Position numbers and translations under genes: made by a program. A stretch of 50,147 nucleotides of DNA from an uncultured Clostridia bacterium (lineage in GTDB: Bacteria; Bacillota; Clostridia; Christensenellales; Borkfalkiaceae), in contig CALVPY010000016.1 in NCBI GenBank assembly GCA_944354535.1, forward strand, positions 1 through 50,147. The letters run 5' to 3'. This document shows positions 1 to 50,147 of this stretch, one piece after another (the stretch's first letter is position 1; each line of letters starts with the position of its first letter). The notes under the pieces were generated by a model that was given only the letters and a program-made list of their open reading frames with translations, was not told the origin of the DNA and did no database searches.

Positions 1-42
1 TCGGAAAATTCGGTCGCCGTCAAGGGGAAAAATTATCGCTGA
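1..42 (+). CDS. 3' end of a gene running in from the left edge
   Basis: Frame 1 is open for 13 codons from the window edge (reads SENSVAVKGKNYR) and stops with TGA at 40-42. A strong intrinsic terminator follows 7 nt later, which is what makes a real gene end plausible. Too little is visible to name a product. It is the only plus-strand coding trace in the AT-rich first 7.4 kb. Confidence 0.35.
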   Translation, partial: SENSVAVKGKNYR

Positions 43-49
43 AAATTTG

Positions 50-80
50 AAAAGCCGGGCAGGTAACTGCTCGGCTTTTT
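50..80 (+). terminator. intrinsic terminator after the edge gene
   Basis: A 13-pair stem (AAAAGCCGGGCAG against CTGCTCGGCTTTT, one G-U pair) closes a GTAA tetraloop of the GNRA type and runs into a T stretch. Confidence 0.75.
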
Positions 81-150
81 CTATATGTTTGTAATATATC
101 AATATACGTTATAGAAATCTATATTTTAATGGACTCTTTATAGTAATTTA

Positions 151-654
151 TTAAACACCTCGTACCGCCAATTTTAGCGAGCCTTTTACCCCACGTCCAC
201 TACGGGATAACGATCGTCCCGCAACAATAGCGCATATAGCGAAAACCTGCGCAAAAATATGAACACAAAGCGTAATTAAAAAGCTTGAGCCTCCAACAGC
301 AAGGAAGAACCACAGCGTTACAAGGGTGTCAATCGAAAAAATAATTGCGCCAATGATGCTCCACACATAATGTTTTCCCGCAAGTATAGAAAACAGCGCA
401 ATACAAGCAATCATAATATATGCGACAGCGTAGCACATTGCCGCAGCCGATGCCTGTGTTGCCCTAACGCCAAGCAACAGTGTAATATGAGAAACCATCA
501 TCCCTATTGCCATTTTGCCATCGGAGGTAATATGTAGATATACTACATCTGCAACTGTCAATGCAACCATAATCAACAACACTACGCGACCGAGTGAATA
601 TAAAATTGCATTACAACGAAAATTATCTTTTTGTTTTAAGTCCTTTTGGCGCAT
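151..654 (-). CDS. small polytopic membrane protein, unknown function
   Basis: 167 residues, starting at an ATG with AAGGAG 9 nt upstream. Hydrophobic stretches near residues 20-42, 70-92, 95-118 and 122-145, plus a weaker one around 50-65, predict four or five membrane helices. The tail is basic (RSLSRSGRGVKG). I do not recognise a family. It lies 135 nt downstream of the histidine kinase gene on the same strand, so it could be the last gene of that operon or have its own promoter. Base composition matches the AT-rich island rather than the rest of the window. Confidence 0.7.
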   Translation of the reverse strand: MRQKDLKQKDNFRCNAILYSLGRVVLLIMVALTVADVVYLHITSDGKMAIGMMVSHITLLLGVRATQASAAAMCYAVAYIMIACIALFSILAGKHYVWSIIGAIIFSIDTLVTLWFFLAVGGSSFLITLCVHIFAQVFAICAIVAGRSLSRSGRGVKGSLKLAVRGV

Positions 655-789
655 AATATAACTCCTTTATACAAACCGCCCATCAGTTTAACATAAGCAA
701 CTTTAAAATTCAAGCATCTTTTGCCTTATATCGGCAAGATAATTCAATTTCTTATTTGCTATGTTTATATGCGCTCCTATTATATAAAT

Positions 790-1683
790 TTAAGATATTA
801 CAAGCAGATAAATTGAAATGCTCAGTGTATTATGATTGTAGTTTGCAGAGATTGTTCCATCCATCTGTTCGACGAGTACTTTGGCGATGGAAAGTCCCAG
901 TCCCGTAGATTTACGGGCGTTTTCAACCGTGTAAAAGCGGTCAAACAACCTGCTGACCTGAACTTCCGTCAGCTGCGACGCTGTGTTGGAGAATGTAATT
1001 TGCCCGTCGCCGGTAAGCGTTATGTTCAGGTCGCCGTCGCTGTATTTTATGGCATTTCCTATAAGATTGGAGAATATGCGCGACAGCGCCGCTCGGTTCG
1101 CCGTACAATAAACCGCCTCTTCCGGTATGTTGATTTCAGGGGCAATGCCCTTTTGCTGTAAAGCGGCGTAGTAAGCGACGATGCTCTCCTCTAAAACGGC
1201 GTTGACCGATACTCTCTCTTTCGGCGCGTCATAGTCGGGTGAGGTGATGACGGAGTACTTGAACAGTTCGTCGGCAAGTTGTTTCAATGCCTCCGTCCTG
1301 TTTTTGATAATTCCGAGATACCTTTCGACATCTTCGCTCTTCTGTTCTCGTTCGAGCAAGTCCAGATACCCGCTGATTGCGGTGAGAGGCGTTCGCAAGT
1401 CGTGTGAGATATTCGTAATTGCGTTTTTCAATTCGGTATCGCCCTGCTCAAATTTCAGCTTTTGTCTGCGCAGCTCTTTGAGCGATTTATTTATATCCGC
1501 CGCCAGACGGTGCACACTTTTATCGCTGCCCGAAATGGTAACTAAGGTATTGGTATCGCTGTTCAGCTTTTCATTGAAATCGGTGGCGATAGCGTTAATA
1601 TCTCTCTTCATCAAAATTATTTTGACGACGAGTATAACAATGATAACGACGCACACCGCACAGACGACAGAAAGCCAAACCAC
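790..1683 (-). CDS. sensor histidine kinase with a single N-terminal membrane helix
   Basis: 297 residues. One membrane helix (about 3-24) is followed by a short linker, a HisKA dimerisation/phosphoacceptor helix with ISHDLRTPL (phospho-His about residue 94), and a HATPase domain with N-box NLIGNAIKYS and G-box TGLGLSIAKVL. There is no extracellular sensor loop, which is typical of kinases that sense through a partner ABC transporter. The start is GTG, chosen because AAGGAGGTG lies 8 nt upstream and no ATG fits. It follows the permease gene by 18 nt, so response regulator, ATPase, permease and kinase form one unit. Family assignment is firm; the signal is inferred. Confidence 0.92.
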   Translation of the reverse strand: MVWLSVVCAVCVVIIVILVVKIILMKRDINAIATDFNEKLNSDTNTLVTISGSDKSVHRLAADINKSLKELRRQKLKFEQGDTELKNAITNISHDLRTPLTAISGYLDLLEREQKSEDVERYLGIIKNRTEALKQLADELFKYSVITSPDYDAPKERVSVNAVLEESIVAYYAALQQKGIAPEINIPEEAVYCTANRAALSRIFSNLIGNAIKYSDGDLNITLTGDGQITFSNTASQLTEVQVSRLFDRFYTVENARKSTGLGLSIAKVLVEQMDGTISANYNHNTLSISIYLLVIS

Positions 1684-1701
1684 GATACCAACACCTCCTT
1701 T

Positions 1702-2508
1702 TTACTTAATGTTCTTTTTGTTAAACGCTACAATTCCGATTATAGTGCAAACCACAATGACAGCAACGGCGCAAACAACTAATCTCCATATCGGGCTTGC
1801 ATAATATTCACCGTATTGCATCGCCTGACCAATGGGCAATATATCGACAATAGCCTGATAAATCGCTTTCTCGATACTTGAAGGGTAATAAGGATTTGAC
1901 ACATATTCAATAATATTACCCGCATTATCATAATTGGGAACAAGTTCCGGAGCTGTAAGTTTACCGAATAATACCAACACTACGAACAGCAATGCAAACT
2001 CAACCAACAGGTTTATAGCTGTTGCCCCTGCCTTGTTGCTGTAAATCATACTGACCATAGTATGAAGCGCACAGAAGGCAACGAGGGTGAGCAATGATGT
2101 AGCTAAATTGCCAATGTATTCCGCTCCACCCATTGTAGGCAGACCAAATACGGGGAAACCTATTACAATTATAGGCAACATATATGCGACAAACATTATA
2201 AAAGCTGCCGCAATTGATACAATAAAATTAGAAAGGTAAATATATGACCTTATATGACCAACAATTAGTTTATTTCTTATTGTCCCGTCACTGTATTCTG
2301 TACCAAGAAAAATACTTATAAATAATGTTATTGCTATACCAATGACGAGCGGGTAAAAAAACAAAATACTGTCTATCGCAGGGTCGTCAGGAAAAGAGAG
2401 TAGATTTATAACTCTAAACAAGGCAAAGGCGAACATTAACCCCACCATACACCAAAAAAGTTTGCTCTTTTTCAAACGTGCGAAGTTTGCAATCAACAAC
2501 CTACTCAT
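1702..2508 (-). CDS. ABC-2 type transporter permease
   Basis: 268 residues with about six hydrophobic helices, in the style of the permease subunits of BcrAB/LanFEG-type exporters. The open frame extends further upstream, but the start at 2508 (MSRLLIANFARLKKSK) is preferred: GGGGTG lies 6 nt upstream and it gives an 8-nt overlap with the stop of the ATPase gene, as expected for translational coupling. The first residues carry the basic N-terminus and first helix usual for ABC-2 permeases. Likely role: exporting or detaching a membrane-active peptide or drug together with the adjacent ATPase. Substrate is not visible from sequence. Confidence 0.88.
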   Translation of the reverse strand: MSRLLIANFARLKKSKLFWCMVGLMFAFALFRVINLLSFPDDPAIDSILFFYPLVIGIAITLFISIFLGTEYSDGTIRNKLIVGHIRSYIYLSNFIVSIAAAFIMFVAYMLPIIVIGFPVFGLPTMGGAEYIGNLATSLLTLVAFCALHTMVSMIYSNKAGATAINLLVEFALLFVVLVLFGKLTAPELVPNYDNAGNIIEYVSNPYYPSSIEKAIYQAIVDILPIGQAMQYGEYYASPIWRLVVCAVAVIVVCTIIGIVAFNKKNIK

Positions 2509-3415
2509 CTTTGTCACCCCCCACAAGATTGATATAGAAGGTTTCCAAGTTTTCATTCCGCTCATTGACCGACTGTACGCTGCAATGTTCGCCAAACAGT
2601 TTAAGAGTAAGGTCGGTTACATTAATGTTTCCGTAAATTTCCGCGTGCGTGTCAGACTTTATGGAATAATCCAAGCCCATTTTATCGAGTACGCGGCTTA
2701 AAATTTTGGTGTCCGAAACAGTAATTTCCGTGCATTTCCTGCAAGCGACTTCAAGCTCGGCGGCGCTTATTTCCTTTACGAGTTTACCCCTGTCGATAAA
2801 ACCAAAGTGCGTAGCAAGTTTTGAAAGTTCATCAAGATAATGGCTTGATATAAGCACGGTTATGCCGTGTTCATGATTGAGCTTTAATATGAGTTCGCGT
2901 ATTTCGACTATGCCCTGCGGGTCAAGTCCGTTGACGGGTTCGTCCAAAATGAGAAAATCGGGATTGCCCGCGAGCGCGATTGCAATACCCAACCTTTGGC
3001 GCATACCGAGTGAAAAATTGCGCGCCTTTTTCTTGCCTGTATTTTCCAAGCCCACAAGATGAAGAAGTGCGCCTATGTCGTCAAACGACGGCATACCTAA
3101 AATGCGATATTGCTCTTTTAAGTTCTCTTCCGCCGTCATATCGAGATAGATAGACGGCGTTTCTACTACTGCGCCGATTCTGCGGCGAGCCTTATACACA
3201 GCCCTGTCCCTATGCCCAACGCCATAAATTTTGATTTCACCTTCCGTCGGCTGTTGCAAACCGCAGGCGAGCCTGATTAGTGTGGTCTTGCCGGAGCCGT
3301 TTTTACCGACAAAACCATAAATGCTCCCTTTGGGAACATTCATAGAAAGTCCATTCAACGCCTTGAAGTGCCCGTATTCCTTGCGAACGGCGTTTGTTTG
3401 CAGGACATATTCCAT
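2501..3415 (-). CDS. ABC transporter ATP-binding protein, bacitracin/lantibiotic immunity type
   Basis: 304 residues. Walker A GKNGSGKTT near residue 37, signature FSLGMRQRLGIA, Walker B FLILDEPVNGLD and the switch histidine in LISSHYLDEL are all intact. The roughly 80-residue C-terminal extension is common in the BcrA/SpaF group. Start has AGGAGGT 8 nt upstream. It pairs with the permease that overlaps its 3' end and sits downstream of a response regulator gene and a set of direct repeats likely bound by that regulator. Role: energising a self-protection or detoxification exporter. Exact substrate unknown. Confidence 0.93.
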   Translation of the reverse strand: MEYVLQTNAVRKEYGHFKALNGLSMNVPKGSIYGFVGKNGSGKTTLIRLACGLQQPTEGEIKIYGVGHRDRAVYKARRRIGAVVETPSIYLDMTAEENLKEQYRILGMPSFDDIGALLHLVGLENTGKKKARNFSLGMRQRLGIAIALAGNPDFLILDEPVNGLDPQGIVEIRELILKLNHEHGITVLISSHYLDELSKLATHFGFIDRGKLVKEISAAELEVACRKCTEITVSDTKILSRVLDKMGLDYSIKSDTHAEIYGNINVTDLTLKLFGEHCSVQSVNERNENLETFYINLVGGDKDE

Positions 3416-3465
3416 AATTTTTGACCTCCTTTACTTATTGTCTGACCTCATTCTACCTTAAAACA

Positions 3466-3507
3466 GTAAAGAAAACGGTAAAGAAAATAGTAAAGAAATG
3501 GTAAAGA
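3466..3507 (-). promoter_or_regulatory. direct-repeat operator, probable response regulator binding site
   Basis: GTAAAG occurs at 3466, 3478, 3490 and 3501, spacing 12, 12 and 11 bp (CTTTAC on the coding strand), in the gap between the response regulator and ATPase genes. OmpR-family regulators bind head-to-tail direct repeats with about 11-bp spacing. A TAGAAT -10-like element lies just downstream at 3449-3454. Binding by the product of the adjacent gene is inferred. Confidence 0.6.
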
Positions 3508-3508
3508 T

Positions 3509-4171
3509 TTATTGTTCTTTCATCTTGAAGCCGATGCCCCATACGGCCTCGACATAATCTTTATTGCCTGCGTCCTTCAATTTCTTGCGCAGATTGCTGA
3601 TATGAATTTTCAAAGAACTCTCGGTACAATCAGGCGTATCGTCGCTGATATGGTCGAGCAGGGCAGACTTGGTAACTACCTGCGTTCCGTCCTGCATAAG
3701 CCGTTTCAATATAGCGTACTCCGTACGCGTCAGCTTTACTTCGCTGCCCGCGACGGTTACGGCGTGAGTATGAGTATCTACGGTAATATCTTCAAAGGTC
3801 AGTTTGTCCGTCGCCTGCGAATGGCTACCGCGCAGATGAACGGAAATTCTTGCGAGCAACTCCTTTGTGTCGAAGGGCTTTGTGATATAATCTACCGCAC
3901 CGCCGAGCAGGACGTTTACCTTGTCGTCCACGTCAAGTTTCGCGCTGACAACGATTACGGGGATGCCCTGTATCTTTGCGAGCACTTCTTCGCCGCTCAA
4001 CCCTGGCAGCATTAAGTCGAGGAGGATGAGGTCGGGCTTATGCTGCGAAAGAAAGAGTACCGCCTCAGTTCCCGAATACGCGCGGGAAACTACATAACCT
4101 TCCTTCGTCAAGACCTCCTGCATCATATTCCCAATGTATATATCGTCGTCGATAATGAGTATGCTTTTCAA
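3509..4171 (-). CDS. OmpR-family response regulator
   Basis: 220 residues. Receiver domain (1-115) with the acidic pocket IDDD near residue 7-10, phosphoacceptor Asp near 52 (LLDLMLPG) and the conserved Lys in DYITKPFD. C-terminal winged-helix DNA-binding domain (about 125-218). The start codon is TTG at 4171; an in-frame TAA two codons upstream excludes an earlier start. AAGGAG lies 11 nt before it, slightly long. First gene of the regulator-ATPase-permease-kinase set, separated from the ATPase by a 93-nt gap with four direct repeats, so it probably drives the transporter in response to the kinase. Confidence 0.92.
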   Translation of the reverse strand: MKSILIIDDDIYIGNMMQEVLTKEGYVVSRAYSGTEAVLFLSQHKPDLILLDLMLPGLSGEEVLAKIQGIPVIVVSAKLDVDDKVNVLLGGAVDYITKPFDTKELLARISVHLRGSHSQATDKLTFEDITVDTHTHAVTVAGSEVKLTRTEYAILKRLMQDGTQVVTKSALLDHISDDTPDCTESSLKIHISNLRKKLKDAGNKDYVEAVWGIGFKMKEQ

Positions 4172-4207
4172 TGATTAAACTTCTCCTTTCAACAGAGCTT
4201 AAACAGT

Positions 4208-4837
4208 TCAAATGGTTTTTTCGTTATAAAATTCATTTAAGATATCCGCCAACACTTCGGGATATTCTTCATTTACAACGTGACCAACACCTTCAAGGAT
4301 TTTCAGAGAGGCATCTTTAATATTCTGTGCAAAATATTGTGCTGATTTTAAGTTCGCGCTATCTTTTTTGCCACAGATTATCATAGTAGGACAATTTATA
4401 CTTTGCACTCTGTCCGAAAAATCTAATCCCTTCATCGTGTTGCCCAAGGCAAAAGTATTTTTCTTATCAAAAGCCATCGTATCAAACATAGATTTAGGCA
4501 GAAACCTGAAAATAAAGTTCTGGAAAGCAAACGCAGCCTTAGGTACTTTGTGCGGAGTACCTATAAGAACAAGTGAAGCGACCTTTTCTTGATAGTCCAA
4601 GGCGTAATTTAATGCCAAGATACCGCCGAGTGAAAGACCGCAAAGATGGACGCGCCCGTCTATCGTGTTACAATAATCAGCAAAACCTGAATACAAATTA
4701 TCGTAAGTCGCCTGCTTGCCGCCGAGAATTACAGACAGTTCAGGACAAAGTATATTTTCTCTATCGTTTATTAGGCAAATAGCCTTATTCCAACTTGCTG
4801 CTTTGTGTCCTGAACCGTGTATAAAAATCTTTTTCAT
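4208..4837 (-). CDS. alpha/beta hydrolase
   Basis: 209 residues. N-terminal strand and oxyanion region KKIFIHGSGHKAASW, nucleophile elbow LCGLSLGGIL (Ser about 83), acid-loop region TMIICGKKDSANL and catalytic His in EGVGHVVNEEYPE are present, so the triad looks complete. A longer frame begins at 4858, but the ATG at 4837 is preferred because AGGTG stands 5 nt before it. Its start lies close behind the end of the CAT-like gene (4852), so the two are probably co-transcribed. Substrate unknown; no signal peptide, so cytoplasmic. Confidence 0.82.
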   Translation of the reverse strand: MKKIFIHGSGHKAASWNKAICLINDRENILCPELSVILGGKQATYDNLYSGFADYCNTIDGRVHLCGLSLGGILALNYALDYQEKVASLVLIGTPHKVPKAAFAFQNFIFRFLPKSMFDTMAFDKKNTFALGNTMKGLDFSDRVQSINCPTMIICGKKDSANLKSAQYFAQNIKDASLKILEGVGHVVNEEYPEVLADILNEFYNEKTI

Positions 4838-4851
4838 TAAAACACCTATAT

Positions 4852-5478
4852 TTACCATGAGTTCAACAGACTTTGTAACTTCTCCGCAAGTTTGCCGATA
4901 TGTAACCCATCAACAAAGGAGTGGTGTGCCTGAACTGAAAATGGCAACCATAGCTTGCCGTCCCGTTCATAGAACTTACCCCAATCGAAGAGAGGCGTTG
5001 CGTTATCCTTCTTGCCAGAATTTGTGTGAGAGATATGGGTATATGTTACCCACGGCATTGGAGAAAACTGAAACACGTCATTGCCGAGCGGCCCTGTAAA
5101 ATATACCTTTTGCTCCTCTGCGGCTTGCTTTGCTGTTTGGCAATATTCCTCCATATTGCCAGCAAACGGAACATTTACTACCTTAAACAGCTCCGTCTGC
5201 TTATTGAGATATGTAAATGCCGTATCTATTTTATCAAATAATACGACTTGCCCGTCGAGAAAGCGGTATCTGAACTCCTCAATCTGATTGGCGCATTTTG
5301 CCACGGCATAAATCATTGCAAAGGTAAAAGAGAGGTTCTTCTGCTTGATTTTGCTGTAAAATGCAGTAATATCAAGGTCAAAGGTCAAGCAAAAAGCAGG
5401 CTCAACACAATTCCTGAAAACCGCGCAGTGTGTAGCTCTCTTCCAAGTATCTTGGTCTATTATCTTATAATTGTTCAT
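4852..5478 (-). CDS. chloramphenicol O-acetyltransferase-like protein
   Basis: 208 residues, close to the 210-220 of the CatA family. The active-site histidine motif appears as HHSFVDGLH (His about 185-186), with the preceding FSVQ and the following helix both CAT-like. FRNCVEPAFCLTFDLDITAF near the N-terminus also fits the family. Aligned by eye to CAT III, the position of the conserved active-site Ser (148) is occupied by His in TYTHISHT, so it may belong to the divergent CAT-like branch whose activity on chloramphenicol is doubtful. ATG with AGGAG 5 nt upstream. Sits in a minus-strand row of small enzymes in the AT-rich island. Confidence 0.82.
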   Translation of the reverse strand: MNNYKIIDQDTWKRATHCAVFRNCVEPAFCLTFDLDITAFYSKIKQKNLSFTFAMIYAVAKCANQIEEFRYRFLDGQVVLFDKIDTAFTYLNKQTELFKVVNVPFAGNMEEYCQTAKQAAEEQKVYFTGPLGNDVFQFSPMPWVTYTHISHTNSGKKDNATPLFDWGKFYERDGKLWLPFSVQAHHSFVDGLHIGKLAEKLQSLLNSW

Positions 5479-5517
5479 TCCGTCTCCTGTTTATTCTCTG
5501 CGTTTATTACATAACTT

Positions 5518-6126
5518 CTATTTATTTATAAAGACACTCTTTAGCCATTTACATAAGAAATTTAATTGCTCATCGGTATGAAACCAATGCTCACCATTCT
5601 CCATAACAGTTGAATGAGCATTATGCGAAGAAACAAACTGCTCAACGGTATTACGGGATGTTAAGTTATCCTTTTCAGCATACAGTATTTCTGTCGGTAC
5701 AGTCCAGCATATCGGATTACTTCGCGCGTAACAAAGATATTTATAGGACAGTGTTTCGCCAAATGTAGTTGGAACTTCTCCCTGTTTTTCCAAGGTTTCT
5801 TCCGTTACTCCTGCCCACAGCATCATATCACATATCAATCTTTCCATATCAAGAATAGGTGAAATAAGCGCTGCCTTATTAACTTTCCTGTCCTGCAAAG
5901 CAAGCATAGCAAAATAAGCCCCAATACTGTTTGCGAGAACAGATATATGTAAATACTGTCCCGCTAATTTATCATAAGCCGCTTGTATATCTCTTTTCGC
6001 TGCCGAGGGAAAACTGTCGTCATAATCAATCCCGATAATATCATATTCGGGGAGAATACTTCTAAATCTGTCGGCTTCGGTTGCATTACCGCCTTTGCCA
6101 TGTATATATAAAATTATCTTATCCAT
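5518..6126 (-). CDS. alpha/beta hydrolase, YdeN/RBBP9-like
   Basis: 202 residues. Begins with a beta strand and HGKGGNATEADRF, has a nucleophile elbow SVLANSIGAYFA (Ser about 67), an acid region ILYAEKDNLTSR and a C-terminal GEHWFHTDEQ with the likely catalytic His. The compact size without a lid insertion and the ANSIGA elbow recall small serine hydrolases. The start (6126) has only a weak GATGGA before it. It is not obviously a recent duplicate of the hydrolase at 4208-4837. Function unknown; cytoplasmic. Confidence 0.75.
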   Translation of the reverse strand: MDKIILYIHGKGGNATEADRFRSILPEYDIIGIDYDDSFPSAAKRDIQAAYDKLAGQYLHISVLANSIGAYFAMLALQDRKVNKAALISPILDMERLICDMMLWAGVTEETLEKQGEVPTTFGETLSYKYLCYARSNPICWTVPTEILYAEKDNLTSRNTVEQFVSSHNAHSTVMENGEHWFHTDEQLNFLCKWLKSVFINK

Positions 6127-6144
6127 ATATCCATCAATGTATTT

Positions 6145-6813
6145 TTAATAGGAACACTTGTGTATTAGACTACTTGCCCACGTAATTAACATTTCACTTT
6201 TTTCTGTAAACTCGCTTTCATTATTGTCCGCAAATGACTGTACACAGACTTCAAGGATGTAACTATCCTCTGCGCTTGCGACTTTAATCAGTTCATTCAT
6301 TGCGGGGACATAAATACCTGTATCGAGATAATGCTTCATTCGGACGACAAAGCGCGCCGCCTTATAAATATCTTTCAGCGCAACCATATCTCTTGCGTGT
6401 AAAAAGTTGTGGGACGCCGCGTGATAGACATTGCAAGCACCCACGCGAACAGCTCTCTTAATATCTTCTTTGTTAAAATATTCTTTCAAAAAGTCCAGAC
6501 TGCCAAAATATGGCACGGCATCAAGATATAGTTGTAGCAGGTCATACTTTTCCCAAGCAAGCAATTCTGACATACCGGCAACAAATCCGCAAACCAAATC
6601 TCTGCTCTCCATTTGATTTATGATTGAGCGGTATGATTGTAAATCGGCGAATTCTACTCTATCAAGAATAACCACTACGTCAATATCGCTTGTCAGGGTT
6701 TGCTCACCCCGCCCATAGCTGCCTTGCAAGCCGAGGAATACTATTCTATCTTTAAATACTGATAAAACACGAGCTTGAAAATCTGCCATCCATTTTTTAA
6801 TATCTATCTTCAT
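6145..6813 (-). CDS. nucleotidyltransferase-domain protein (Pol beta superfamily)
   Basis: 222 residues. Carries the Pol beta-type signature GSYGRGEQT...SDIDVVVI (Gly-Ser plus a paired Asp motif) near residues 33-52, followed by a helical C-terminal half like that of aminoglycoside nucleotidyltransferases and minimal MNT proteins. The frame opens at 6846, but the ATG at 6813 is chosen because AGGG lies 5 nt before it and it avoids overlap with the preceding gene (stop at 6824). Could modify a small molecule or protein; an antibiotic target is possible given its neighbours but not shown. Confidence 0.78.
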   Translation of the reverse strand: MKIDIKKWMADFQARVLSVFKDRIVFLGLQGSYGRGEQTLTSDIDVVVILDRVEFADLQSYRSIINQMESRDLVCGFVAGMSELLAWEKYDLLQLYLDAVPYFGSLDFLKEYFNKEDIKRAVRVGACNVYHAASHNFLHARDMVALKDIYKAARFVVRMKHYLDTGIYVPAMNELIKVASAEDSYILEVCVQSFADNNESEFTEKSEMLITWASSLIHKCSY

Positions 6814-6823
6814 TTTTTCCCTG

Positions 6824-7393
6824 CTATGCCAACTGACAATCAGCATTATCCCATATTTTATGCTTATCTAATCGTCGCTTTTTGCACCATTCGTCGATTT
6901 GCGCTTCCAAACGGGCTCTTGCTTCATCAGAATACTCTATTACATCGGAATAAGACTCTTTCCATATTGTAAAGAGCCTTATCTGCCTCATATTTTCGCT
7001 GCGCTTGACGTGAGGAGGTGTATAAAATGAAAAATAGTCTTTATATAACTTGTAGAACCACGATTTGCCGTATGCCTTATAACCCTCCCTTTTGGCAACG
7101 CGGCAATACTTTTGCCAAGCGCGGTATTTTGTGAAGCCGCGCTTTTTCTTATCTTTATTCAAAAGGTAGAAATCTGGCCTATAATACTCCTTTTTAGGGC
7201 CTCTTTTAGGGTAAAGCATAAAATAAAGCTCTTCATCCTTTATCTTATCCGATACCGGAAGAGCCAAATTGATTGCCTTTGCCCTCTTTACGGCACGGAT
7301 GACCGTAGTACGGGAGCAATCGCAGATAGTGGCTATCTGCGTAGTTGTATTTCCTTTGCTGTAATATAGGAGAATTGCTCTGTAATTGGTCAT
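6824..7393 (-). pseudogene. truncated IS21-type transposase (IstA N-terminal part)
   Basis: 189 residues from an ATG with GGAAGG 8 nt upstream. The first about 60 residues form a helix-turn-helix (MTNYRAILLYYSKGNTTTQIA, then CSRTTVIRAVKRA), followed by DEELYFMLYPKRG and a PDF...KYRAWQKYC region, the order seen at the N-terminus of IstA. The DDE catalytic core and the IstB helper are missing; after about residue 125 the sequence no longer resembles IstA. It sits exactly where AT-rich DNA meets GC-rich DNA, so it is probably a scar of the event that placed the island. Whether the remnant is still expressed is unknown. Confidence 0.65.
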
Positions 7394-7500
7394 CTCTGCT
7401 ACCTTCCTTGTTCTTAATATACCATATTTTTGCGATAAAATCAAGTGTTCAACTTGTATGGAAAATACTTTTTTTGAGCTTTTTTTAAGCCATTTTTGGC

Positions 7501-7538
7501 ATAAAAATAGGGCTTATCCCGCGATGGGATAAGCCCTA
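7501..7538 (-). terminator. intrinsic terminator of ppdK
   Basis: A perfect 13-pair stem (arms 7508-7520 and 7526-7538) with a 5-nt loop is followed on the minus strand by ATTTTTAT. It lies 40 nt after the ppdK stop. Confidence 0.85.
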
Positions 7539-7577
7539 ATATACTATATATAGTATTGTTCGTGATTTACACCACTA

Positions 7578-10226
7578 TTACTTGGACCTTGGACTGCGGA
7601 TATTAGCCTGAGCTGCTGCGAGGCGTGCGATCGGCACGCGGAACGGCGAGCAGGAGACGTAGTCGAGGCCGATCTCGTGGCAGAACTCGATGGAGGAAGG
7701 ATCGCCGCCGTGCTCACCGCAGATACCGCAGTGGAGTTCGGGACGGGTCTTGCGGCCGAGCTCGACCGCCATCTTCATCAGCTTGCCGACGCCCACCGTG
7801 TCGAGACGGGAGAAGGGATCGGATTCGTAGATCTTGTTCTCGTAGTATGCGGGCAGGAACTTGCCGGCGTCGTCACGCGAGAAGCCGAACGTCATCTGGG
7901 TGAGGTCGTTCGTACCGAAGCAGAAGAATTCCGCTTCCTTGGCGATGTCGTCTGCGGTAAGGGCTGCGCGAGGGATCTCGATCATGGTGCCGACCTCATA
8001 CTTGAGCTCGACGCCCGCCTTCGCGATGGCCTCGTCCGCCGTCTTGACGACGATATCCTTGACGAACTTCATTTCCTTGACTTCGCCCGTGAGAGGGATC
8101 ATGATCTCGGGAACGATGTTCCACTCGGGATGACGACCCTTGACGGCGATCGCTGCCTTGATGACGGCGTTGGTCTGCATGACCGCGATCTCGGGATAGG
8201 TGACGGTAAGGCGGCAGCCGCGGTGACCCATCATGGGGTTGAACTCGTGGAGGTCGGAGATGATCTGCTTGATCTGAGCGACCGTCTTATTCTGTGCCTT
8301 TGCGAGCGCTTCGATGTCTGCCTCGTCCGTGGGAACGAACTCGTGAAGCGGGGGATCAAGGAAGCGGATGGTGACAGGATAGCCGCCGAGCGCCTCGAAG
8401 AGGCCCTCAAAGTCAGCCTGCTGCATGGGCTCGATCTTGGCGAGCGCAGCTTCGCGCTCCTCGACCGTCTCGGCGCAGATCATCTCGCGGAAGGGCTCGA
8501 TGCGGCCTTCGCCGAAGAACATGTGCTCGGTACGGCAGAGGCCGATGCCCTGCGCGCCGAACGCAGCCGCCTGCTTTGCATCCTTGGGCGTATCGGCATT
8601 GGTGCGGACGCCGAGCGCCTTGTACTTGTCCGCAAGCTCCATGATGCGGCCGAAGTAACCGCTGTTGGGATCGGCGGGAACGGTCGCGATGAGCGTATCG
8701 TAGATCTTACCGGTGGAGCCGTCGAGGGAGAGCGCGTCGCCTTCCTTGAAGACCTTGCCTGCAAGGGTGAACTGCTTGTTCTCCTCGTCCATCTTGATGT
8801 CGCCGCAGCCGGAGACGCAGCAGGTGCCCATACCGCGGGCAACGACGGCTGCGTGAGAGGTCTGGCCGCCGCGGACGGTGAGGATGCCCTGTGCGTACTT
8901 CATGCCTTCGATGTCCTCGGGAGACGTTTCGAGGCGGACGAGGACGACCTTCTTGCCTGCCTTGCCTTCCTTGACGGCATCTTCCGCCGTGAAGACGATG
9001 GTACCTGCGGCAGCGCCGGGGGAAGCTGCGATACCCTTGCCGACGACGTTGTTCTTATCGGCAGCCTTGAGGGCGTTGGGATCGAACTGAGGGTGAAGGA
9101 GCATATCGAGCGACTTCGCGTCGATCTGCATGAGCGCTTCCTGCTCGGTGATCATGCCCTCGTCGATGAGGTCGCATGCGATCTTGATGGCGGCAGCGGC
9201 CGTGCGCTTGCCGTTACGCGTCTGGAGCATATAGAGCTTCTCGTTCTCGACGGTGAACTCCATATCCTGCATATCGCGGTAGTGGTTTTCGAGGATCTTG
9301 CAGACTTCCTGGAACTGCTCGTAGACCTTGGGGAAGACTTCCGCCATCTTGGCGATGGGCATAGGCGTGCGGACGCCTGCGACGACGTCTTCGCCCTGTG
9401 CGTTGGTGAGGAACTCGCCCATGAGGCCCTTCTCGCCCGTAGCGGGGTTACGCGTGAAGGCAACGCCCGTACCGCAGTTGTCGCCCATGTTGCCGAACGC
9501 CATCATCTGGACGTTGACGGCAGTACCCCAGCTGTAAGGGATGTCGTGGTCCATACGGTAGATGTTCGCACGGGGGTTGTCCCACGAACGGAAGACTGCC
9601 TTGATCGCCTCGAAGAGCTGCTCCTTGGGATCGGAGGGGAAGTCCTTGCCGAGCTGGTTCTTGTACTCTGCCTTGAACTGGTTGGCAAGCTCTTTGAGAT
9701 CGTCGGCCGTGAGCTCGACGTCCTGCGTGACGCCCTTCTTTTCCTTCATCTCGTCGATGAGCTTCTCGAAGTACTTCTTGCCGACTTCCATGACGACGTC
9801 GGAGAACATCTGGATGAATCTTCTGTAGCAGTCCCAAGCCCAACGGGGATTGTTCGACTTCTTAGCGATGGTCTCGACGACTTCTTCGTTAAGGCCGAGG
9901 TTGAGGATGGTATCCATCATGCCGGGCATGGAAGCGCGTGCGCCCGAACGGACGGAGACGAGGAGAGGGTTCTCCTTATCGCCGAACTTCTTGCCGCATT
10001 TCTTCTCCATCTTGTCGACGTACTCCATGATCTCGGCCTGGATCTCGGGATTGATCTGACGGCCGTCCTCATAGTACTGCGTGCATGCTTCGGTGGAGAT
10101 GGTGAAGCCCTGAGGCACGGGAAGACCGATGTTGGTCATCTCTGCAAGGTTTGCGCCCTTGCCGCCGAGCAGGTTCCTCATCGTTGCGTTACCTTCGGTA
10201 AAAAGATAACAATACTTTTTTGCCAT
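7578..10226 (-). CDS. ppdK: pyruvate, phosphate dikinase
   Basis: 882 residues, full family length. Interconverts pyruvate + ATP + Pi and phosphoenolpyruvate + AMP + PPi, a glycolytic/gluconeogenic step in many anaerobes. N-terminal ATP-grasp domain begins GGKGANLAEM; the swivelling phosphohistidine domain has GGQTSHAAVVARGMG; the C-terminal PEP/pyruvate TIM barrel ends with the catalytic Cys in HCGICGEHGGDPSS. Start MAKKYCYLF has AGGAGG 8 nt upstream. Monocistronic, with its own promoter at 10287-10315 and terminator at 7501-7538. Confidence 0.98.
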   Translation of the reverse strand: MAKKYCYLFTEGNATMRNLLGGKGANLAEMTNIGLPVPQGFTISTEACTQYYEDGRQINPEIQAEIMEYVDKMEKKCGKKFGDKENPLLVSVRSGARASMPGMMDTILNLGLNEEVVETIAKKSNNPRWAWDCYRRFIQMFSDVVMEVGKKYFEKLIDEMKEKKGVTQDVELTADDLKELANQFKAEYKNQLGKDFPSDPKEQLFEAIKAVFRSWDNPRANIYRMDHDIPYSWGTAVNVQMMAFGNMGDNCGTGVAFTRNPATGEKGLMGEFLTNAQGEDVVAGVRTPMPIAKMAEVFPKVYEQFQEVCKILENHYRDMQDMEFTVENEKLYMLQTRNGKRTAAAAIKIACDLIDEGMITEQEALMQIDAKSLDMLLHPQFDPNALKAADKNNVVGKGIAASPGAAAGTIVFTAEDAVKEGKAGKKVVLVRLETSPEDIEGMKYAQGILTVRGGQTSHAAVVARGMGTCCVSGCGDIKMDEENKQFTLAGKVFKEGDALSLDGSTGKIYDTLIATVPADPNSGYFGRIMELADKYKALGVRTNADTPKDAKQAAAFGAQGIGLCRTEHMFFGEGRIEPFREMICAETVEEREAALAKIEPMQQADFEGLFEALGGYPVTIRFLDPPLHEFVPTDEADIEALAKAQNKTVAQIKQIISDLHEFNPMMGHRGCRLTVTYPEIAVMQTNAVIKAAIAVKGRHPEWNIVPEIMIPLTGEVKEMKFVKDIVVKTADEAIAKAGVELKYEVGTMIEIPRAALTADDIAKEAEFFCFGTNDLTQMTFGFSRDDAGKFLPAYYENKIYESDPFSRLDTVGVGKLMKMAVELGRKTRPELHCGICGEHGGDPSSIEFCHEIGLDYVSCSPFRVPIARLAAAQANIRSPRSK

Positions 10227-10286
10227 GAAACTTCCTCCTAATAAATTTTCAGCTTACGCTCCGCCTTCGCGGAATATCCGCTTATT

Positions 10287-10315
10287 ATTCTACAACATTC
10301 TCGTGAAAATTTCAA
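10287..10315 (-). promoter_or_regulatory. sigma-A promoter of ppdK
   Basis: TTGAAA (10310-10315) and TAGAAT (10287-10292) on the minus strand with 17-bp spacing. The leader that follows contains a short GCGGA-TAT-TCCGC hairpin. Confidence 0.7.
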
Positions 10316-10350
10316 GCTCTTTCGGAAAAAATTTCCCCGCAAGTCACAAG

Positions 10351-10399
10351 AAAAACGCACGTTAGCGTGCGAAAGGGCGCCGCATCTGCCGCGGCGCCC
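10351..10399 (-). terminator. tandem hairpin terminator of gyrA
   Basis: On the minus strand a GC-rich hairpin (arms 10391-10399 and 10375-10383, nine pairs) is followed directly by a second one (CGCACG/CGTGCG, 10356-10371) that runs into TTTTT. The first hairpin also has a T run on the plus strand, so it could stop opposing transcription. Confidence 0.8.
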
Positions 10400-10430
10400 C
10401 TCTTTTTTGCATTTTCGGGAAAGACGGACA

Positions 10431-12998
10431 TCACGCCTCGTCGTTTTCCCCTTCTTCGCCCGCTTCAACAAGCGCTTCGTCGGAGGCCGTCGTCTCCTCG
10501 GGCGCGGTGACTTCCTCCTCCTCGTCGCGCTGGGTGGTGGCGACGGTCGCGACGACGCCCTCTTTGAGCGTCATGAGTTTGACGCCGCGCGTGTTCCTGC
10601 CGATGGTGAGAATGTCTTCCGCGTGCATCCGGATGACGATGCCCGCCGACGAGACGAGCAAGACGTCGTCCTCGTCCGAAACGAGCTTCATGCCCGCGAG
10701 GCGCCCCGTCTTTTCGTTGAAGACGCCCGCCTTGATGCCCTTGCCGCCGCGCGTCTGGACGCGGTAGTCCTCGGGGAGCGAACGCTTGCCGTAGCCGTTC
10801 TCGGTGACGGTCAGAATTTCCGCACCTTCCCGAAGGACGATCATATCCACCGCCTCGTCCCCTTCCGCAAGGGAGATGGCTCTTACGCCCGTCGTATCTC
10901 TGCCCATCGGGCGCACGTCCGCCTCCTTGAAGCGGATGCACTTTCCAAAGCGGCTCGCGACGAGGATGTCGTCCTCGCCCGAAGAGAACTGCACGGAGAT
11001 GAGCTCGTCGTCCTCGTTGATGCGGATGGCGATCTTGCCGCTGCGCAGGATATGATCGAATTCGCTCGTCTTGGTCTTCTTGATGATGCCGCGCTTGGTC
11101 GCCATCACAAGGTACCCCGTGCCGTTTTCCAGGACGGGCAGCATGGCGGCGACCTTTTCGCCCGCGGCAAGCGGCAGGATGTTGACGACGGCGCGGCCGC
11201 GTGCCGTCTTGTTGGCTTCGGGGATCTCGTAGCCCTTGATCGAATACACCTTCCCGAAATTACTGAAGAAGAGGATGGGAACGTGCGTGGAGCAGACGAA
11301 CATCTGCTCGACGAAGTCGTCCTCTTTGGGGCGGTGCCCCGTGACGCCCACGCCGCCGCGGTTCTGGGCGCGGTATTCGGCGACGGGGAAGCGCTTGATA
11401 TAGCCGCCGCCCGTCATGGAGATGACGACGTCTTCCTCGTCGATGAGGTCTTCGTCCTCGATCGCGCCGTAGTCGACGGAGATCTCCGTACGGCGGGGGG
11501 AAGGATACTTCTCCCTGATCTGCATGAGGTCGGCGCGGATGATGGCGAGCACGCGCGCCTCGTTGGCGAGAATGTCGCGAAGGTCTGCGATGGTCGCGTG
11601 CAGCGCGTCGAGCTCTTCTCTGAGCTTTTCCACTTCGAGGGAGGTGAGGCGCTGCAGCCGCATTTCGAGGATGGCATTCGCCTGCTTTTCGCTGAGCGCG
11701 AAGGCTTCGAGGAGCTTCGCGGTCGCGTCGTTCTTATCGCGCGAGCTCTTGATGATGGCGATGACTTCGTCGATGTTGGCGAGCGCCAAAACGAGGCCTT
11801 CGACGATATGCGCGCGCTCTTCCGCCCGCGCGAGGTCGAAGCGGGTGCGGCGGGTGATGACTTCCTTCTGATGTTCGAGGTAGTAAACTAAAATTTCGCG
11901 CAGGTTGAGGACTTTGGGCTCGGTGCCGTTTTCGACGAGGGCGAGAAGGATGATGCCGTCCGACACCTGCAGATTGGTATGCTTATAGAGGGAGTTGAGC
12001 ACGACCTGCGCGTTGGCGTCGCGCTTGCAGTCGATGACGATGCGCATGCCGTCGCGGCCCGATTCGTCGCGGATGTCCGCGATGCCCTCGATACGCTTGT
12101 CGCGCACCATGTCGGCGATGGTCTTGACGAGCTGCGCCTTGTTGACCTGATAGGGGATCTCCGTGACGACGATGCGGCTCCTCACGTTCGCGCCCGACCC
12201 CACTTCCTCGATCTCGCACTTGGAGCGGATGATGATGCTGCCCTGGCCCGTCCGGTACGCCTTGCGGATGCCGCTCCTGCCCATGATGATGCCGCCCGTG
12301 GGGAAATCGGGCGCGGGGATATACTGCATGAGCTCGTCGACGGTGATCTCCGGGTTGTCGATGAGGGCGACGGTGCCGTCGATCGCCTCTGCAAGGTTAT
12401 GGGGCGGGATATTGGTCGCCATGCCCACGGCGATGCCGTCCGACCCGTTGACGAGGAGATTGGGGAAGCGCGCGGGGAGCACGGCAGGCTCCATCTCGTT
12501 GCCGTCGAAGTTGGGGAAGAAGTCCACCGTCTCCTTGTCGAGGTCGCGGAGCATCTCGGCGGCGAGCTTAGAAAGGCGCGCCTCGGTGTAACGCATGGCG
12601 GCAGCGCCGTCGCCGTCCACCGAGCCGAAGTTGCCGTGGCCGTCCACAAGGGGGAAGTTGATGGAGAAGTCCTGTGCCAGGCGCACGAGGGCGTCGTACA
12701 CCGAACTGTCGCCGTGGGGATGGAATTTACCCAAGACGTCACCGACGACGCGGGCGCACTTGCGGTAGTCCTTGTCGTTATAAAGGCCCATCTCGTGCAT
12801 CGCATAGAGGATGCGGCGGTGGACGGGCTTAAGGCCGTCGCGAACATCCGGAATGGCGCGCGACTTGTTGACCGCCATCGCATAGGCAATGAAGGAGCGT
12901 TTGAGCTCGTCGTCCACCTCGACATCGAGGATCTTGGTCATTGCCAGCGTTTTCTTAAATTCTTCTGTGAGCTCCGGGCTCGTCTCTTTCTTTGCCAT
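10431..12998 (-). CDS. gyrA: DNA gyrase subunit A
   Basis: 855 residues. Breakage-reunion domain with catalytic Tyr in [12 protein letters not shown] and the quinolone region [14 protein letters not shown], in which the equivalents of E. coli Ser83 and Asp87 are both wild type. The C-terminal beta-pinwheel carries a GyrA box variant QTRGGKG and related repeats (QNRGGVG), ending in an acidic tail. The frame opens 15 nt earlier, but ATG 12998 ([10 protein letters not shown]) is chosen since GAGGT precedes it by 4-5 nt. It lies downstream of gyrB on the same strand, separated by 450 nt of structured repeats, longer than usual for gyrB-gyrA. Confidence 0.98.
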
Positions 12999-13040
12999 AA
13001 ATACCTCATTCACACAAATCTTTTGCCGCCGAGATCTCCT

Positions 13041-13078
13041 CGCGGAAAGATTTTTGCGTCAGCAAAAAGATTTTCGCG
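13041..13078. repeat. A-like hairpin with tandem G-A mismatch
   Basis: Arms CGCGGAAAGATTTTTGC and GCAAAAAGATTTTCGCG around a GTCA loop. Read on the plus strand all 17 positions pair if one G-U and a central tandem G-A/A-G mismatch are counted. A second hairpin with the same tandem mismatch lies at 13175-13209. Located in the gyrB-gyrA gap, 43 nt before the gyrA start. Confidence 0.6.
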
Positions 13079-13083
13079 AATTA

Positions 13084-13147
13084 AAAATCACTGAGCCGAG
13101 CAGGGTTTCCCTGCGCTGGCTCCCCCAATTTGCCTTTTGCCAAAGGC
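13084..13147 (-). repeat. module B, copy 1 (two-hairpin repeat)
   Basis: Read on the minus strand: hairpin GCCTTT-GGCA-AAAGGC, linker AAATTGGGGG, then a stem with outer pairs GAGCC/GGCTC, internal loop AGC/TC and inner pairs GCAGGG/CCCTGC closing AAA, ending CAGTGATTTTT. Same layout as the copies at 13368, 20536, 37485 and 42237 but with different stem sequences. It lies in the leader region of gyrA. Confidence 0.75.
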
Positions 13148-13174
13148 TTATTGTTCTTAGAATGACATAGGGCT

Positions 13175-13276
13175 CCCGCAAAGATTTTGCGAAGCAAAAG
13201 ATTTGTGGGAAAAGGAGGAGCAGGCATCAAAGCCCTGCCCCGACCTAAGGAGGGGCTGGCAAAGTTTGCCTTGCTC
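13175..13276. repeat. further structured repeats in the gyrB-gyrA gap
   Basis: 13175-13209 is a hairpin (CCCGCAAAGATTTTGC / GCAAAAGATTTGTGGG) with a central tandem G-A mismatch. 13213-13276 can fold on the minus strand into a three-way shape: outer GGAGCA/TGCTCC, inner GGCAAA/TTTGCC and GCCCC/GGGGC. The 80-codon open frame across this stretch looks repeat-derived, not a gene. The rest of the gap to 13326 shows nothing further. Confidence 0.45.
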
Positions 13277-13326
13277 CGACGCGTTCGCGGGCGATAACGC
13301 CGCTTAAAATCAACCAACCACACCCC

Positions 13327-13361
13327 TCACGACTTTTTTGTGCCTGCACAAAAAAGTGTGA
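13327..13361 (-). repeat. module A hairpin, gyrB-gyrA gap, distal copy
   Basis: Arms pair over 15 positions (TCAC, then ACTTTTTTGTG) with one bulged base after the fourth pair, around a CCTG loop. On the minus strand the 3' flank reads GTGAGGGGTG, shared with the copies next to glyS (plus strand) and alaS. Confidence 0.65.
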
Positions 13362-13367
13362 ACACAT

Positions 13368-13414
13368 AAAATCACTCTGCAAGCAAGGTTGCCTTGCGCA
13401 GCAGGCCCCAATTT
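13368..13414 (-). repeat. module B, copy 2
   Basis: On the minus strand: linker TAAATTGGGG, then outer pairs CTGC/GCAG, internal loop TGC/TT and inner pairs GCAAGG/CCTTGC around CAA, ending AGTGATTTT. The hairpin before the linker is the clamp of the adjacent core (ATGCG/CGCAT). The segment 13368-13539 is nearly identical to 42237-42425. Confidence 0.75.
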
Positions 13415-13415
13415 A

Positions 13416-13497
13416 CGCATACCTGCGGCTCGCCGAGGTGAATGCGCGGGCGCTTCCATTGTTGCCATCTGCCCGCGCAGAGGGCGAGCAGCCCTCT
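13416..13497. repeat. module C core, copy 1
   Basis: Plus-strand reading: clamp CGCAT/ATGCG (13416-13420, 13442-13446) enclosing ACCT/AGGT and CGGC/GCCG; then stem GCGCGGGC/GCCCGCGC (13444-13451, 13471-13478) with ATTGTT inside its loop; then AGAGGGC/GCCCTCT (13479-13497). Same three-helix order as the cores at 37305 and 46000 although the stems differ. Confidence 0.7.
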
Positions 13498-13500
13498 GAT

Positions 13501-13539
13501 CGGAAGATTTGTTCTTGTCAGTTCAAGAAAAAATCTCCG
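13501..13539 (-). repeat. module A hairpin 5 nt after the gyrB stop codon
   Basis: Arms 13501-13517 and 13524-13539 pair with one bulged base and one G-A mismatch; the loop is TCAGTT on the plus strand (AACTGA in gene sense). No T run follows, so it is not a classical terminator. Confidence 0.75.
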
Positions 13540-13544
13540 AGTTT

Positions 13545-15695
<2,151 letters not shown>

Positions 15696-15726
15696 CTAAG
15701 CGGCATAAGCACCATACAAAGAACGT

Positions 15727-16647
15727 TCAGTCTCTCCCCTTCTCCGTCTTCGGCGGCGCGAGACAGCCTTCTTCGGAAAGCAGCCGCGGCGTCTCTTTCC
15801 CTGCGCACGCGTACCACTCCTTCATCCGGGAAAGATATTCCGCGAGCCCTTCCTTTTCCGCCCACTGCATCCTGTAACGGATATTCTGCAGTTCCCGCGC
15901 CGTCACGTCTATCCCGCACGGCACGAGATGAGCGATCTTCCCGCCCGCGCCAAACGCGCTTTCGAGCTCCACAACGAAAAACGCCATGTTCTTGGCGTAG
16001 TAGGGGTTCGTGCCGTTCGCAATATTGCGGGCGGCGAGCGCCGATATGTCCTTTGCGGACTGACGGGGCAGAACGGCGGTGACCGTCTCTTTCATCGCCA
16101 TCCTGCGGCGGACGGCAAGCAAGGAAAGCGGCTCTCCCTCTTCCCCGATAAAATAAGCGCCCGTCGTGGGGTCGAGCGCCAGCCACCCGCCCCGCCTGCG
16201 GTCGTAGATCTCCGTTACGACGTGATTGTCCGTATCATAGGGCGAAGCGGGGTACATCCACACCCGCCGCGCGGGAATGCCGACGGCAAGGCAGCACTCC
16301 GCCAAGATCTTCGCCTTGTTGAGGCAGTTGATGCCCACATCCTTCCGTTCGAAGCAGTAGTCGAGGAGCGCGAGCGCATTGCAGGGGACATGGTTATCGT
16401 ACATGCTCTCGTGTTTGAGGCGCGGCGCGAGATAGCGGCAAAGGCGCAGGGCGCGCACAAACGCCCCTCCCCTGCCCGCGGCGCGTTCTATGGGATAACG
16501 CGTTTTGAGCTCTTCAAACTCGGAGCAGTCAAAGCGGCAGACGGTCGCTTCGTCCTCCCCCTTCCGCCAGACCTGCAAGCCGAATAAGATGCCGCAGTAG
16601 ACGTCGTAAAATTGTTCCTGAACTTCCGAAAATTCCTTTCTGTTCAT
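15727..16647 (-). CDS. transglutaminase-like (papain-fold) domain protein
   Basis: 306 residues. The triad of the bacterial transglutaminase-like fold is visible: Cys in GINCLNKAKILAECCLAVG, His in TDNHVVTEIYD and Asp in GWLALDPTTGAYF. The segment around GIPARRVWMYP is also typical. No signal peptide, so likely cytoplasmic, where such proteins act as cysteine proteases or have lost activity. ATG with GGAGG 6 nt upstream. It follows the dus gene by 68 nt and ends with its own terminator. Physiological substrate unknown. Confidence 0.85.
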   Translation of the reverse strand: MNRKEFSEVQEQFYDVYCGILFGLQVWRKGEDEATVCRFDCSEFEELKTRYPIERAAGRGGAFVRALRLCRYLAPRLKHESMYDNHVPCNALALLDYCFERKDVGINCLNKAKILAECCLAVGIPARRVWMYPASPYDTDNHVVTEIYDRRRGGWLALDPTTGAYFIGEEGEPLSLLAVRRRMAMKETVTAVLPRQSAKDISALAARNIANGTNPYYAKNMAFFVVELESAFGAGGKIAHLVPCGIDVTARELQNIRYRMQWAEKEGLAEYLSRMKEWYACAGKETPRLLSEEGCLAPPKTEKGRD

Positions 16648-16715
16648 CTCCGCCTCCTGCCTTCATTCTATCACCCTGCGCCGCAAAATGCCATCAAGCA
16701 GTCGTTGAAAGGCGC

Positions 16716-17804
16716 TCAGCCAATGGTTGAAGGAGCGGGACCGAACAGTTCTTCGGCGATGAGACAGAGCGTTTCGACGCTGTCTGCGGCAAACAGGCGG
16801 CGCTTGTATCCGGCGGCGCCGCGCACGCCCTTGCACCAGAACGCCGCCATCTTGCGAAGAAAGAGAAGGGCGAACCGCTCGCCGTTCAAGCGTATCTCCT
16901 CGTCGAGGAGCGGAAAGAAGAGCTCCCTCATCGAAGGGGCGGGCGTTCCTAAAATATCCGAAAAGGTCTGCGGGCGGTAGAGCGCGGCGCGCGCCACCAT
17001 GACGCCGTCCGCGCCCGTTCTTTGCAGCATCTTTTCGGCGTCCTTTCTGTTCCACACGCCGCCGTTGGCAATGACGGGGATCTTGACCGCGTTCTTCGCT
17101 TCGGCAATGGCAGAATAGTCGGGCTCGCCCGCATAGATGCGCTCGCGCACCCGCCCGTGGACGGTAACAAGGCACGCCCCCGCGCCCTCGCACAATTTAG
17201 CGAACTCGGCGGCGACGTTATCCCCCTCCTTCACGCCGATGCGGAACTTGACGGAGATGCGCTTGCCGCTCTTTGCGCACGCCGAAATGACTTTCTCGGC
17301 CAAAGGCATCTTTTCAAGGAGCGCGCTCCCCTCGCCGTTTTTGACGATCTTGGGCATGGGGCAGCCCATGTTGAGGTCGATAAGGTCGTAGGGCGCAAGG
17401 AGCTCGCTCTCACAGGCGGCGCGCAAGATCTCGGGGTCGGAGCCGAACAGCTGCGCCGCTTTGGGGCTCTCCTCCCCGCAGCGCAGCAGCTTCTTGGTCT
17501 CGGCGTTGTCGTATAAAAGCCCCTTCGAGCTCACCATCTCGGTGAAGGTGAGCCCCGCCCCGAGCCCCGCGCACATCCTGCGGTAGGCAAGGTCGGTATA
17601 GCCCGCCATGGGGGCGAGCAGCACGTTATTGGGAAGGGTCAGCCCCGCGAAGGAGAGGGGGTTGAACAGCCCGCCGCAGTTCCCCGCCGCGCCCTCGGGG
17701 GAAGCATTCCCCGCGCAAAGAGCCGCGTCCTCTTGCGCGCTCTCGGGCAAAACACCGCCCGCGCCCTCGGGCGGGAGCGCGCCCGCGCCGTCAAAGGCTC
17801 TCAT
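16716..17804 (-). CDS. dus: tRNA-dihydrouridine synthase
   Basis: 362 residues. FMN-dependent reduction of uridine in tRNA. TIM barrel opens with NNVLLAPMAGYTD, the catalytic Cys is in LIDLNMGCPMPKIVKNGEGS, and HGR, PVIANGG and GADGVMVARAAL mark the phosphate and FMN site. An N-terminal extension of about 45 residues, rich in Gly/Ala/Pro/Glu, precedes the usual start region (LFNPLSFAGLTL). ATG 17804 is chosen for GGAGG 5-6 nt upstream; it overlaps the end of yabN by 14 nt. A later start would give a standard-length DusB-type protein but I see no site for it. Confidence 0.93.
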   Translation of the reverse strand: MRAFDGAGALPPEGAGGVLPESAQEDAALCAGNASPEGAAGNCGGLFNPLSFAGLTLPNNVLLAPMAGYTDLAYRRMCAGLGAGLTFTEMVSSKGLLYDNAETKKLLRCGEESPKAAQLFGSDPEILRAACESELLAPYDLIDLNMGCPMPKIVKNGEGSALLEKMPLAEKVISACAKSGKRISVKFRIGVKEGDNVAAEFAKLCEGAGACLVTVHGRVRERIYAGEPDYSAIAEAKNAVKIPVIANGGVWNRKDAEKMLQRTGADGVMVARAALYRPQTFSDILGTPAPSMRELFFPLLDEEIRLNGERFALLFLRKMAAFWCKGVRGAAGYKRRLFAADSVETLCLIAEELFGPAPSTIG

Positions 17805-19179
17805 GCGCCCTCCGCTCGTACTCCTTCCTCTCCTCGGGGGAGAGGACGTTGACGTCCTTCCCGTCGGCGAGCACGAGTGCTTCGAAGGCGGTGTACTCTC
17901 TCTGCACCGCTTTGACTTTGTCGAGGAGCGCCTGTTCCGCGTCGCCGCCCTTGAGTTTGCCGAGCCGCACGGCGGCAAGCAAAAGCTCGCCGAGCGCTTC
18001 GTCCGCATTTTCATCCTCGGCGGCAGACAAGCGCTTTTCGGCGGCAAAGAGCGCCTCTTCCGCCGCCTCGTAAGTATCCTTCCAGCCGCCCTTGCCCGTG
18101 CGCTTGACGACTTTCTCGGCGCGAAGGAGCGCAGGGAAACCCTCGGGCACGTCGTTGACGGAATCGGAGAAGGTCTTCTGATGCTTTTCCGTCATCTTGT
18201 TCTTCTCCCATACCGAGAGCGCCCCGTCCGCGCCCGCCGCCTTATCCTGCCCGAAGACGTGCGTATGGCGGGTGATGAGCTTTTCGGTGACTTCGGAGAT
18301 GACGTCCGTCATGTTGAAATTGCCCGCCTCTTCCTCCATGAGGGTATGGAAGACCGCCTGCATCAGCACGTCGCCCGCTTCCTCGCGCATGCGCTCGGGA
18401 TCCTTTCTGTCGATGGCGTCTACGAGCTCGTACGCCTCCTCGATGAGGTTGATGCGGATGGACTCGTGCGTCTGCACCCTGTCCCACGGGCAGCCGTCGG
18501 GCGCGCGCAGGCGGCGCATGACGGCGATGAAATCGTCGAGATCGAACCGCTTCTTTTCAAGCAGCGGGATATCGAAGAGGACGAGCGCCGTCTCGGGCGA
18601 ATAACTTTCGGCGCGGTCGGCTTCATAGAGCGGGATGCGCTCCGCCTTCTCCCCGTCGAGAAGAAGCGCGGGCGCCTCGTCGCCGAAGCGGTCGGAAAGC
18701 AGCAGCTTGACGTCCCCCGCAAGCAACTTGTCGTCGAGATCGTACACAACGAGAGGCAGCGCAAGCCTGCGCTCTGCAACTTCGTAGGCGGAGACCGCCG
18801 TATAGCCCCCGAAGAGCCCCGCCCGCGCCGCCGCGGACGCCGCCTTGGAGACGCCTTCGAGGACGGTGACGCCGCCCTGCTTTAAAAGGAGCTGCGCCGC
18901 GCGGTCCTCGGTGACGCCGCCGTCCACGCAGTACACAACATCCCCCTCCGCCGCGCGCTTTCTGACTTCCGCGGCGAGGTTCTTTGCAAGCGTATCGAAA
19001 TTGCGGCTCTTTTCGTAGACAAAGTCGAGGCTTTCAAACGCGACGTCAAGCTCTTTCAGCACCTGCGCCGACGCGAGCGATGCGGCGCGCACCAGCACGC
19101 AGCGCGCCTCCTTCAGGCAGTTGACCGCCCGCAGCGAGAGCTCCCCCGCGCGCGTTCCCAGACCGATGATCGTGATCAT
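17791..19179 (-). CDS. yabN: YabN-like fusion: tetrapyrrole-methylase-type domain plus MazG nucleotide pyrophosphohydrolase
   Basis: 462 residues. N-terminal SAM-dependent methylase fold (MITIIGLGTRAGELSLRAV, later VVYCVDGGVTED) covers about 1-190. The MazG part follows from about 230: GCPWDRVQTHESIRINLIEE, EEAYELVDAI and EEAGDVLMQ supply the metal-binding Glu/Asp helices; a second helical repeat completes it. MazG hydrolyses (d)NTPs to monophosphates. Start 19179 has GGAGGAGGG 6 nt upstream. In B. subtilis yabN follows yabM and spoVT, the same order as here. It begins inside the apparent 3' end of yabM (134-nt overlap), which is unusual. Confidence 0.9.
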   Translation of the reverse strand: MITIIGLGTRAGELSLRAVNCLKEARCVLVRAASLASAQVLKELDVAFESLDFVYEKSRNFDTLAKNLAAEVRKRAAEGDVVYCVDGGVTEDRAAQLLLKQGGVTVLEGVSKAASAAARAGLFGGYTAVSAYEVAERRLALPLVVYDLDDKLLAGDVKLLLSDRFGDEAPALLLDGEKAERIPLYEADRAESYSPETALVLFDIPLLEKKRFDLDDFIAVMRRLRAPDGCPWDRVQTHESIRINLIEEAYELVDAIDRKDPERMREEAGDVLMQAVFHTLMEEEAGNFNMTDVISEVTEKLITRHTHVFGQDKAAGADGALSVWEKNKMTEKHQKTFSDSVNDVPEGFPALLRAEKVVKRTGKGGWKDTYEAAEEALFAAEKRLSAAEDENADEALGELLLAAVRLGKLKGGDAEQALLDKVKAVQREYTAFEALVLADGKDVNVLSPEERKEYERRAHESL

Positions 19180-20479
19180 ATTGTGCCCTCCTCCGATGAT
19201 GACTACGGACAGTATAGAACAAATCGAGAGAAAAAGCAACCCAAAAACAGGCATTGAGCGCGATCGCCCCGCCCATGACCCCCATGCGCGGCACCAATAC
19301 GGCCTGCAAGACGGCTTTCAGCGCGGCCGCGAGCAGCATAGAGCAGGCGGCGCGGCTCGCCTTCCCCAGCCCCGTGAGAGAGGAGGCGAGGGTGTCCGTC
19401 CCCGCAACGGCGAGCGACGTGAACGCCGTCGCGTGGATGAGGGAGACAAGAAGCGCGCGTTCCCCTTCCGCAAGAGCGGGATAGAGGATGTGCGCGATGC
19501 GCCCCGCGAAGAAAAAGAGGCAAAGCGCGCAGGGCAGTACGACAAGAAGCGCCGCTCCGAGCGCAAAGAGAGCGCGTTTCTTTGCCGCCCGCGTCTCCCC
19601 CCGCGCGGAGAGCGCCGCCAGCGAGGGAACGGCGGCCGCCGCAAGCCCCCGCGCCGCCGAAGCGGGCAGGGCGGCAAGCGCGAACGCTCCCCCCGTGAGC
19701 AGCCCGAACGAAAGCACGGCGCCCTCCCCTCCGCCCAACAGGCGGGGCAGGAGCACGCTGTCCAAAGCCTGCGAAAGGGGCAGGATGCAGGCAGAAGCCA
19801 TCACGGGCAGCACGGCGGGAAGGAGAAAGGAAGCGCTCTGCCGCGGCATGAGGTCGGGAACTTTGCGCTCCCCGCGCAGGGAGAGAGCAAGATACAGGAG
19901 CGCCGCGCCCTCGCTCAAAACGACGGCGCCAAGCGCCGCAAGGGCGGAGGCGTGCGCGTCTTTCCGGAAGCAGAGGACGAGGAACACCCCGAGCCCCGCT
20001 TTTATCAGCGTTTCGAACACTTCGGAGAGGGCGAACGTCCCCATCCGCCGCGCACCCTGGAAGTAGCCGCGCAGTACGGAGAGCACGCCGCCCAACACGA
20101 CCGCGGGCGCAAGGATGCGGTATGCGGGCGCAAGAAAGGCCCCCTGCAATGCGCCGAAGGCGGGTGCGAAGACAAAGAGGAGCGCTCCCCCGACGCCCCC
20201 GAGCAGCGCGAAGAGGCGCAGCCCCGCCAAGAGCGCGCCCCTGCCGCTCCGCCCCAAAGCCCGCTCCCGCGCGACGGTGCGCGAGAGCGCGTACCCCGCC
20301 CCCGACGACGTCAGCGTGAGAAAGAGGCAGAAGAAGGGCCACGCCATCTGATACAGCCCCATGCCGAGGGCGGGAAGGAGCGCCGAAAGGGCGATGCGGT
20401 ACACGGCGCCGATACCCTTGGAGACGACCGCCCCCAGCGAGACCGCCGCCGCCCCGCGAAGAAAGCGAAGGTGTTTCAT
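19046..20479 (-). CDS. yabM: SpoVB/YabM-type polysaccharide flippase (MOP/MATE-like)
   Basis: 477 residues with about 12-14 membrane helices, beginning KHLRFLRGAAAVSLGAVVSK, the usual N-terminus of the SpoVB/YabM group of lipid-linked precursor flippases. The last hydrophobic helix ends near residue 424 (LFYTVR); the remaining about 50 residues are Arg/Gly/Ala-rich, lie inside yabN in another frame, and are probably run-on after loss of a stop. The start is uncertain: neither ATG 20479 nor GTG 20494 has a Shine-Dalgarno, and a module A hairpin begins 12 nt upstream of the ATG. Located between spoVT and yabN as in Bacillus. Confidence 0.88.
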   Translation of the reverse strand: MKHLRFLRGAAAVSLGAVVSKGIGAVYRIALSALLPALGMGLYQMAWPFFCLFLTLTSSGAGYALSRTVARERALGRSGRGALLAGLRLFALLGGVGGALLFVFAPAFGALQGAFLAPAYRILAPAVVLGGVLSVLRGYFQGARRMGTFALSEVFETLIKAGLGVFLVLCFRKDAHASALAALGAVVLSEGAALLYLALSLRGERKVPDLMPRQSASFLLPAVLPVMASACILPLSQALDSVLLPRLLGGGEGAVLSFGLLTGGAFALAALPASAARGLAAAAVPSLAALSARGETRAAKKRALFALGAALLVVLPCALCLFFFAGRIAHILYPALAEGERALLVSLIHATAFTSLAVAGTDTLASSLTGLGKASRAACSMLLAAALKAVLQAVLVPRMGVMGGAIALNACFWVAFSLDLFYTVRSHHRRRAQYDHDHRSGNARGGALAAGGQLPEGGALRAGARRIARVGAGAERA

Positions 20480-20490
20480 ATGTAATGGGT

Positions 20491-20528
20491 TCACGAATTT
20501 CTTTTGCTACGCAAAACAAATTCCGTGA
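20491..20528 (+). repeat. module A hairpin upstream of yabM
   Basis: Arms TCACGAATTTCTTTTG and CAAAACAAATTCCGTGA around CTACG, with one bulged C and one C-C mismatch. Differs from the glyS copy by a compensatory A-T for C-G pair. Confidence 0.75.
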
Positions 20529-20535
20529 GTTTTAA

Positions 20536-20592
20536 GCAAAAGTATTTGCAAATTGAGTGCGCGGGCGCAGGGGAACCCTGCTTGCGCCATTA
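20536..20592 (+). repeat. module B, copy 4
   Basis: Hairpin GCAAA-AGTA-TTTGC, linker AAATTGAGTG, then outer pairs GCGC/GCGC, internal loop GGGC/TT and inner pairs GCAGGG/CCCTGC around GAA. It shares the AGTA tetraloop with the copy at 37485. Points towards the AEC permease gene. Confidence 0.75.
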
Positions 20593-20624
20593 TTTGAGAA
20601 GCAAAAGGGAACGTCAACCTCCTT

Positions 20625-20668
20625 GGCTCCTCCCGTGGGGGAGCTGTCACCGAAGGTGACTGAGGGAG
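20625..20668. repeat. E element, copy 1
   Basis: Double hairpin: GCTCCTCCC/GGGGGAGC followed by GTCACC-GAA-GGTGAC and GAGGGAG. The second stem differs from the E copy at 25253 by an A-T to G-C pair change. Confidence 0.7.
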
Positions 20669-20774
20669 TCGCCTTATTATAAGAGGTTTGTTATGCAGCG
20701 CAGGCAGTTCTCTCCCCGCGTCGCAACGGAAGAAATAAAAACCCCAAAATTTCTCCCCCGCCCCGTAAAGATAG

Positions 20775-20803
20775 TTGACAACCGCGACAAAGCGTGCTAT
20801 CAT
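20775..20803 (+). promoter_or_regulatory. sigma-A promoter of the AEC permease gene
   Basis: TTGACA (20775-20780), 17-bp spacer, TATCAT (20798-20803). Start codon follows 34 nt later. Confidence 0.85.
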
Positions 20804-20837
20804 GCGGAGCCGAGAAACGAAAAACAAGGTGACCATC

Positions 20838-21821
20838 ATGCTCGACATCATCATAAAAGTGCTCCTCATCATGGCGGTGCTCTTCGCCTTTGCGCTCCCG
20901 GGATTTCTCCTCCGCAAGACCAACCTCGTCCGTTCCGACAGTCTTTACTCCGTCTCGAACATCCTCTTGTGCTTCGCGCAGCCCATGCTCATCATCCAGG
21001 CGTTCGCCGTCGACCCCGTCGCCCCCACGAAAGAGACGCTTCTGAACTTTTTATGGGTGCTCCTCTTTTCGTTTGCGGCGCTCTTTCTCACCTTCTTTGC
21101 GGCAAAGCTCGTCTTCCTCTATAAGAAGGGCGAAGCGGAGCGCAAGAAGCGCGACATCCTCGTGTTCGTCGGCACCTTCTCCAACTGCGCGTTCGTGGGC
21201 ATCCCCTTCGTCGATATGTTCACGGGCGGCGACAGCGAGGCGATGATGTACATCACCGTCTTCAACGTCGCCTTCAACCTGCTCATCTGGACGCTCGGCG
21301 CCTACCTCATCACGCAGGACAAAAGAGAAGTCTCCCTCAAAAAGGCGCTCCTCAACCCCTGCACGGTGGGCTCCGTCATCGGGTTTCTCCTCTTCCTCAT
21401 TCCAAAGATCAACATCTTCAACATGGAAGAGGTCGAAGAGCTCCAACAGATCGTCACCTATGCGGGCGGCATGACGGCGCCCCTTTCCATGCTCGTCGTG
21501 GGCGTGCGCATGGCGGAACTTTCCCCGAGGCAGCTCTTTGGCGACAAAGATATCTACCTTGCGGCGTTTACAAGGCTCGTCCTTTCGATGGCGCTCACCT
21601 ATCTCCTCATTCTCCCCTTCAAGCTTGCGGGGCTGTTCGCGGACGCCCCCTATGTGCTGCTCGCGCCCGTCATTGCGATGGCGATGCCGCCCGCAGCGAG
21701 CGTCGTCGCCTTTGCCGAAAAGAAGGGCGGGGAAACGGAGCTCGCCGCCGCAGCCTACGCGACGGGAACGCTGCTCTCCATTATCACCCTGCCTGTTGCG
21801 ATGATGCTGCTCTCGCTCTGA
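20838..21821 (+). CDS. AEC family transporter (auxin efflux carrier/malonate permease type)
   Basis: 327 residues with about ten membrane helices in two groups of five, split by the charged loop DKREVSLKKALLNP. The helix-breaking proline pattern near the N-terminus (FALPGFLLRK) and the second half (MTAPLSMLVVGVRMAELS, later MPPAASVVAFAEKKGG) fit the AEC family of organic-acid and small-molecule permeases. ATG 20838 has AAGGTGA 5 nt upstream; the longer frame starting at 20775 would overlap the promoter. It is the only plus-strand gene between yabM and spoVT, which are neighbours in other Firmicutes, so it looks inserted. Substrate not predictable. Confidence 0.9.
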   Translation: MLDIIIKVLLIMAVLFAFALPGFLLRKTNLVRSDSLYSVSNILLCFAQPMLIIQAFAVDPVAPTKETLLNFLWVLLFSFAALFLTFFAAKLVFLYKKGEAERKKRDILVFVGTFSNCAFVGIPFVDMFTGGDSEAMMYITVFNVAFNLLIWTLGAYLITQDKREVSLKKALLNPCTVGSVIGFLLFLIPKINIFNMEEVEELQQIVTYAGGMTAPLSMLVVGVRMAELSPRQLFGDKDIYLAAFTRLVLSMALTYLLILPFKLAGLFADAPYVLLAPVIAMAMPPAASVVAFAEKKGGETELAAAAYATGTLLSIITLPVAMMLLSL

Positions 21822-21850
21822 CCGCCCCAAGAACCGCATGAAAACGCCTT

Positions 21851-21894
21851 CGCGGCGCGCCCTGCCCGGAATGAGAGGGGCAGGGCGCGCCGCG
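21851..21894. terminator. bidirectional terminator between AEC and spoVT genes
   Basis: Perfect 17-pair GC-rich stem (21851-21867 with 21878-21894) with TTTTAT after it on the plus strand and CGTTTT on the minus strand. It serves the two convergent genes. Confidence 0.85.
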
Positions 21895-21896
21895 TT

Positions 21897-22442
21897 TTAT
21901 TCGAACTGCCCCGCGATGATATCGGACGTCAGCCGCGCCATCTTGACGGCGGAGGCCTCCATGACGGCGCCCTCGTCCGTTGCAAGCAGCACGACGGCGC
22001 CCAGGCAATCGCCGCCCGCGACGACGGGCACGATGACCTGCGCCGTGACGGGGAGCTCGCTCTCGTTGGCGATGGGCAGGATGTCGCCGCCCTCCGCCTT
22101 GCTCGCAAGATAGCTGCGCCGCTCGCGCATGACTTCCGCCATGCGGTCGGAAACGGCCTTGCCGCAGAGCGCCTTTTTGCCCTGCCCGCTCGCCTGCAGC
22201 ACGCCGTCCGTATCGCAGATGACGGCAAGATAGCCGCTCTGCTCGCTCAGCGATTTGGCGCTGCCGCGCGCGAATTGCTCGATGGAGGCGATGGGCGAAT
22301 ACTTTTTGAGCATGAGCTCGTCGCGCTCGGTAAAGAGTTCGAGGGGGTCGCCCTCGCGGATGCGCAGCGTGCGGCGGATCTCTTTGGGGATGACCACCCG
22401 CCCCAATTCATCGATCCTGCGCACGATCCCCGTTGCTTTCAT
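21897..22442 (-). CDS. spoVT: SpoVT-like AbrB-family transcriptional regulator
   Basis: 181 residues. N-terminal AbrB/SpoVT swapped-hairpin DNA-binding domain: MKATGIVRRIDELGRVVIPK followed by EIRRTLRIREGDPLELF (residues 1-45). C-terminal GAF-like domain (about 58-178) as in B. subtilis SpoVT, a sigma-G-dependent regulator of late forespore genes. ATG 22442 is preferred: GGAGG is 8 nt before it, whereas the upstream ATG (22448) would leave 2 nt. That GGAGG is paired in a hairpin at 22451-22477. Next genes on the strand after the AEC insertion are yabM and yabN, as in Bacillus, which supports the sporulation assignment. Confidence 0.93.
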   Translation of the reverse strand: MKATGIVRRIDELGRVVIPKEIRRTLRIREGDPLELFTERDELMLKKYSPIASIEQFARGSAKSLSEQSGYLAVICDTDGVLQASGQGKKALCGKAVSDRMAEVMRERRSYLASKAEGGDILPIANESELPVTAQVIVPVVAGGDCLGAVVLLATDEGAVMEASAVKMARLTSDIIAGQFE

Positions 22443-22450
22443 AGTCATTT

Positions 22451-22477
22451 CCTCCGTATATCGTCAATATGCGGAGG
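22451..22477 (-). promoter_or_regulatory. hairpin sequestering the spoVT ribosome-binding site
   Basis: On the minus strand CCTCCGCATAT pairs with ATATACGGAGG (10 of 11 positions) around TGACG. The 3' arm contains the GGAGG Shine-Dalgarno, fully covered by CCTCC. As DNA the same inverted repeat could be an operator, for example for autoregulation. Confidence 0.65.
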
Positions 22478-22543
22478 AATTTGTTAAATTATGCAGAAAA
22501 GGAAAAGCGGCGCGCCCGTCCCCAAAGGACGGGCTCCCCAAAA

Positions 22544-22583
22544 TTTAAGCGCCCGCGGGGCGGCAATGCCGCCCCGCGGGCGC
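22544..22583 (-). terminator. terminator of the ABC export operon
   Basis: Perfect 16-pair GC-rich stem (22549-22564 with 22568-22583), loop of 3, followed on the minus strand by TTAAATTTT. A shorter hairpin (CCCGTCC/GGACGGG, 22516-22532) follows. Confidence 0.7.
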
Positions 22584-22597
22584 TCGCTTTTTCTTGT

Positions 22598-23503
22598 TTA
22601 TATCCGATGCCTCTTCGCGCGCAAATAGGCGGCGCAGACGAAACAGAGCACAAACAGCAGCGCGACGCCCGCCAGAATGACCGCCGCGCCCCAGCCGGGG
22701 AGCTGCACCCCGAAGAAGTCGATGTACACGGAGAACTCACCCGAAAGGGCGTCCGCAAAGGGCTTGCCCGCGATGCGCTCCATCTCCCCCAGCGTCCCCT
22801 GCATCAGAAAGCCGCGAAAGAGCCCCGCGGAGTAGCTCCCGGGCACAAAGAGCGTGATGTACTGCACCCACTCGGGGAAGGAACTGATGGGGATATACGC
22901 GCCGATGAGAAAGCCCGTCACCGTGCCGGCGATGATGTTGACGCCCGTAAACGCCCCTTCCGAATGCAGAAAGCCCATCAAAAAGACGAGCATCGTCGAG
23001 GAGGCCGCAACAGACAAAAGCGCCGTGCCGATCGCGCCGAAGACGTCGGCGGCAGTCAGGAACCAGCTCCCCGAAAGGACGAGATAGGCAAAGCAGACGC
23101 CCAGCACGATGAGCGAGATGACCGCCCCCGCGATGAGCACAGATAAAAAGTACGCGGCAGGCGCCGCCCACGAGGGAACGGGAGAGGCGAGAAAGTCGGC
23201 GGAAACGCCCTTGATACGGTCTTGGATCATGGTGCCGCAGGCGCAGAGGGGCACGGTGATGCAGGTGGTCGCCATCACGCCCGAGAGCATCCAGCTGTCG
23301 CTGAAAGCGCGCACGGCATCGTCCGCCGTCACCCCGAACTCCGCGAGCGCCGCCGCGATGCCGTCCGACTGCATCCGCCCGATAAAGAGCACATACAGTC
23401 CGAGCACGATGAGCGGAGAGAGCAGCGAGAAGAAGACATTCGCCTTATCCCGCAAAAATACTTTTAAGTTGCGCATGGTGAGCGCGTAGAGGGCTGTGGT
23501 CAT
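22598..23503 (-). CDS. ABC-2 type transporter permease, drug-export type
   Basis: 301 residues, six predicted membrane helices with the amphipathic N-terminus TMRNLKVFLRDKANVFFSLLSP common in ABC-2 drug and polysaccharide exporters. A long extracytoplasmic loop lies between helices 1 and 2 (about 40-75). Start overlaps the ATPase stop as ATGA (23500-23503), so the pair is translationally coupled. Partner of the ATPase encoded at 23500-24417. Substrate unknown; the DrrAB-like arrangement suggests efflux of a hydrophobic compound. Confidence 0.9.
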   Translation of the reverse strand: MTTALYALTMRNLKVFLRDKANVFFSLLSPLIVLGLYVLFIGRMQSDGIAAALAEFGVTADDAVRAFSDSWMLSGVMATTCITVPLCACGTMIQDRIKGVSADFLASPVPSWAAPAAYFLSVLIAGAVISLIVLGVCFAYLVLSGSWFLTAADVFGAIGTALLSVAASSTMLVFLMGFLHSEGAFTGVNIIAGTVTGFLIGAYIPISSFPEWVQYITLFVPGSYSAGLFRGFLMQGTLGEMERIAGKPFADALSGEFSVYIDFFGVQLPGWGAAVILAGVALLFVLCFVCAAYLRAKRHRI

Positions 23504-24417
23504 ACCGTCTCTCCTTTTAACGATCTGCCCGTGACGGTCAGGAACACGTCATCCATGCTCCCCTTGACGTATTCGAAATCTTGGCAGAGTTCGGCATATT
23601 CCACAAGAAAGGTGCGCGCCCGTTCGGCGCTCCCGCAGGAGACGGTGAGGCAGTTCTCCCCCTCCCCCGCCGCGATACCCGCCGCCTGCAGCTTACCGCG
23701 CAGGGTGGGAAGATCGCCATAGAGCTTTAAGGAGCTCTCCGAATACCTGTTCTTGAGCTCCTGCGGGCTTCCGTCGGCGGCGATGAGGCCGCGGTCCAGG
23801 ATCATCACGCGGTCGGAGCCGTCCGCCTCTTCCATGTAGTGGGTGGTGAGGAAGACGGTCATCTGCGCTTCCTGCCGCAGCCGCTGCACCGTCTCCCACA
23901 CCGTGCGGCGCGTCTGCGGATCGAGACCCGTCGTCGGTTCGTCCAGAAAGAGCAGCTCGGGCGTGTGGATGAGCCCGCGCGCGATGTCCGCCCGCCGCCG
24001 CTGTCCGCCGCTCAGCTTCCCGAAGGGGCGGTCGAGGATATCGGCAAGGGAAAGCATCTCATCGAGCTCCGCAAGCCGCTTTTTCCACGCTCTGCCGCCC
24101 ATGCCGTAGAAAGCGGCGCGCGTCAGAAGGTTCTCGCGCACGGTGAGCCTGTCGTCGAGCACCGTCTTCTGGAAGACGACGCCCACCCTCCGCTTGATGT
24201 CCAGCGCCCTCTTGTCGAGGTCGAAGCCGCAGATGGTGACTCTTCCTTCGTCCTTGGGCAGAATGGAGCAGAGGATGTTGATGGTCGTGCTCTTGCCCGC
24301 GCCGTTGACGCCGAGGAAGGAAAAGAGGCTCCCCCTCTCCACACAAAAGGAGATGCCCTTGACGGCATGCGTCCCTCCGTATGATTTTTTTAGCCCCTCC
24401 GCTTGGATGATGTCCAT
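23500..24417 (-). CDS. ABC transporter ATP-binding protein, DrrA-like
   Basis: 305 residues. Walker A GVNGAGKST (about 39), signature LSGGQRRRADIARGL, Walker B ELLFLDEPTTGLD and switch His in FLTTHYMEEAD are intact. C-terminal about 80-residue extension as in DrrA/CcmA-type exporters. ATG 24417 with AGGAG 6-7 nt upstream and a strong promoter at 24465-24494. Energises the ABC-2 permease that overlaps its end. Confidence 0.94.
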   Translation of the reverse strand: MDIIQAEGLKKSYGGTHAVKGISFCVERGSLFSFLGVNGAGKSTTINILCSILPKDEGRVTICGFDLDKRALDIKRRVGVVFQKTVLDDRLTVRENLLTRAAFYGMGGRAWKKRLAELDEMLSLADILDRPFGKLSGGQRRRADIARGLIHTPELLFLDEPTTGLDPQTRRTVWETVQRLRQEAQMTVFLTTHYMEEADGSDRVMILDRGLIAADGSPQELKNRYSESSLKLYGDLPTLRGKLQAAGIAAGEGENCLTVSCGSAERARTFLVEYAELCQDFEYVKGSMDDVFLTVTGRSLKGETV

Positions 24418-24464
24418 ATCCTCTCCTCTTGTCCGCAGCCTTCAAGGCGCGGCGCTCTGTTTTG

Positions 24465-24494
24465 AGTATATCATATGCCCCTGCGCCCTGTCAA
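24465..24494 (-). promoter_or_regulatory. sigma-A promoter of the ABC export operon
   Basis: TTGACA (24489-24494), 18-bp spacer, TATACT (24465-24470) on the minus strand. Confidence 0.85.
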
Positions 24495-24625
24495 CCGCAG
24501 GATGTCATAAAGATGTAACATTGATGTAAAACCCATAACGGCGTTCCGCCGCAAGAGAGAGATACGCAACTCCGATCCTGAAACGGGCGCCGCATCATGT
24601 CGGGCACGGCCTTATTTTTCGTATT

Positions 24626-25639
24626 TTATTTCTTGTGCTTTAAGATCTCCACGATCATGCGCTCGGAGAGGAAGGGATACAGCCCGCGCGGGATGCGCTC
24701 CCCGCGTTCGAGCGCCCCCATGACGAGCGCTTCAAGCGCTTCCTCGGAAAGGAAGGGCGCGAGGGCTATAAGCTGTCCGCTCTTGACGCCGCTGCGCTCG
24801 GCAAGTTTTTTGAGCGTCTCCTGCGACAAGAACGGGGCGAGCGCCGCAAGTTCCCCGCCGTCCGCTTCGGCGAGCTCTGCCAATGCGTCGAGGTCCTCTT
24901 CCGAGAGGAAGGGCGCGAGCGGCACGAGCTCGGAGACGGTATAGCCCTCTCCACGCAGCTCTTCGACAAGTTCGCGCAGGCGCGCCGACGAGAGGAAGGG
25001 CGCGAGCATCACGAGCTCTTTGAGCCGTTTGCTCTTTGCCTTGTCCTTTCTTTTTTCGCCCGATTTTTCCGCGCCGAAGATGTAGACCGTTTTGCCGTCG
25101 CGGATGTGCGCCCGCGCGCCCCGCCCCGTGCGCTTCCAAAAGGCGTGAAAACGGCGCGGCTCTTCCTCGTCTTCCTCGTCTTCCTCGTCTTCGCCCTCTT
25201 CGTCTTCTTCATCGATATCCTCGTCGAAGTCTTCGTCGTCGCTCTCCCCCTCGGCTCCCTCTTGGAGGGAGCTGTCGCCGCAGGCGACTGAGGGAGTATC
25301 CCCGCGGCGGGCGCTTTCCACCGCCTCGTCCAACACTTCGGGCGTGAGGACGGGGGCGACTTCCGCGATCTCCCCCAGTGAGAGCCCCTGCCCTTCGCCC
25401 TTTGCGAGCTTTTCGACATTGCCCGCCGAGGCGCCGCCGCCCAAGAGTTCTTCGATGGAGCAGCCGAAGAGTTCCGCAAGCTCGGGGAGCTTGGAGATAT
25501 CGGGCATGGAATTGCCGCGCTCCCAATTGCTCACCGCCTGAAAGCTGATGCCGAGGGCGTCCGCGAGCTGCATCTGCGTCATGTTGTGCTCTTTTCGCTT
25601 TTGGGAGATGATCCTCCCCACTTTGACCGTATCAAACAT
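24626..25639 (-). CDS. XRE-family regulator with acidic linker and LAPFLS repeats
   Basis: 337 residues. N-terminal XRE helix-turn-helix (about 6-60: ISQKRKEHNMTQMQLADALG, ISFQAVSNWERGN). A Glu/Asp run spans 132-160. The C-terminal half holds LAPFLS at 212, 241, 267 and 293 and YPFLS at 321, 26-29 residues apart, each followed by a helical segment; VAPVLTPEVLDEAV at 94 looks like a first diverged unit. Residues about 114-130 are encoded by an E repeat. I do not recognise the C-terminal family. ATG 25639 has GAGGAGG upstream; the frame is open 86 codons further but runs over a second small gene. Translationally coupled to that gene. Confidence 0.85.
   Translation of the reverse strand: MFDTVKVGRIISQKRKEHNMTQMQLADALGISFQAVSNWERGNSMPDISKLPELAELFGCSIEELLGGGASAGNVEKLAKGEGQGLSLGEIAEVAPVLTPEVLDEAVESARRGDTPSVACGDSSLQEGAEGESDDEDFDEDIDEEDEEGEDEEDEEDEEEPRRFHAFWKRTGRGARAHIRDGKTVYIFGAEKSGEKRKDKAKSKRLKELVMLAPFLSSARLRELVEELRGEGYTVSELVPLAPFLSEEDLDALAELAEADGGELAALAPFLSQETLKKLAERSGVKSGQLIALAPFLSEEALEALVMGALERGERIPRGLYPFLSERMIVEILKHKK
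25253..25296. repeat. E element, copy 2, inside the XRE gene
   Basis: Stems GCTCCCTC/GAGGGAGC and GTCGCC-GCA-GGCGAC followed by TGAGGGAG, the same double hairpin as at 20625. It is read through in frame as about residues 114-130 (TPSVACGDSSLQEGAE) of the XRE protein, right after the first LAPFLS-like unit. Confidence 0.75.
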
Positions 25640-25793
25640 GATGTTCCTCCTCTCCCTTTCCGAGTACCGCCTGCCAGACGGCGTTGCCGCTCTGCCATTT
25701 CCCGACCTCGTGCACGTCGACGCCGAGCTCTTCGGCAAGTTTTTTCGTCTCTTCCTGCGGGCGCCGAGGCCCCGTGATGCTGCGTTCCTGCAT
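25632..25793 (-). CDS. 53-residue protein with a half helix-turn-helix
   Basis: 53 residues: starts MQERSITGPRRPQEETKKL, then AEELGVDVHEVGKWQSGN, which resembles the recognition part of an XRE helix-turn-helix, and ends in a charged tail. ATG 25793 has AGGAG 7 nt upstream, and its stop overlaps the start region of the XRE gene by 8 nt, so both are expected from the promoter at 25839-25867. It could modulate or dimerise with the downstream regulator. No family recognised. Confidence 0.7.
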   Translation of the reverse strand: MQERSITGPRRPQEETKKLAEELGVDVHEVGKWQSGNAVWQAVLGKGEEEHHV

Positions 25794-25838
25794 GGTGTTT
25801 CTCCTTTTTCGGGAGGCTTTCCGCCCCTCTGCACCCGA

Positions 25839-25867
25839 ATGATAGCACACGGCAGAGCAAAAAACAA
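25839..25867 (-). promoter_or_regulatory. promoter of the mini-HTH/XRE operon
   Basis: TTGTTT (25862-25867), 17-bp spacer, TATCAT (25839-25844) preceded by TGC (extended -10) on the minus strand. Confidence 0.75.
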
Positions 25868-25959
25868 TCGAGCGGTGCTTGAATCACGCGAACTCAACTA
25901 CGGGTTGAGCCCGCCCGAACGCGCAGAAAGGCCATAAACGGGCGGCATAAACACATAAG

Positions 25960-25995
25960 AGCGGCGCGGCTCGCCCGAACGGGCGAGCCGCGCCG
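25960..25995 (-). terminator. hairpin downstream of the aminotransferase gene
   Basis: Perfect 16-pair GC-rich stem with a GAAC loop, 10 nt after the stop. The following TCTTATGTGTTT is only moderately T-rich. Confidence 0.6.
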
Positions 25996-26004
25996 CAACA
26001 CAAA

Positions 26005-27180
26005 TCAGCCGAAATATTCCTTTGCGAGCTGTTCGAAGGCGGGAAGGCTATGCTCGATCGTGCTCCTTGCGACGCAGTAGGAAACGCGCACATAACCCGT
26101 AACGCCGAAGCTGTCGGAAGGCACGAGCAGCAGTTCGTACTTCTTTGCCCGCTCTGCAAACGCCTTGGCGTCGGGCTCGGGCGACTTCACGAAGAGATAG
26201 AACGCCCCGTCGGGCTCCACGCACTCGAAGCCGTCCTTTTGGAGCGCGTCGTGCAAAAGATCGCGGTTTTTGCGGTACTCCTCGATATCGCTGCTCTTGC
26301 CCAAACACTTCGCGCACACGCGCTGAAAGAGGGCGGGCGCGCAGACGAAGCCGAGGCTCCTGCCCGCGCCGCACACGGCGGCAAAAATATCCTTTGCGCC
26401 CACGCACGAAGGTCTGACCGCGATATAGCCGATGCGCTCGCCCGCAAGCGAGAGCGACTTCGAGAAGGAATAGCAGAGAACGGTGTTTTTGTACACATTC
26501 ATGGGATAGGGCACCTGCTTACCGTAGGTGAGTTCGCGGTAGGGCTCGTCGGCGATGAGGAAAATGGATCTATCTTTGCTCTTTTCTTCGAGGAGCTCCC
26601 CGAGCGCCCTGAGCTCTTCTTCGTCATACACGACGCCCGTAGGGTTGTTGGGCGAATTGACGAGGATGCCCTTCGTATGCTCGTTGATGGCCCCTTCCAC
26701 GGCGGCAAGGTCGATATGGAAGCGCGCGTCCGTTGGAACTTCGCGGCAGACACCCCCCGCCGCCTCGATAAAGACGCGGTACTCGGGGAAGTAGGGCGTG
26801 AGCACGATGAACTCATCCCCCTCTTCGCAAAGGGCATTGAGCGTGATGGTGAGCGACGCCGCCGCCCCGCACGTCATATACACGAGGTCCGCCGTCATGG
26901 GCACGCCGAAGCTCGTTTTGATATAGTTTGCGACGGCATCCCTCACGTCGGGCGCGCCCGCCGCCGACGTATAGCCGTGCAGCACCTCGGCGGGCATCGT
27001 CGCAAGCAGGCGGTCGATCTCCTCGCGCACGCAGGCGGGCGAAGGCACGCTGGGATTACCGAGCGAGAAATCAAAGACGTGTTCCCTCCCGATCTCGGCG
27101 GCGCGGCGGTTGCCGTACTCGAAGATCTCGCGGATGACGGAGCGCTCCTCACCCAATTTCTGCATCGTTTTGTTCAGCAT
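26005..27180 (-). CDS. class I/II pyridoxal-phosphate aminotransferase
   Basis: 391 residues. Fold-type I aminotransferase: FSLGNPSVPSP at the substrate entry, SPNNPTGVVYDEEEL, DEPYRELTYG with the Asp that contacts PLP, and the Schiff-base Lys in SFSKSLSLAGERIGY. The C-terminal domain ends with the conserved VRVSYCVAR Arg region. Closest in layout to the aspartate-aminotransferase-like group; specificity cannot be read from sequence. ATG 27180 with GGAGG 6 nt upstream. It follows uvrA by 81 nt on the same strand and may be partly co-transcribed with it. Confidence 0.92.
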   Translation of the reverse strand: MLNKTMQKLGEERSVIREIFEYGNRRAAEIGREHVFDFSLGNPSVPSPACVREEIDRLLATMPAEVLHGYTSAAGAPDVRDAVANYIKTSFGVPMTADLVYMTCGAAASLTITLNALCEEGDEFIVLTPYFPEYRVFIEAAGGVCREVPTDARFHIDLAAVEGAINEHTKGILVNSPNNPTGVVYDEEELRALGELLEEKSKDRSIFLIADEPYRELTYGKQVPYPMNVYKNTVLCYSFSKSLSLAGERIGYIAVRPSCVGAKDIFAAVCGAGRSLGFVCAPALFQRVCAKCLGKSSDIEEYRKNRDLLHDALQKDGFECVEPDGAFYLFVKSPEPDAKAFAERAKKYELLLVPSDSFGVTGYVRVSYCVARSTIEHSLPAFEQLAKEYFG

Positions 27181-27261
27181 ACAGTTTCCTCCGAAAGTTT
27201 ATTTTTGCGGGCGCGAACGGGCGCCCTGTTCGCGGCGCAGCCCCTTTGCGGAAAGCGCGCC

Positions 27262-30075
27262 TTACAACATTTTCTTTAAGAACTGCCCCGTGTAGCTTTG
27301 CTCGCACGCGGCGACTTCCTCGGGCGAGCCCGCCGCAATGACGGTGCCGCCGCCGTCGCCCCCCTCGGGGCCGAGGTCCAGAAGATAGTCCGCGACCTTG
27401 ATGACGTCGAGATTGTGTTCGATGACGAGGATGGTGTTCCCCCCGTCGCGCAGGCGCAAAAGGATGCGCACGAGCTTTTCAACGTCGTAGCTCGAAAGCC
27501 CCGTCGTCGGCTCGTCTAAAATATACATCGTCTTGCCCGTGGAGCGCTTAGAAAGCTCCGTGGCAAGTTTCACGCGCTGCGCCTCGCCGCCCGAGAGCGT
27601 CGTCGAGCTCTGCCCGAGCTTGATATACCCGAGCCCCACCTCGTTGAGGGTGGAGATTTTATTGTAGATGGAGGTCACGGGGCGGAAAAATTCGCACGCT
27701 TCCTCCACCGTCATTTCGAGGACGTCGGAAATGGTCTTGCCCTTATAGCGCACTTCGAGCGTTTCGCGGTTGTAGCGCTTGCCGCCGCACACTTCGCAGG
27801 GGACGTAGACGTCGGGCAAAAAGTGCATCTCGATCTTCATGATGCCGTCGCCTGAGCAGTTCTCGCACCGCCCGCCCGCGACGTTGAAGGAAAAGCGCCC
27901 CGCCTTGAAGCCCATCGTCTTGGCGTCGGGAGTCGCCGCGAACAGCTCGCGGATGGGGGTGAAGACGCCCGTGTACGTCGCGGGATTGGAGCGCGGCGTG
28001 CGGCCGATGGGAGACTGGTCGATGGCGATGACCTTATCGAAATATTCGATGCCCGTGTACGGACCCGACTTCCCGTAAGGAAGGCGCGCCCCGCCGAGGC
28101 GGTTGGAGAGGATGGGCAGAATGATCTCGTTGACGAGCGACGACTTGCCCGAACCGCTCACGCCCGTGACCGCCGTCATGAGCCCCACGGGGATGCGCGC
28201 CTCGATGCCCTTCAGATTGTTCTGGCGGCAGTCCTTAACACAAAACCACCTGCCGTCGGGCTGTTTTCTTACGGCGGGGACTTCTATTTTCCGCCTGCCC
28301 GCAAGGAAATCGCCCGTCAAAGACCGGGGCTCTGCCATGATGTCTTCCTGCGAGCCGCAGGCGACGATCTCGCCCCCGTGCACGCCCGCGCCCGGGCCGA
28401 CGTCCACGATATAGTCGGCGGCGCGGATGGTATCTTCGTCGTGCTCGACGACGATGAGGGTATTCCCGAGATCGCGCAGCCCCTTCAGAGAGCTTAAAAG
28501 TTTTTCGTTGTCGCGCTGATGCAGCCCGATGCTCGGCTCGTCGAGAATATACAAAACGCCCGAGAGCGCGGAGCCGATCTGCGTCGCCAAACGGATGCGC
28601 TGGCTCTCCCCGCCCGAAAGGGTGGCGGCGCTCCTTGACAGCGTCAGATAGTCGAGCCCCACGCCGATGAGGAAATTGACGCGGTTTTTGATCTCTTTTA
28701 AGACGACGTCCGCGATCGCGTGCTGGGTGGGCGTGAGCTGCAAATTGTCGCAGAAGGTGATGAGCTCCCGAACGGGCAGATCGCACACTTCTGCGATATT
28801 CTTCCCGCCCACGGTGACGGCGAGCGCCTCCTTTTTCAAACGTTTGCCGCGGCAGTCGGGGCAATCGGAAGTGCGCATATAGCGCTCGATATCCCACTTG
28901 ACGCCCTCCGAACTCGTCTGATTGTATCTTCGCTGCAAGTTGTTGACAAAGCCCTCCCACACGCTCTTATAGGTATTGTGGAAGGTCTTGGTGTGGTATT
29001 CGAGCTCGATCGCCTCCCCCTTGCTCCCGTACATCAGAAGATCGTACACCTCTTTGGGGAGCTCTTCGACGGGCGTATCCATCGAAAAGCCGTAGCGGCG
29101 GGAGAGCGCGGAGAGATACATCTGCGTGACGGAAGAGGAGTCGAGGTTCCACCCGCTGATGCGGATGGCGCCCTCGCGCAGCGTCTTCGTCTTATCGGGG
29201 CAGATGAGGTCGGGGTCGACGAGCTGGCGGAAGCCGAGACCCGTACACGTCGGGCAGGCGCCCCACGGCGTGTTGAAGGAGAAGAGGCGGGGCTCGATCT
29301 CCTCGATGGAGATGTTGCAGTCGGGGCAGGAATAGCGCGAGGAATACAGCGTCTCTTCCCCCTCCCTGTCGATGACGACGAGCCCGTCGGCAAGCTTCAA
29401 GGCGATCTCCAGGCTCTCCGTGAGGCGCTTTAAAATGCCTTCCTTGACGACAAGGCGGTCGACGACCACCGAGATGTTGTGCTTGATGTTCTTTTCGAGC
29501 TTGATGTCTTCCTGGAGATCGTAGACGATGCCGTCGATCTTGACGCGCGCAAAGCCGCTCTTGCGAAAGTCCGCCATCTCCTTGACGTATTCGCCCTTTC
29601 TGCCGCGCACGACGGGCGCTTCGAGCAAAATTTTGCTGCCTGCGGGCAGCTCCATGACGCGGTCGGCGATCTCGTCTACCGTCTGACGGCGGATCTCCCT
29701 GCCGCACTTGGGGCAGTGCGGCACGCCCACGCGCGCGAACAGAAGGCGGAGATAGTCGTAGATCTCCGTCACCGTGCCCACCGTGGAACGGGGGTTGTGC
29801 GAGGTCGTCTTCTGGTCGATGGAGATGGCGGGCGAAAGCCCGTCGATGCTCTCCACGTCCGGCTTTTCCATCATGCCGAGGAACTGGCGGGCGTAGGAAG
29901 AAAGGCTCTCCATATACCGCCTCTGCCCCTCTGCAAAGATGGTGTCGAAAGCGAGCGTACTCTTTCCGCTGCCCGAAACGCCCGTGAACACGGTGAGCGT
30001 GCCGCGCGGGATATGCACATCGACGTTCTTTAAGTTGTTTTCTTTGGCGCCTTTGACGTAAATTTCTTCTTTCAT
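27262..30075 (-). CDS. uvrA: excinuclease ABC subunit A
   Basis: 937 residues, full length. Two ABC modules: GVSGSGKSTLAFDT (about residue 32) and GVSGSGKSSLVNEI (about 640), signatures LSGGESQRIRLA and LSGGEAQRVKLA. Zinc modules include CPDC...CPTC and CENCSGDG...CEVCGGKRY; the CPKC pair sits in the UvrB-binding part. DNA-damage recognition ATPase of nucleotide excision repair. Start lies 3 nt after the nudix stop with only a weak AGG before it. Last core gene of the uvrB-HAD-nudix-uvrA operon. Confidence 0.98.
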   Translation of the reverse strand: MKEEIYVKGAKENNLKNVDVHIPRGTLTVFTGVSGSGKSTLAFDTIFAEGQRRYMESLSSYARQFLGMMEKPDVESIDGLSPAISIDQKTTSHNPRSTVGTVTEIYDYLRLLFARVGVPHCPKCGREIRRQTVDEIADRVMELPAGSKILLEAPVVRGRKGEYVKEMADFRKSGFARVKIDGIVYDLQEDIKLEKNIKHNISVVVDRLVVKEGILKRLTESLEIALKLADGLVVIDREGEETLYSSRYSCPDCNISIEEIEPRLFSFNTPWGACPTCTGLGFRQLVDPDLICPDKTKTLREGAIRISGWNLDSSSVTQMYLSALSRRYGFSMDTPVEELPKEVYDLLMYGSKGEAIELEYHTKTFHNTYKSVWEGFVNNLQRRYNQTSSEGVKWDIERYMRTSDCPDCRGKRLKKEALAVTVGGKNIAEVCDLPVRELITFCDNLQLTPTQHAIADVVLKEIKNRVNFLIGVGLDYLTLSRSAATLSGGESQRIRLATQIGSALSGVLYILDEPSIGLHQRDNEKLLSSLKGLRDLGNTLIVVEHDEDTIRAADYIVDVGPGAGVHGGEIVACGSQEDIMAEPRSLTGDFLAGRRKIEVPAVRKQPDGRWFCVKDCRQNNLKGIEARIPVGLMTAVTGVSGSGKSSLVNEIILPILSNRLGGARLPYGKSGPYTGIEYFDKVIAIDQSPIGRTPRSNPATYTGVFTPIRELFAATPDAKTMGFKAGRFSFNVAGGRCENCSGDGIMKIEMHFLPDVYVPCEVCGGKRYNRETLEVRYKGKTISDVLEMTVEEACEFFRPVTSIYNKISTLNEVGLGYIKLGQSSTTLSGGEAQRVKLATELSKRSTGKTMYILDEPTTGLSSYDVEKLVRILLRLRDGGNTILVIEHNLDVIKVADYLLDLGPEGGDGGGTVIAAGSPEEVAACEQSYTGQFLKKML

Positions 30076-30078
30076 AGC

Positions 30079-30546
30079 CTATTTCAGCACGATGAGCGGG
30101 TCGGTGCCCTCCTCATCGTATTTTGCAAACAGTTCGCGCGCTTCCCCTAAAAAGCACGCCATATATTCGTCCATCGCGGGGGACTTGCCTTCCGCCGCCA
30201 AGAACTCTTGAAGGGGCATCCAGAAGTTGCGCCCCTCGTGCGTTTCGGGCAGGAGCTCCCCTTCCCCTTCGGCGGTGTAAAGAAAGGCGAGATAGCGCTC
30301 CTTCTTCGTGCGGTGCGCCCAATGGACGAGCCCGCAGAAGGTAATGTCGGAAATGATAAGCCCCGTCTCTTCCTCCGCCTCTCTTTTGGCGGCAGAGAGA
30401 AAGCTTTCGCCCTCTTCGACGTGCCCGCCCGGGAAGATGAGCCCGTCCCAATGCCCCTTCTTGCGTTCTTCGACGGCGACAAGGTCGGTGCCCTTCTTTC
30501 TCACCATCACCATGACGGTGAGCTCAGCTTCTTCCGTGCGCTTCAT
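30079..30546 (-). CDS. NUDIX hydrolase, MutT-like (8-oxo-dGTP pyrophosphatase type)
   Basis: 155 residues. Complete Nudix box GGHVEEGESFLSAAKREAEE followed by ETGL, preceded by WDGLIFPGG as in MutT/YtkD-type enzymes that clean oxidised nucleotides. ATG 30546 (MKRTEEAELTVMVMV) has AAGGGAG 7 nt upstream; it overlaps the HAD gene end by 23 nt. Its place between uvrB and uvrA fits a damage-response role. Exact substrate is inferred. Confidence 0.88.
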   Translation of the reverse strand: MKRTEEAELTVMVMVRKKGTDLVAVEERKKGHWDGLIFPGGHVEEGESFLSAAKREAEEETGLIISDITFCGLVHWAHRTKKERYLAFLYTAEGEGELLPETHEGRNFWMPLQEFLAAEGKSPAMDEYMACFLGEARELFAKYDEEGTDPLIVLK

Positions 30547-31132
30547 GCCCGTTCTCCCTTTTTTCGGCGATTTTTGCAACGCACGCCGCGATGCCTTCCC
30601 AATCGTCGCCGACGTATTCGAACTCCCCGCGGAAGGCTTCCGTCGCTTTGCACACGGCAAGCACGGGCGTCACGCCGTGTGCTTTTGCCGAGCGGCAGTG
30701 GGTGAGGTTATCGTCGATGAGCACGTCAACTTTGTGCTCCTTGCAGTACTTCCCCTTCTCTTCGCAGTCGGCGACGAGCTCGTCGAAGGGAAAGTCGTGC
30801 CGCGTCAGCCACTCGTAAGAAATGGCATACGGATCGCCGAACCAGGTTTTCAGCCGCGCCGTCAGGATGATAAGGGTATGCCCTTCTTCTTTCCAACCCC
30901 AAAGCGTCTTCTGCGCACCCTCACGGGGGAGCGCTTCTATAAACGCCGCCGCCCCGCCCGCCCCAATGAAGCGGATGACGTCCTCCTCGCTCCAATCGCA
31001 CACGCGCACAAATGCGTTGGCGAAAGGATCGGTGATGCGGAAGGGCAGCCCCTCCTTCTCAAGGTAGGCGGCCGCATAGCGCGCCCGTTCGATCACGTTC
31101 AGCGTATCGTCGATGTCGATGGCGATCTTCAA
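30524..31132 (-). CDS. HAD-superfamily 5'-nucleotidase-like protein
   Basis: 202 residues. HAD motif I IDIDDTLN, motif II region IILTARL, and motif IV VLIDDNLTHC, as in NT5C-type 5'(3')-deoxyribonucleotidases. No signal peptide. The start codon is TTG (31132), supported by GGGAG 5 nt upstream and the immediate MKIAIDIDDTL motif. Starts 10 nt after uvrB. Could dephosphorylate damaged or excess nucleotides in the same repair operon as the nudix enzyme. Confidence 0.82.
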   Translation of the reverse strand: MKIAIDIDDTLNVIERARYAAAYLEKEGLPFRITDPFANAFVRVCDWSEEDVIRFIGAGGAAAFIEALPREGAQKTLWGWKEEGHTLIILTARLKTWFGDPYAISYEWLTRHDFPFDELVADCEEKGKYCKEHKVDVLIDDNLTHCRSAKAHGVTPVLAVCKATEAFRGEFEYVGDDWEGIAACVAKIAEKRENGHEAHGRS

Positions 31133-31142
31133 AGAAACTCCC

Positions 31143-33104
31143 TCACTTGCGCAGTTTTTTCTTGAGCTCCGCGATGCGCTCCCGAAGTTCTATGGCGCGC
31201 TCAAAGTCGAGCTGCGAAGACGCCACCTTCATGAGCGCCTTGAGCTTTTCGATCTCTTCGGGGATGTCCTTCATCGCAATGTCCTTTTCGGGCTTTGCCT
31301 TGCCCGTGATCATGAGCGAGGACTTGACCTCTTTGACGATGGTCTTTGGCGTGATGTGGTGTTCTTCGTTGTACTTCTGCTGGATGGCACGGCGGCGCTC
31401 CGTCTCGCCGATGGCGCGCTGCATGCTGCCCGTCATTTCGTCGGCATACATGATGACCCGCCCTTCGGCATTGCGCGCGGCTCTGCCGATGGTCTGCACG
31501 AGGGAAGTCTCGCTCCGCAAGAACCCCTCTTTGTCGGCGTCCAAAATGGCGACGAGGCGCACTTCGGGCAGATCGAGCCCTTCGCGCAGCAGGTTGATGC
31601 CGCACAAGACGTCGAATTCGCCCGACCGCAGCCCGTTGACGATGTCGATGCGCTCCAGCGTGTCGATGTCCGAGTGCATATAGCGCACTTTGACGTTGTT
31701 TTCCTTCAGATAGTCGGTGAGCGATTCCGCCATGCGCTTGGTGAGCGTCGTCACGAGCACCCTGCCGCCCGCCTTCGTGACAGAACGGATCTCCGAAAGA
31801 AGGTCGTCGATCTGCCCCTTGGTGGGGCGCACCGAGACGGGCGGATCGAGAAGGCCCGTCGGGCGGATGAGCTGTTCGACGACCTGGCCCGCCTGTTCGA
31901 GCTCGTAGGGCGCGGGCGTCGCCGAAACGCAGATGAGCTGCGGCACGCGCTCGTCGAATTCCTCGAAGGTGAGCGGGCGGTTGTCATACGCAGAGCGCAT
32001 GCGGAAGCCGTAGTCGACGAGGTTGGTCTTGCGCGCGAGGTCGCCGTGATACATGGCGCGGATCTGCGGGATGGTCATGTGGCTCTCGTCGATGAAGACG
32101 AGAAAATTTTGGGGGAAATAATCGAGAAGGGTGAAAGAGGGCTGCCCCGGCTCCCGCCCGTCGAAGTAGCGCGAATAGTTCTCCACGCCCGAACAGTACC
32201 CGATCTCTTTGAGCATTTCAAGGTCGTGTTCGGTGCGCTGGGAGAGGCGCTGCGCCTCCAAAAGCTTCCCCTCGTCCTCAAACGCCTTGACTTCCCCCTT
32301 GAGGTCTTCCTCGATCATGGAAAGAGCGCTTCGGAGGCGTTCGGAACCCACCGCATAGTGGCTCGCGGGGAAGATGACGGCGTGCTTCAAGGAAGAGACG
32401 ACCTTGCCCGTCACGACGTCCTCCTCGCCGAGCGAGTCGATCTCGTCGCCGAAAAATTCCACGCGGACGGCGACTTCGGAATTGGAAGCGGGGAAAATCT
32501 CCACGACGTCCCCCCGCACGCGGAAGGTGGAGCGCTTGAAATCGACGTCGTTGCGGGTATAGTGGATCTCGACGAGGCGGCGCAAGAGCTCGTCGCGCGC
32601 CATCTCCTGCCCGGGGCGCAGCGAGATGCCGAGGCGGAAGAACTCCTCGGGCGCGCCCAGGCCGTAGATGCAGGAGACAGAGGAGACGACGATGACGTCG
32701 TCCCGCTCGCCCAGAGCGCACGTTGCCGCATTGCGCAGCTTATCGATCTCGTCGTTCATCGAAAGGTCCTTCTCGATGTAGGTATCGGTGGAAGGGATAT
32801 AGCTCTCGGGCTGATAGTAATCGTAATAGGAGACGAAGTATTCGACGGCGTTTTCGGGGAAAAATTCGCGGAATTCGTTGCACAGCTGCGCCGCAAGCGT
32901 CTTGTTGTGCGCGATGACGAGCGTGGGCCGCCCCACGTTTTTGATGACGTTTGCCATCGTGAACGTCTTGCCGCTGCCCGTCACGCCGACGAGCACCTGC
33001 GTGCGGATGCCGTCCAAGACCCCTTCCGTCAGCTTTTCGATGGCTTCGGGCTGATCGCCCGTCGGCGAAAAGGGCGCATGCAGTTTGAATTCGCGGTGTT
33101 CCAT
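31143..33104 (-). CDS. uvrB: excinuclease ABC subunit B
   Basis: 653 residues. Helicase-like fold: Walker [11 protein letters not shown], beta-hairpin [16 protein letters not shown] box FIDESHMT, motifs [13 protein letters not shown] and QTIGRAARN, and the C-terminal UVR domain [17 protein letters not shown]. Loads onto damage with UvrA and recruits UvrC. ATG 33104 has GAGGAG 4 nt upstream. Promoter at 33143-33171 with a LexA-like box at 33125-33138 indicates SOS control of the whole operon. Confidence 0.98.
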
Positions 33105-33124
33105 GTCGCTCCTCAAAAAAGATA

Positions 33125-33138
33125 CAAACGAACGTTTG
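33125..33138. promoter_or_regulatory. LexA/DinR-like SOS operator at uvrB
   Basis: CAAAC-GAAC-GTTTG: inverted 5-bp arms with a 4-bp spacer, matching the Gram-positive LexA pattern CGAAC-RNRY-GTTYC except for A at position 2. It sits just downstream of the -10 box, where a repressor would block initiation. Confidence 0.75.
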
Positions 33139-33142
33139 CTTT

Positions 33143-33171
33143 ACTATACCACAGCCGAGAAACAATGTCAA
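33143..33171 (-). promoter_or_regulatory. sigma-A promoter of the uvrB operon
   Basis: TTGACA (33166-33171), 17-bp spacer, TATAGT (33143-33148) on the minus strand. Confidence 0.85.
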
Positions 33172-33204
33172 GAAAATGCGCGTCCTCTCCCTTAGGAAGG
33201 GGGC

Positions 33205-33229
33205 GAAAACGGGGCGATCGCCCGCCCCG
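33205..33229 (-). terminator. probable terminator of glnS
   Basis: GGGGCG/CGCCCC stem (33211-33216 with 33223-33228) followed by GTTTTCG on the minus strand, just after the glnS stop at 33240. Confidence 0.55.
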
Positions 33230-33239
33230 CCGCACAAAG

Positions 33240-34865
<1,626 letters not shown>

Positions 34866-34921
34866 ATCCTGCTCCTGATGTCGTGCGGGCAGCAGCGCGC
34901 CGCACGGTGTTTTCTCGCTCT

Positions 34922-34927
34922 ATTATA
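34922..34927 (-). promoter_or_regulatory. extended -10 promoter element of glnS
   Basis: TATAAT preceded by TATGG (TGN) on the minus strand; the -35 region is weak. Confidence 0.6.
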
Positions 34928-34983
34928 CCATAGAATGCCCGAAAAGCATACTCTTTCCGCCCGCTTTTGCAAAATTTCTAAAA

Positions 34984-35018
34984 ATTAGGTTGTATTTTAG
35001 CTAATCTTCGTGTATAAT
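34984..35018 (+). promoter_or_regulatory. promoter and probable autoregulatory operator of phd-doc
   Basis: TTGTAT (34990-34995), 17-bp spacer, TATAAT (35013-35018). Overlapping symmetry: ATTAG (34984-34988) with CTAAT (35001-35005), and palindrome TTAGCTAA (34997-35004) between the boxes. Phd-type antitoxins repress their own promoters, so this is the likely site. Confidence 0.7.
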
Positions 35019-35036
35019 AGGGGCGGAGGTAAAACC

Positions 35037-35279
35037 ATGATCGTCAATACCAATCAGATGCTCTCCGTGAGCGAAGCAAACCAAAACTTTTCCAAAGCCA
35101 CCAAACTTGCCGACCGGAACGGCAGCATCATTTTGCTCAAAAACAACCGCCCGAGCTATATGCTCATCTCCTTGCGCGAAAACCCCGATTTTGAACTGAC
35201 GGACGATGAAAAGATCGACGTCGTCGCCCGCCGCGTTCTGGAGCGCCACCGCAAGGCATTTGAGGAGCTCGCGAAATGA
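35037..35279 (+). CDS. Phd/YefM-family antitoxin
   Basis: 80 residues. N-terminal Phd/YefM DNA-binding fold (NQMLSVSEANQNFSKATKLA) with a following strand IILLKNNRPSYMLIS, and a charged C-terminal helix (about 55-80) that would block the toxin. ATG 35037 has GGAGG 7 nt upstream. Its TGA overlaps the toxin ATG. Expected to bind the operator at 34984-35018 alone and with Doc. Confidence 0.9.
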   Translation: MIVNTNQMLSVSEANQNFSKATKLADRNGSIILLKNNRPSYMLISLRENPDFELTDDEKIDVVARRVLERHRKAFEELAK

Positions 35280-35653
35280 TCCGCTTCGGCAAAGAGAAAG
35301 TGCTGCTTCTGCACCGCATCCTGATCGAACAGACAGGCGGCGAAGACGGCGTGCGCGACATGGGGCTGTTGGAATCGGCGCTTGCCGCCTGCGACGCCAC
35401 CTTCGACGGCAAGGAACTCTTCCCCACCAAAGAGGAAAAGGCGGCGCGCCTTTGTACGGGGCTTGTATCCAATCATGCCTTTGTGGACGGCAATAAACGC
35501 ATCGGCGTCTATGTGATGCTCACTTTTTTGGAAGTCAACGGCATCCGCCTGAACGTGACCGACCAAGAACTCGTCGGGATCGGGCTTTCCCTTGCGAAAA
35601 GCGAGATGAAGTACGAAGAACTCCTTGCATGGATCAAAGCGCACGAAGCCTGA
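35276..35653 (+). CDS. doc: Doc-type Fic-fold toxin
   Basis: 125 residues, the size of P1 Doc. The Fic-like active motif is NHAFVDGNKRIG (His about 67, Lys 74, Arg 75); Lys instead of the second Gly is the Doc variant that phosphorylates EF-Tu rather than AMPylating. MGLLESALA is also characteristic. Overlaps the antitoxin by ATGA, ends 23 nt before a strong terminator. Classic type II toxin-antitoxin pair between two aminoacyl-tRNA synthetase genes. Confidence 0.92.
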   Translation: MIRFGKEKVLLLHRILIEQTGGEDGVRDMGLLESALAACDATFDGKELFPTKEEKAARLCTGLVSNHAFVDGNKRIGVYVMLTFLEVNGIRLNVTDQELVGIGLSLAKSEMKYEELLAWIKAHEA

Positions 35654-35675
35654 GCTTTCCTTTTCTTGTTTCCCG

Positions 35676-35708
35676 CCGCCGCGAACGTTTCGCGGCGGTT
35701 TTCCTTTT
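35676..35708 (+). terminator. terminator of phd-doc
   Basis: Perfect 10-pair stem CCGCCGCGAA/TTCGCGGCGG with loop CGT, followed by TTTTCCTTTT. Confidence 0.85.
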
Positions 35709-35799
35709 GCTCCCGCCTTCTCCCTGCGTGATTTCCCGCCGTCCTGCCCGCCGCGCGCCCGAATTTTCCCCGCTTCCCCATTTCACGGGCGCGAAACGA

Positions 35800-35829
35800 T
35801 TGACAAATCAAGCCCGAAAATACTATACT
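35800..35829 (+). promoter_or_regulatory. sigma-A promoter of glyS
   Basis: TTGACA (35800-35805), 18-bp spacer, TATACT (35824-35829). The remaining leader is about 50 nt, too short for a T-box. Confidence 0.8.
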
Positions 35830-35884
35830 ATCCTTTGGAAAATTCAGAAAACAACGCGGCAAGCGCCGCATTTTGGAGCACGAT

Positions 35885-37261
35885 ATGGCAAAGAAAACAG
35901 TCACGATGGACAAGCTCGTCGCCCTCTGCAAGAACAGGGGCATCATCTTCCCCGGCAGCGAGATCTACGGCGGCATGGGCAATACCTGGGACTACGGCCC
36001 CGTGGGCGTAGAGATCAAGAACAACATCAAGCGCGCCTGGTGGAAGCGCTTCGTGCAGGAGAGCGACAACTCCTTCGGCGTGGACGCCGCCATCCTCATG
36101 AACAGCCGCGTATGGGAAGCGAGCGGGCACACCACCTCTTTCTCCGACCCCAAGATGGACTGCAAGGAATGCAAGAGCCGTCACCGCGCCGATAACCTCA
36201 TCGAGGCGCACTCCAAGGGCAAAGTCAACCCCGACCTCATGACCAACGAGGAGATGGAGCAGTACATTCAGGAGCACCACGTCTGCTGCCCCGTCTGCGG
36301 CAAGTTCAACTGGACGAACATCCGCACCTTCAACCTCATGTTCGAGACCTCCCGCGGCGTCACCGACGAGAGCCAGAACAAAATTTATCTCCGCCCCGAA
36401 ACGGCGCAGGGCGAATTCGTCAACTTCCTCAACGTGCAGCGCACCACGCGCGCCAAAGTGCCCTTCGGCATCGCGCAGGTGGGCAAGGCGTTCCGCAATG
36501 AAATAACGCCCGGCAACTTCATCTTCCGCACCATCGAGTTCGAGCAGATGGAGCACCAGTGGTTCTGCAAGGAGGGCACGGACGCCGAATACTACGCCGA
36601 ATTCAAAGAGAAGGCATGGCAGTTCCTTCTGGACCTCGGCTTTAACGCAGAACACCTCCGCTTCAAGGATCACGACAAGCTCGCCCACTACGCAAGGGCG
36701 GCGTGCGACATCCAGTACGACTTCCCGATGGGCTGGTCGGAGCTCAACGGCATCCACAACCGCACCGACTACGACCTTTCCCGCCACCAGGAATATTCGG
36801 GCAAGAGCCTCACTTACGTCGACCCCGTCTCGGGCGAGAAGTACATCCCCTACGTCATCGAGTACTCCATCGGCGCAGACCGCCTGATGCTCGCAGTGCT
36901 TTCCGAAGCGTATGACGAAGAGACGCTCGAAGGCGGCGACGTGCGCGTCGTGATGCACTTCCACCCCGCCATCGCGGCGTATAAGGCGGCCGTCCTGCCC
37001 CTTCAGAAGAACCTCGCGCCCAAGGCGAAGGAAATTTTGGCGCAGCTCAAAAAGCACTTCCCCGTCGCCTACGACGAGGCGGGCTCCATCGGTAAGCGCT
37101 ACCGCCGCCAGGACGAGATCGGCACCCCCTACTGCATTACGATCGACTTCGACACGCTGGAAAACGACACCGTCACCGTCCGCGACCGCGACTCCATGGA
37201 GCAGGTGCGCCTGAATATCAACGAACTCGTCGATTTCCTGAGAGAGAAGTGTGCATTTTAA
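35885..37261 (+). CDS. glyS: glycyl-tRNA synthetase, dimeric (alpha2) type
   Basis: 458 residues, the eukaryotic/archaeal-like single-chain form found in many Firmicutes. Class II core: [18 protein letters not shown], motif 2 region [26 protein letters not shown], motif 3 near the end of the core. A zinc-like insertion is marked by [11 protein letters not shown] and [11 protein letters not shown]-terminal anticodon-binding domain begins near residue 360 ([13 protein letters not shown]). ATG 35885 has GGAG 7 nt upstream. A module A hairpin starts 2 nt after the stop. Confidence 0.97.
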
Positions 37262-37263
37262 GT

Positions 37264-37301
37264 TCACGCATTTCTTTTGCTTCGCAAAACAAATGCCGTG
37301 A
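37264..37301 (+). repeat. module A hairpin directly after the glyS stop codon
   Basis: Arms TCACGCATTTCTTTTG and CAAAACAAATGCCGTGA around CTTCG, with one bulged C and one C-C mismatch, followed by GGGGTG. Not followed by a T run. Confidence 0.75.
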
Positions 37302-37304
37302 GGG

Positions 37305-37420
37305 GTGAGCAAATGCTTTCTTGGCAACGCCACGGTGTGGCGTTGACCATTTGCGAACCTGGAAATGGCGCATTGTTCGCGCCATTTCCTGACCGAGCGC
37401 GGTCTCTACCGCGCGAGAAG
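37305..37420 (+). repeat. module C core, copy 3
   Basis: Helix 1: clamp GCAAATG/CATTTGC (37309-37315, 37348-37354) around perfect CAACGCCAC-GGT-GTGGCGTTG. Helix 2: GGAAATGGCGC/GCGCCATTTCC (37361-37371, 37379-37389) with loop ATTGTTC. Helix 3: GCGCGG/CCGCGC (37397-37414) around TCTCTA. Compared with the copy at 46000, helix 2 has three compensatory pair changes and helix 3 has one. Confidence 0.8.
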
Positions 37421-37484
37421 GAGTTACCGCGATTTTAACTTGCTCTATCTCCCACGCACCCGTCTGTCTTTCTAAAAACAATAA

Positions 37485-37543
37485 GCGCCAAGTATGGCGC
37501 AAATTGAGTGAGCCAGCGCAGGGAAACCCTGCTCGGCTCATTT
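37485..37543 (+). repeat. module B, copy 5
   Basis: Hairpin GCGCCA-AGTA-TGGCGC, linker AAATTGAGTG, then GAGCC/GGCTC outer pairs, AGC/TC internal loop, GCAGGG/CCCTGC inner pairs around AAA. 37421-37484 between core and this module shows nothing recognisable. At 37588-37604 a truncated A copy follows (identical to the first 17 bp of the one at glyS). Confidence 0.75.
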
Positions 37544-37626
37544 CATTTTAGAAACGATAAAGAGCAGTTTTTTTCTCAGCAACGACCATCGTTCACGCAT
37601 TTCTTTTACAAACAACCTCAAATATC

Positions 37627-37654
37627 AAGAGCCGAGGCGACTCGGCTCTTTTTT
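37627..37654 (+). terminator. terminator closing the glyS 3' region
   Basis: AAGAGCCGAG/CTCGGCTCTT stem with GCGA loop and TTTT. It is 365 nt after the glyS stop, so the repeats would be transcribed as a long 3' UTR or as a separate RNA. The same stem sequence is used at 39244. Confidence 0.8.
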
Positions 37655-37722
37655 GCTGCGCTCGGCGCGCAGGACAACGCAGGCGGAAAATGCACCCGTT
37701 TGTCATACTTTTTCGTGCAATT

Positions 37723-37740
37723 GTCATAATAATATATGAT
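37723..37740. promoter_or_regulatory. GTCATA-N6-TATGAT palindrome upstream of the glycosyltransferase promoter
   Basis: GTCATA (37723-37728), 6 bp, TATGAT (37735-37740), ending 17 bp before the -35 box. A further GTCATA half-site is at 37702-37707. Near-identical site at 40202-40219. Confidence 0.55.
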
Positions 37741-37757
37741 AATTTGCCCTCGTTTTG

Positions 37758-37786
37758 TTGACAAGGGCAGAAAAACCGCCTATACT
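37758..37786 (+). promoter_or_regulatory. sigma-A promoter of the glycosyltransferase gene
   Basis: TTGACA (37758-37763), 17-bp spacer, TATACT (37781-37786). Confidence 0.85.
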
Positions 37787-37849
37787 GTAAGGGAAGGCGG
37801 CCGCCACCCTTTTGCTCTCCACTCACCCCGCGGCCCGAACGGAGGACTC

Positions 37850-39238
37850 ATGCAGCCCATCGAACTCATCCTGATCTTATACGGCGCGGCGGCGCTTCTT
37901 GCCGCGCTTATGTATATCCCCAAACTCGTGCAGTTTTTGCACTGTTTTTGCCCGCCCGCAAAGCGGTATGCCCGCGAAAAGCGGCGCATCGCGCTCCTCA
38001 TCCCCGCCCGCGACGAGAGCCGCGTCATCGGCGATCTGTTCGACTCCATCCTGCGGCAGACGTATGACCGCGAAAACTTCGACGTCAACGTCATCGTGAA
38101 GCGCGCGGACGACCCTACCGTGGAGATGGCGAAAAAGCTCGGGTTCTCCGTCTTTGTCGTGCCCGAACAGACGTGCAAGGGCGCCGCGCTCGACGGGTTC
38201 TTCCAAAGCATCGGGAAAGAGCATTGGCAGGACTGCGCCGCCTACTGCATCGTGGATGCGGACGCCGTGCTCGCCCCCGACTATGTGGAACAGCTCAACA
38301 ACGCGCTCGATATGGACGCGCACATCTACCTCTCGCGCAAGCGCATCAAAAACTACCTGGGCGATAAAAAGAGCCGCAGCGTCTTCTGCAACTGCTCGGC
38401 GCTCAACTATCCGCTGCTCGACGACATGGGGAATTACTACCGCATGAAGAAGGGCGTTCCCCTCAATATGTGCGGGCAGGGCATGATGGTGCGTGCGGAC
38501 GCCATCCAAAAGATCGGCGGCTGGCCGTACCGCTCCCTCACCGAGGACTACGAGATGAAGATGGACAGCTTCCTGCAAGACTTCAAGTCCGTCTGCTACC
38601 CCTACGCCGTCATCTATACGGAAGAGGCCGTGGGGCACGGCGAAGCATGGCAGCGGCGGCTGCGCTGGGTGATGGGCTTCACGCAGTGCGACCACAAGTA
38701 TAAAAAGAGCGTGCAAAGGGCGATGCGCGAAAAGAAATACCCCTTCTTCGCGTGGTACGATACCTTCTTCGGCATCGTGCCGCCCGTCATCTTCATTGTG
38801 GCGACCATGCTCGCCTCGCTTGCGGGCCTTGTGCTCACCATCGTCTATGCCTCGATGGGGAGCATGCTTTGGGTGAAGGCGCTCCTGCTCCTTATGCTGA
38901 TGCCGCCCCTCCTTATGTATCTTTTCGACCTTTTGTACAACGCCCTGACGATGTACGTCTATCGCGACGCCTATGTCGTGCTCTCTAAGGGCGAAAAGGC
39001 GGCGACCCTGCTCTTTTCCCCCCTCTTCATGTTCGAGTACTTCCCCGTCTTCCTGCACGCGCACCTCTACCTTTTGACGGGAAAGAAGCTCGGGTGGGCG
39101 CACACGGCGCGGCTCACCTATAAGAAGGGCGCCGCCGCCGAAAAGGCGGAGCTGTTTTACCGCTCTGCGATCAAAAAGTTCTTTATCAGGCGCAAAAAAG
39201 AGACGCACGCCGAAGAGGACAACACCGTAAAAGAGTAA
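37850..39238 (+). CDS. membrane-bound family 2 glycosyltransferase
   Basis: 462 residues. One N-terminal membrane helix (about 3-25), a cytoplasmic GT-A domain with LLIPARDESRVIGDL, DxD-type metal site IVDADAVLAP, acceptor-side TEDYEMKM and the processive-type QRRLRW motif, then about four C-terminal helices (from about 305). This is the BcsA/IcaA-like layout of enzymes that build and extrude a polysaccharide or modify lipid carriers. ATG 37850 has GGAGG 4 nt upstream. Own promoter, shared palindrome upstream, and own terminator. Product not predictable. Confidence 0.92.
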   Translation: MQPIELILILYGAAALLAALMYIPKLVQFLHCFCPPAKRYAREKRRIALLIPARDESRVIGDLFDSILRQTYDRENFDVNVIVKRADDPTVEMAKKLGFSVFVVPEQTCKGAALDGFFQSIGKEHWQDCAAYCIVDADAVLAPDYVEQLNNALDMDAHIYLSRKRIKNYLGDKKSRSVFCNCSALNYPLLDDMGNYYRMKKGVPLNMCGQGMMVRADAIQKIGGWPYRSLTEDYEMKMDSFLQDFKSVCYPYAVIYTEEAVGHGEAWQRRLRWVMGFTQCDHKYKKSVQRAMREKKYPFFAWYDTFFGIVPPVIFIVATMLASLAGLVLTIVYASMGSMLWVKALLLLMLMPPLLMYLFDLLYNALTMYVYRDAYVVLSKGEKAATLLFSPLFMFEYFPVFLHAHLYLLTGKKLGWAHTARLTYKKGAAAEKAELFYRSAIKKFFIRRKKETHAEEDNTVKE

Positions 39239-39243
39239 AAGAT

Positions 39244-39272
39244 AAGAGCCGAGTTCTCTCGGCTCTTTTTTT
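39244..39272 (+). terminator. terminator of the glycosyltransferase gene
   Basis: AAGAGCCGAG/CTCGGCTCTT with TTCT loop and seven T. Confidence 0.9.
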
Positions 39273-39300
39273 GCACGTTTTTGACTGCGGAGGAGCGCTT

Positions 39301-40116
39301 TCAGGCGCCCTCCCGCCGTTTTCTTCTGTCGGGCAGATATTCGAGCCCGACCCCGTACGCCTCTTCATAGCACGTTTTCCACGCTTCTTCCGCGCCCGCT
39401 TTCAGCGCCCTCATCTTCTCCTTGCGGGGGAGCGCTTCATCGGCATAGACGGCGGGAAGGATGTGGATGACGAGCCGCCGCATATGCCCGAACTTATCCT
39501 TTTTGAAGGTGAAAAAGACGGGCAGCACGGGAACGTTGCTCCTGACGGCGTAATAGAAGGCGCCCTCTTTCATGGGGCGGGGCTTCTGATAGTTGACCCA
39601 CATCGCCTGCTCCGCATAAAAGTTGACGATCTTGCCCGCTTTTAAGAGGCGGTCGACCTCGCGGTTGAAATTGCGCATGGCGGTAAGGTTATTGCTCAAG
39701 GGCAGCATCCCGCCGCGGCGGATAAAGGCGCCCCCGAGCCCCTTCTTGTTGTTTTCCGCGCCCATCGTGTGGAAGGAGCGGAAATACCCCACCGCCTGCC
39801 GCACGAAGAGGGTATCGAGAAAGGCGATGTGGTTGGAGACGCACACCGCGCCGCTCTTTCCGATGGCTTTGAGATTTTCCCTGCCCACCACCTTGCAGCC
39901 GTAGGCGACTTTGAGGACGAGGGGCGCAAGCGCCGCCATCCCGACGCGCAGCAAAAAGGTGCCGATGCGGCGGTCTTTGCCCGTGTAGTCGAAATGCTCG
40001 CCGGGATCTTCCCAATTGTTCCCGAAGGGGATATAGTTATAGTCGAAGCGGCGATAGCTTTCGAGCGTCCGCTGGATACCCTCCCGCTTTTCCGATTTGC
40101 TGCGTTTTTCCTTCAT
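39301..40116 (-). CDS. PlsC-like 1-acyl-sn-glycerol-3-phosphate acyltransferase
   Basis: 271 residues. Acyltransferase motif NHIAFLD (the NHX4D catalytic pair, His about 96), then a second block GGMLPLSNN and a third FYAEQAMW, with one hydrophobic segment before the motif. Member of the LPLAT family that adds the second acyl chain of phosphatidate, or a related lipid. Two earlier in-frame starts exist, but the promoter -10 box (TATAATG) overlaps the ATG at 40158, so translation must begin later: ATG 40116 with GGGG 5 nt upstream. Confidence 0.88.
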   Translation of the reverse strand: MKEKRSKSEKREGIQRTLESYRRFDYNYIPFGNNWEDPGEHFDYTGKDRRIGTFLLRVGMAALAPLVLKVAYGCKVVGRENLKAIGKSGAVCVSNHIAFLDTLFVRQAVGYFRSFHTMGAENNKKGLGGAFIRRGGMLPLSNNLTAMRNFNREVDRLLKAGKIVNFYAEQAMWVNYQKPRPMKEGAFYYAVRSNVPVLPVFFTFKKDKFGHMRRLVIHILPAVYADEALPRKEKMRALKAGAEEAWKTCYEEAYGVGLEYLPDRRKRREGA

Positions 40117-40156
40117 AGCTTCCCCGAAAGAACGGGCCGCGCCCGCGTTTTCTTCC

Positions 40157-40185
40157 ATTATAGCCGCAAGACGGAGCAAAGTCAA
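40157..40185 (-). promoter_or_regulatory. sigma-A promoter of the acyltransferase gene
   Basis: TTGACT (40180-40185), 17-bp spacer, TATAAT (40157-40162) on the minus strand. Confidence 0.85.
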
Positions 40186-40201
40186 TCAAACGGGCGAATT
40201 T

Positions 40202-40219
40202 GTCATAAAAATATATGAC
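40202..40219. promoter_or_regulatory. GTCATA-N6-TATGAC palindrome between acyltransferase and PHP genes
   Basis: GTCATA (40202-40207), AAAATA, TATGAC (40214-40219), 16 bp upstream of the acyltransferase -35. Another GTCATA at 40227-40232. Matches 37723-37740 including flanking TTG and the AT spacer. Confidence 0.55.
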
Positions 40220-40255
40220 TTTTGCTGTCATATCGGAGCCGGGCGGCGGGCGCGC

Positions 40256-40284
40256 TTGCCTTTTTTGCCCGAATGTGGTATCAT
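40256..40284 (+). promoter_or_regulatory. promoter of the PHP gene, giving a predicted leaderless mRNA
   Basis: TTGCCT (40256-40261), 17-bp spacer, TATCAT (40279-40284). The start codon is at 40292, about where transcription should begin. Confidence 0.65.
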
Positions 40285-40291
40285 ATGAAAT

Positions 40292-41116
40292 ATGCTGACC
40301 GATATCCACACCCATTCCGCCTTTTCCCCCGACGGCATCTCTCCCCTCGAAGAGATGGTCGAGCGGGCGCATGAAAAGGGCCTCAAATACTTCGGCGTTT
40401 CCGAACACTTCGACTTTGACTATGCCGCCTGCGGGCTCGAGCTCAACGGCGAACATCCCCCGCTCATCGGCGGAGAGGAGTACTTTGCCGCCGCCCGCGC
40501 CCTGCAAGAGGAATACGCGGGCAAGGGGATGCGCCTTCTCGTGGGCGGGGAGTACGGCTTCTGCCCCGACAAGGGCTGCTGCGAGCGCTATCTCGCCCTC
40601 ACGGAGCGCAAAAAGCCCGATTTTATCGTCAACAGCGTACACGTCGTCAACGGCGGCGACTGCTATTTTGCCGGCTACTTTGCGGGAAAGGCGCGGGAAG
40701 ACGTCTATCGGGCGTATCTGGAACACATCCGAATGAGCCTCGACGCGCCCTACCCCTACGACATCGTGGCGCACATCGGCTATGTGAGCCGCAACGCCCC
40801 CTATGAAAACAAACTGCTGCGCTACGACGACTTCCCCGCCCTCTTTGACGACATCCTGAAAACCATCGTCGGGAAGGGGAAAATTCTCGAGGTCAACTCC
40901 TCGACGCGCGGCGCGGGAACGCCCTTCTTTCCCGAACGGAGCATCCTAGCCCGCTACTTCGAGCTGGGCGGAAGGCGTGTCTCCTTCGGTTCGGACGCGC
41001 ACGACACAAGCCGCATCGCCGAAGGACGGGAGAGGGCGGTTTCCGCTCTCAAAGAGCTGGGCTTTTCCGCCCTCACCATCCCCGACTGCGGGGAATACAA
41101 GGAAATTTTATTATAA
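40292..41116 (+). CDS. histidinol-phosphatase-like PHP-domain phosphoesterase
   Basis: 274 residues. PHP metal motifs in order: DIHTHSAFSPDG (residues 4-15), GVSEHFD, GGEYGF, NSVHVVNGG, DIVAHIGY, and C-terminal FGSDAHD. This matches the HisJ/HisK type of histidinol-phosphatase, though many such proteins in Firmicutes act on other phosphate esters; no his genes are nearby. The start is fixed by DIHTHS and there is no Shine-Dalgarno; the promoter places the first nucleotide at or next to the ATG. Confidence 0.9.
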   Translation: MLTDIHTHSAFSPDGISPLEEMVERAHEKGLKYFGVSEHFDFDYAACGLELNGEHPPLIGGEEYFAAARALQEEYAGKGMRLLVGGEYGFCPDKGCCERYLALTERKKPDFIVNSVHVVNGGDCYFAGYFAGKAREDVYRAYLEHIRMSLDAPYPYDIVAHIGYVSRNAPYENKLLRYDDFPALFDDILKTIVGKGKILEVNSSTRGAGTPFFPERSILARYFELGGRRVSFGSDAHDTSRIAEGRERAVSALKELGFSALTIPDCGEYKEILL

Positions 41117-41121
41117 AGAGC

Positions 41122-41160
41122 GCGCCGCGCCCGCCCCCTGCAAGGGGGCGGGCGCGGCGC
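41122..41160. terminator. hairpin between the convergent PHP and ksgA genes
   Basis: Perfect 17-pair GC-rich stem with TGCAA loop. On the minus strand it is followed by GCTCTTTAT. It can serve both genes. Confidence 0.7.
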
Positions 41161-41175
41161 TATAAACCATTTCTG

Positions 41176-42015
41176 CTATTTTACAAGCCCTTTTTCAAAG
41201 AGCAGGTCGGAAAGCTTCCCGAGCTCTGTGGGCGAGAGCGTTTCCCCCCGCGCGCCTTCGGAAACGGCGGCTTCCGCCAAAATGCCCTTCGCCGCCTCGC
41301 GTGAAAGGCGGAACACGGCGATGAGGTTGTTTTCGAGCGTCTTCCTGCGGCTCAGAAAGGCGGCGCGCACCGTCTCGCGGAATGCCTTTTCGCTTTGTAC
41401 CGCAAAGCCTCCCGCCGTAAAGTCGGCGTGCACGACGGCGGAATCGACATTGGGGCGGGGCGTAAAGAGGGTGCGCGGCACTTTGCGCGTGATGCGGCAC
41501 TCCCCTCTTCGGGCGATGGCGGCTGTCACCGCGCCGTAGTCCTCCGTCCCCTCCGCGGCGCAGAAGCGGCGGGCGACTTCTTCCTGCACCATCACGGTGA
41601 AGGAGAGGCAGTTTTCCCCCTCCTCGACAAAGCGCATGACGATGGGCGTCGTCACATAGTAAGGGAGGTTTGCAACGACGCGGTACTTCCCGAGCTCCCT
41701 TTCGAGCGCGGGAAGGGAGCACTTTGCAAAGTCCTGAAAGCGCACTTCGGTGTTTTCGCAGCCCGAGAGCGTCTCCGAAAGGACGGGCTGTAAGCTCCTG
41801 TCGATCTCGAAGGAGACAACGCGCTTTGCTTGTTCGGAAAGGGCGCGCGTGAGCGCCCCCGCGCCCGTGCCGATCTCGAGGACGGTGGTGTTTTCGTCGA
41901 CGCCCGCATCCGAGACGATGGCGCGGAGCAGATTTGTATCGGTGAGGAAGTTCTGCCCGAACTGTTTTTTGAAGGAGAAGCCGTGCTTTTGGAGCACGGA
42001 GCGGAGATCATCCAT
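41176..42015 (-). CDS. rsmA: 16S rRNA (adenine1518/1519-N6)-dimethyltransferase
   Basis: 279 residues, also known as KsgA. FGQNFLTD N-terminal motif, SAM site VLEIGTGAGALTRAL, acidic EIDRSL, catalytic NLPYYVTTP, and the C-terminal helical domain. Dimethylates two adjacent adenines near the 3' end of 16S rRNA. ATG 42015 with GAGGA 5-6 nt upstream. Downstream of metG-tatD-radical SAM as in the B. subtilis metS-yabD-ksgA region, but separated from them by about 410 nt of repeats and a terminator. Confidence 0.96.
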   Translation of the reverse strand: MDDLRSVLQKHGFSFKKQFGQNFLTDTNLLRAIVSDAGVDENTTVLEIGTGAGALTRALSEQAKRVVSFEIDRSLQPVLSETLSGCENTEVRFQDFAKCSLPALERELGKYRVVANLPYYVTTPIVMRFVEEGENCLSFTVMVQEEVARRFCAAEGTEDYGAVTAAIARRGECRITRKVPRTLFTPRPNVDSAVVHADFTAGGFAVQSEKAFRETVRAAFLSRRKTLENNLIAVFRLSREAAKGILAEAAVSEGARGETLSPTELGKLSDLLFEKGLVK

Positions 42016-42089
42016 AATTTTCCTCGCATGACGGGCGAAGTTCTGCCCATGCTGTTGTTGCAGGGAAGACCTGCCTTACCAAAGAACAA

Positions 42090-42131
42090 GAGGGGCGGAA
42101 GGATCGCGCAAATACGGTCTTTCCGCCCCTC
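42090..42131 (-). terminator. terminator of the metG-tatD-radical SAM operon
   Basis: 11-pair stem GAGGGGCGGAA/TTCCGCCCCTC (42090-42100 with 42121-42131) with a 20-nt loop, followed on the minus strand by TTGTTCTTT. It is about 300 nt after the radical SAM stop, beyond the repeats. Confidence 0.65.
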
Positions 42132-42153
42132 CGACGTTATTTTTCGTCGACCG

Positions 42154-42236
42154 TTTCTTGTCAGTTCAAGAAATGATCTCCGAGTTATTTGTTATTTATC
42201 ATGTTCCGCACATACAGCGGGTTGATATTTGCTTCC
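42154..42236 (-). pseudogene. duplicated 3' end of the radical SAM gene with its own partial A hairpin
   Basis: From the stop TAA at 42187-42185 the minus strand reads INPLYVRNMINNK, clearly related to the real C-terminus GIPLYVRKMIHNG encoded at 42428-42466. The 35 bp covering stop codon and hairpin (42154-42188) are identical to those next to the real stop (42396-42430). A remnant, not a gene. Confidence 0.7.
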
Positions 42237-42300
42237 AAAATCACTCTGCAAGCAAGGTTGCCTTGCGCAGCAGGCCCCAATTAGTACCCGCAGGGCATAC
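42237..42300 (-). repeat. module B, copy 3
   Basis: Nearly identical to copy 2 (13368): outer CTGC/GCAG, loop TGC/TT, inner GCAAGG/CCTTGC. It differs at the linker side, where an extra hairpin GTA-TG-CCC-TGC-GGG-TAC precedes TAATTGGGG. Confidence 0.75.
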
Positions 42301-42301
42301 A

Positions 42302-42382
42302 CGCATACCTGCGGCTCACCGAGGTGAATGCGCGGGCGCTTCCATTGTTGCCATCTGCCCGCGCAGAGGGCGAGCAGCCCTC
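42302..42382. repeat. module C core, copy 2
   Basis: Same as 13416-13497 with few changes: clamp CGCAT/ATGCG, ATTGTT-containing stem GCGCGGGC/GCCCGCGC, and GAGGGC/GCCCTC. Confidence 0.7.
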
Positions 42383-42386
42383 AAAT

Positions 42387-42425
42387 CGGAAGATTTTTTC
42401 TTGTCAGTTCAAGAAATGATCTCCG
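42387..42425 (-). repeat. module A hairpin 2 nt after the radical SAM stop codon
   Basis: Arms 42387-42403 and 42410-42425, loop TCAGTT on the plus strand, one bulge, one T-T mismatch. Same loop as the gyrB and alaS copies. Confidence 0.75.
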
Positions 42426-42427
42426 AG

Positions 42428-43024
42428 TTATCCGTTGTGGATCATTTTTCTGACGTATAAAGGGATGCCCTCGCGGTCGGCAAGCTCTTTGCACCTTTCG
42501 ACGCACTCCTTCCCGATGCAGTCAACGACGGAAAAGCGGCAGCAAACGCCGCTCTTTTTGCAGTCGCGGGCAAAGGAGAGGAGCCCCTCGAAGGCGACGT
42601 CGGGGAAGACGGGGCGGCAGAGGCGGTCGTACATCATCTTATCGGGCGCGTTCAGCGAGATATTGACAAGGTCGATGGCGCCCGCGAGCTGAGGCGTGAT
42701 GTCCCGCCCGTGGATGAGGCTGCCGTGGCCGTTGGTATTCAGGCGCGTCTTCCCGCCCCGCTGCTTGACATAAGCGGCGATCGCAAGCATTTCATCGAGG
42801 CGGTAGGTGGGTTCGCCGTAGCCGCAGAAGACGATCTCCTCGTACTGCGTAGGATCGCCGATCTCCTTCACGACGTCCTCGACGGAGGGCTCGCTGTCCA
42901 GCCAGAGCGAATAGCCCTCGTACTGCGCGCTCTGATCGCGCACGCAGAAGGTGCAACGGTTGGAGCAGCGGTTGGTGAGGTTGATATACAGATTGTTTCC
43001 GATCTTGTAGGTAAAGGTATTCAT
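42428..43024 (-). CDS. TatD-associated radical SAM protein
   Basis: 198 residues. Radical SAM cluster motif CSNRCTFCVR (CxxxCxxC, residues 20-27), GGE-like VFCGYGEPTYRLDE and SLNAPDKMMYDRLCRP. Matches the small radical SAM family found next to tatD in Clostridia, related to the MoaA/NrdG-activase fold; its substrate is not established. Start 43024 has no clear Shine-Dalgarno. It begins 18 nt after the tatD stop, so operon partner of tatD and metG. Its last 13 codons have a diverged duplicate downstream. Confidence 0.88.
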   Translation of the reverse strand: MNTFTYKIGNNLYINLTNRCSNRCTFCVRDQSAQYEGYSLWLDSEPSVEDVVKEIGDPTQYEEIVFCGYGEPTYRLDEMLAIAAYVKQRGGKTRLNTNGHGSLIHGRDITPQLAGAIDLVNISLNAPDKMMYDRLCRPVFPDVAFEGLLSFARDCKKSGVCCRFSVVDCIGKECVERCKELADREGIPLYVRKMIHNG

Positions 43025-43042
43025 CTTATGTCTTGGCGCAAA

Positions 43043-43807
43043 TCAGCTTTCCGCAAGTTTATAAAAGAGCGTCTCCGCATTGCGGCGGACGACCGCTTTG
43101 ATGCGCTCCCCGTCCGCACCCCGCACCTCGGCGAGCCGCCTCACAATGACGGGGATATTGGCGGGCGAATTCTTCTCCCCGCGGAAGGGGGAAAGATAGG
43201 GCGAGTCCGTCTCGGTGAGAAGCCGCTCTTCGGGGCAGGCAGCGGCGCTCTCCGCAACGCGGCGGCCGTTTTTGAAGCACACCGTGCCGCCGAAGGAAAA
43301 ATACGCGCCGAGGGCGGCAAATTCCCCCATCATCTCCTTCCCGTGCGAGTAGCAGTGCATCAGAAAGCCGTGTTTTAGAAGGGAGGCGTGCTCTTTTAAG
43401 AGGGCGAGCATATCCGCCGCGCAGTCGCGCGAGTGGAGCTGCACGGGCAGGGAAAGGCTGTCGGCAAGCTCAAGCTGCGCCAAAAAGGCCGCCTTCTGCG
43501 CCGCTTTATCGGTATTTTCGTAGTGATAGTCGAGCCCGATCTCCCCCACCCCCACGCACTTCGGATGGCGGGCGAGCGCTTCTATCTCTTTGAGCCAACC
43601 GCGGGATAAGTTTTCAAGCTCCGAAGGGTGCACGCCCGCCGTAAAGTAAGCGCCCTCATGGCTTTCGGCAAATTCTTTATGCCATGCGGAGTGAGCGACG
43701 GTATCCCCCGCCAAAATGACGGTCGAAACGCCCGCCGCACGGATGCGCTCCCATTCCTCGGGGAAGGAATACCCCTCGCCCGCAAAGTGCGCGTGAACGT
43801 CGATCAT
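43043..43807 (-). CDS. tatD: TatD-family metal-dependent deoxyribonuclease
   Basis: 254 residues. Amidohydrolase-fold metal ligands: MIDVHAHF (HxH), VGEIGLDYHY (Glu), QLHSRDC, MHCYSH and the late TETDSPYLSPFRG Asp. TatD/YabD enzymes are 3'-5' exonucleases on DNA or RNA. Start overlaps the metG stop as ATGA (43804-43807), so it is coupled to metG, a pairing conserved in Firmicutes. Confidence 0.95.
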   Translation of the reverse strand: MIDVHAHFAGEGYSFPEEWERIRAAGVSTVILAGDTVAHSAWHKEFAESHEGAYFTAGVHPSELENLSRGWLKEIEALARHPKCVGVGEIGLDYHYENTDKAAQKAAFLAQLELADSLSLPVQLHSRDCAADMLALLKEHASLLKHGFLMHCYSHGKEMMGEFAALGAYFSFGGTVCFKNGRRVAESAAACPEERLLTETDSPYLSPFRGEKNSPANIPVIVRRLAEVRGADGERIKAVVRRNAETLFYKLAES

Positions 43808-45816
43808 CTGATCTTCGCCCCGCTCTCCATGCTCTTTTCGGGGGAGAGGAGGGAGAGATTGCCCTCGCCGTCCTCGGCGCAGAGGATCATGCCCTCCGAC
43901 TTGACGCCGCAGAGCTTGACGGGCTTCAAGTTGGTGACGAGCACCACCTTCTTCCCCACCATCTCTTCGGGGGTGTAGTATTTCGCGATGCCCGAAACGA
44001 CGGAGCGGATCTCGTCGCCGATTTTCACCGTCTCGTGCAGCAGTTTTTCCGACTTTTTCACCTTCTCGCAGGCGATGACCTCACCCACGCGCAGCTCCAC
44101 CTTCGCAAAGTCGTCGATGGCGATCTCGGGCAGCTTCTCCTCTTCGGCGGACGCGCTTTGCGCGGCGGCGGGAGCCCCCGTCTCGCCCTTAGCGGGTATG
44201 GTTTGGTCGGCACCGTTTTCGCGCTCGTATTCCTCGCGCTGCGCCTTTTGGATGGCGTCCACCTTGGGCGCGACTTCCTTCCAGTCGAAGCGCGCAAAGA
44301 GGGGCTCGTCAGCCTCTGCAATATGATTGCCGCTCGGGTACGCCCCGAAGCAGCCGCACTCTTCCAGCGTCTTTAAGGGCGCGTTGAGGTAAGAGGCGAT
44401 CTTTCCCGCCGTCTCGGGCAGGAAGGCAGCGAGCAGGCTCGCGCCCGTCAGAATGCTCTCGGTGAGGTTGTAAAGGACGGTCGCAAGGCGGTCTTTCTTC
44501 GTCTCGTCCTTACCGAGCGCCCAGGGCATCGTCTCGTCGATGTACTTGTTGGCGCGGCGGAAGATGAGGAAGAGCTCGTTGAGCGCGTCGGCGATGCGGA
44601 AGTCCTCCATGCACGCCTCCACCTTCTCTCTCGCGCCCGTGACGACGGCTTTAAGCTCCTCGTCGACGGGCTCCGAAACGCCCGCGTCGCGCACGACTCC
44701 GTCAAAGTATTTGCGCGTCATGGCGAGGGTGCGGCGCACGAGGTTGCCCAATGTGTTGGCAAGGTCGGAATTGACGCGCTCGGTGACGAGCTCCCAGGTG
44801 ATGGTGCCGTCGCCTTCATAGGGCATCTCGTGGAGCACGAAATAGCGCACGGCGTCCACGCCGAACACGGAAGCAAGGTCGTCCGCATAGATGACGTTGC
44901 CGCGGGACTTACTCATCTTCTCGCCGCCCTGCAAGAGCCAGGGGTGCGCAAAGACGTGGTCGGGCAGGGGCTCTTTGAGCGCCATCAGAAAGATGGGCCA
45001 GTAGATGGTATGGAAGCGGGCGATGTCTTTTCCGATGACGTGCAGTTTTTCGGCATTGCGCCAGAATTCGTCGTAGAGGGGCGCGCTGCCGTCGGGGTCG
45101 TAGCCGAGCCCCGTGATATAGTTGGTGAGGGCGTCCAGCCACACATAGACGACATGGCGGCTGTCAAAATCGACGGGGATGCCCCATTGGAAGGTAGAGC
45201 GCGAGACGCACAGATCCTGCAAGCCCTTCTTCAAGAAGTTGTTCATCATCTCGTTCTTACGCGAGACGGGGCGGATGAAATCGGGGTGCGATTCGATGTG
45301 ATGAATGAGCGCATCTGCGTACTTCCCCATCTTGAAGAAGTACGCCTCTTCCTTGGCGCGCCTGACTTCGCGGCCGCAGTCGGGACACTTGCCGTCTACA
45401 AGCTGGCTCTCCGTCCAGAAGCTCTCGCACGGGGTGCAGTACCAGCCCTCGTACTCGCCCTTGTAGATATCGCCCTGCTCGTAGAACTTCTTGAAGATCT
45501 TCTGCACCGTCCTGACGTGGCTTTCATCGGTGGTGCGGATGAACTTGTCGTACGAGGTGCCGACGCTGTCCCAAATGGAGCGGATGACGCCCGCGACGTT
45601 GTCGACATATGCCTGCGGCGTGACGCCCGCCTTTTCCGCCTTCTCTTCGATCTTCTGACCGTGCTCGTCCGTGCCCGTCTGGAAGCGGACATTGTAGCCC
45701 TGCATGCGCTTGAAACGGACGATGGCGTCCGTCAGAATGGCCTCGTAAGTGTTGCCGATGTGCGGCTTGCCCGAAGTATAGGCGATCGCCGTCGTTACAT
45801 AATAATTGCCCTTCAT
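43804..45816 (-). CDS. metG: methionyl-tRNA synthetase with C-terminal tRNA-binding domain
   Basis: 670 residues. Class I signature TSGKPHIGNTYEA, zinc knuckle CTPCESFW...CPDCGREV, KMSKS in GGEKMSKSRGNVI, helical anticodon-binding domain (about 390-530), a low-complexity linker, and a C-terminal EMAP-II/Trbp111-like domain (IAIDDFAKVELRVGEVI to the end). ATG 45816 has AAGGAG 7-8 nt upstream; the 30-codon open stretch before it overlaps the promoter region. Leader shows no T-box. Confidence 0.97.
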   Translation of the reverse strand: MKGNYYVTTAIAYTSGKPHIGNTYEAILTDAIVRFKRMQGYNVRFQTGTDEHGQKIEEKAEKAGVTPQAYVDNVAGVIRSIWDSVGTSYDKFIRTTDESHVRTVQKIFKKFYEQGDIYKGEYEGWYCTPCESFWTESQLVDGKCPDCGREVRRAKEEAYFFKMGKYADALIHHIESHPDFIRPVSRKNEMMNNFLKKGLQDLCVSRSTFQWGIPVDFDSRHVVYVWLDALTNYITGLGYDPDGSAPLYDEFWRNAEKLHVIGKDIARFHTIYWPIFLMALKEPLPDHVFAHPWLLQGGEKMSKSRGNVIYADDLASVFGVDAVRYFVLHEMPYEGDGTITWELVTERVNSDLANTLGNLVRRTLAMTRKYFDGVVRDAGVSEPVDEELKAVVTGAREKVEACMEDFRIADALNELFLIFRRANKYIDETMPWALGKDETKKDRLATVLYNLTESILTGASLLAAFLPETAGKIASYLNAPLKTLEECGCFGAYPSGNHIAEADEPLFARFDWKEVAPKVDAIQKAQREEYERENGADQTIPAKGETGAPAAAQSASAEEEKLPEIAIDDFAKVELRVGEVIACEKVKKSEKLLHETVKIGDEIRSVVSGIAKYYTPEEMVGKKVVLVTNLKPVKLCGVKSEGMILCAEDGEGNLSLLSPEKSMESGAKIR

Positions 45817-45897
45817 ATCATCTCTCCTTGGCGCGGACGAACGCCCGACCGCCGGGATGCGCCCGCAGCCCCCCGCAGGCGTAACTTTTTTGCCCTT

Positions 45898-45926
45898 ATT
45901 ATACACGCTTTGCGAAAAAATGTAAA
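45898..45926 (-). promoter_or_regulatory. sigma-A promoter of metG-tatD-radical SAM
   Basis: TTTACA (45921-45926), 17-bp spacer, TATAAT (45898-45903) on the minus strand. Confidence 0.8.
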
Positions 45927-45974
45927 CTTATTTTACGCCGCGCGGCCTCGTCGCCTCGTCGCCGCAAAGCCTCG

Positions 45975-46000
45975 CCTTATTTTAGCCTCCTCTTCGGGGG
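45975..46000. repeat. 5' fragment of an E element
   Basis: The first 25 bp are identical to 48155-48179 (CCTTATTTTAGCC, then TCCTCTTCGGGG), cut off where the C core begins. Confidence 0.65.
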
Positions 46001-46115
46001 CGAGCAAATGCTTTCTTGTCAACGCCACGGTGTGGCGTTGACCATTTGCGAGCTTGGGAATGCCCCATTGTTCGGGGCATTCCCTGACCGAGCGCAGGTT
46101 CTACTGCGCGAGACG
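46000..46115 (+). repeat. module C core, copy 4
   Basis: Helix 1: clamp GCAAATG/CATTTGC with inner CAACGCCAC-GGT-GTGGCGTTG, as at 37305. Helix 2: GGGAATGCCCC/GGGGCATTCCC (46056-46066, 46074-46084), loop ATTGTTC. Helix 3: GCGCAG/CTGCGC (46092-46109). No A or B modules flank this copy; E sequences do. Confidence 0.8.
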
Positions 46116-46142
46116 GTGGCTTGTTAAGTCCTCCTCAATATA

Positions 46143-46191
46143 GCCTCCCCTGTGTAAGGGGAGGTGGCTTGCCGAAGGCAAGACGGAGGGG
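46143..46191. repeat. E element, copy 3
   Basis: CCTCCCCT/AGGGGAGG hairpin, then CTTGCC-GAA-GGCAAG, then GACGGAGGGG. A further partial tail (CGGAGGGAGTAACAG) follows at 46210-46226. Confidence 0.65.
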
Positions 46192-46244
46192 TTGTTAACC
46201 CCGACACCGCGGCGGAGGGAGTAACAGCGCTCCCGCAAACCGTT

Positions 46245-46802
46245 TCACCTTTGCTCCCACTCTTCCCGCAAAATGGCGCGGTGGACAAGATCGCACCGCT
46301 CGCCCGTCGCGGTGAGCTTCCACGCCTTCCGCGCGGTGCCCTCGTACACAAACCCGCATTTTTCCTGCACTCTGCCCGAGCCGACGTTCTCCTTCGCATG
46401 GCGCGCCTCGAGGCGGTAGAACCCGCACTCTCCGAAGAGATAATCTCTGACGCAGGCAAGCGCTTCCGTCATGATGCCCTGCCCCCAGAAGCGGCGGCAA
46501 AGGCAGTAGCCGAGGTCGGCGCAGTCCGTGCGCTTGTCGAGGCTCACCACCGAAATATCGCCGATGACCTCGCCCGCCTTCACGATCGCCCAATGAAAGA
46601 CGTCGGGCTTTTTTGCTTCCTCTTCCCACGCGGCAAGGAGCGCCCGCGTGAAGGCGATATCTTCGTGCGGCGTCCATGTGAGGTACTTGGTGACGGCGGG
46701 GTCCGTCATCCAATTCTGATAGCACGCCTCCGCGTCGTCCGCGCGGAAGGGACGCAGCGTGAGCCGCTCCGTTTTCAAAACTTTGCTGCCGAGTTCCTTC
46801 AT
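46245..46802 (-). CDS. GNAT acetyltransferase, RimJ/YdaF-like
   Basis: 185 residues. RimJ-type start TERLTLRPFRADDAEA, acetyl-CoA loop in LCRRFWGQGIMTEAL, then YRLEARHAKENVGS and the C-terminal EKCGFVYEGTARKA, all typical of the subfamily that acetylates N-termini or small molecules, including some antibiotics. ATG 46802 has GGGAGG 6 nt upstream; it is favoured over a start 18 nt earlier that lies inside the terminator T run. Preceded by a 135-nt leader with a small ORF and an intrinsic terminator, so expression may be attenuated. Substrate unknown. Confidence 0.88.
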   Translation of the reverse strand: MKELGSKVLKTERLTLRPFRADDAEACYQNWMTDPAVTKYLTWTPHEDIAFTRALLAAWEEEAKKPDVFHWAIVKAGEVIGDISVVSLDKRTDCADLGYCLCRRFWGQGIMTEALACVRDYLFGECGFYRLEARHAKENVGSGRVQEKCGFVYEGTARKAWKLTATGERCDLVHRAILREEWEQR

Positions 46803-46819
46803 TGTATGCCTCCCAAACA

Positions 46820-46847
46820 AAAAGCCCGCCGGTTGACCCGACGGGCT
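46820..46847 (-). terminator. terminator/attenuator in the GNAT leader
   Basis: On the minus strand AGCCCGTCGG pairs with CCGGCGGGCT (one G-U, so more stable as minus-strand RNA) around GTCAA, followed by TTTTTGTTT. It lies just before the GNAT Shine-Dalgarno, downstream of the GNAT promoter. Confidence 0.75.
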
Positions 46848-46874
46848 GAATTTCCAAAAATCGCGCGCGCCAAG

Positions 46875-46937
46875 TCATCGTATTTCCAAAAAGGATACGA
46901 CCATCATGGGCATAACGTTGACAACATTCGCGTTCAT
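46875..46937 (-). CDS. putative 20-residue leader peptide
   Basis: ATG at 46937 to TGA at 46875 encodes MNANVVNVMPMMVVSFLEIR. The ATG coincides with the predicted transcription start (7 nt after the -10 box), so it would be read as a leaderless ORF. Its 3' codons overlap a hairpin (TCGTATCC with GGAAATACGA, 46878-46900). Rich in Val and Met. Position between promoter and terminator is that of an attenuation leader; translation is not proven. Confidence 0.45.
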   Translation of the reverse strand: MNANVVNVMPMMVVSFLEIR

Positions 46938-46943
46938 GCTCCA

Positions 46944-46972
46944 AGTATAGCACCTTTCCGCCCCGCCGTCAA
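46944..46972 (-). promoter_or_regulatory. promoter of the GNAT gene
   Basis: TTGACG (46967-46972), 17-bp spacer, TATACT (46944-46949) preceded by TGC (extended -10) on the minus strand. Confidence 0.8.
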
Positions 46973-47024
46973 GGAATGCAGCCGCATTTTTCGGCAGGAT
47001 TTTGAAATTAGGCCGCCTCTTGCA

Positions 47025-47055
47025 TAAAAAACGGACGACCCGAAAGGCCGTCCGT
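47025..47055 (-). terminator. terminator of rplM-rpsI
   Basis: ACGGACGGCC pairs with the downstream arm ending TCGTCCGT (one bulge), followed on the minus strand by TTTTTTA. Confidence 0.85.
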
Positions 47056-47071
47056 CTGCGGTTTTCTGAAA

Positions 47072-47485
47072 TTATCTCTTGGAGAACTGAGGTGCTCTGC
47101 GCGCCTTCTTGAGGCCGTACTTCTTGCGCTCCTTGACGCGGGGGTCGCGGGTGAGGAAGCCTGCCTTCTTGAGGGCGGGGCGAACTTCGGGCTCGCTCTG
47201 CAGAAGCGCCCTTGCGATGCCGAGGCGGATCGCGCCTGCCTGGCCCGTATAGCCGCCGCCGATGACGTTCACGAAGATATCGTACTTGCCTTCCGCCGCT
47301 ACTTCAACGAGGGGCTGCTTGACGATGTACTGAAGCGTGCCCATAGGGAAGTAGTCCTCAAGGGAGCGATCGTTGATGACGATGGCGCCGCTGCCCGAAG
47401 GGATGAGGCGAACGCGGGCAATGGCCTTCTTTCTGCGGCCGGTGCCCCAAAACTGCAATTTCTTTTTCAAATTTGCCTTAGCCAT
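47072..47485 (-). CDS. rpsI: 30S ribosomal protein S9 (uS9)
   Basis: 137 residues. [14 protein letters not shown] near the N-terminus, [19 protein letters not shown], and the invariant C-terminus RRAPQFSKR that reaches the P-site tRNA. Somewhat basic N-terminal extension ([13 protein letters not shown]). ATG with GAGGT 5 nt upstream; 12 nt after rplM, the usual rplM-rpsI operon. Confidence 0.98.
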
Positions 47486-47497
47486 GTCGATACCTCG

Positions 47498-47929
47498 TTA
47501 AAATAATTTCAGTGCTTCGGGCTTCTGTGCCGCGTGGTTGTGCTCCGCACCCTTGTAGACGCGCAGCTTCTTGATCATCTGCCTGCCGAGGGAATTCTTG
47601 GGAAGCATACCGCGGACTGCCTCGTAGACGACGAGGTCGGAACGGTCTGCCATCATCTTCCCATAGGCGATCTCCTTGAGGCCGCCGATGTATCCCGTAT
47701 GATAGCGGTAGAACTTATTTTCGAGTTTCTTCCCCGTGAGCACCACCTTATCGCTGTTGATGACGATCACAAAGTCGCCCGTATCGACGTTGGGAGTAAA
47801 CGTGGGCTTGTTCTTGCCGCGAAGGATCGCCGCCACCTTGGAAGCGAGCCTGCCGAGGGGGATCCCCTCCGCATCGACAACGTACCACTTTCTCTCAACC
47901 GTCTGAGCATTTGCCATATAGGTTTTCAT
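47498..47929 (-). CDS. rplM: 50S ribosomal protein L13 (uL13)
   Basis: 143 residues, normal length. [17 protein letters not shown], the signature [21 protein letters not shown] and the C-terminal [11 protein letters not shown] identify it. ATG 47929 chosen: AAGGAG 9 nt upstream, expected length. Promoter at 48016-48044; the 80-nt leader can fold and may be an autoregulatory element. Confidence 0.98.
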
Positions 47930-48009
47930 ATTTGTGTACTCCTTACTTTGCCTGATCATTCCGTTATCGTTGCTGTTTAGCAGGGGCTGTGCCTCGAGAA
48001 ACGATTTAC
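47930..48009 (-). promoter_or_regulatory. rplM leader, possible L13-type autoregulatory RNA
   Basis: Leader of about 80 nt. On the minus strand ATCGTT pairs with AACGAT around an inner multi-stem (CTG-CTAAA-CAG and a GAGG...CCCC region). Firmicutes carry an L13 leader motif at this place; similarity to that family is not verified. Confidence 0.4.
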
Positions 48010-48015
48010 TCCTTC

Positions 48016-48044
48016 ATTATAGGCAAGAAAAAAAGTTCCGTCAA
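48016..48044 (-). promoter_or_regulatory. sigma-A promoter of rplM-rpsI
   Basis: TTGACG (48039-48044), 17-bp spacer, TATAAT (48016-48021) on the minus strand. Confidence 0.85.
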
Positions 48045-48164
48045 GCTGTTTTGAGTTGCGATTTTTAATTTTTTCCCGAAAAGCGCAAAATTTTTGTTTG
48101 CTCCTGAATTATCTGCAAATGCGCGCTTTTTTTGCACGAAATCTCCCTTTTACACCTTATTTTA

Positions 48165-48226
48165 GCCTCCTCTTCGGGGAGGTGGCACGGCATCCGAAGT
48201 TTGCTTCGGTGCCGTGACGGAGGGAG
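48165..48226. repeat. E element, copy 4
   Basis: CCTCCTC-TTCG-GGGGAGG-type hairpin, then a long stem GCACGGCATCCGAA/TTCGGTGCCGTG, then GACGGAGGGAG. Longest second stem of the four copies. Confidence 0.65.
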
Positions 48227-48234
48227 TAAACATG

Positions 48235-48269
48235 CCGCCGCGCGCCCGCAGTCTGCGGGCGCGCGGCGG
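48235..48269 (-). terminator. hairpin after the sugar acetyltransferase gene
   Basis: GC-rich near-perfect palindrome (17 bp per side, 48235-48251 and 48253-48269) 14 nt after the stop. Weak T run, so efficiency is uncertain. Confidence 0.5.
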
Positions 48270-48283
48270 ATATCCTTTGTATC

Positions 48284-48850
48284 TCACTTCTTCGGCGGGA
48301 TGTTCTTTACGACGCGGGCGGGGTTGCCGACGGCAAGGGAATTGGACGGAATATCTTTGACCACGACGCTGCCGCCGCCGATGACGACGTTGCTGCCGAT
48401 CGTGACGCCCGGCATCACTTTGACGCCGCCGCCGATCCACACGTCGTCCCCCACCGTGATGGGGACGCCCGTCTCGACGCCGCTGTTGCGAAGATCTGCC
48501 TCCAAAGGATGATTGACGGCATAAAAGCCGCATTGGGGTGCGATGAACACGTTGTTGCCGAACGTGATGGGCGCGCAGTCCAAAAACACGCAGTCGTAAT
48601 TGACGAAGAAGTTGTCGCCCGCGTGGACATGGAAGCCGTAATCGACGTGGATATTCTTTTCGATGAGCGGGTTTTTCCCCAGCGAGCCGAACAGCTCGCG
48701 CAGGATGCGTTCGCGCTTCTCCGTTTCGGTGCGCTTGGTCTCGTTATACTCGTCGCACAGCTCGATCGCGCGGATGTGCGCCGCCTTCACCTCGGGGTCG
48801 GTGAAGTCGTAAAGTTCGCTGTCTTTTAATTTCTGAAGTTCGCTTTTCAT
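48284..48850 (-). CDS. maltose/galactoside O-acetyltransferase (hexapeptide family)
   Basis: 188 residues. N-terminal helical Mac domain (SELYDFTDPEVKAAHIRA), left-handed beta helix with hexapeptide repeats (NNVFIAPQCG, GDDVWIGGGVKVMPGVTIG, NVVIGGGSVVVKDIP), catalytic His in FYAVNHPLEAD, and the closing NPARVVKNIP. Acetyl-CoA-dependent 6-O-acetylation of sugars, thought to detoxify unmetabolised sugar. ATG with GAGGG 9 nt upstream. Stands alone between alaS and rplM. Confidence 0.95.
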   Translation of the reverse strand: MKSELQKLKDSELYDFTDPEVKAAHIRAIELCDEYNETKRTETEKRERILRELFGSLGKNPLIEKNIHVDYGFHVHAGDNFFVNYDCVFLDCAPITFGNNVFIAPQCGFYAVNHPLEADLRNSGVETGVPITVGDDVWIGGGVKVMPGVTIGSNVVIGGGSVVVKDIPSNSLAVGNPARVVKNIPPKK

Positions 48851-48928
48851 TGCTCTTATCCCTCAAAAAAGCGGAGCTGCGATCATGGCGCTCCGCAAAT
48901 TCTTGATGTCAAAATTGTTTTTTCACCC

Positions 48929-48969
48929 TCACGGAAATTGCTTTTGTCAGTTCAAAAGCAATTTCGTGA
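48929..48969 (-). repeat. module A hairpin 5 nt after the alaS stop codon
   Basis: Outer TCACG/CGTGA, one bulged G, then twelve uninterrupted pairs (AAATTGCTTTTG) around TCAGTT. Best-paired A copy in the window. Confidence 0.75.
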
Positions 48970-48974
48970 ATTTT

Positions 48975-50147
48975 TTATTCCAAGATCGCCTTGATCCTTC
49001 TCACGCCCGCCGAGGAGGACTGCTCCTTGACGATCTTGAAGTGCCCCAAAACGCCCGTGCGCGCGACGTGCGGCCCGCCGCACATCTCCTTCGAGAAATC
49101 GCCGATGGAGTACGTCTTGACGACGTCGCCGTACTTGCTGTCGAAGACGCCCACGAAGTGCTCCGCCCGCGCCTCGTCGAGGCTCATCTCCTTATAGACG
49201 ACGGGGATATCTTCCTTGATCTTCTCGTTGACGAGGTCTTCGACCTGCTGAATTTCCTCCTTCGTCATGGGGCGCTCGAAGTTGAAGTCGAAGCGCATCC
49301 GCTCGTCGGTGATGTTGCTGCCCTTCTGGTTGCAGTCGGGCGAGCAGACAACTTTGAGCGCGGCGTTGAGAAGGTGAGTCGCGGTGTGGTACTTGGTCGC
49401 CACTTCGGAATGGCTCTCAAGCCCGCCCTTGAACTGCCCGCCCGCAAGGACGCGGCTCTTTTCCTGGTGCTCTTTGAAGGCGGCGTCGAAGCCCTCCCTG
49501 TCCACCGTCAGCCCGCGCTCCAAGGCGAGCTCTTCGGTGAGTTCGAGGGGGAAACCGTAGGTATCGTAGAGGCGGAACGCCTGCTTGCCGCCGATGACAG
49601 TCTCTTTGACGTAAGCAGGATCCTTCTGCGCCATGAAGGCGTTCTTGCGCTCGAGCCCCTGGACGCACTTTTCAAATTCCTTGATGCCCTGCGCGAGGGT
49701 GGCTTCGAAGCGGTCTGCCTCGTTCTTGATCTCGGAGAGGATATACTCCTTCTTCTCGTGCAGGTTGGGGTATGCCTCGCCGTACACTTCGTCGATGAAG
49801 ATGGCGGCGCACGCTAAAAGGGCGCCCGTCTCCACGCCGAGCTGGCGGCAGTAGCGGATGGCGCGGCGCATGATGCGGCGCAAAATGTAGCCCGCGCCCG
49901 TGTTGGAGGGCAGGATGCCGTCCTTGTCGCCGATGAGCATCACCGTCGTGCGCGTGTGGTCGGCGATGATGCGCATCGCCTTGCGCGCTTCCTCGTCCTC
50001 GTCGTACTTCTTGCCCGAGATCTCTTCAAGTTTTTCGATGACGGGAAGGAAGAGGTCGGTCTTGTAGCCGTCCGAAAGCCCGTTCAAAAAGAGCAGCATC
50101 CGATCCAGCCCGAAGCCCGTATCGACGTTCTTGTTTTCAAGCGGCTC
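48975..50147 (-). CDS. alaS: alanyl-tRNA synthetase, 3' part, lacking the C-terminal C-Ala domain
   Basis: 390 residues visible; the 5' part lies beyond the right edge. Present: the end of the catalytic domain (ENKNVDTGFGLDRM, IIADHTRTTVMLI, GYILRRIMRRAIRY), the RNA-binding helical region, and the editing domain with its zinc ligands HTATHLLNAAL and MCGGPHVARTG. The chain then stops after GVRRIKAILE, where typical bacterial AlaRS (about 870 residues) continues with a coiled coil and the DHHA1/C-Ala domain. No further coding sequence follows; a module A hairpin begins 5 nt after the stop. Either a naturally short form or a truncated second copy. Confidence 0.92.
   Translation of the reverse strand, partial: EPLENKNVDTGFGLDRMLLFLNGLSDGYKTDLFLPVIEKLEEISGKKYDEDEEARKAMRIIADHTRTTVMLIGDKDGILPSNTGAGYILRRIMRRAIRYCRQLGVETGALLACAAIFIDEVYGEAYPNLHEKKEYILSEIKNEADRFEATLAQGIKEFEKCVQGLERKNAFMAQKDPAYVKETVIGGKQAFRLYDTYGFPLELTEELALERGLTVDREGFDAAFKEHQEKSRVLAGGQFKGGLESHSEVATKYHTATHLLNAALKVVCSPDCNQKGSNITDERMRFDFNFERPMTKEEIQQVEDLVNEKIKEDIPVVYKEMSLDEARAEHFVGVFDSKYGDVVKTYSIGDFSKEMCGGPHVARTGVLGHFKIVKEQSSSAGVRRIKAILE

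Follow-up and report, generated by a model that had tools for sequence, protein, structure and literature searches.

The hairpin repeat and its copies

What kind of element places the same pair of hairpins, joined by a constant linker, at five points along one stretch of bacterial DNA? The stretch analysed here, the window, comprises 50,147 nucleotides from an uncultured Clostridia bacterium of the family Borkfalkiaceae (contig CALVPY010000016.1, assembly GCA_944354535.1). An earlier note, made from the letters alone, had placed a two-hairpin motif with compensatory stems at 13084-13147, 13368-13446 and 42237-42306 on the minus strand, and at 20536-20592 and 37485-37543 on the plus strand. All five copies are located at these places and on these strands. 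At E up to 1, a covariance model, R1, picks out these five and no others from the window, with E values of 1.9e-19 to 1.9e-13; this recovery is not independent because the R1 source alignment includes the window's own copies. The two hairpins, HP1 and HP2, are real, but they form only the 3' part of a larger unit. The copy at 42237-42306 is present, but where HP1 meets the linker it has an extra hairpin of 17 nt that its ortholog lacks. That at 20536 is likewise present, but its outer HP2 stem (GCGC/GCGC) pairs one base out of register relative to the others. The units and associated features are as follows.

13376..13541, minus strand: unit c2, type II, in the gyrB-gyrA gap (R1 match, sequence reading); P1 13500-13541, P2 13480-13496, P3 13443-13479, HP1 13416-13427, linker AAATTGGGG 13406-13414, HP2 13376-13405
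13093..13362, minus strand: unit c1, type I, directly downstream of c2 (R1 match, sequence reading); P1 13326-13362, middle part 13283-13325, about 116 nt of other sequence 13167-13282, HP0 13147-13166, HP1 13132-13147, linker 13123-13131, HP2 13093-13122
20490..20597, plus strand: unit c4, short form P1-TTTTAA-HP1-linker-HP2 (R1 match, sequence reading); P1 20490-20529, HP1 20536-20549, linker 20550-20558, HP2 20559-20588
37263..37555, plus strand: unit c5, type I (R1 match, sequence reading, ortholog comparison); P1 37263-37302, a nested repeat of about 117 nt, middle part 37424-37459, HP0 37466-37485, HP1 37485-37500, linker 37501-37509, HP2 37510-37539, tail to 37555
37303..37423, plus strand: nested repeat inside c5, limits approximate (family D4, 88% alike)
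37627..37650, plus strand: intrinsic-terminator-like hairpin downstream of c5 (consensus scan)
42245..42427, minus strand: unit c3, type II (R1 match, ortholog comparison); P1 42386-42427, P2 42366-42382, P3 42329-42365, HP1a 42302-42313, linker TAATTGGGG 42275-42283, HP2 42245-42274
42285..42301, minus strand: 17-nt hairpin at the HP1/linker junction of c3 (missing in ortholog L129)

The P1 hairpin of c2 begins 3 nt past the gyrB stop codon (13545-13547), and that of c5 begins 1 nt past the stop (37259-37261) of a class-II aminoacyl-tRNA synthetase-like (aaRS) gene. Unit c3 lies directly 3' of the stop of a radical-SAM gene (42428-42430). Unit c4 sits between divergent genes and is therefore not behind a stop codon. 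The repeat nested in c5 is missing from the orthologous copy L085 and has a second copy at 45997-46116.

Architecture and distribution

The units share one plan: a 5' P1 hairpin, a middle part, HP1, the linker AAATTGRGK, HP2 and a T-rich tail. The middle part is of three types with up to two additional hairpins, and unit length is about 110-240 bp, nested insertions not counted. The linker and the asymmetric internal loop of HP2 are kept across divergent copies. By eye, the constant parts of alignments A3, A4 and A5 are AAATTGRGK and, in many rows, TAAG. A3 uses 83 rows (from 105 dereplicated of 159 copies) and the type II alignment A4 uses 34 (from 35 dereplicated of 40); A6 holds 150 of 152 matches, from 96 chosen loci. 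A5, with two mis-set rows, served for reading only and supplied no counts.

The covariance-model search that the earlier note had proposed finds at least 40 copies in the source genome, a lower bound with 42 candidates scored, and shows a patchy presence among relatives, with 34 carriers in 121 genomes of the bacterial family and up to 40 copies per genome. A relaxed pattern matches 27 copies in the source genome, as against none for a reversed-pattern control. Another genome, G055, holds 33 copies, and at least 112 stretches carry the repeat among the matches listed in a contig scan, itself a sample. Clusters of copies are arranged head-to-tail. A class-wide search gave no match in genomes outside the family, a weak negative with 13 candidates scored per genome. 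Insertions in the RNase P RNA of G055, G066, G042 and G070 were considered as possible copies; by eye they look like a longer variable arm and not like the repeat.

Position relative to genes

Not one copy lies inside a called gene (0 of 28 own copies, 0 of 144 others). In co-directional gaps the sense to antisense ratio is 74:22, the copies not being independent; gene-wise GC3 skew, which bears on a replication-strand account of this bias, is similar across gap classes. P1 begins 0-8 nt past the stop in 63 of the 71 sense units that have a stop codon nearby (the P1 pattern was drawn up after reading these same units), compared with 41 of 477 control stops. The gyrB-gyrA gap contains a unit in 7 of 14 genomes read. 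At the aaRS locus all 10 readable relatives lack the unit, and the flanks of these empty counterparts are too diverged for unit ends or a target-site duplication to be read. Here the unit of the window lies between the stop and the terminator-like hairpin, which suggests that it is transcribed; in the relative L219 such a hairpin follows the stop by about 16 nt. HP2 itself was rejected as an intrinsic terminator: no T-run directly follows it in the copies read, and at the aaRS locus the terminator-like hairpin lies further downstream. An over-strict terminator scan of 93 sense units places a terminator before the core in 5 and after it in 10. Some copies are common to orthologous sites, so turnover may be slow.

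These positions raise the possibility of a cis-acting 3'UTR RNA element, acting in RNA processing, protection or translation termination, in which the RNA fold would be selected and copying would be secondary. Sense bias, the placement of P1 behind stops, the aaRS copy and recurrence in the gyrB-gyrA gap all favour it, and the first two count to that extent against a mobile repeat. The patchy presence and the 22 antisense copies in co-directional gaps speak against it.

Pairing, covariation and folding

Covariation is a further argument for an RNA. The earlier note had claimed that pairing is kept while bases change, and the compensatory score bears this out (0.383 versus 0.129 in shuffles), as do P3, HP1 and HP2 of type II units (0.483 versus 0.127). 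On the main measures compensatory pairing far exceeds both shuffled and slid controls, which supports a conserved structure over random repeats; the absence of covariation above background, which the note had named as the outcome that would tell against it, is not what is seen. The outer HP2 stem has a standard pair in 67.6% (A4) to 82.2% (A6) of cells, incomplete pairing that is partly due to the register shift. One complete unit, L085, is more stable when folded as RNA than any of its 200 shuffles (z -5.7). The fold as DNA is similarly exceptional (z -5.2; unit c2 z -4.5), which weakens the case for RNA. A closing stem around HP1-HP2 was suggested by the folds; in a permutation test of the stem just outside them, its own pairing is reached in 128 of 2000 permutations for type I, 92 of 2000 for type II and 1691 of 2000 for type III, so that it is borderline in the first two types and unsupported in the third.

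The use of G-U wobble bears on the same choice. Counted over variable pairs with at least 75% pairing, wobble accounts for 2.5% of paired cells in the type II alignment (A4), and in the 150-copy set (A6) for 5.4% with the HP1 loop-closing pair or 2.6% without it. The figure for RNase P RNA from the same family of bacteria (alignment A8, 29 of 30 fetched loci, from 73 genomes with a match) is 15.4%, three- to sixfold more, RNase P being an imperfect yardstick that is vertically inherited and single-copy, with helices predicted from its own alignment. Without the 75% filter the values are 2.6% (A4), 5.2% (A6) and 15.2% (RNase P). One-sided changes account for 8.5% of standard-pair changes in type II units and 20.5% in RNase P. 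Wobble this far below the RNase P level speaks for DNA hairpins, or for the replacement of whole stems, rather than for a selected RNA fold. Of the earlier note's "RNA (or hairpin DNA)", it is thus the bracketed half that gains. Mispairs in A4 show a modest excess of GU (13) over AC (5), which hints at some strand-specific pairing. Overall, the 3'UTR RNA is a possible but unlikely explanation.

Apparent exchange of hairpins between copies

The 28 own copies contain 23 combinations of HP1 with HP2. Between two orthologous copies HP1 is wholly unlike, and the 17-nt hairpin is present or absent in two independent comparisons (c3 versus L129, and two tandem units in L029). Its pattern occurs at five places in the genome, four already known plus L231, all at the HP1 position of a unit; none of the five is free-standing. 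Two HP2 chimeras, L011 and L064, were read by eye. Between copies that are orthologous, tandem or similar, hairpins thus vary as modules, and look as if they had been exchanged. It is common for the stems of otherwise similar copies to differ at several pairs together. Such multi-pair differences, along with the reassortment of hairpins, mean that some of the compensatory signal may have arisen otherwise than by stepwise RNA selection. Block exchange is not the whole story, since one-sided differences are common among close copies: they make up 183 of the 508 cells that differ in HP1 and, in the outer HP2 stem, 27 of 37, the other 10 being two-sided.

Exchange could also proceed with no selected hairpin function at all, template switching and recombination keeping the arms complementary and stop adjacency reflecting tolerance of insertions. 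Template switching predicts several stem pairs changed at once and few wobble intermediates (PMC8794818). Both are seen in the repeat, as are hairpin presence/absence and chimeras. However, the asymmetric HP2 loop and the linker persist, though symmetric switching should heal a mismatched loop; stop adjacency is far above control; and among close copies the outer HP2 stem shows more one-sided than two-sided differences. Overall, an account without hairpin function is improbable.

Comparison with known elements and enzymes

BOX elements of Streptococcus pneumoniae are stem-loop boxes combined modularly in gene gaps; the repeat has another host, and the likeness is one of description. It also resembles REP/BIME sequences in being intergenic, multicopy and mosaic, and in having imperfect hairpins that contain an internal loop. 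REPs are single hairpins of 20-50 nt that follow a tetranucleotide, GTAG in most cases, and are accompanied by a Y1 transposase (PMC8266576). The repeat, in contrast, consists of multi-hairpin units of about 110-240 nt, head-to-tail, without Y1 association. Y1_Tnp was found neither in the source genome with its 40 copies (92.8% complete, so that absence is not final) nor in G055, and among 121 genomes it is not associated with the repeat (14 of 34 carriers, 31 of 87 others). By eye, alignments A3, A4 and A5 have no constant GTAG or CGTC at the hairpin feet. A classical REP/BIME moved by a Y1 (RAYT, IS200/IS605-type) transposase is therefore disfavoured and very unlikely. Still less credible is a retro-element or intron remnant copied via RNA by a reverse transcriptase. 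The sense orientation of copies in 3'UTRs that are likely transcribed would fit, but RVT_1 is missing from the source genome and G055 and shows no association (7 of 34 carriers, 12 of 87 others), and Rfam gives it no support. The window has no Rfam match at gathering score, and a search of three loci at E up to 5 gave five weak, chance-level matches, none of which reached gathering score (best E 0.63).

CIR repeats of Caulobacter and Brucella are intergenic with two linker-joined arms (PMC2229807), and the repeat has the two-arm feature; CIRs contain a GANTC motif in a terminal loop and belong to another clade. In the repeat, unlike CIR, stems reassort between copies and extra hairpins are added. 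ERIC, RUP and NEMIS are small non-autonomous MITEs with terminal inverted repeats, whereas the closing stem around HP1-HP2 is not clearly supported; ERIC is co-transcribed with its neighbours in an orientation-dependent manner (PMC2229807). One 92-base copy had no match among phages and plasmids, and one exact pattern none in IMG/VR. With these queries the repeat matches no described element, an identity that the earlier note had raised against its own reading. No account of the repeat came up in searches of one open-access library.

A proposed mobile DNA repeat behind stop codons

We give about an even chance to the repeat being a new family of non-coding, non-autonomous, REP/CIR-like mobile DNA repeats. 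The proposed mechanism is as follows. (i) A putative recombinase or transposase would read the hairpins as folded single-stranded DNA, so that the hairpins are kept; single-stranded DNA is proposed because so little wobble is tolerated. (ii) Whole stems would pass from copy to copy through recombination or template switching. (iii) With P1 abutting the stop in a likely transcribed 3'UTR, the upstream mRNA would gain a stable terminal hairpin from the unit. (iv) This hairpin may delay termination or protect the 3' end. The last steps have a parallel in E. coli REPs, of which 446 of 4,072 lie within 15 nt of stop codons (PMC12306157), and those at this distance are reported to stall ribosomes. 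A more far-reaching version, which we consider rather unlikely, makes the single hairpin the exchange unit of a new class of mobile element. A putative enzyme reading single-stranded DNA folds would insert, swap and stack such cassettes and target the composites just behind stops, each insertion giving the upstream gene its 3'UTR structure.

Significance

The repeat shows strong textbook covariation, yet it is wobble-poor relative to RNase P of the same family and its covariation is partly block-wise. Covariation by itself would have classed it as an RNA. It offers a natural test of what share of "RNA covariation" in repeats is produced by hairpin exchange at the DNA level, and of which enzymes mobilise hairpin repeats in genomes that lack RAYTs. 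The position behind stop codons makes an effect on upstream genes, such as gyrB, directly testable.

Copies and architecture of the repeat

The five copies of a two-hairpin motif described in the earlier note are all present, and their limits have been fixed to the base: c1 and c2 in the gyrB–gyrA gap, c3 at 42 kb beside a radical-SAM gene, c4 at 20.5 kb and c5 at 37 kb. Each consists of a first hairpin (HP1), the linker AAATTGRGK (TAATTGGGG in one copy) and a second hairpin (HP2) with an asymmetric internal loop. A covariance model of this core, R1, whose training rows include these five copies, finds them and nothing further in the window. The genome to which the window belongs is a 1.93-Mb assembly of 53 contigs with 92.8% completeness. 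In it a relaxed pattern yields 27 copies versus 0 for its reversed control, and R1 yields at least 40.

The flanks of the copies reveal that HP1–linker–HP2 is the 3' part of a larger composite. At its 5' end stands the imperfect hairpin P1 (TTCRC...GYGAG and relatives), and the middle that comes next is of one of three types:
Type I: GGGTGA...GATTTTAA...TATCGCCC...TGTCC-TTATT-GGACA
Type II: hairpins P2 and P3, then TTCACC
Type III: GAGGAAA...CCTC...GGACA
The 3' end is a T-rich tail, e.g. TTTTAG. Script sorting by loose rules divides 161 units into 70 of type I or other, 52 of type III and 39 of type II; short forms without a middle also occur. Clustered units run head-to-tail at a spacing of 112–283 bp. 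HP2 carries a longer tip (GCAAAAGCGTGGTTTTGC) instead of the usual one in several genomes (loci L018:1139, L011:1312, L231:1450 and others).

Within the same bacterial family, the Borkfalkiaceae of GTDB, R1 matches 34 of 121 genomes, in 6 of 18 genera and with 1 to at least 40 copies each. Among the matches listed, every named record with the core is a Clostridia MAG; Candidatus Gallimonas and Coproplasma are examples. A class-wide draw gave matches in 3 of 391 genomes, all three in this family, the negatives being weak ones. An exact-pattern search of IMG/VR and a search of phages and plasmids with a single copy gave no match, nor did Rfam at the gathering score for the window.

Genomic position

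No copy lies inside a called gene (0 of 28 in the own genome, 0 of 144 elsewhere), as judged by a purpose-built codon-usage caller that called zero genes in the window's first 7.5 kb. That stretch (1–7577) holds long minus-strand ORFs, and its coding style may differ from that of the rest of the window. In co-directional gene gaps, 74 units are sense and 22 antisense; five units, c4 included, lie between divergent genes. A same-strand stop falls within 205 nt of the core in 72 units, 71 of them with a P1 match. P1 starts 0–8 nt past the stop codon in 63 of these 71 sense units; at stops where no unit was detected, the same pattern occurs at that distance in 41 of 477 cases, a control possibly inflated by undetected unit variants. 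Three of the window's five units begin 0, 1 and 3 nt past a stop. At L138, near position 1700, the upstream gene's stop seems by eye to be a TAA within P1, unlike in its relatives in L098 and L125.

Covariation and the nature of the pairing

The compensatory pairing proposed earlier holds up. The set of 83 dereplicated copies has a covariation score of 0.383 versus 0.129, with 0 of 500 shuffles as high and slid controls reaching at most 0.142. In this set neither further pair types (287 of 500 shuffles equally high) nor pairs with two-sided change (230 of 500) exceed the shuffles. The 34 type II copies score 0.483 versus 0.127; hairpin P3 has two-sided changes in 9 of 9 pairs, and the count of further pair types is reached by 19 of 500 shuffles. 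A set of 150 copies, fitted to the structure and thus biased towards it, scores 0.472 versus 0.144; further pair types (393 of 500) and two-sided pairs (500 of 500) are not above shuffles. The weakest helix, in part because one subfamily pairs in a different register, is the outer HP2 stem: its share of paired cells is 81.0% in the 83-copy set, 67.6% in the 34-copy set and 82.2% in the 150-copy set. As whole units, c2 and L085 each fold better than 200 of 200 shuffles.

The structure had been read as a selected RNA or hairpin DNA. The structure stands, and rare wobble favours the DNA side over a stepwise-evolving RNA. RNase P RNA from 29 genomes of the family served as yardstick: its variable pairs comprise 1495 Watson–Crick, 273 G-U (GU) and 15 A-C (AC), or 15.4% GU. 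Type II units have 503, 13 and 5 (2.5% GU). The 150-copy set has 1343, 77 and 44 (5.4%), or 1250, 34 and 44 (2.6%) when the loop-closing pair of HP1 is left out; over all its pairs there are 52 AC cells, 34 of them from a single mis-registered pair. GU pairs are therefore three to six times less frequent here than in RNase P, which fits strict DNA pairing or whole-stem replacement better than stepwise RNA evolution. Multi-base compensatory change can, by one account (PMC8794818), arise from template switching. An RNA effect is possible in view of a weak GU-over-AC excess, the sense bias and the 3' UTR position.

Exchange of hairpins between copies

Stems were compared between copies whose remaining sequence is at least 88% alike. 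HP2 stems are the same in most comparisons; where they are not, the difference tends to span several pairs: for 0, 1, 2, 3 and 4 differing pairs the counts are 44, 2, 3, 7 and 2 (outer stem) and 43, 3, 2, 4 and 3 (inner stem). For HP1, the counts for 0 to 5 pairs are 32, 33, 20, 75, 25 and 22, three being commonest. Differing cells are two-sided and one-sided in 325 and 183 cases for HP1, 31 and 0 for inner HP2, and 10 and 27 for outer HP2. The one-sided outer cells, which speak against a pure block model, stem partly from chimeras (e.g. L011) and the register shift. L011 and L064 combine HP2 halves of two different kinds, so that the outer stem is broken, as expected for fresh recombinants. 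The own genome has 23 HP1–HP2 combinations among 28 copies.

Orthologous sites and turnover

For the gyrB–gyrA gap, 14 of 41 genomes were read. Directly past the gyrB stop, seven of the 14, own included, have a recognisable unit: L203, L204, L209 and L214 by core pattern, L207 and L213 by R1 and, since its contig stops short of the linker, L205 by eye. Six have gaps of 6–164 nt without a unit, and L215 is ambiguous. Behind an aminoacyl-tRNA synthetase-like gene, the window's unit sits between the stop and a terminator-like hairpin. It is absent in 10 of 10 readable relatives (14 loci, three not parsed); the insertion is shared with Candidatus Gallimonas gallistercoris (L085), where HP1 is another hairpin and a nested repeat of about 117 nt is missing. 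The 42-kb copy has a 17-nt hairpin absent from its L129 ortholog, and the identical 17 nt are the difference between two tandem units in L029.

A second small repeat of about 117–120 nt, with several hairpins by eye, occupies 37303–37423 (nested in c5, and the one missing from L085) and 45997–46116 (88% alike). A further interspersed repeat (GGGAGCTGTC...GACTGAGGGAG) lies at 20618–20669 and 25246–25297 (79% alike); by eye, a similar stretch is found within the P1 loop of L054 and beside several units. Adjoining c3 on its downstream side, 42185–42217 (minus strand) resembles the radical-SAM gene's C-terminal codons and stop, and a further P1 start follows. The same is seen in L129, and the remnant looks like the leftover of a tandem paralogue.

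Mechanism and significance

Our preferred reading, at about even odds, is a non-autonomous DNA repeat: a putative enzyme acting on folded single-stranded DNA would use its hairpins, and recombination between copies would shuffle them. RAYT, the Y1 transposase of REP repeats, is an unlikely mobiliser, as is a reverse transcriptase. According to one account (PMC12306157), REPs no more than 15 nt from a stop codon stall ribosomes in Escherichia coli; 63 of the 71 sense units with a near stop lie within that distance. By analogy, the units might stall ribosomes at the stop of the upstream gene. The repeat is real and structured. No description of it was found in the literature and databases searched, and it is of a known general kind, the small intergenic hairpin repeats, among which it is distinguished by its position next to stop codons, its modularity at the level of single hairpins and a covariation poor in wobble pairs.
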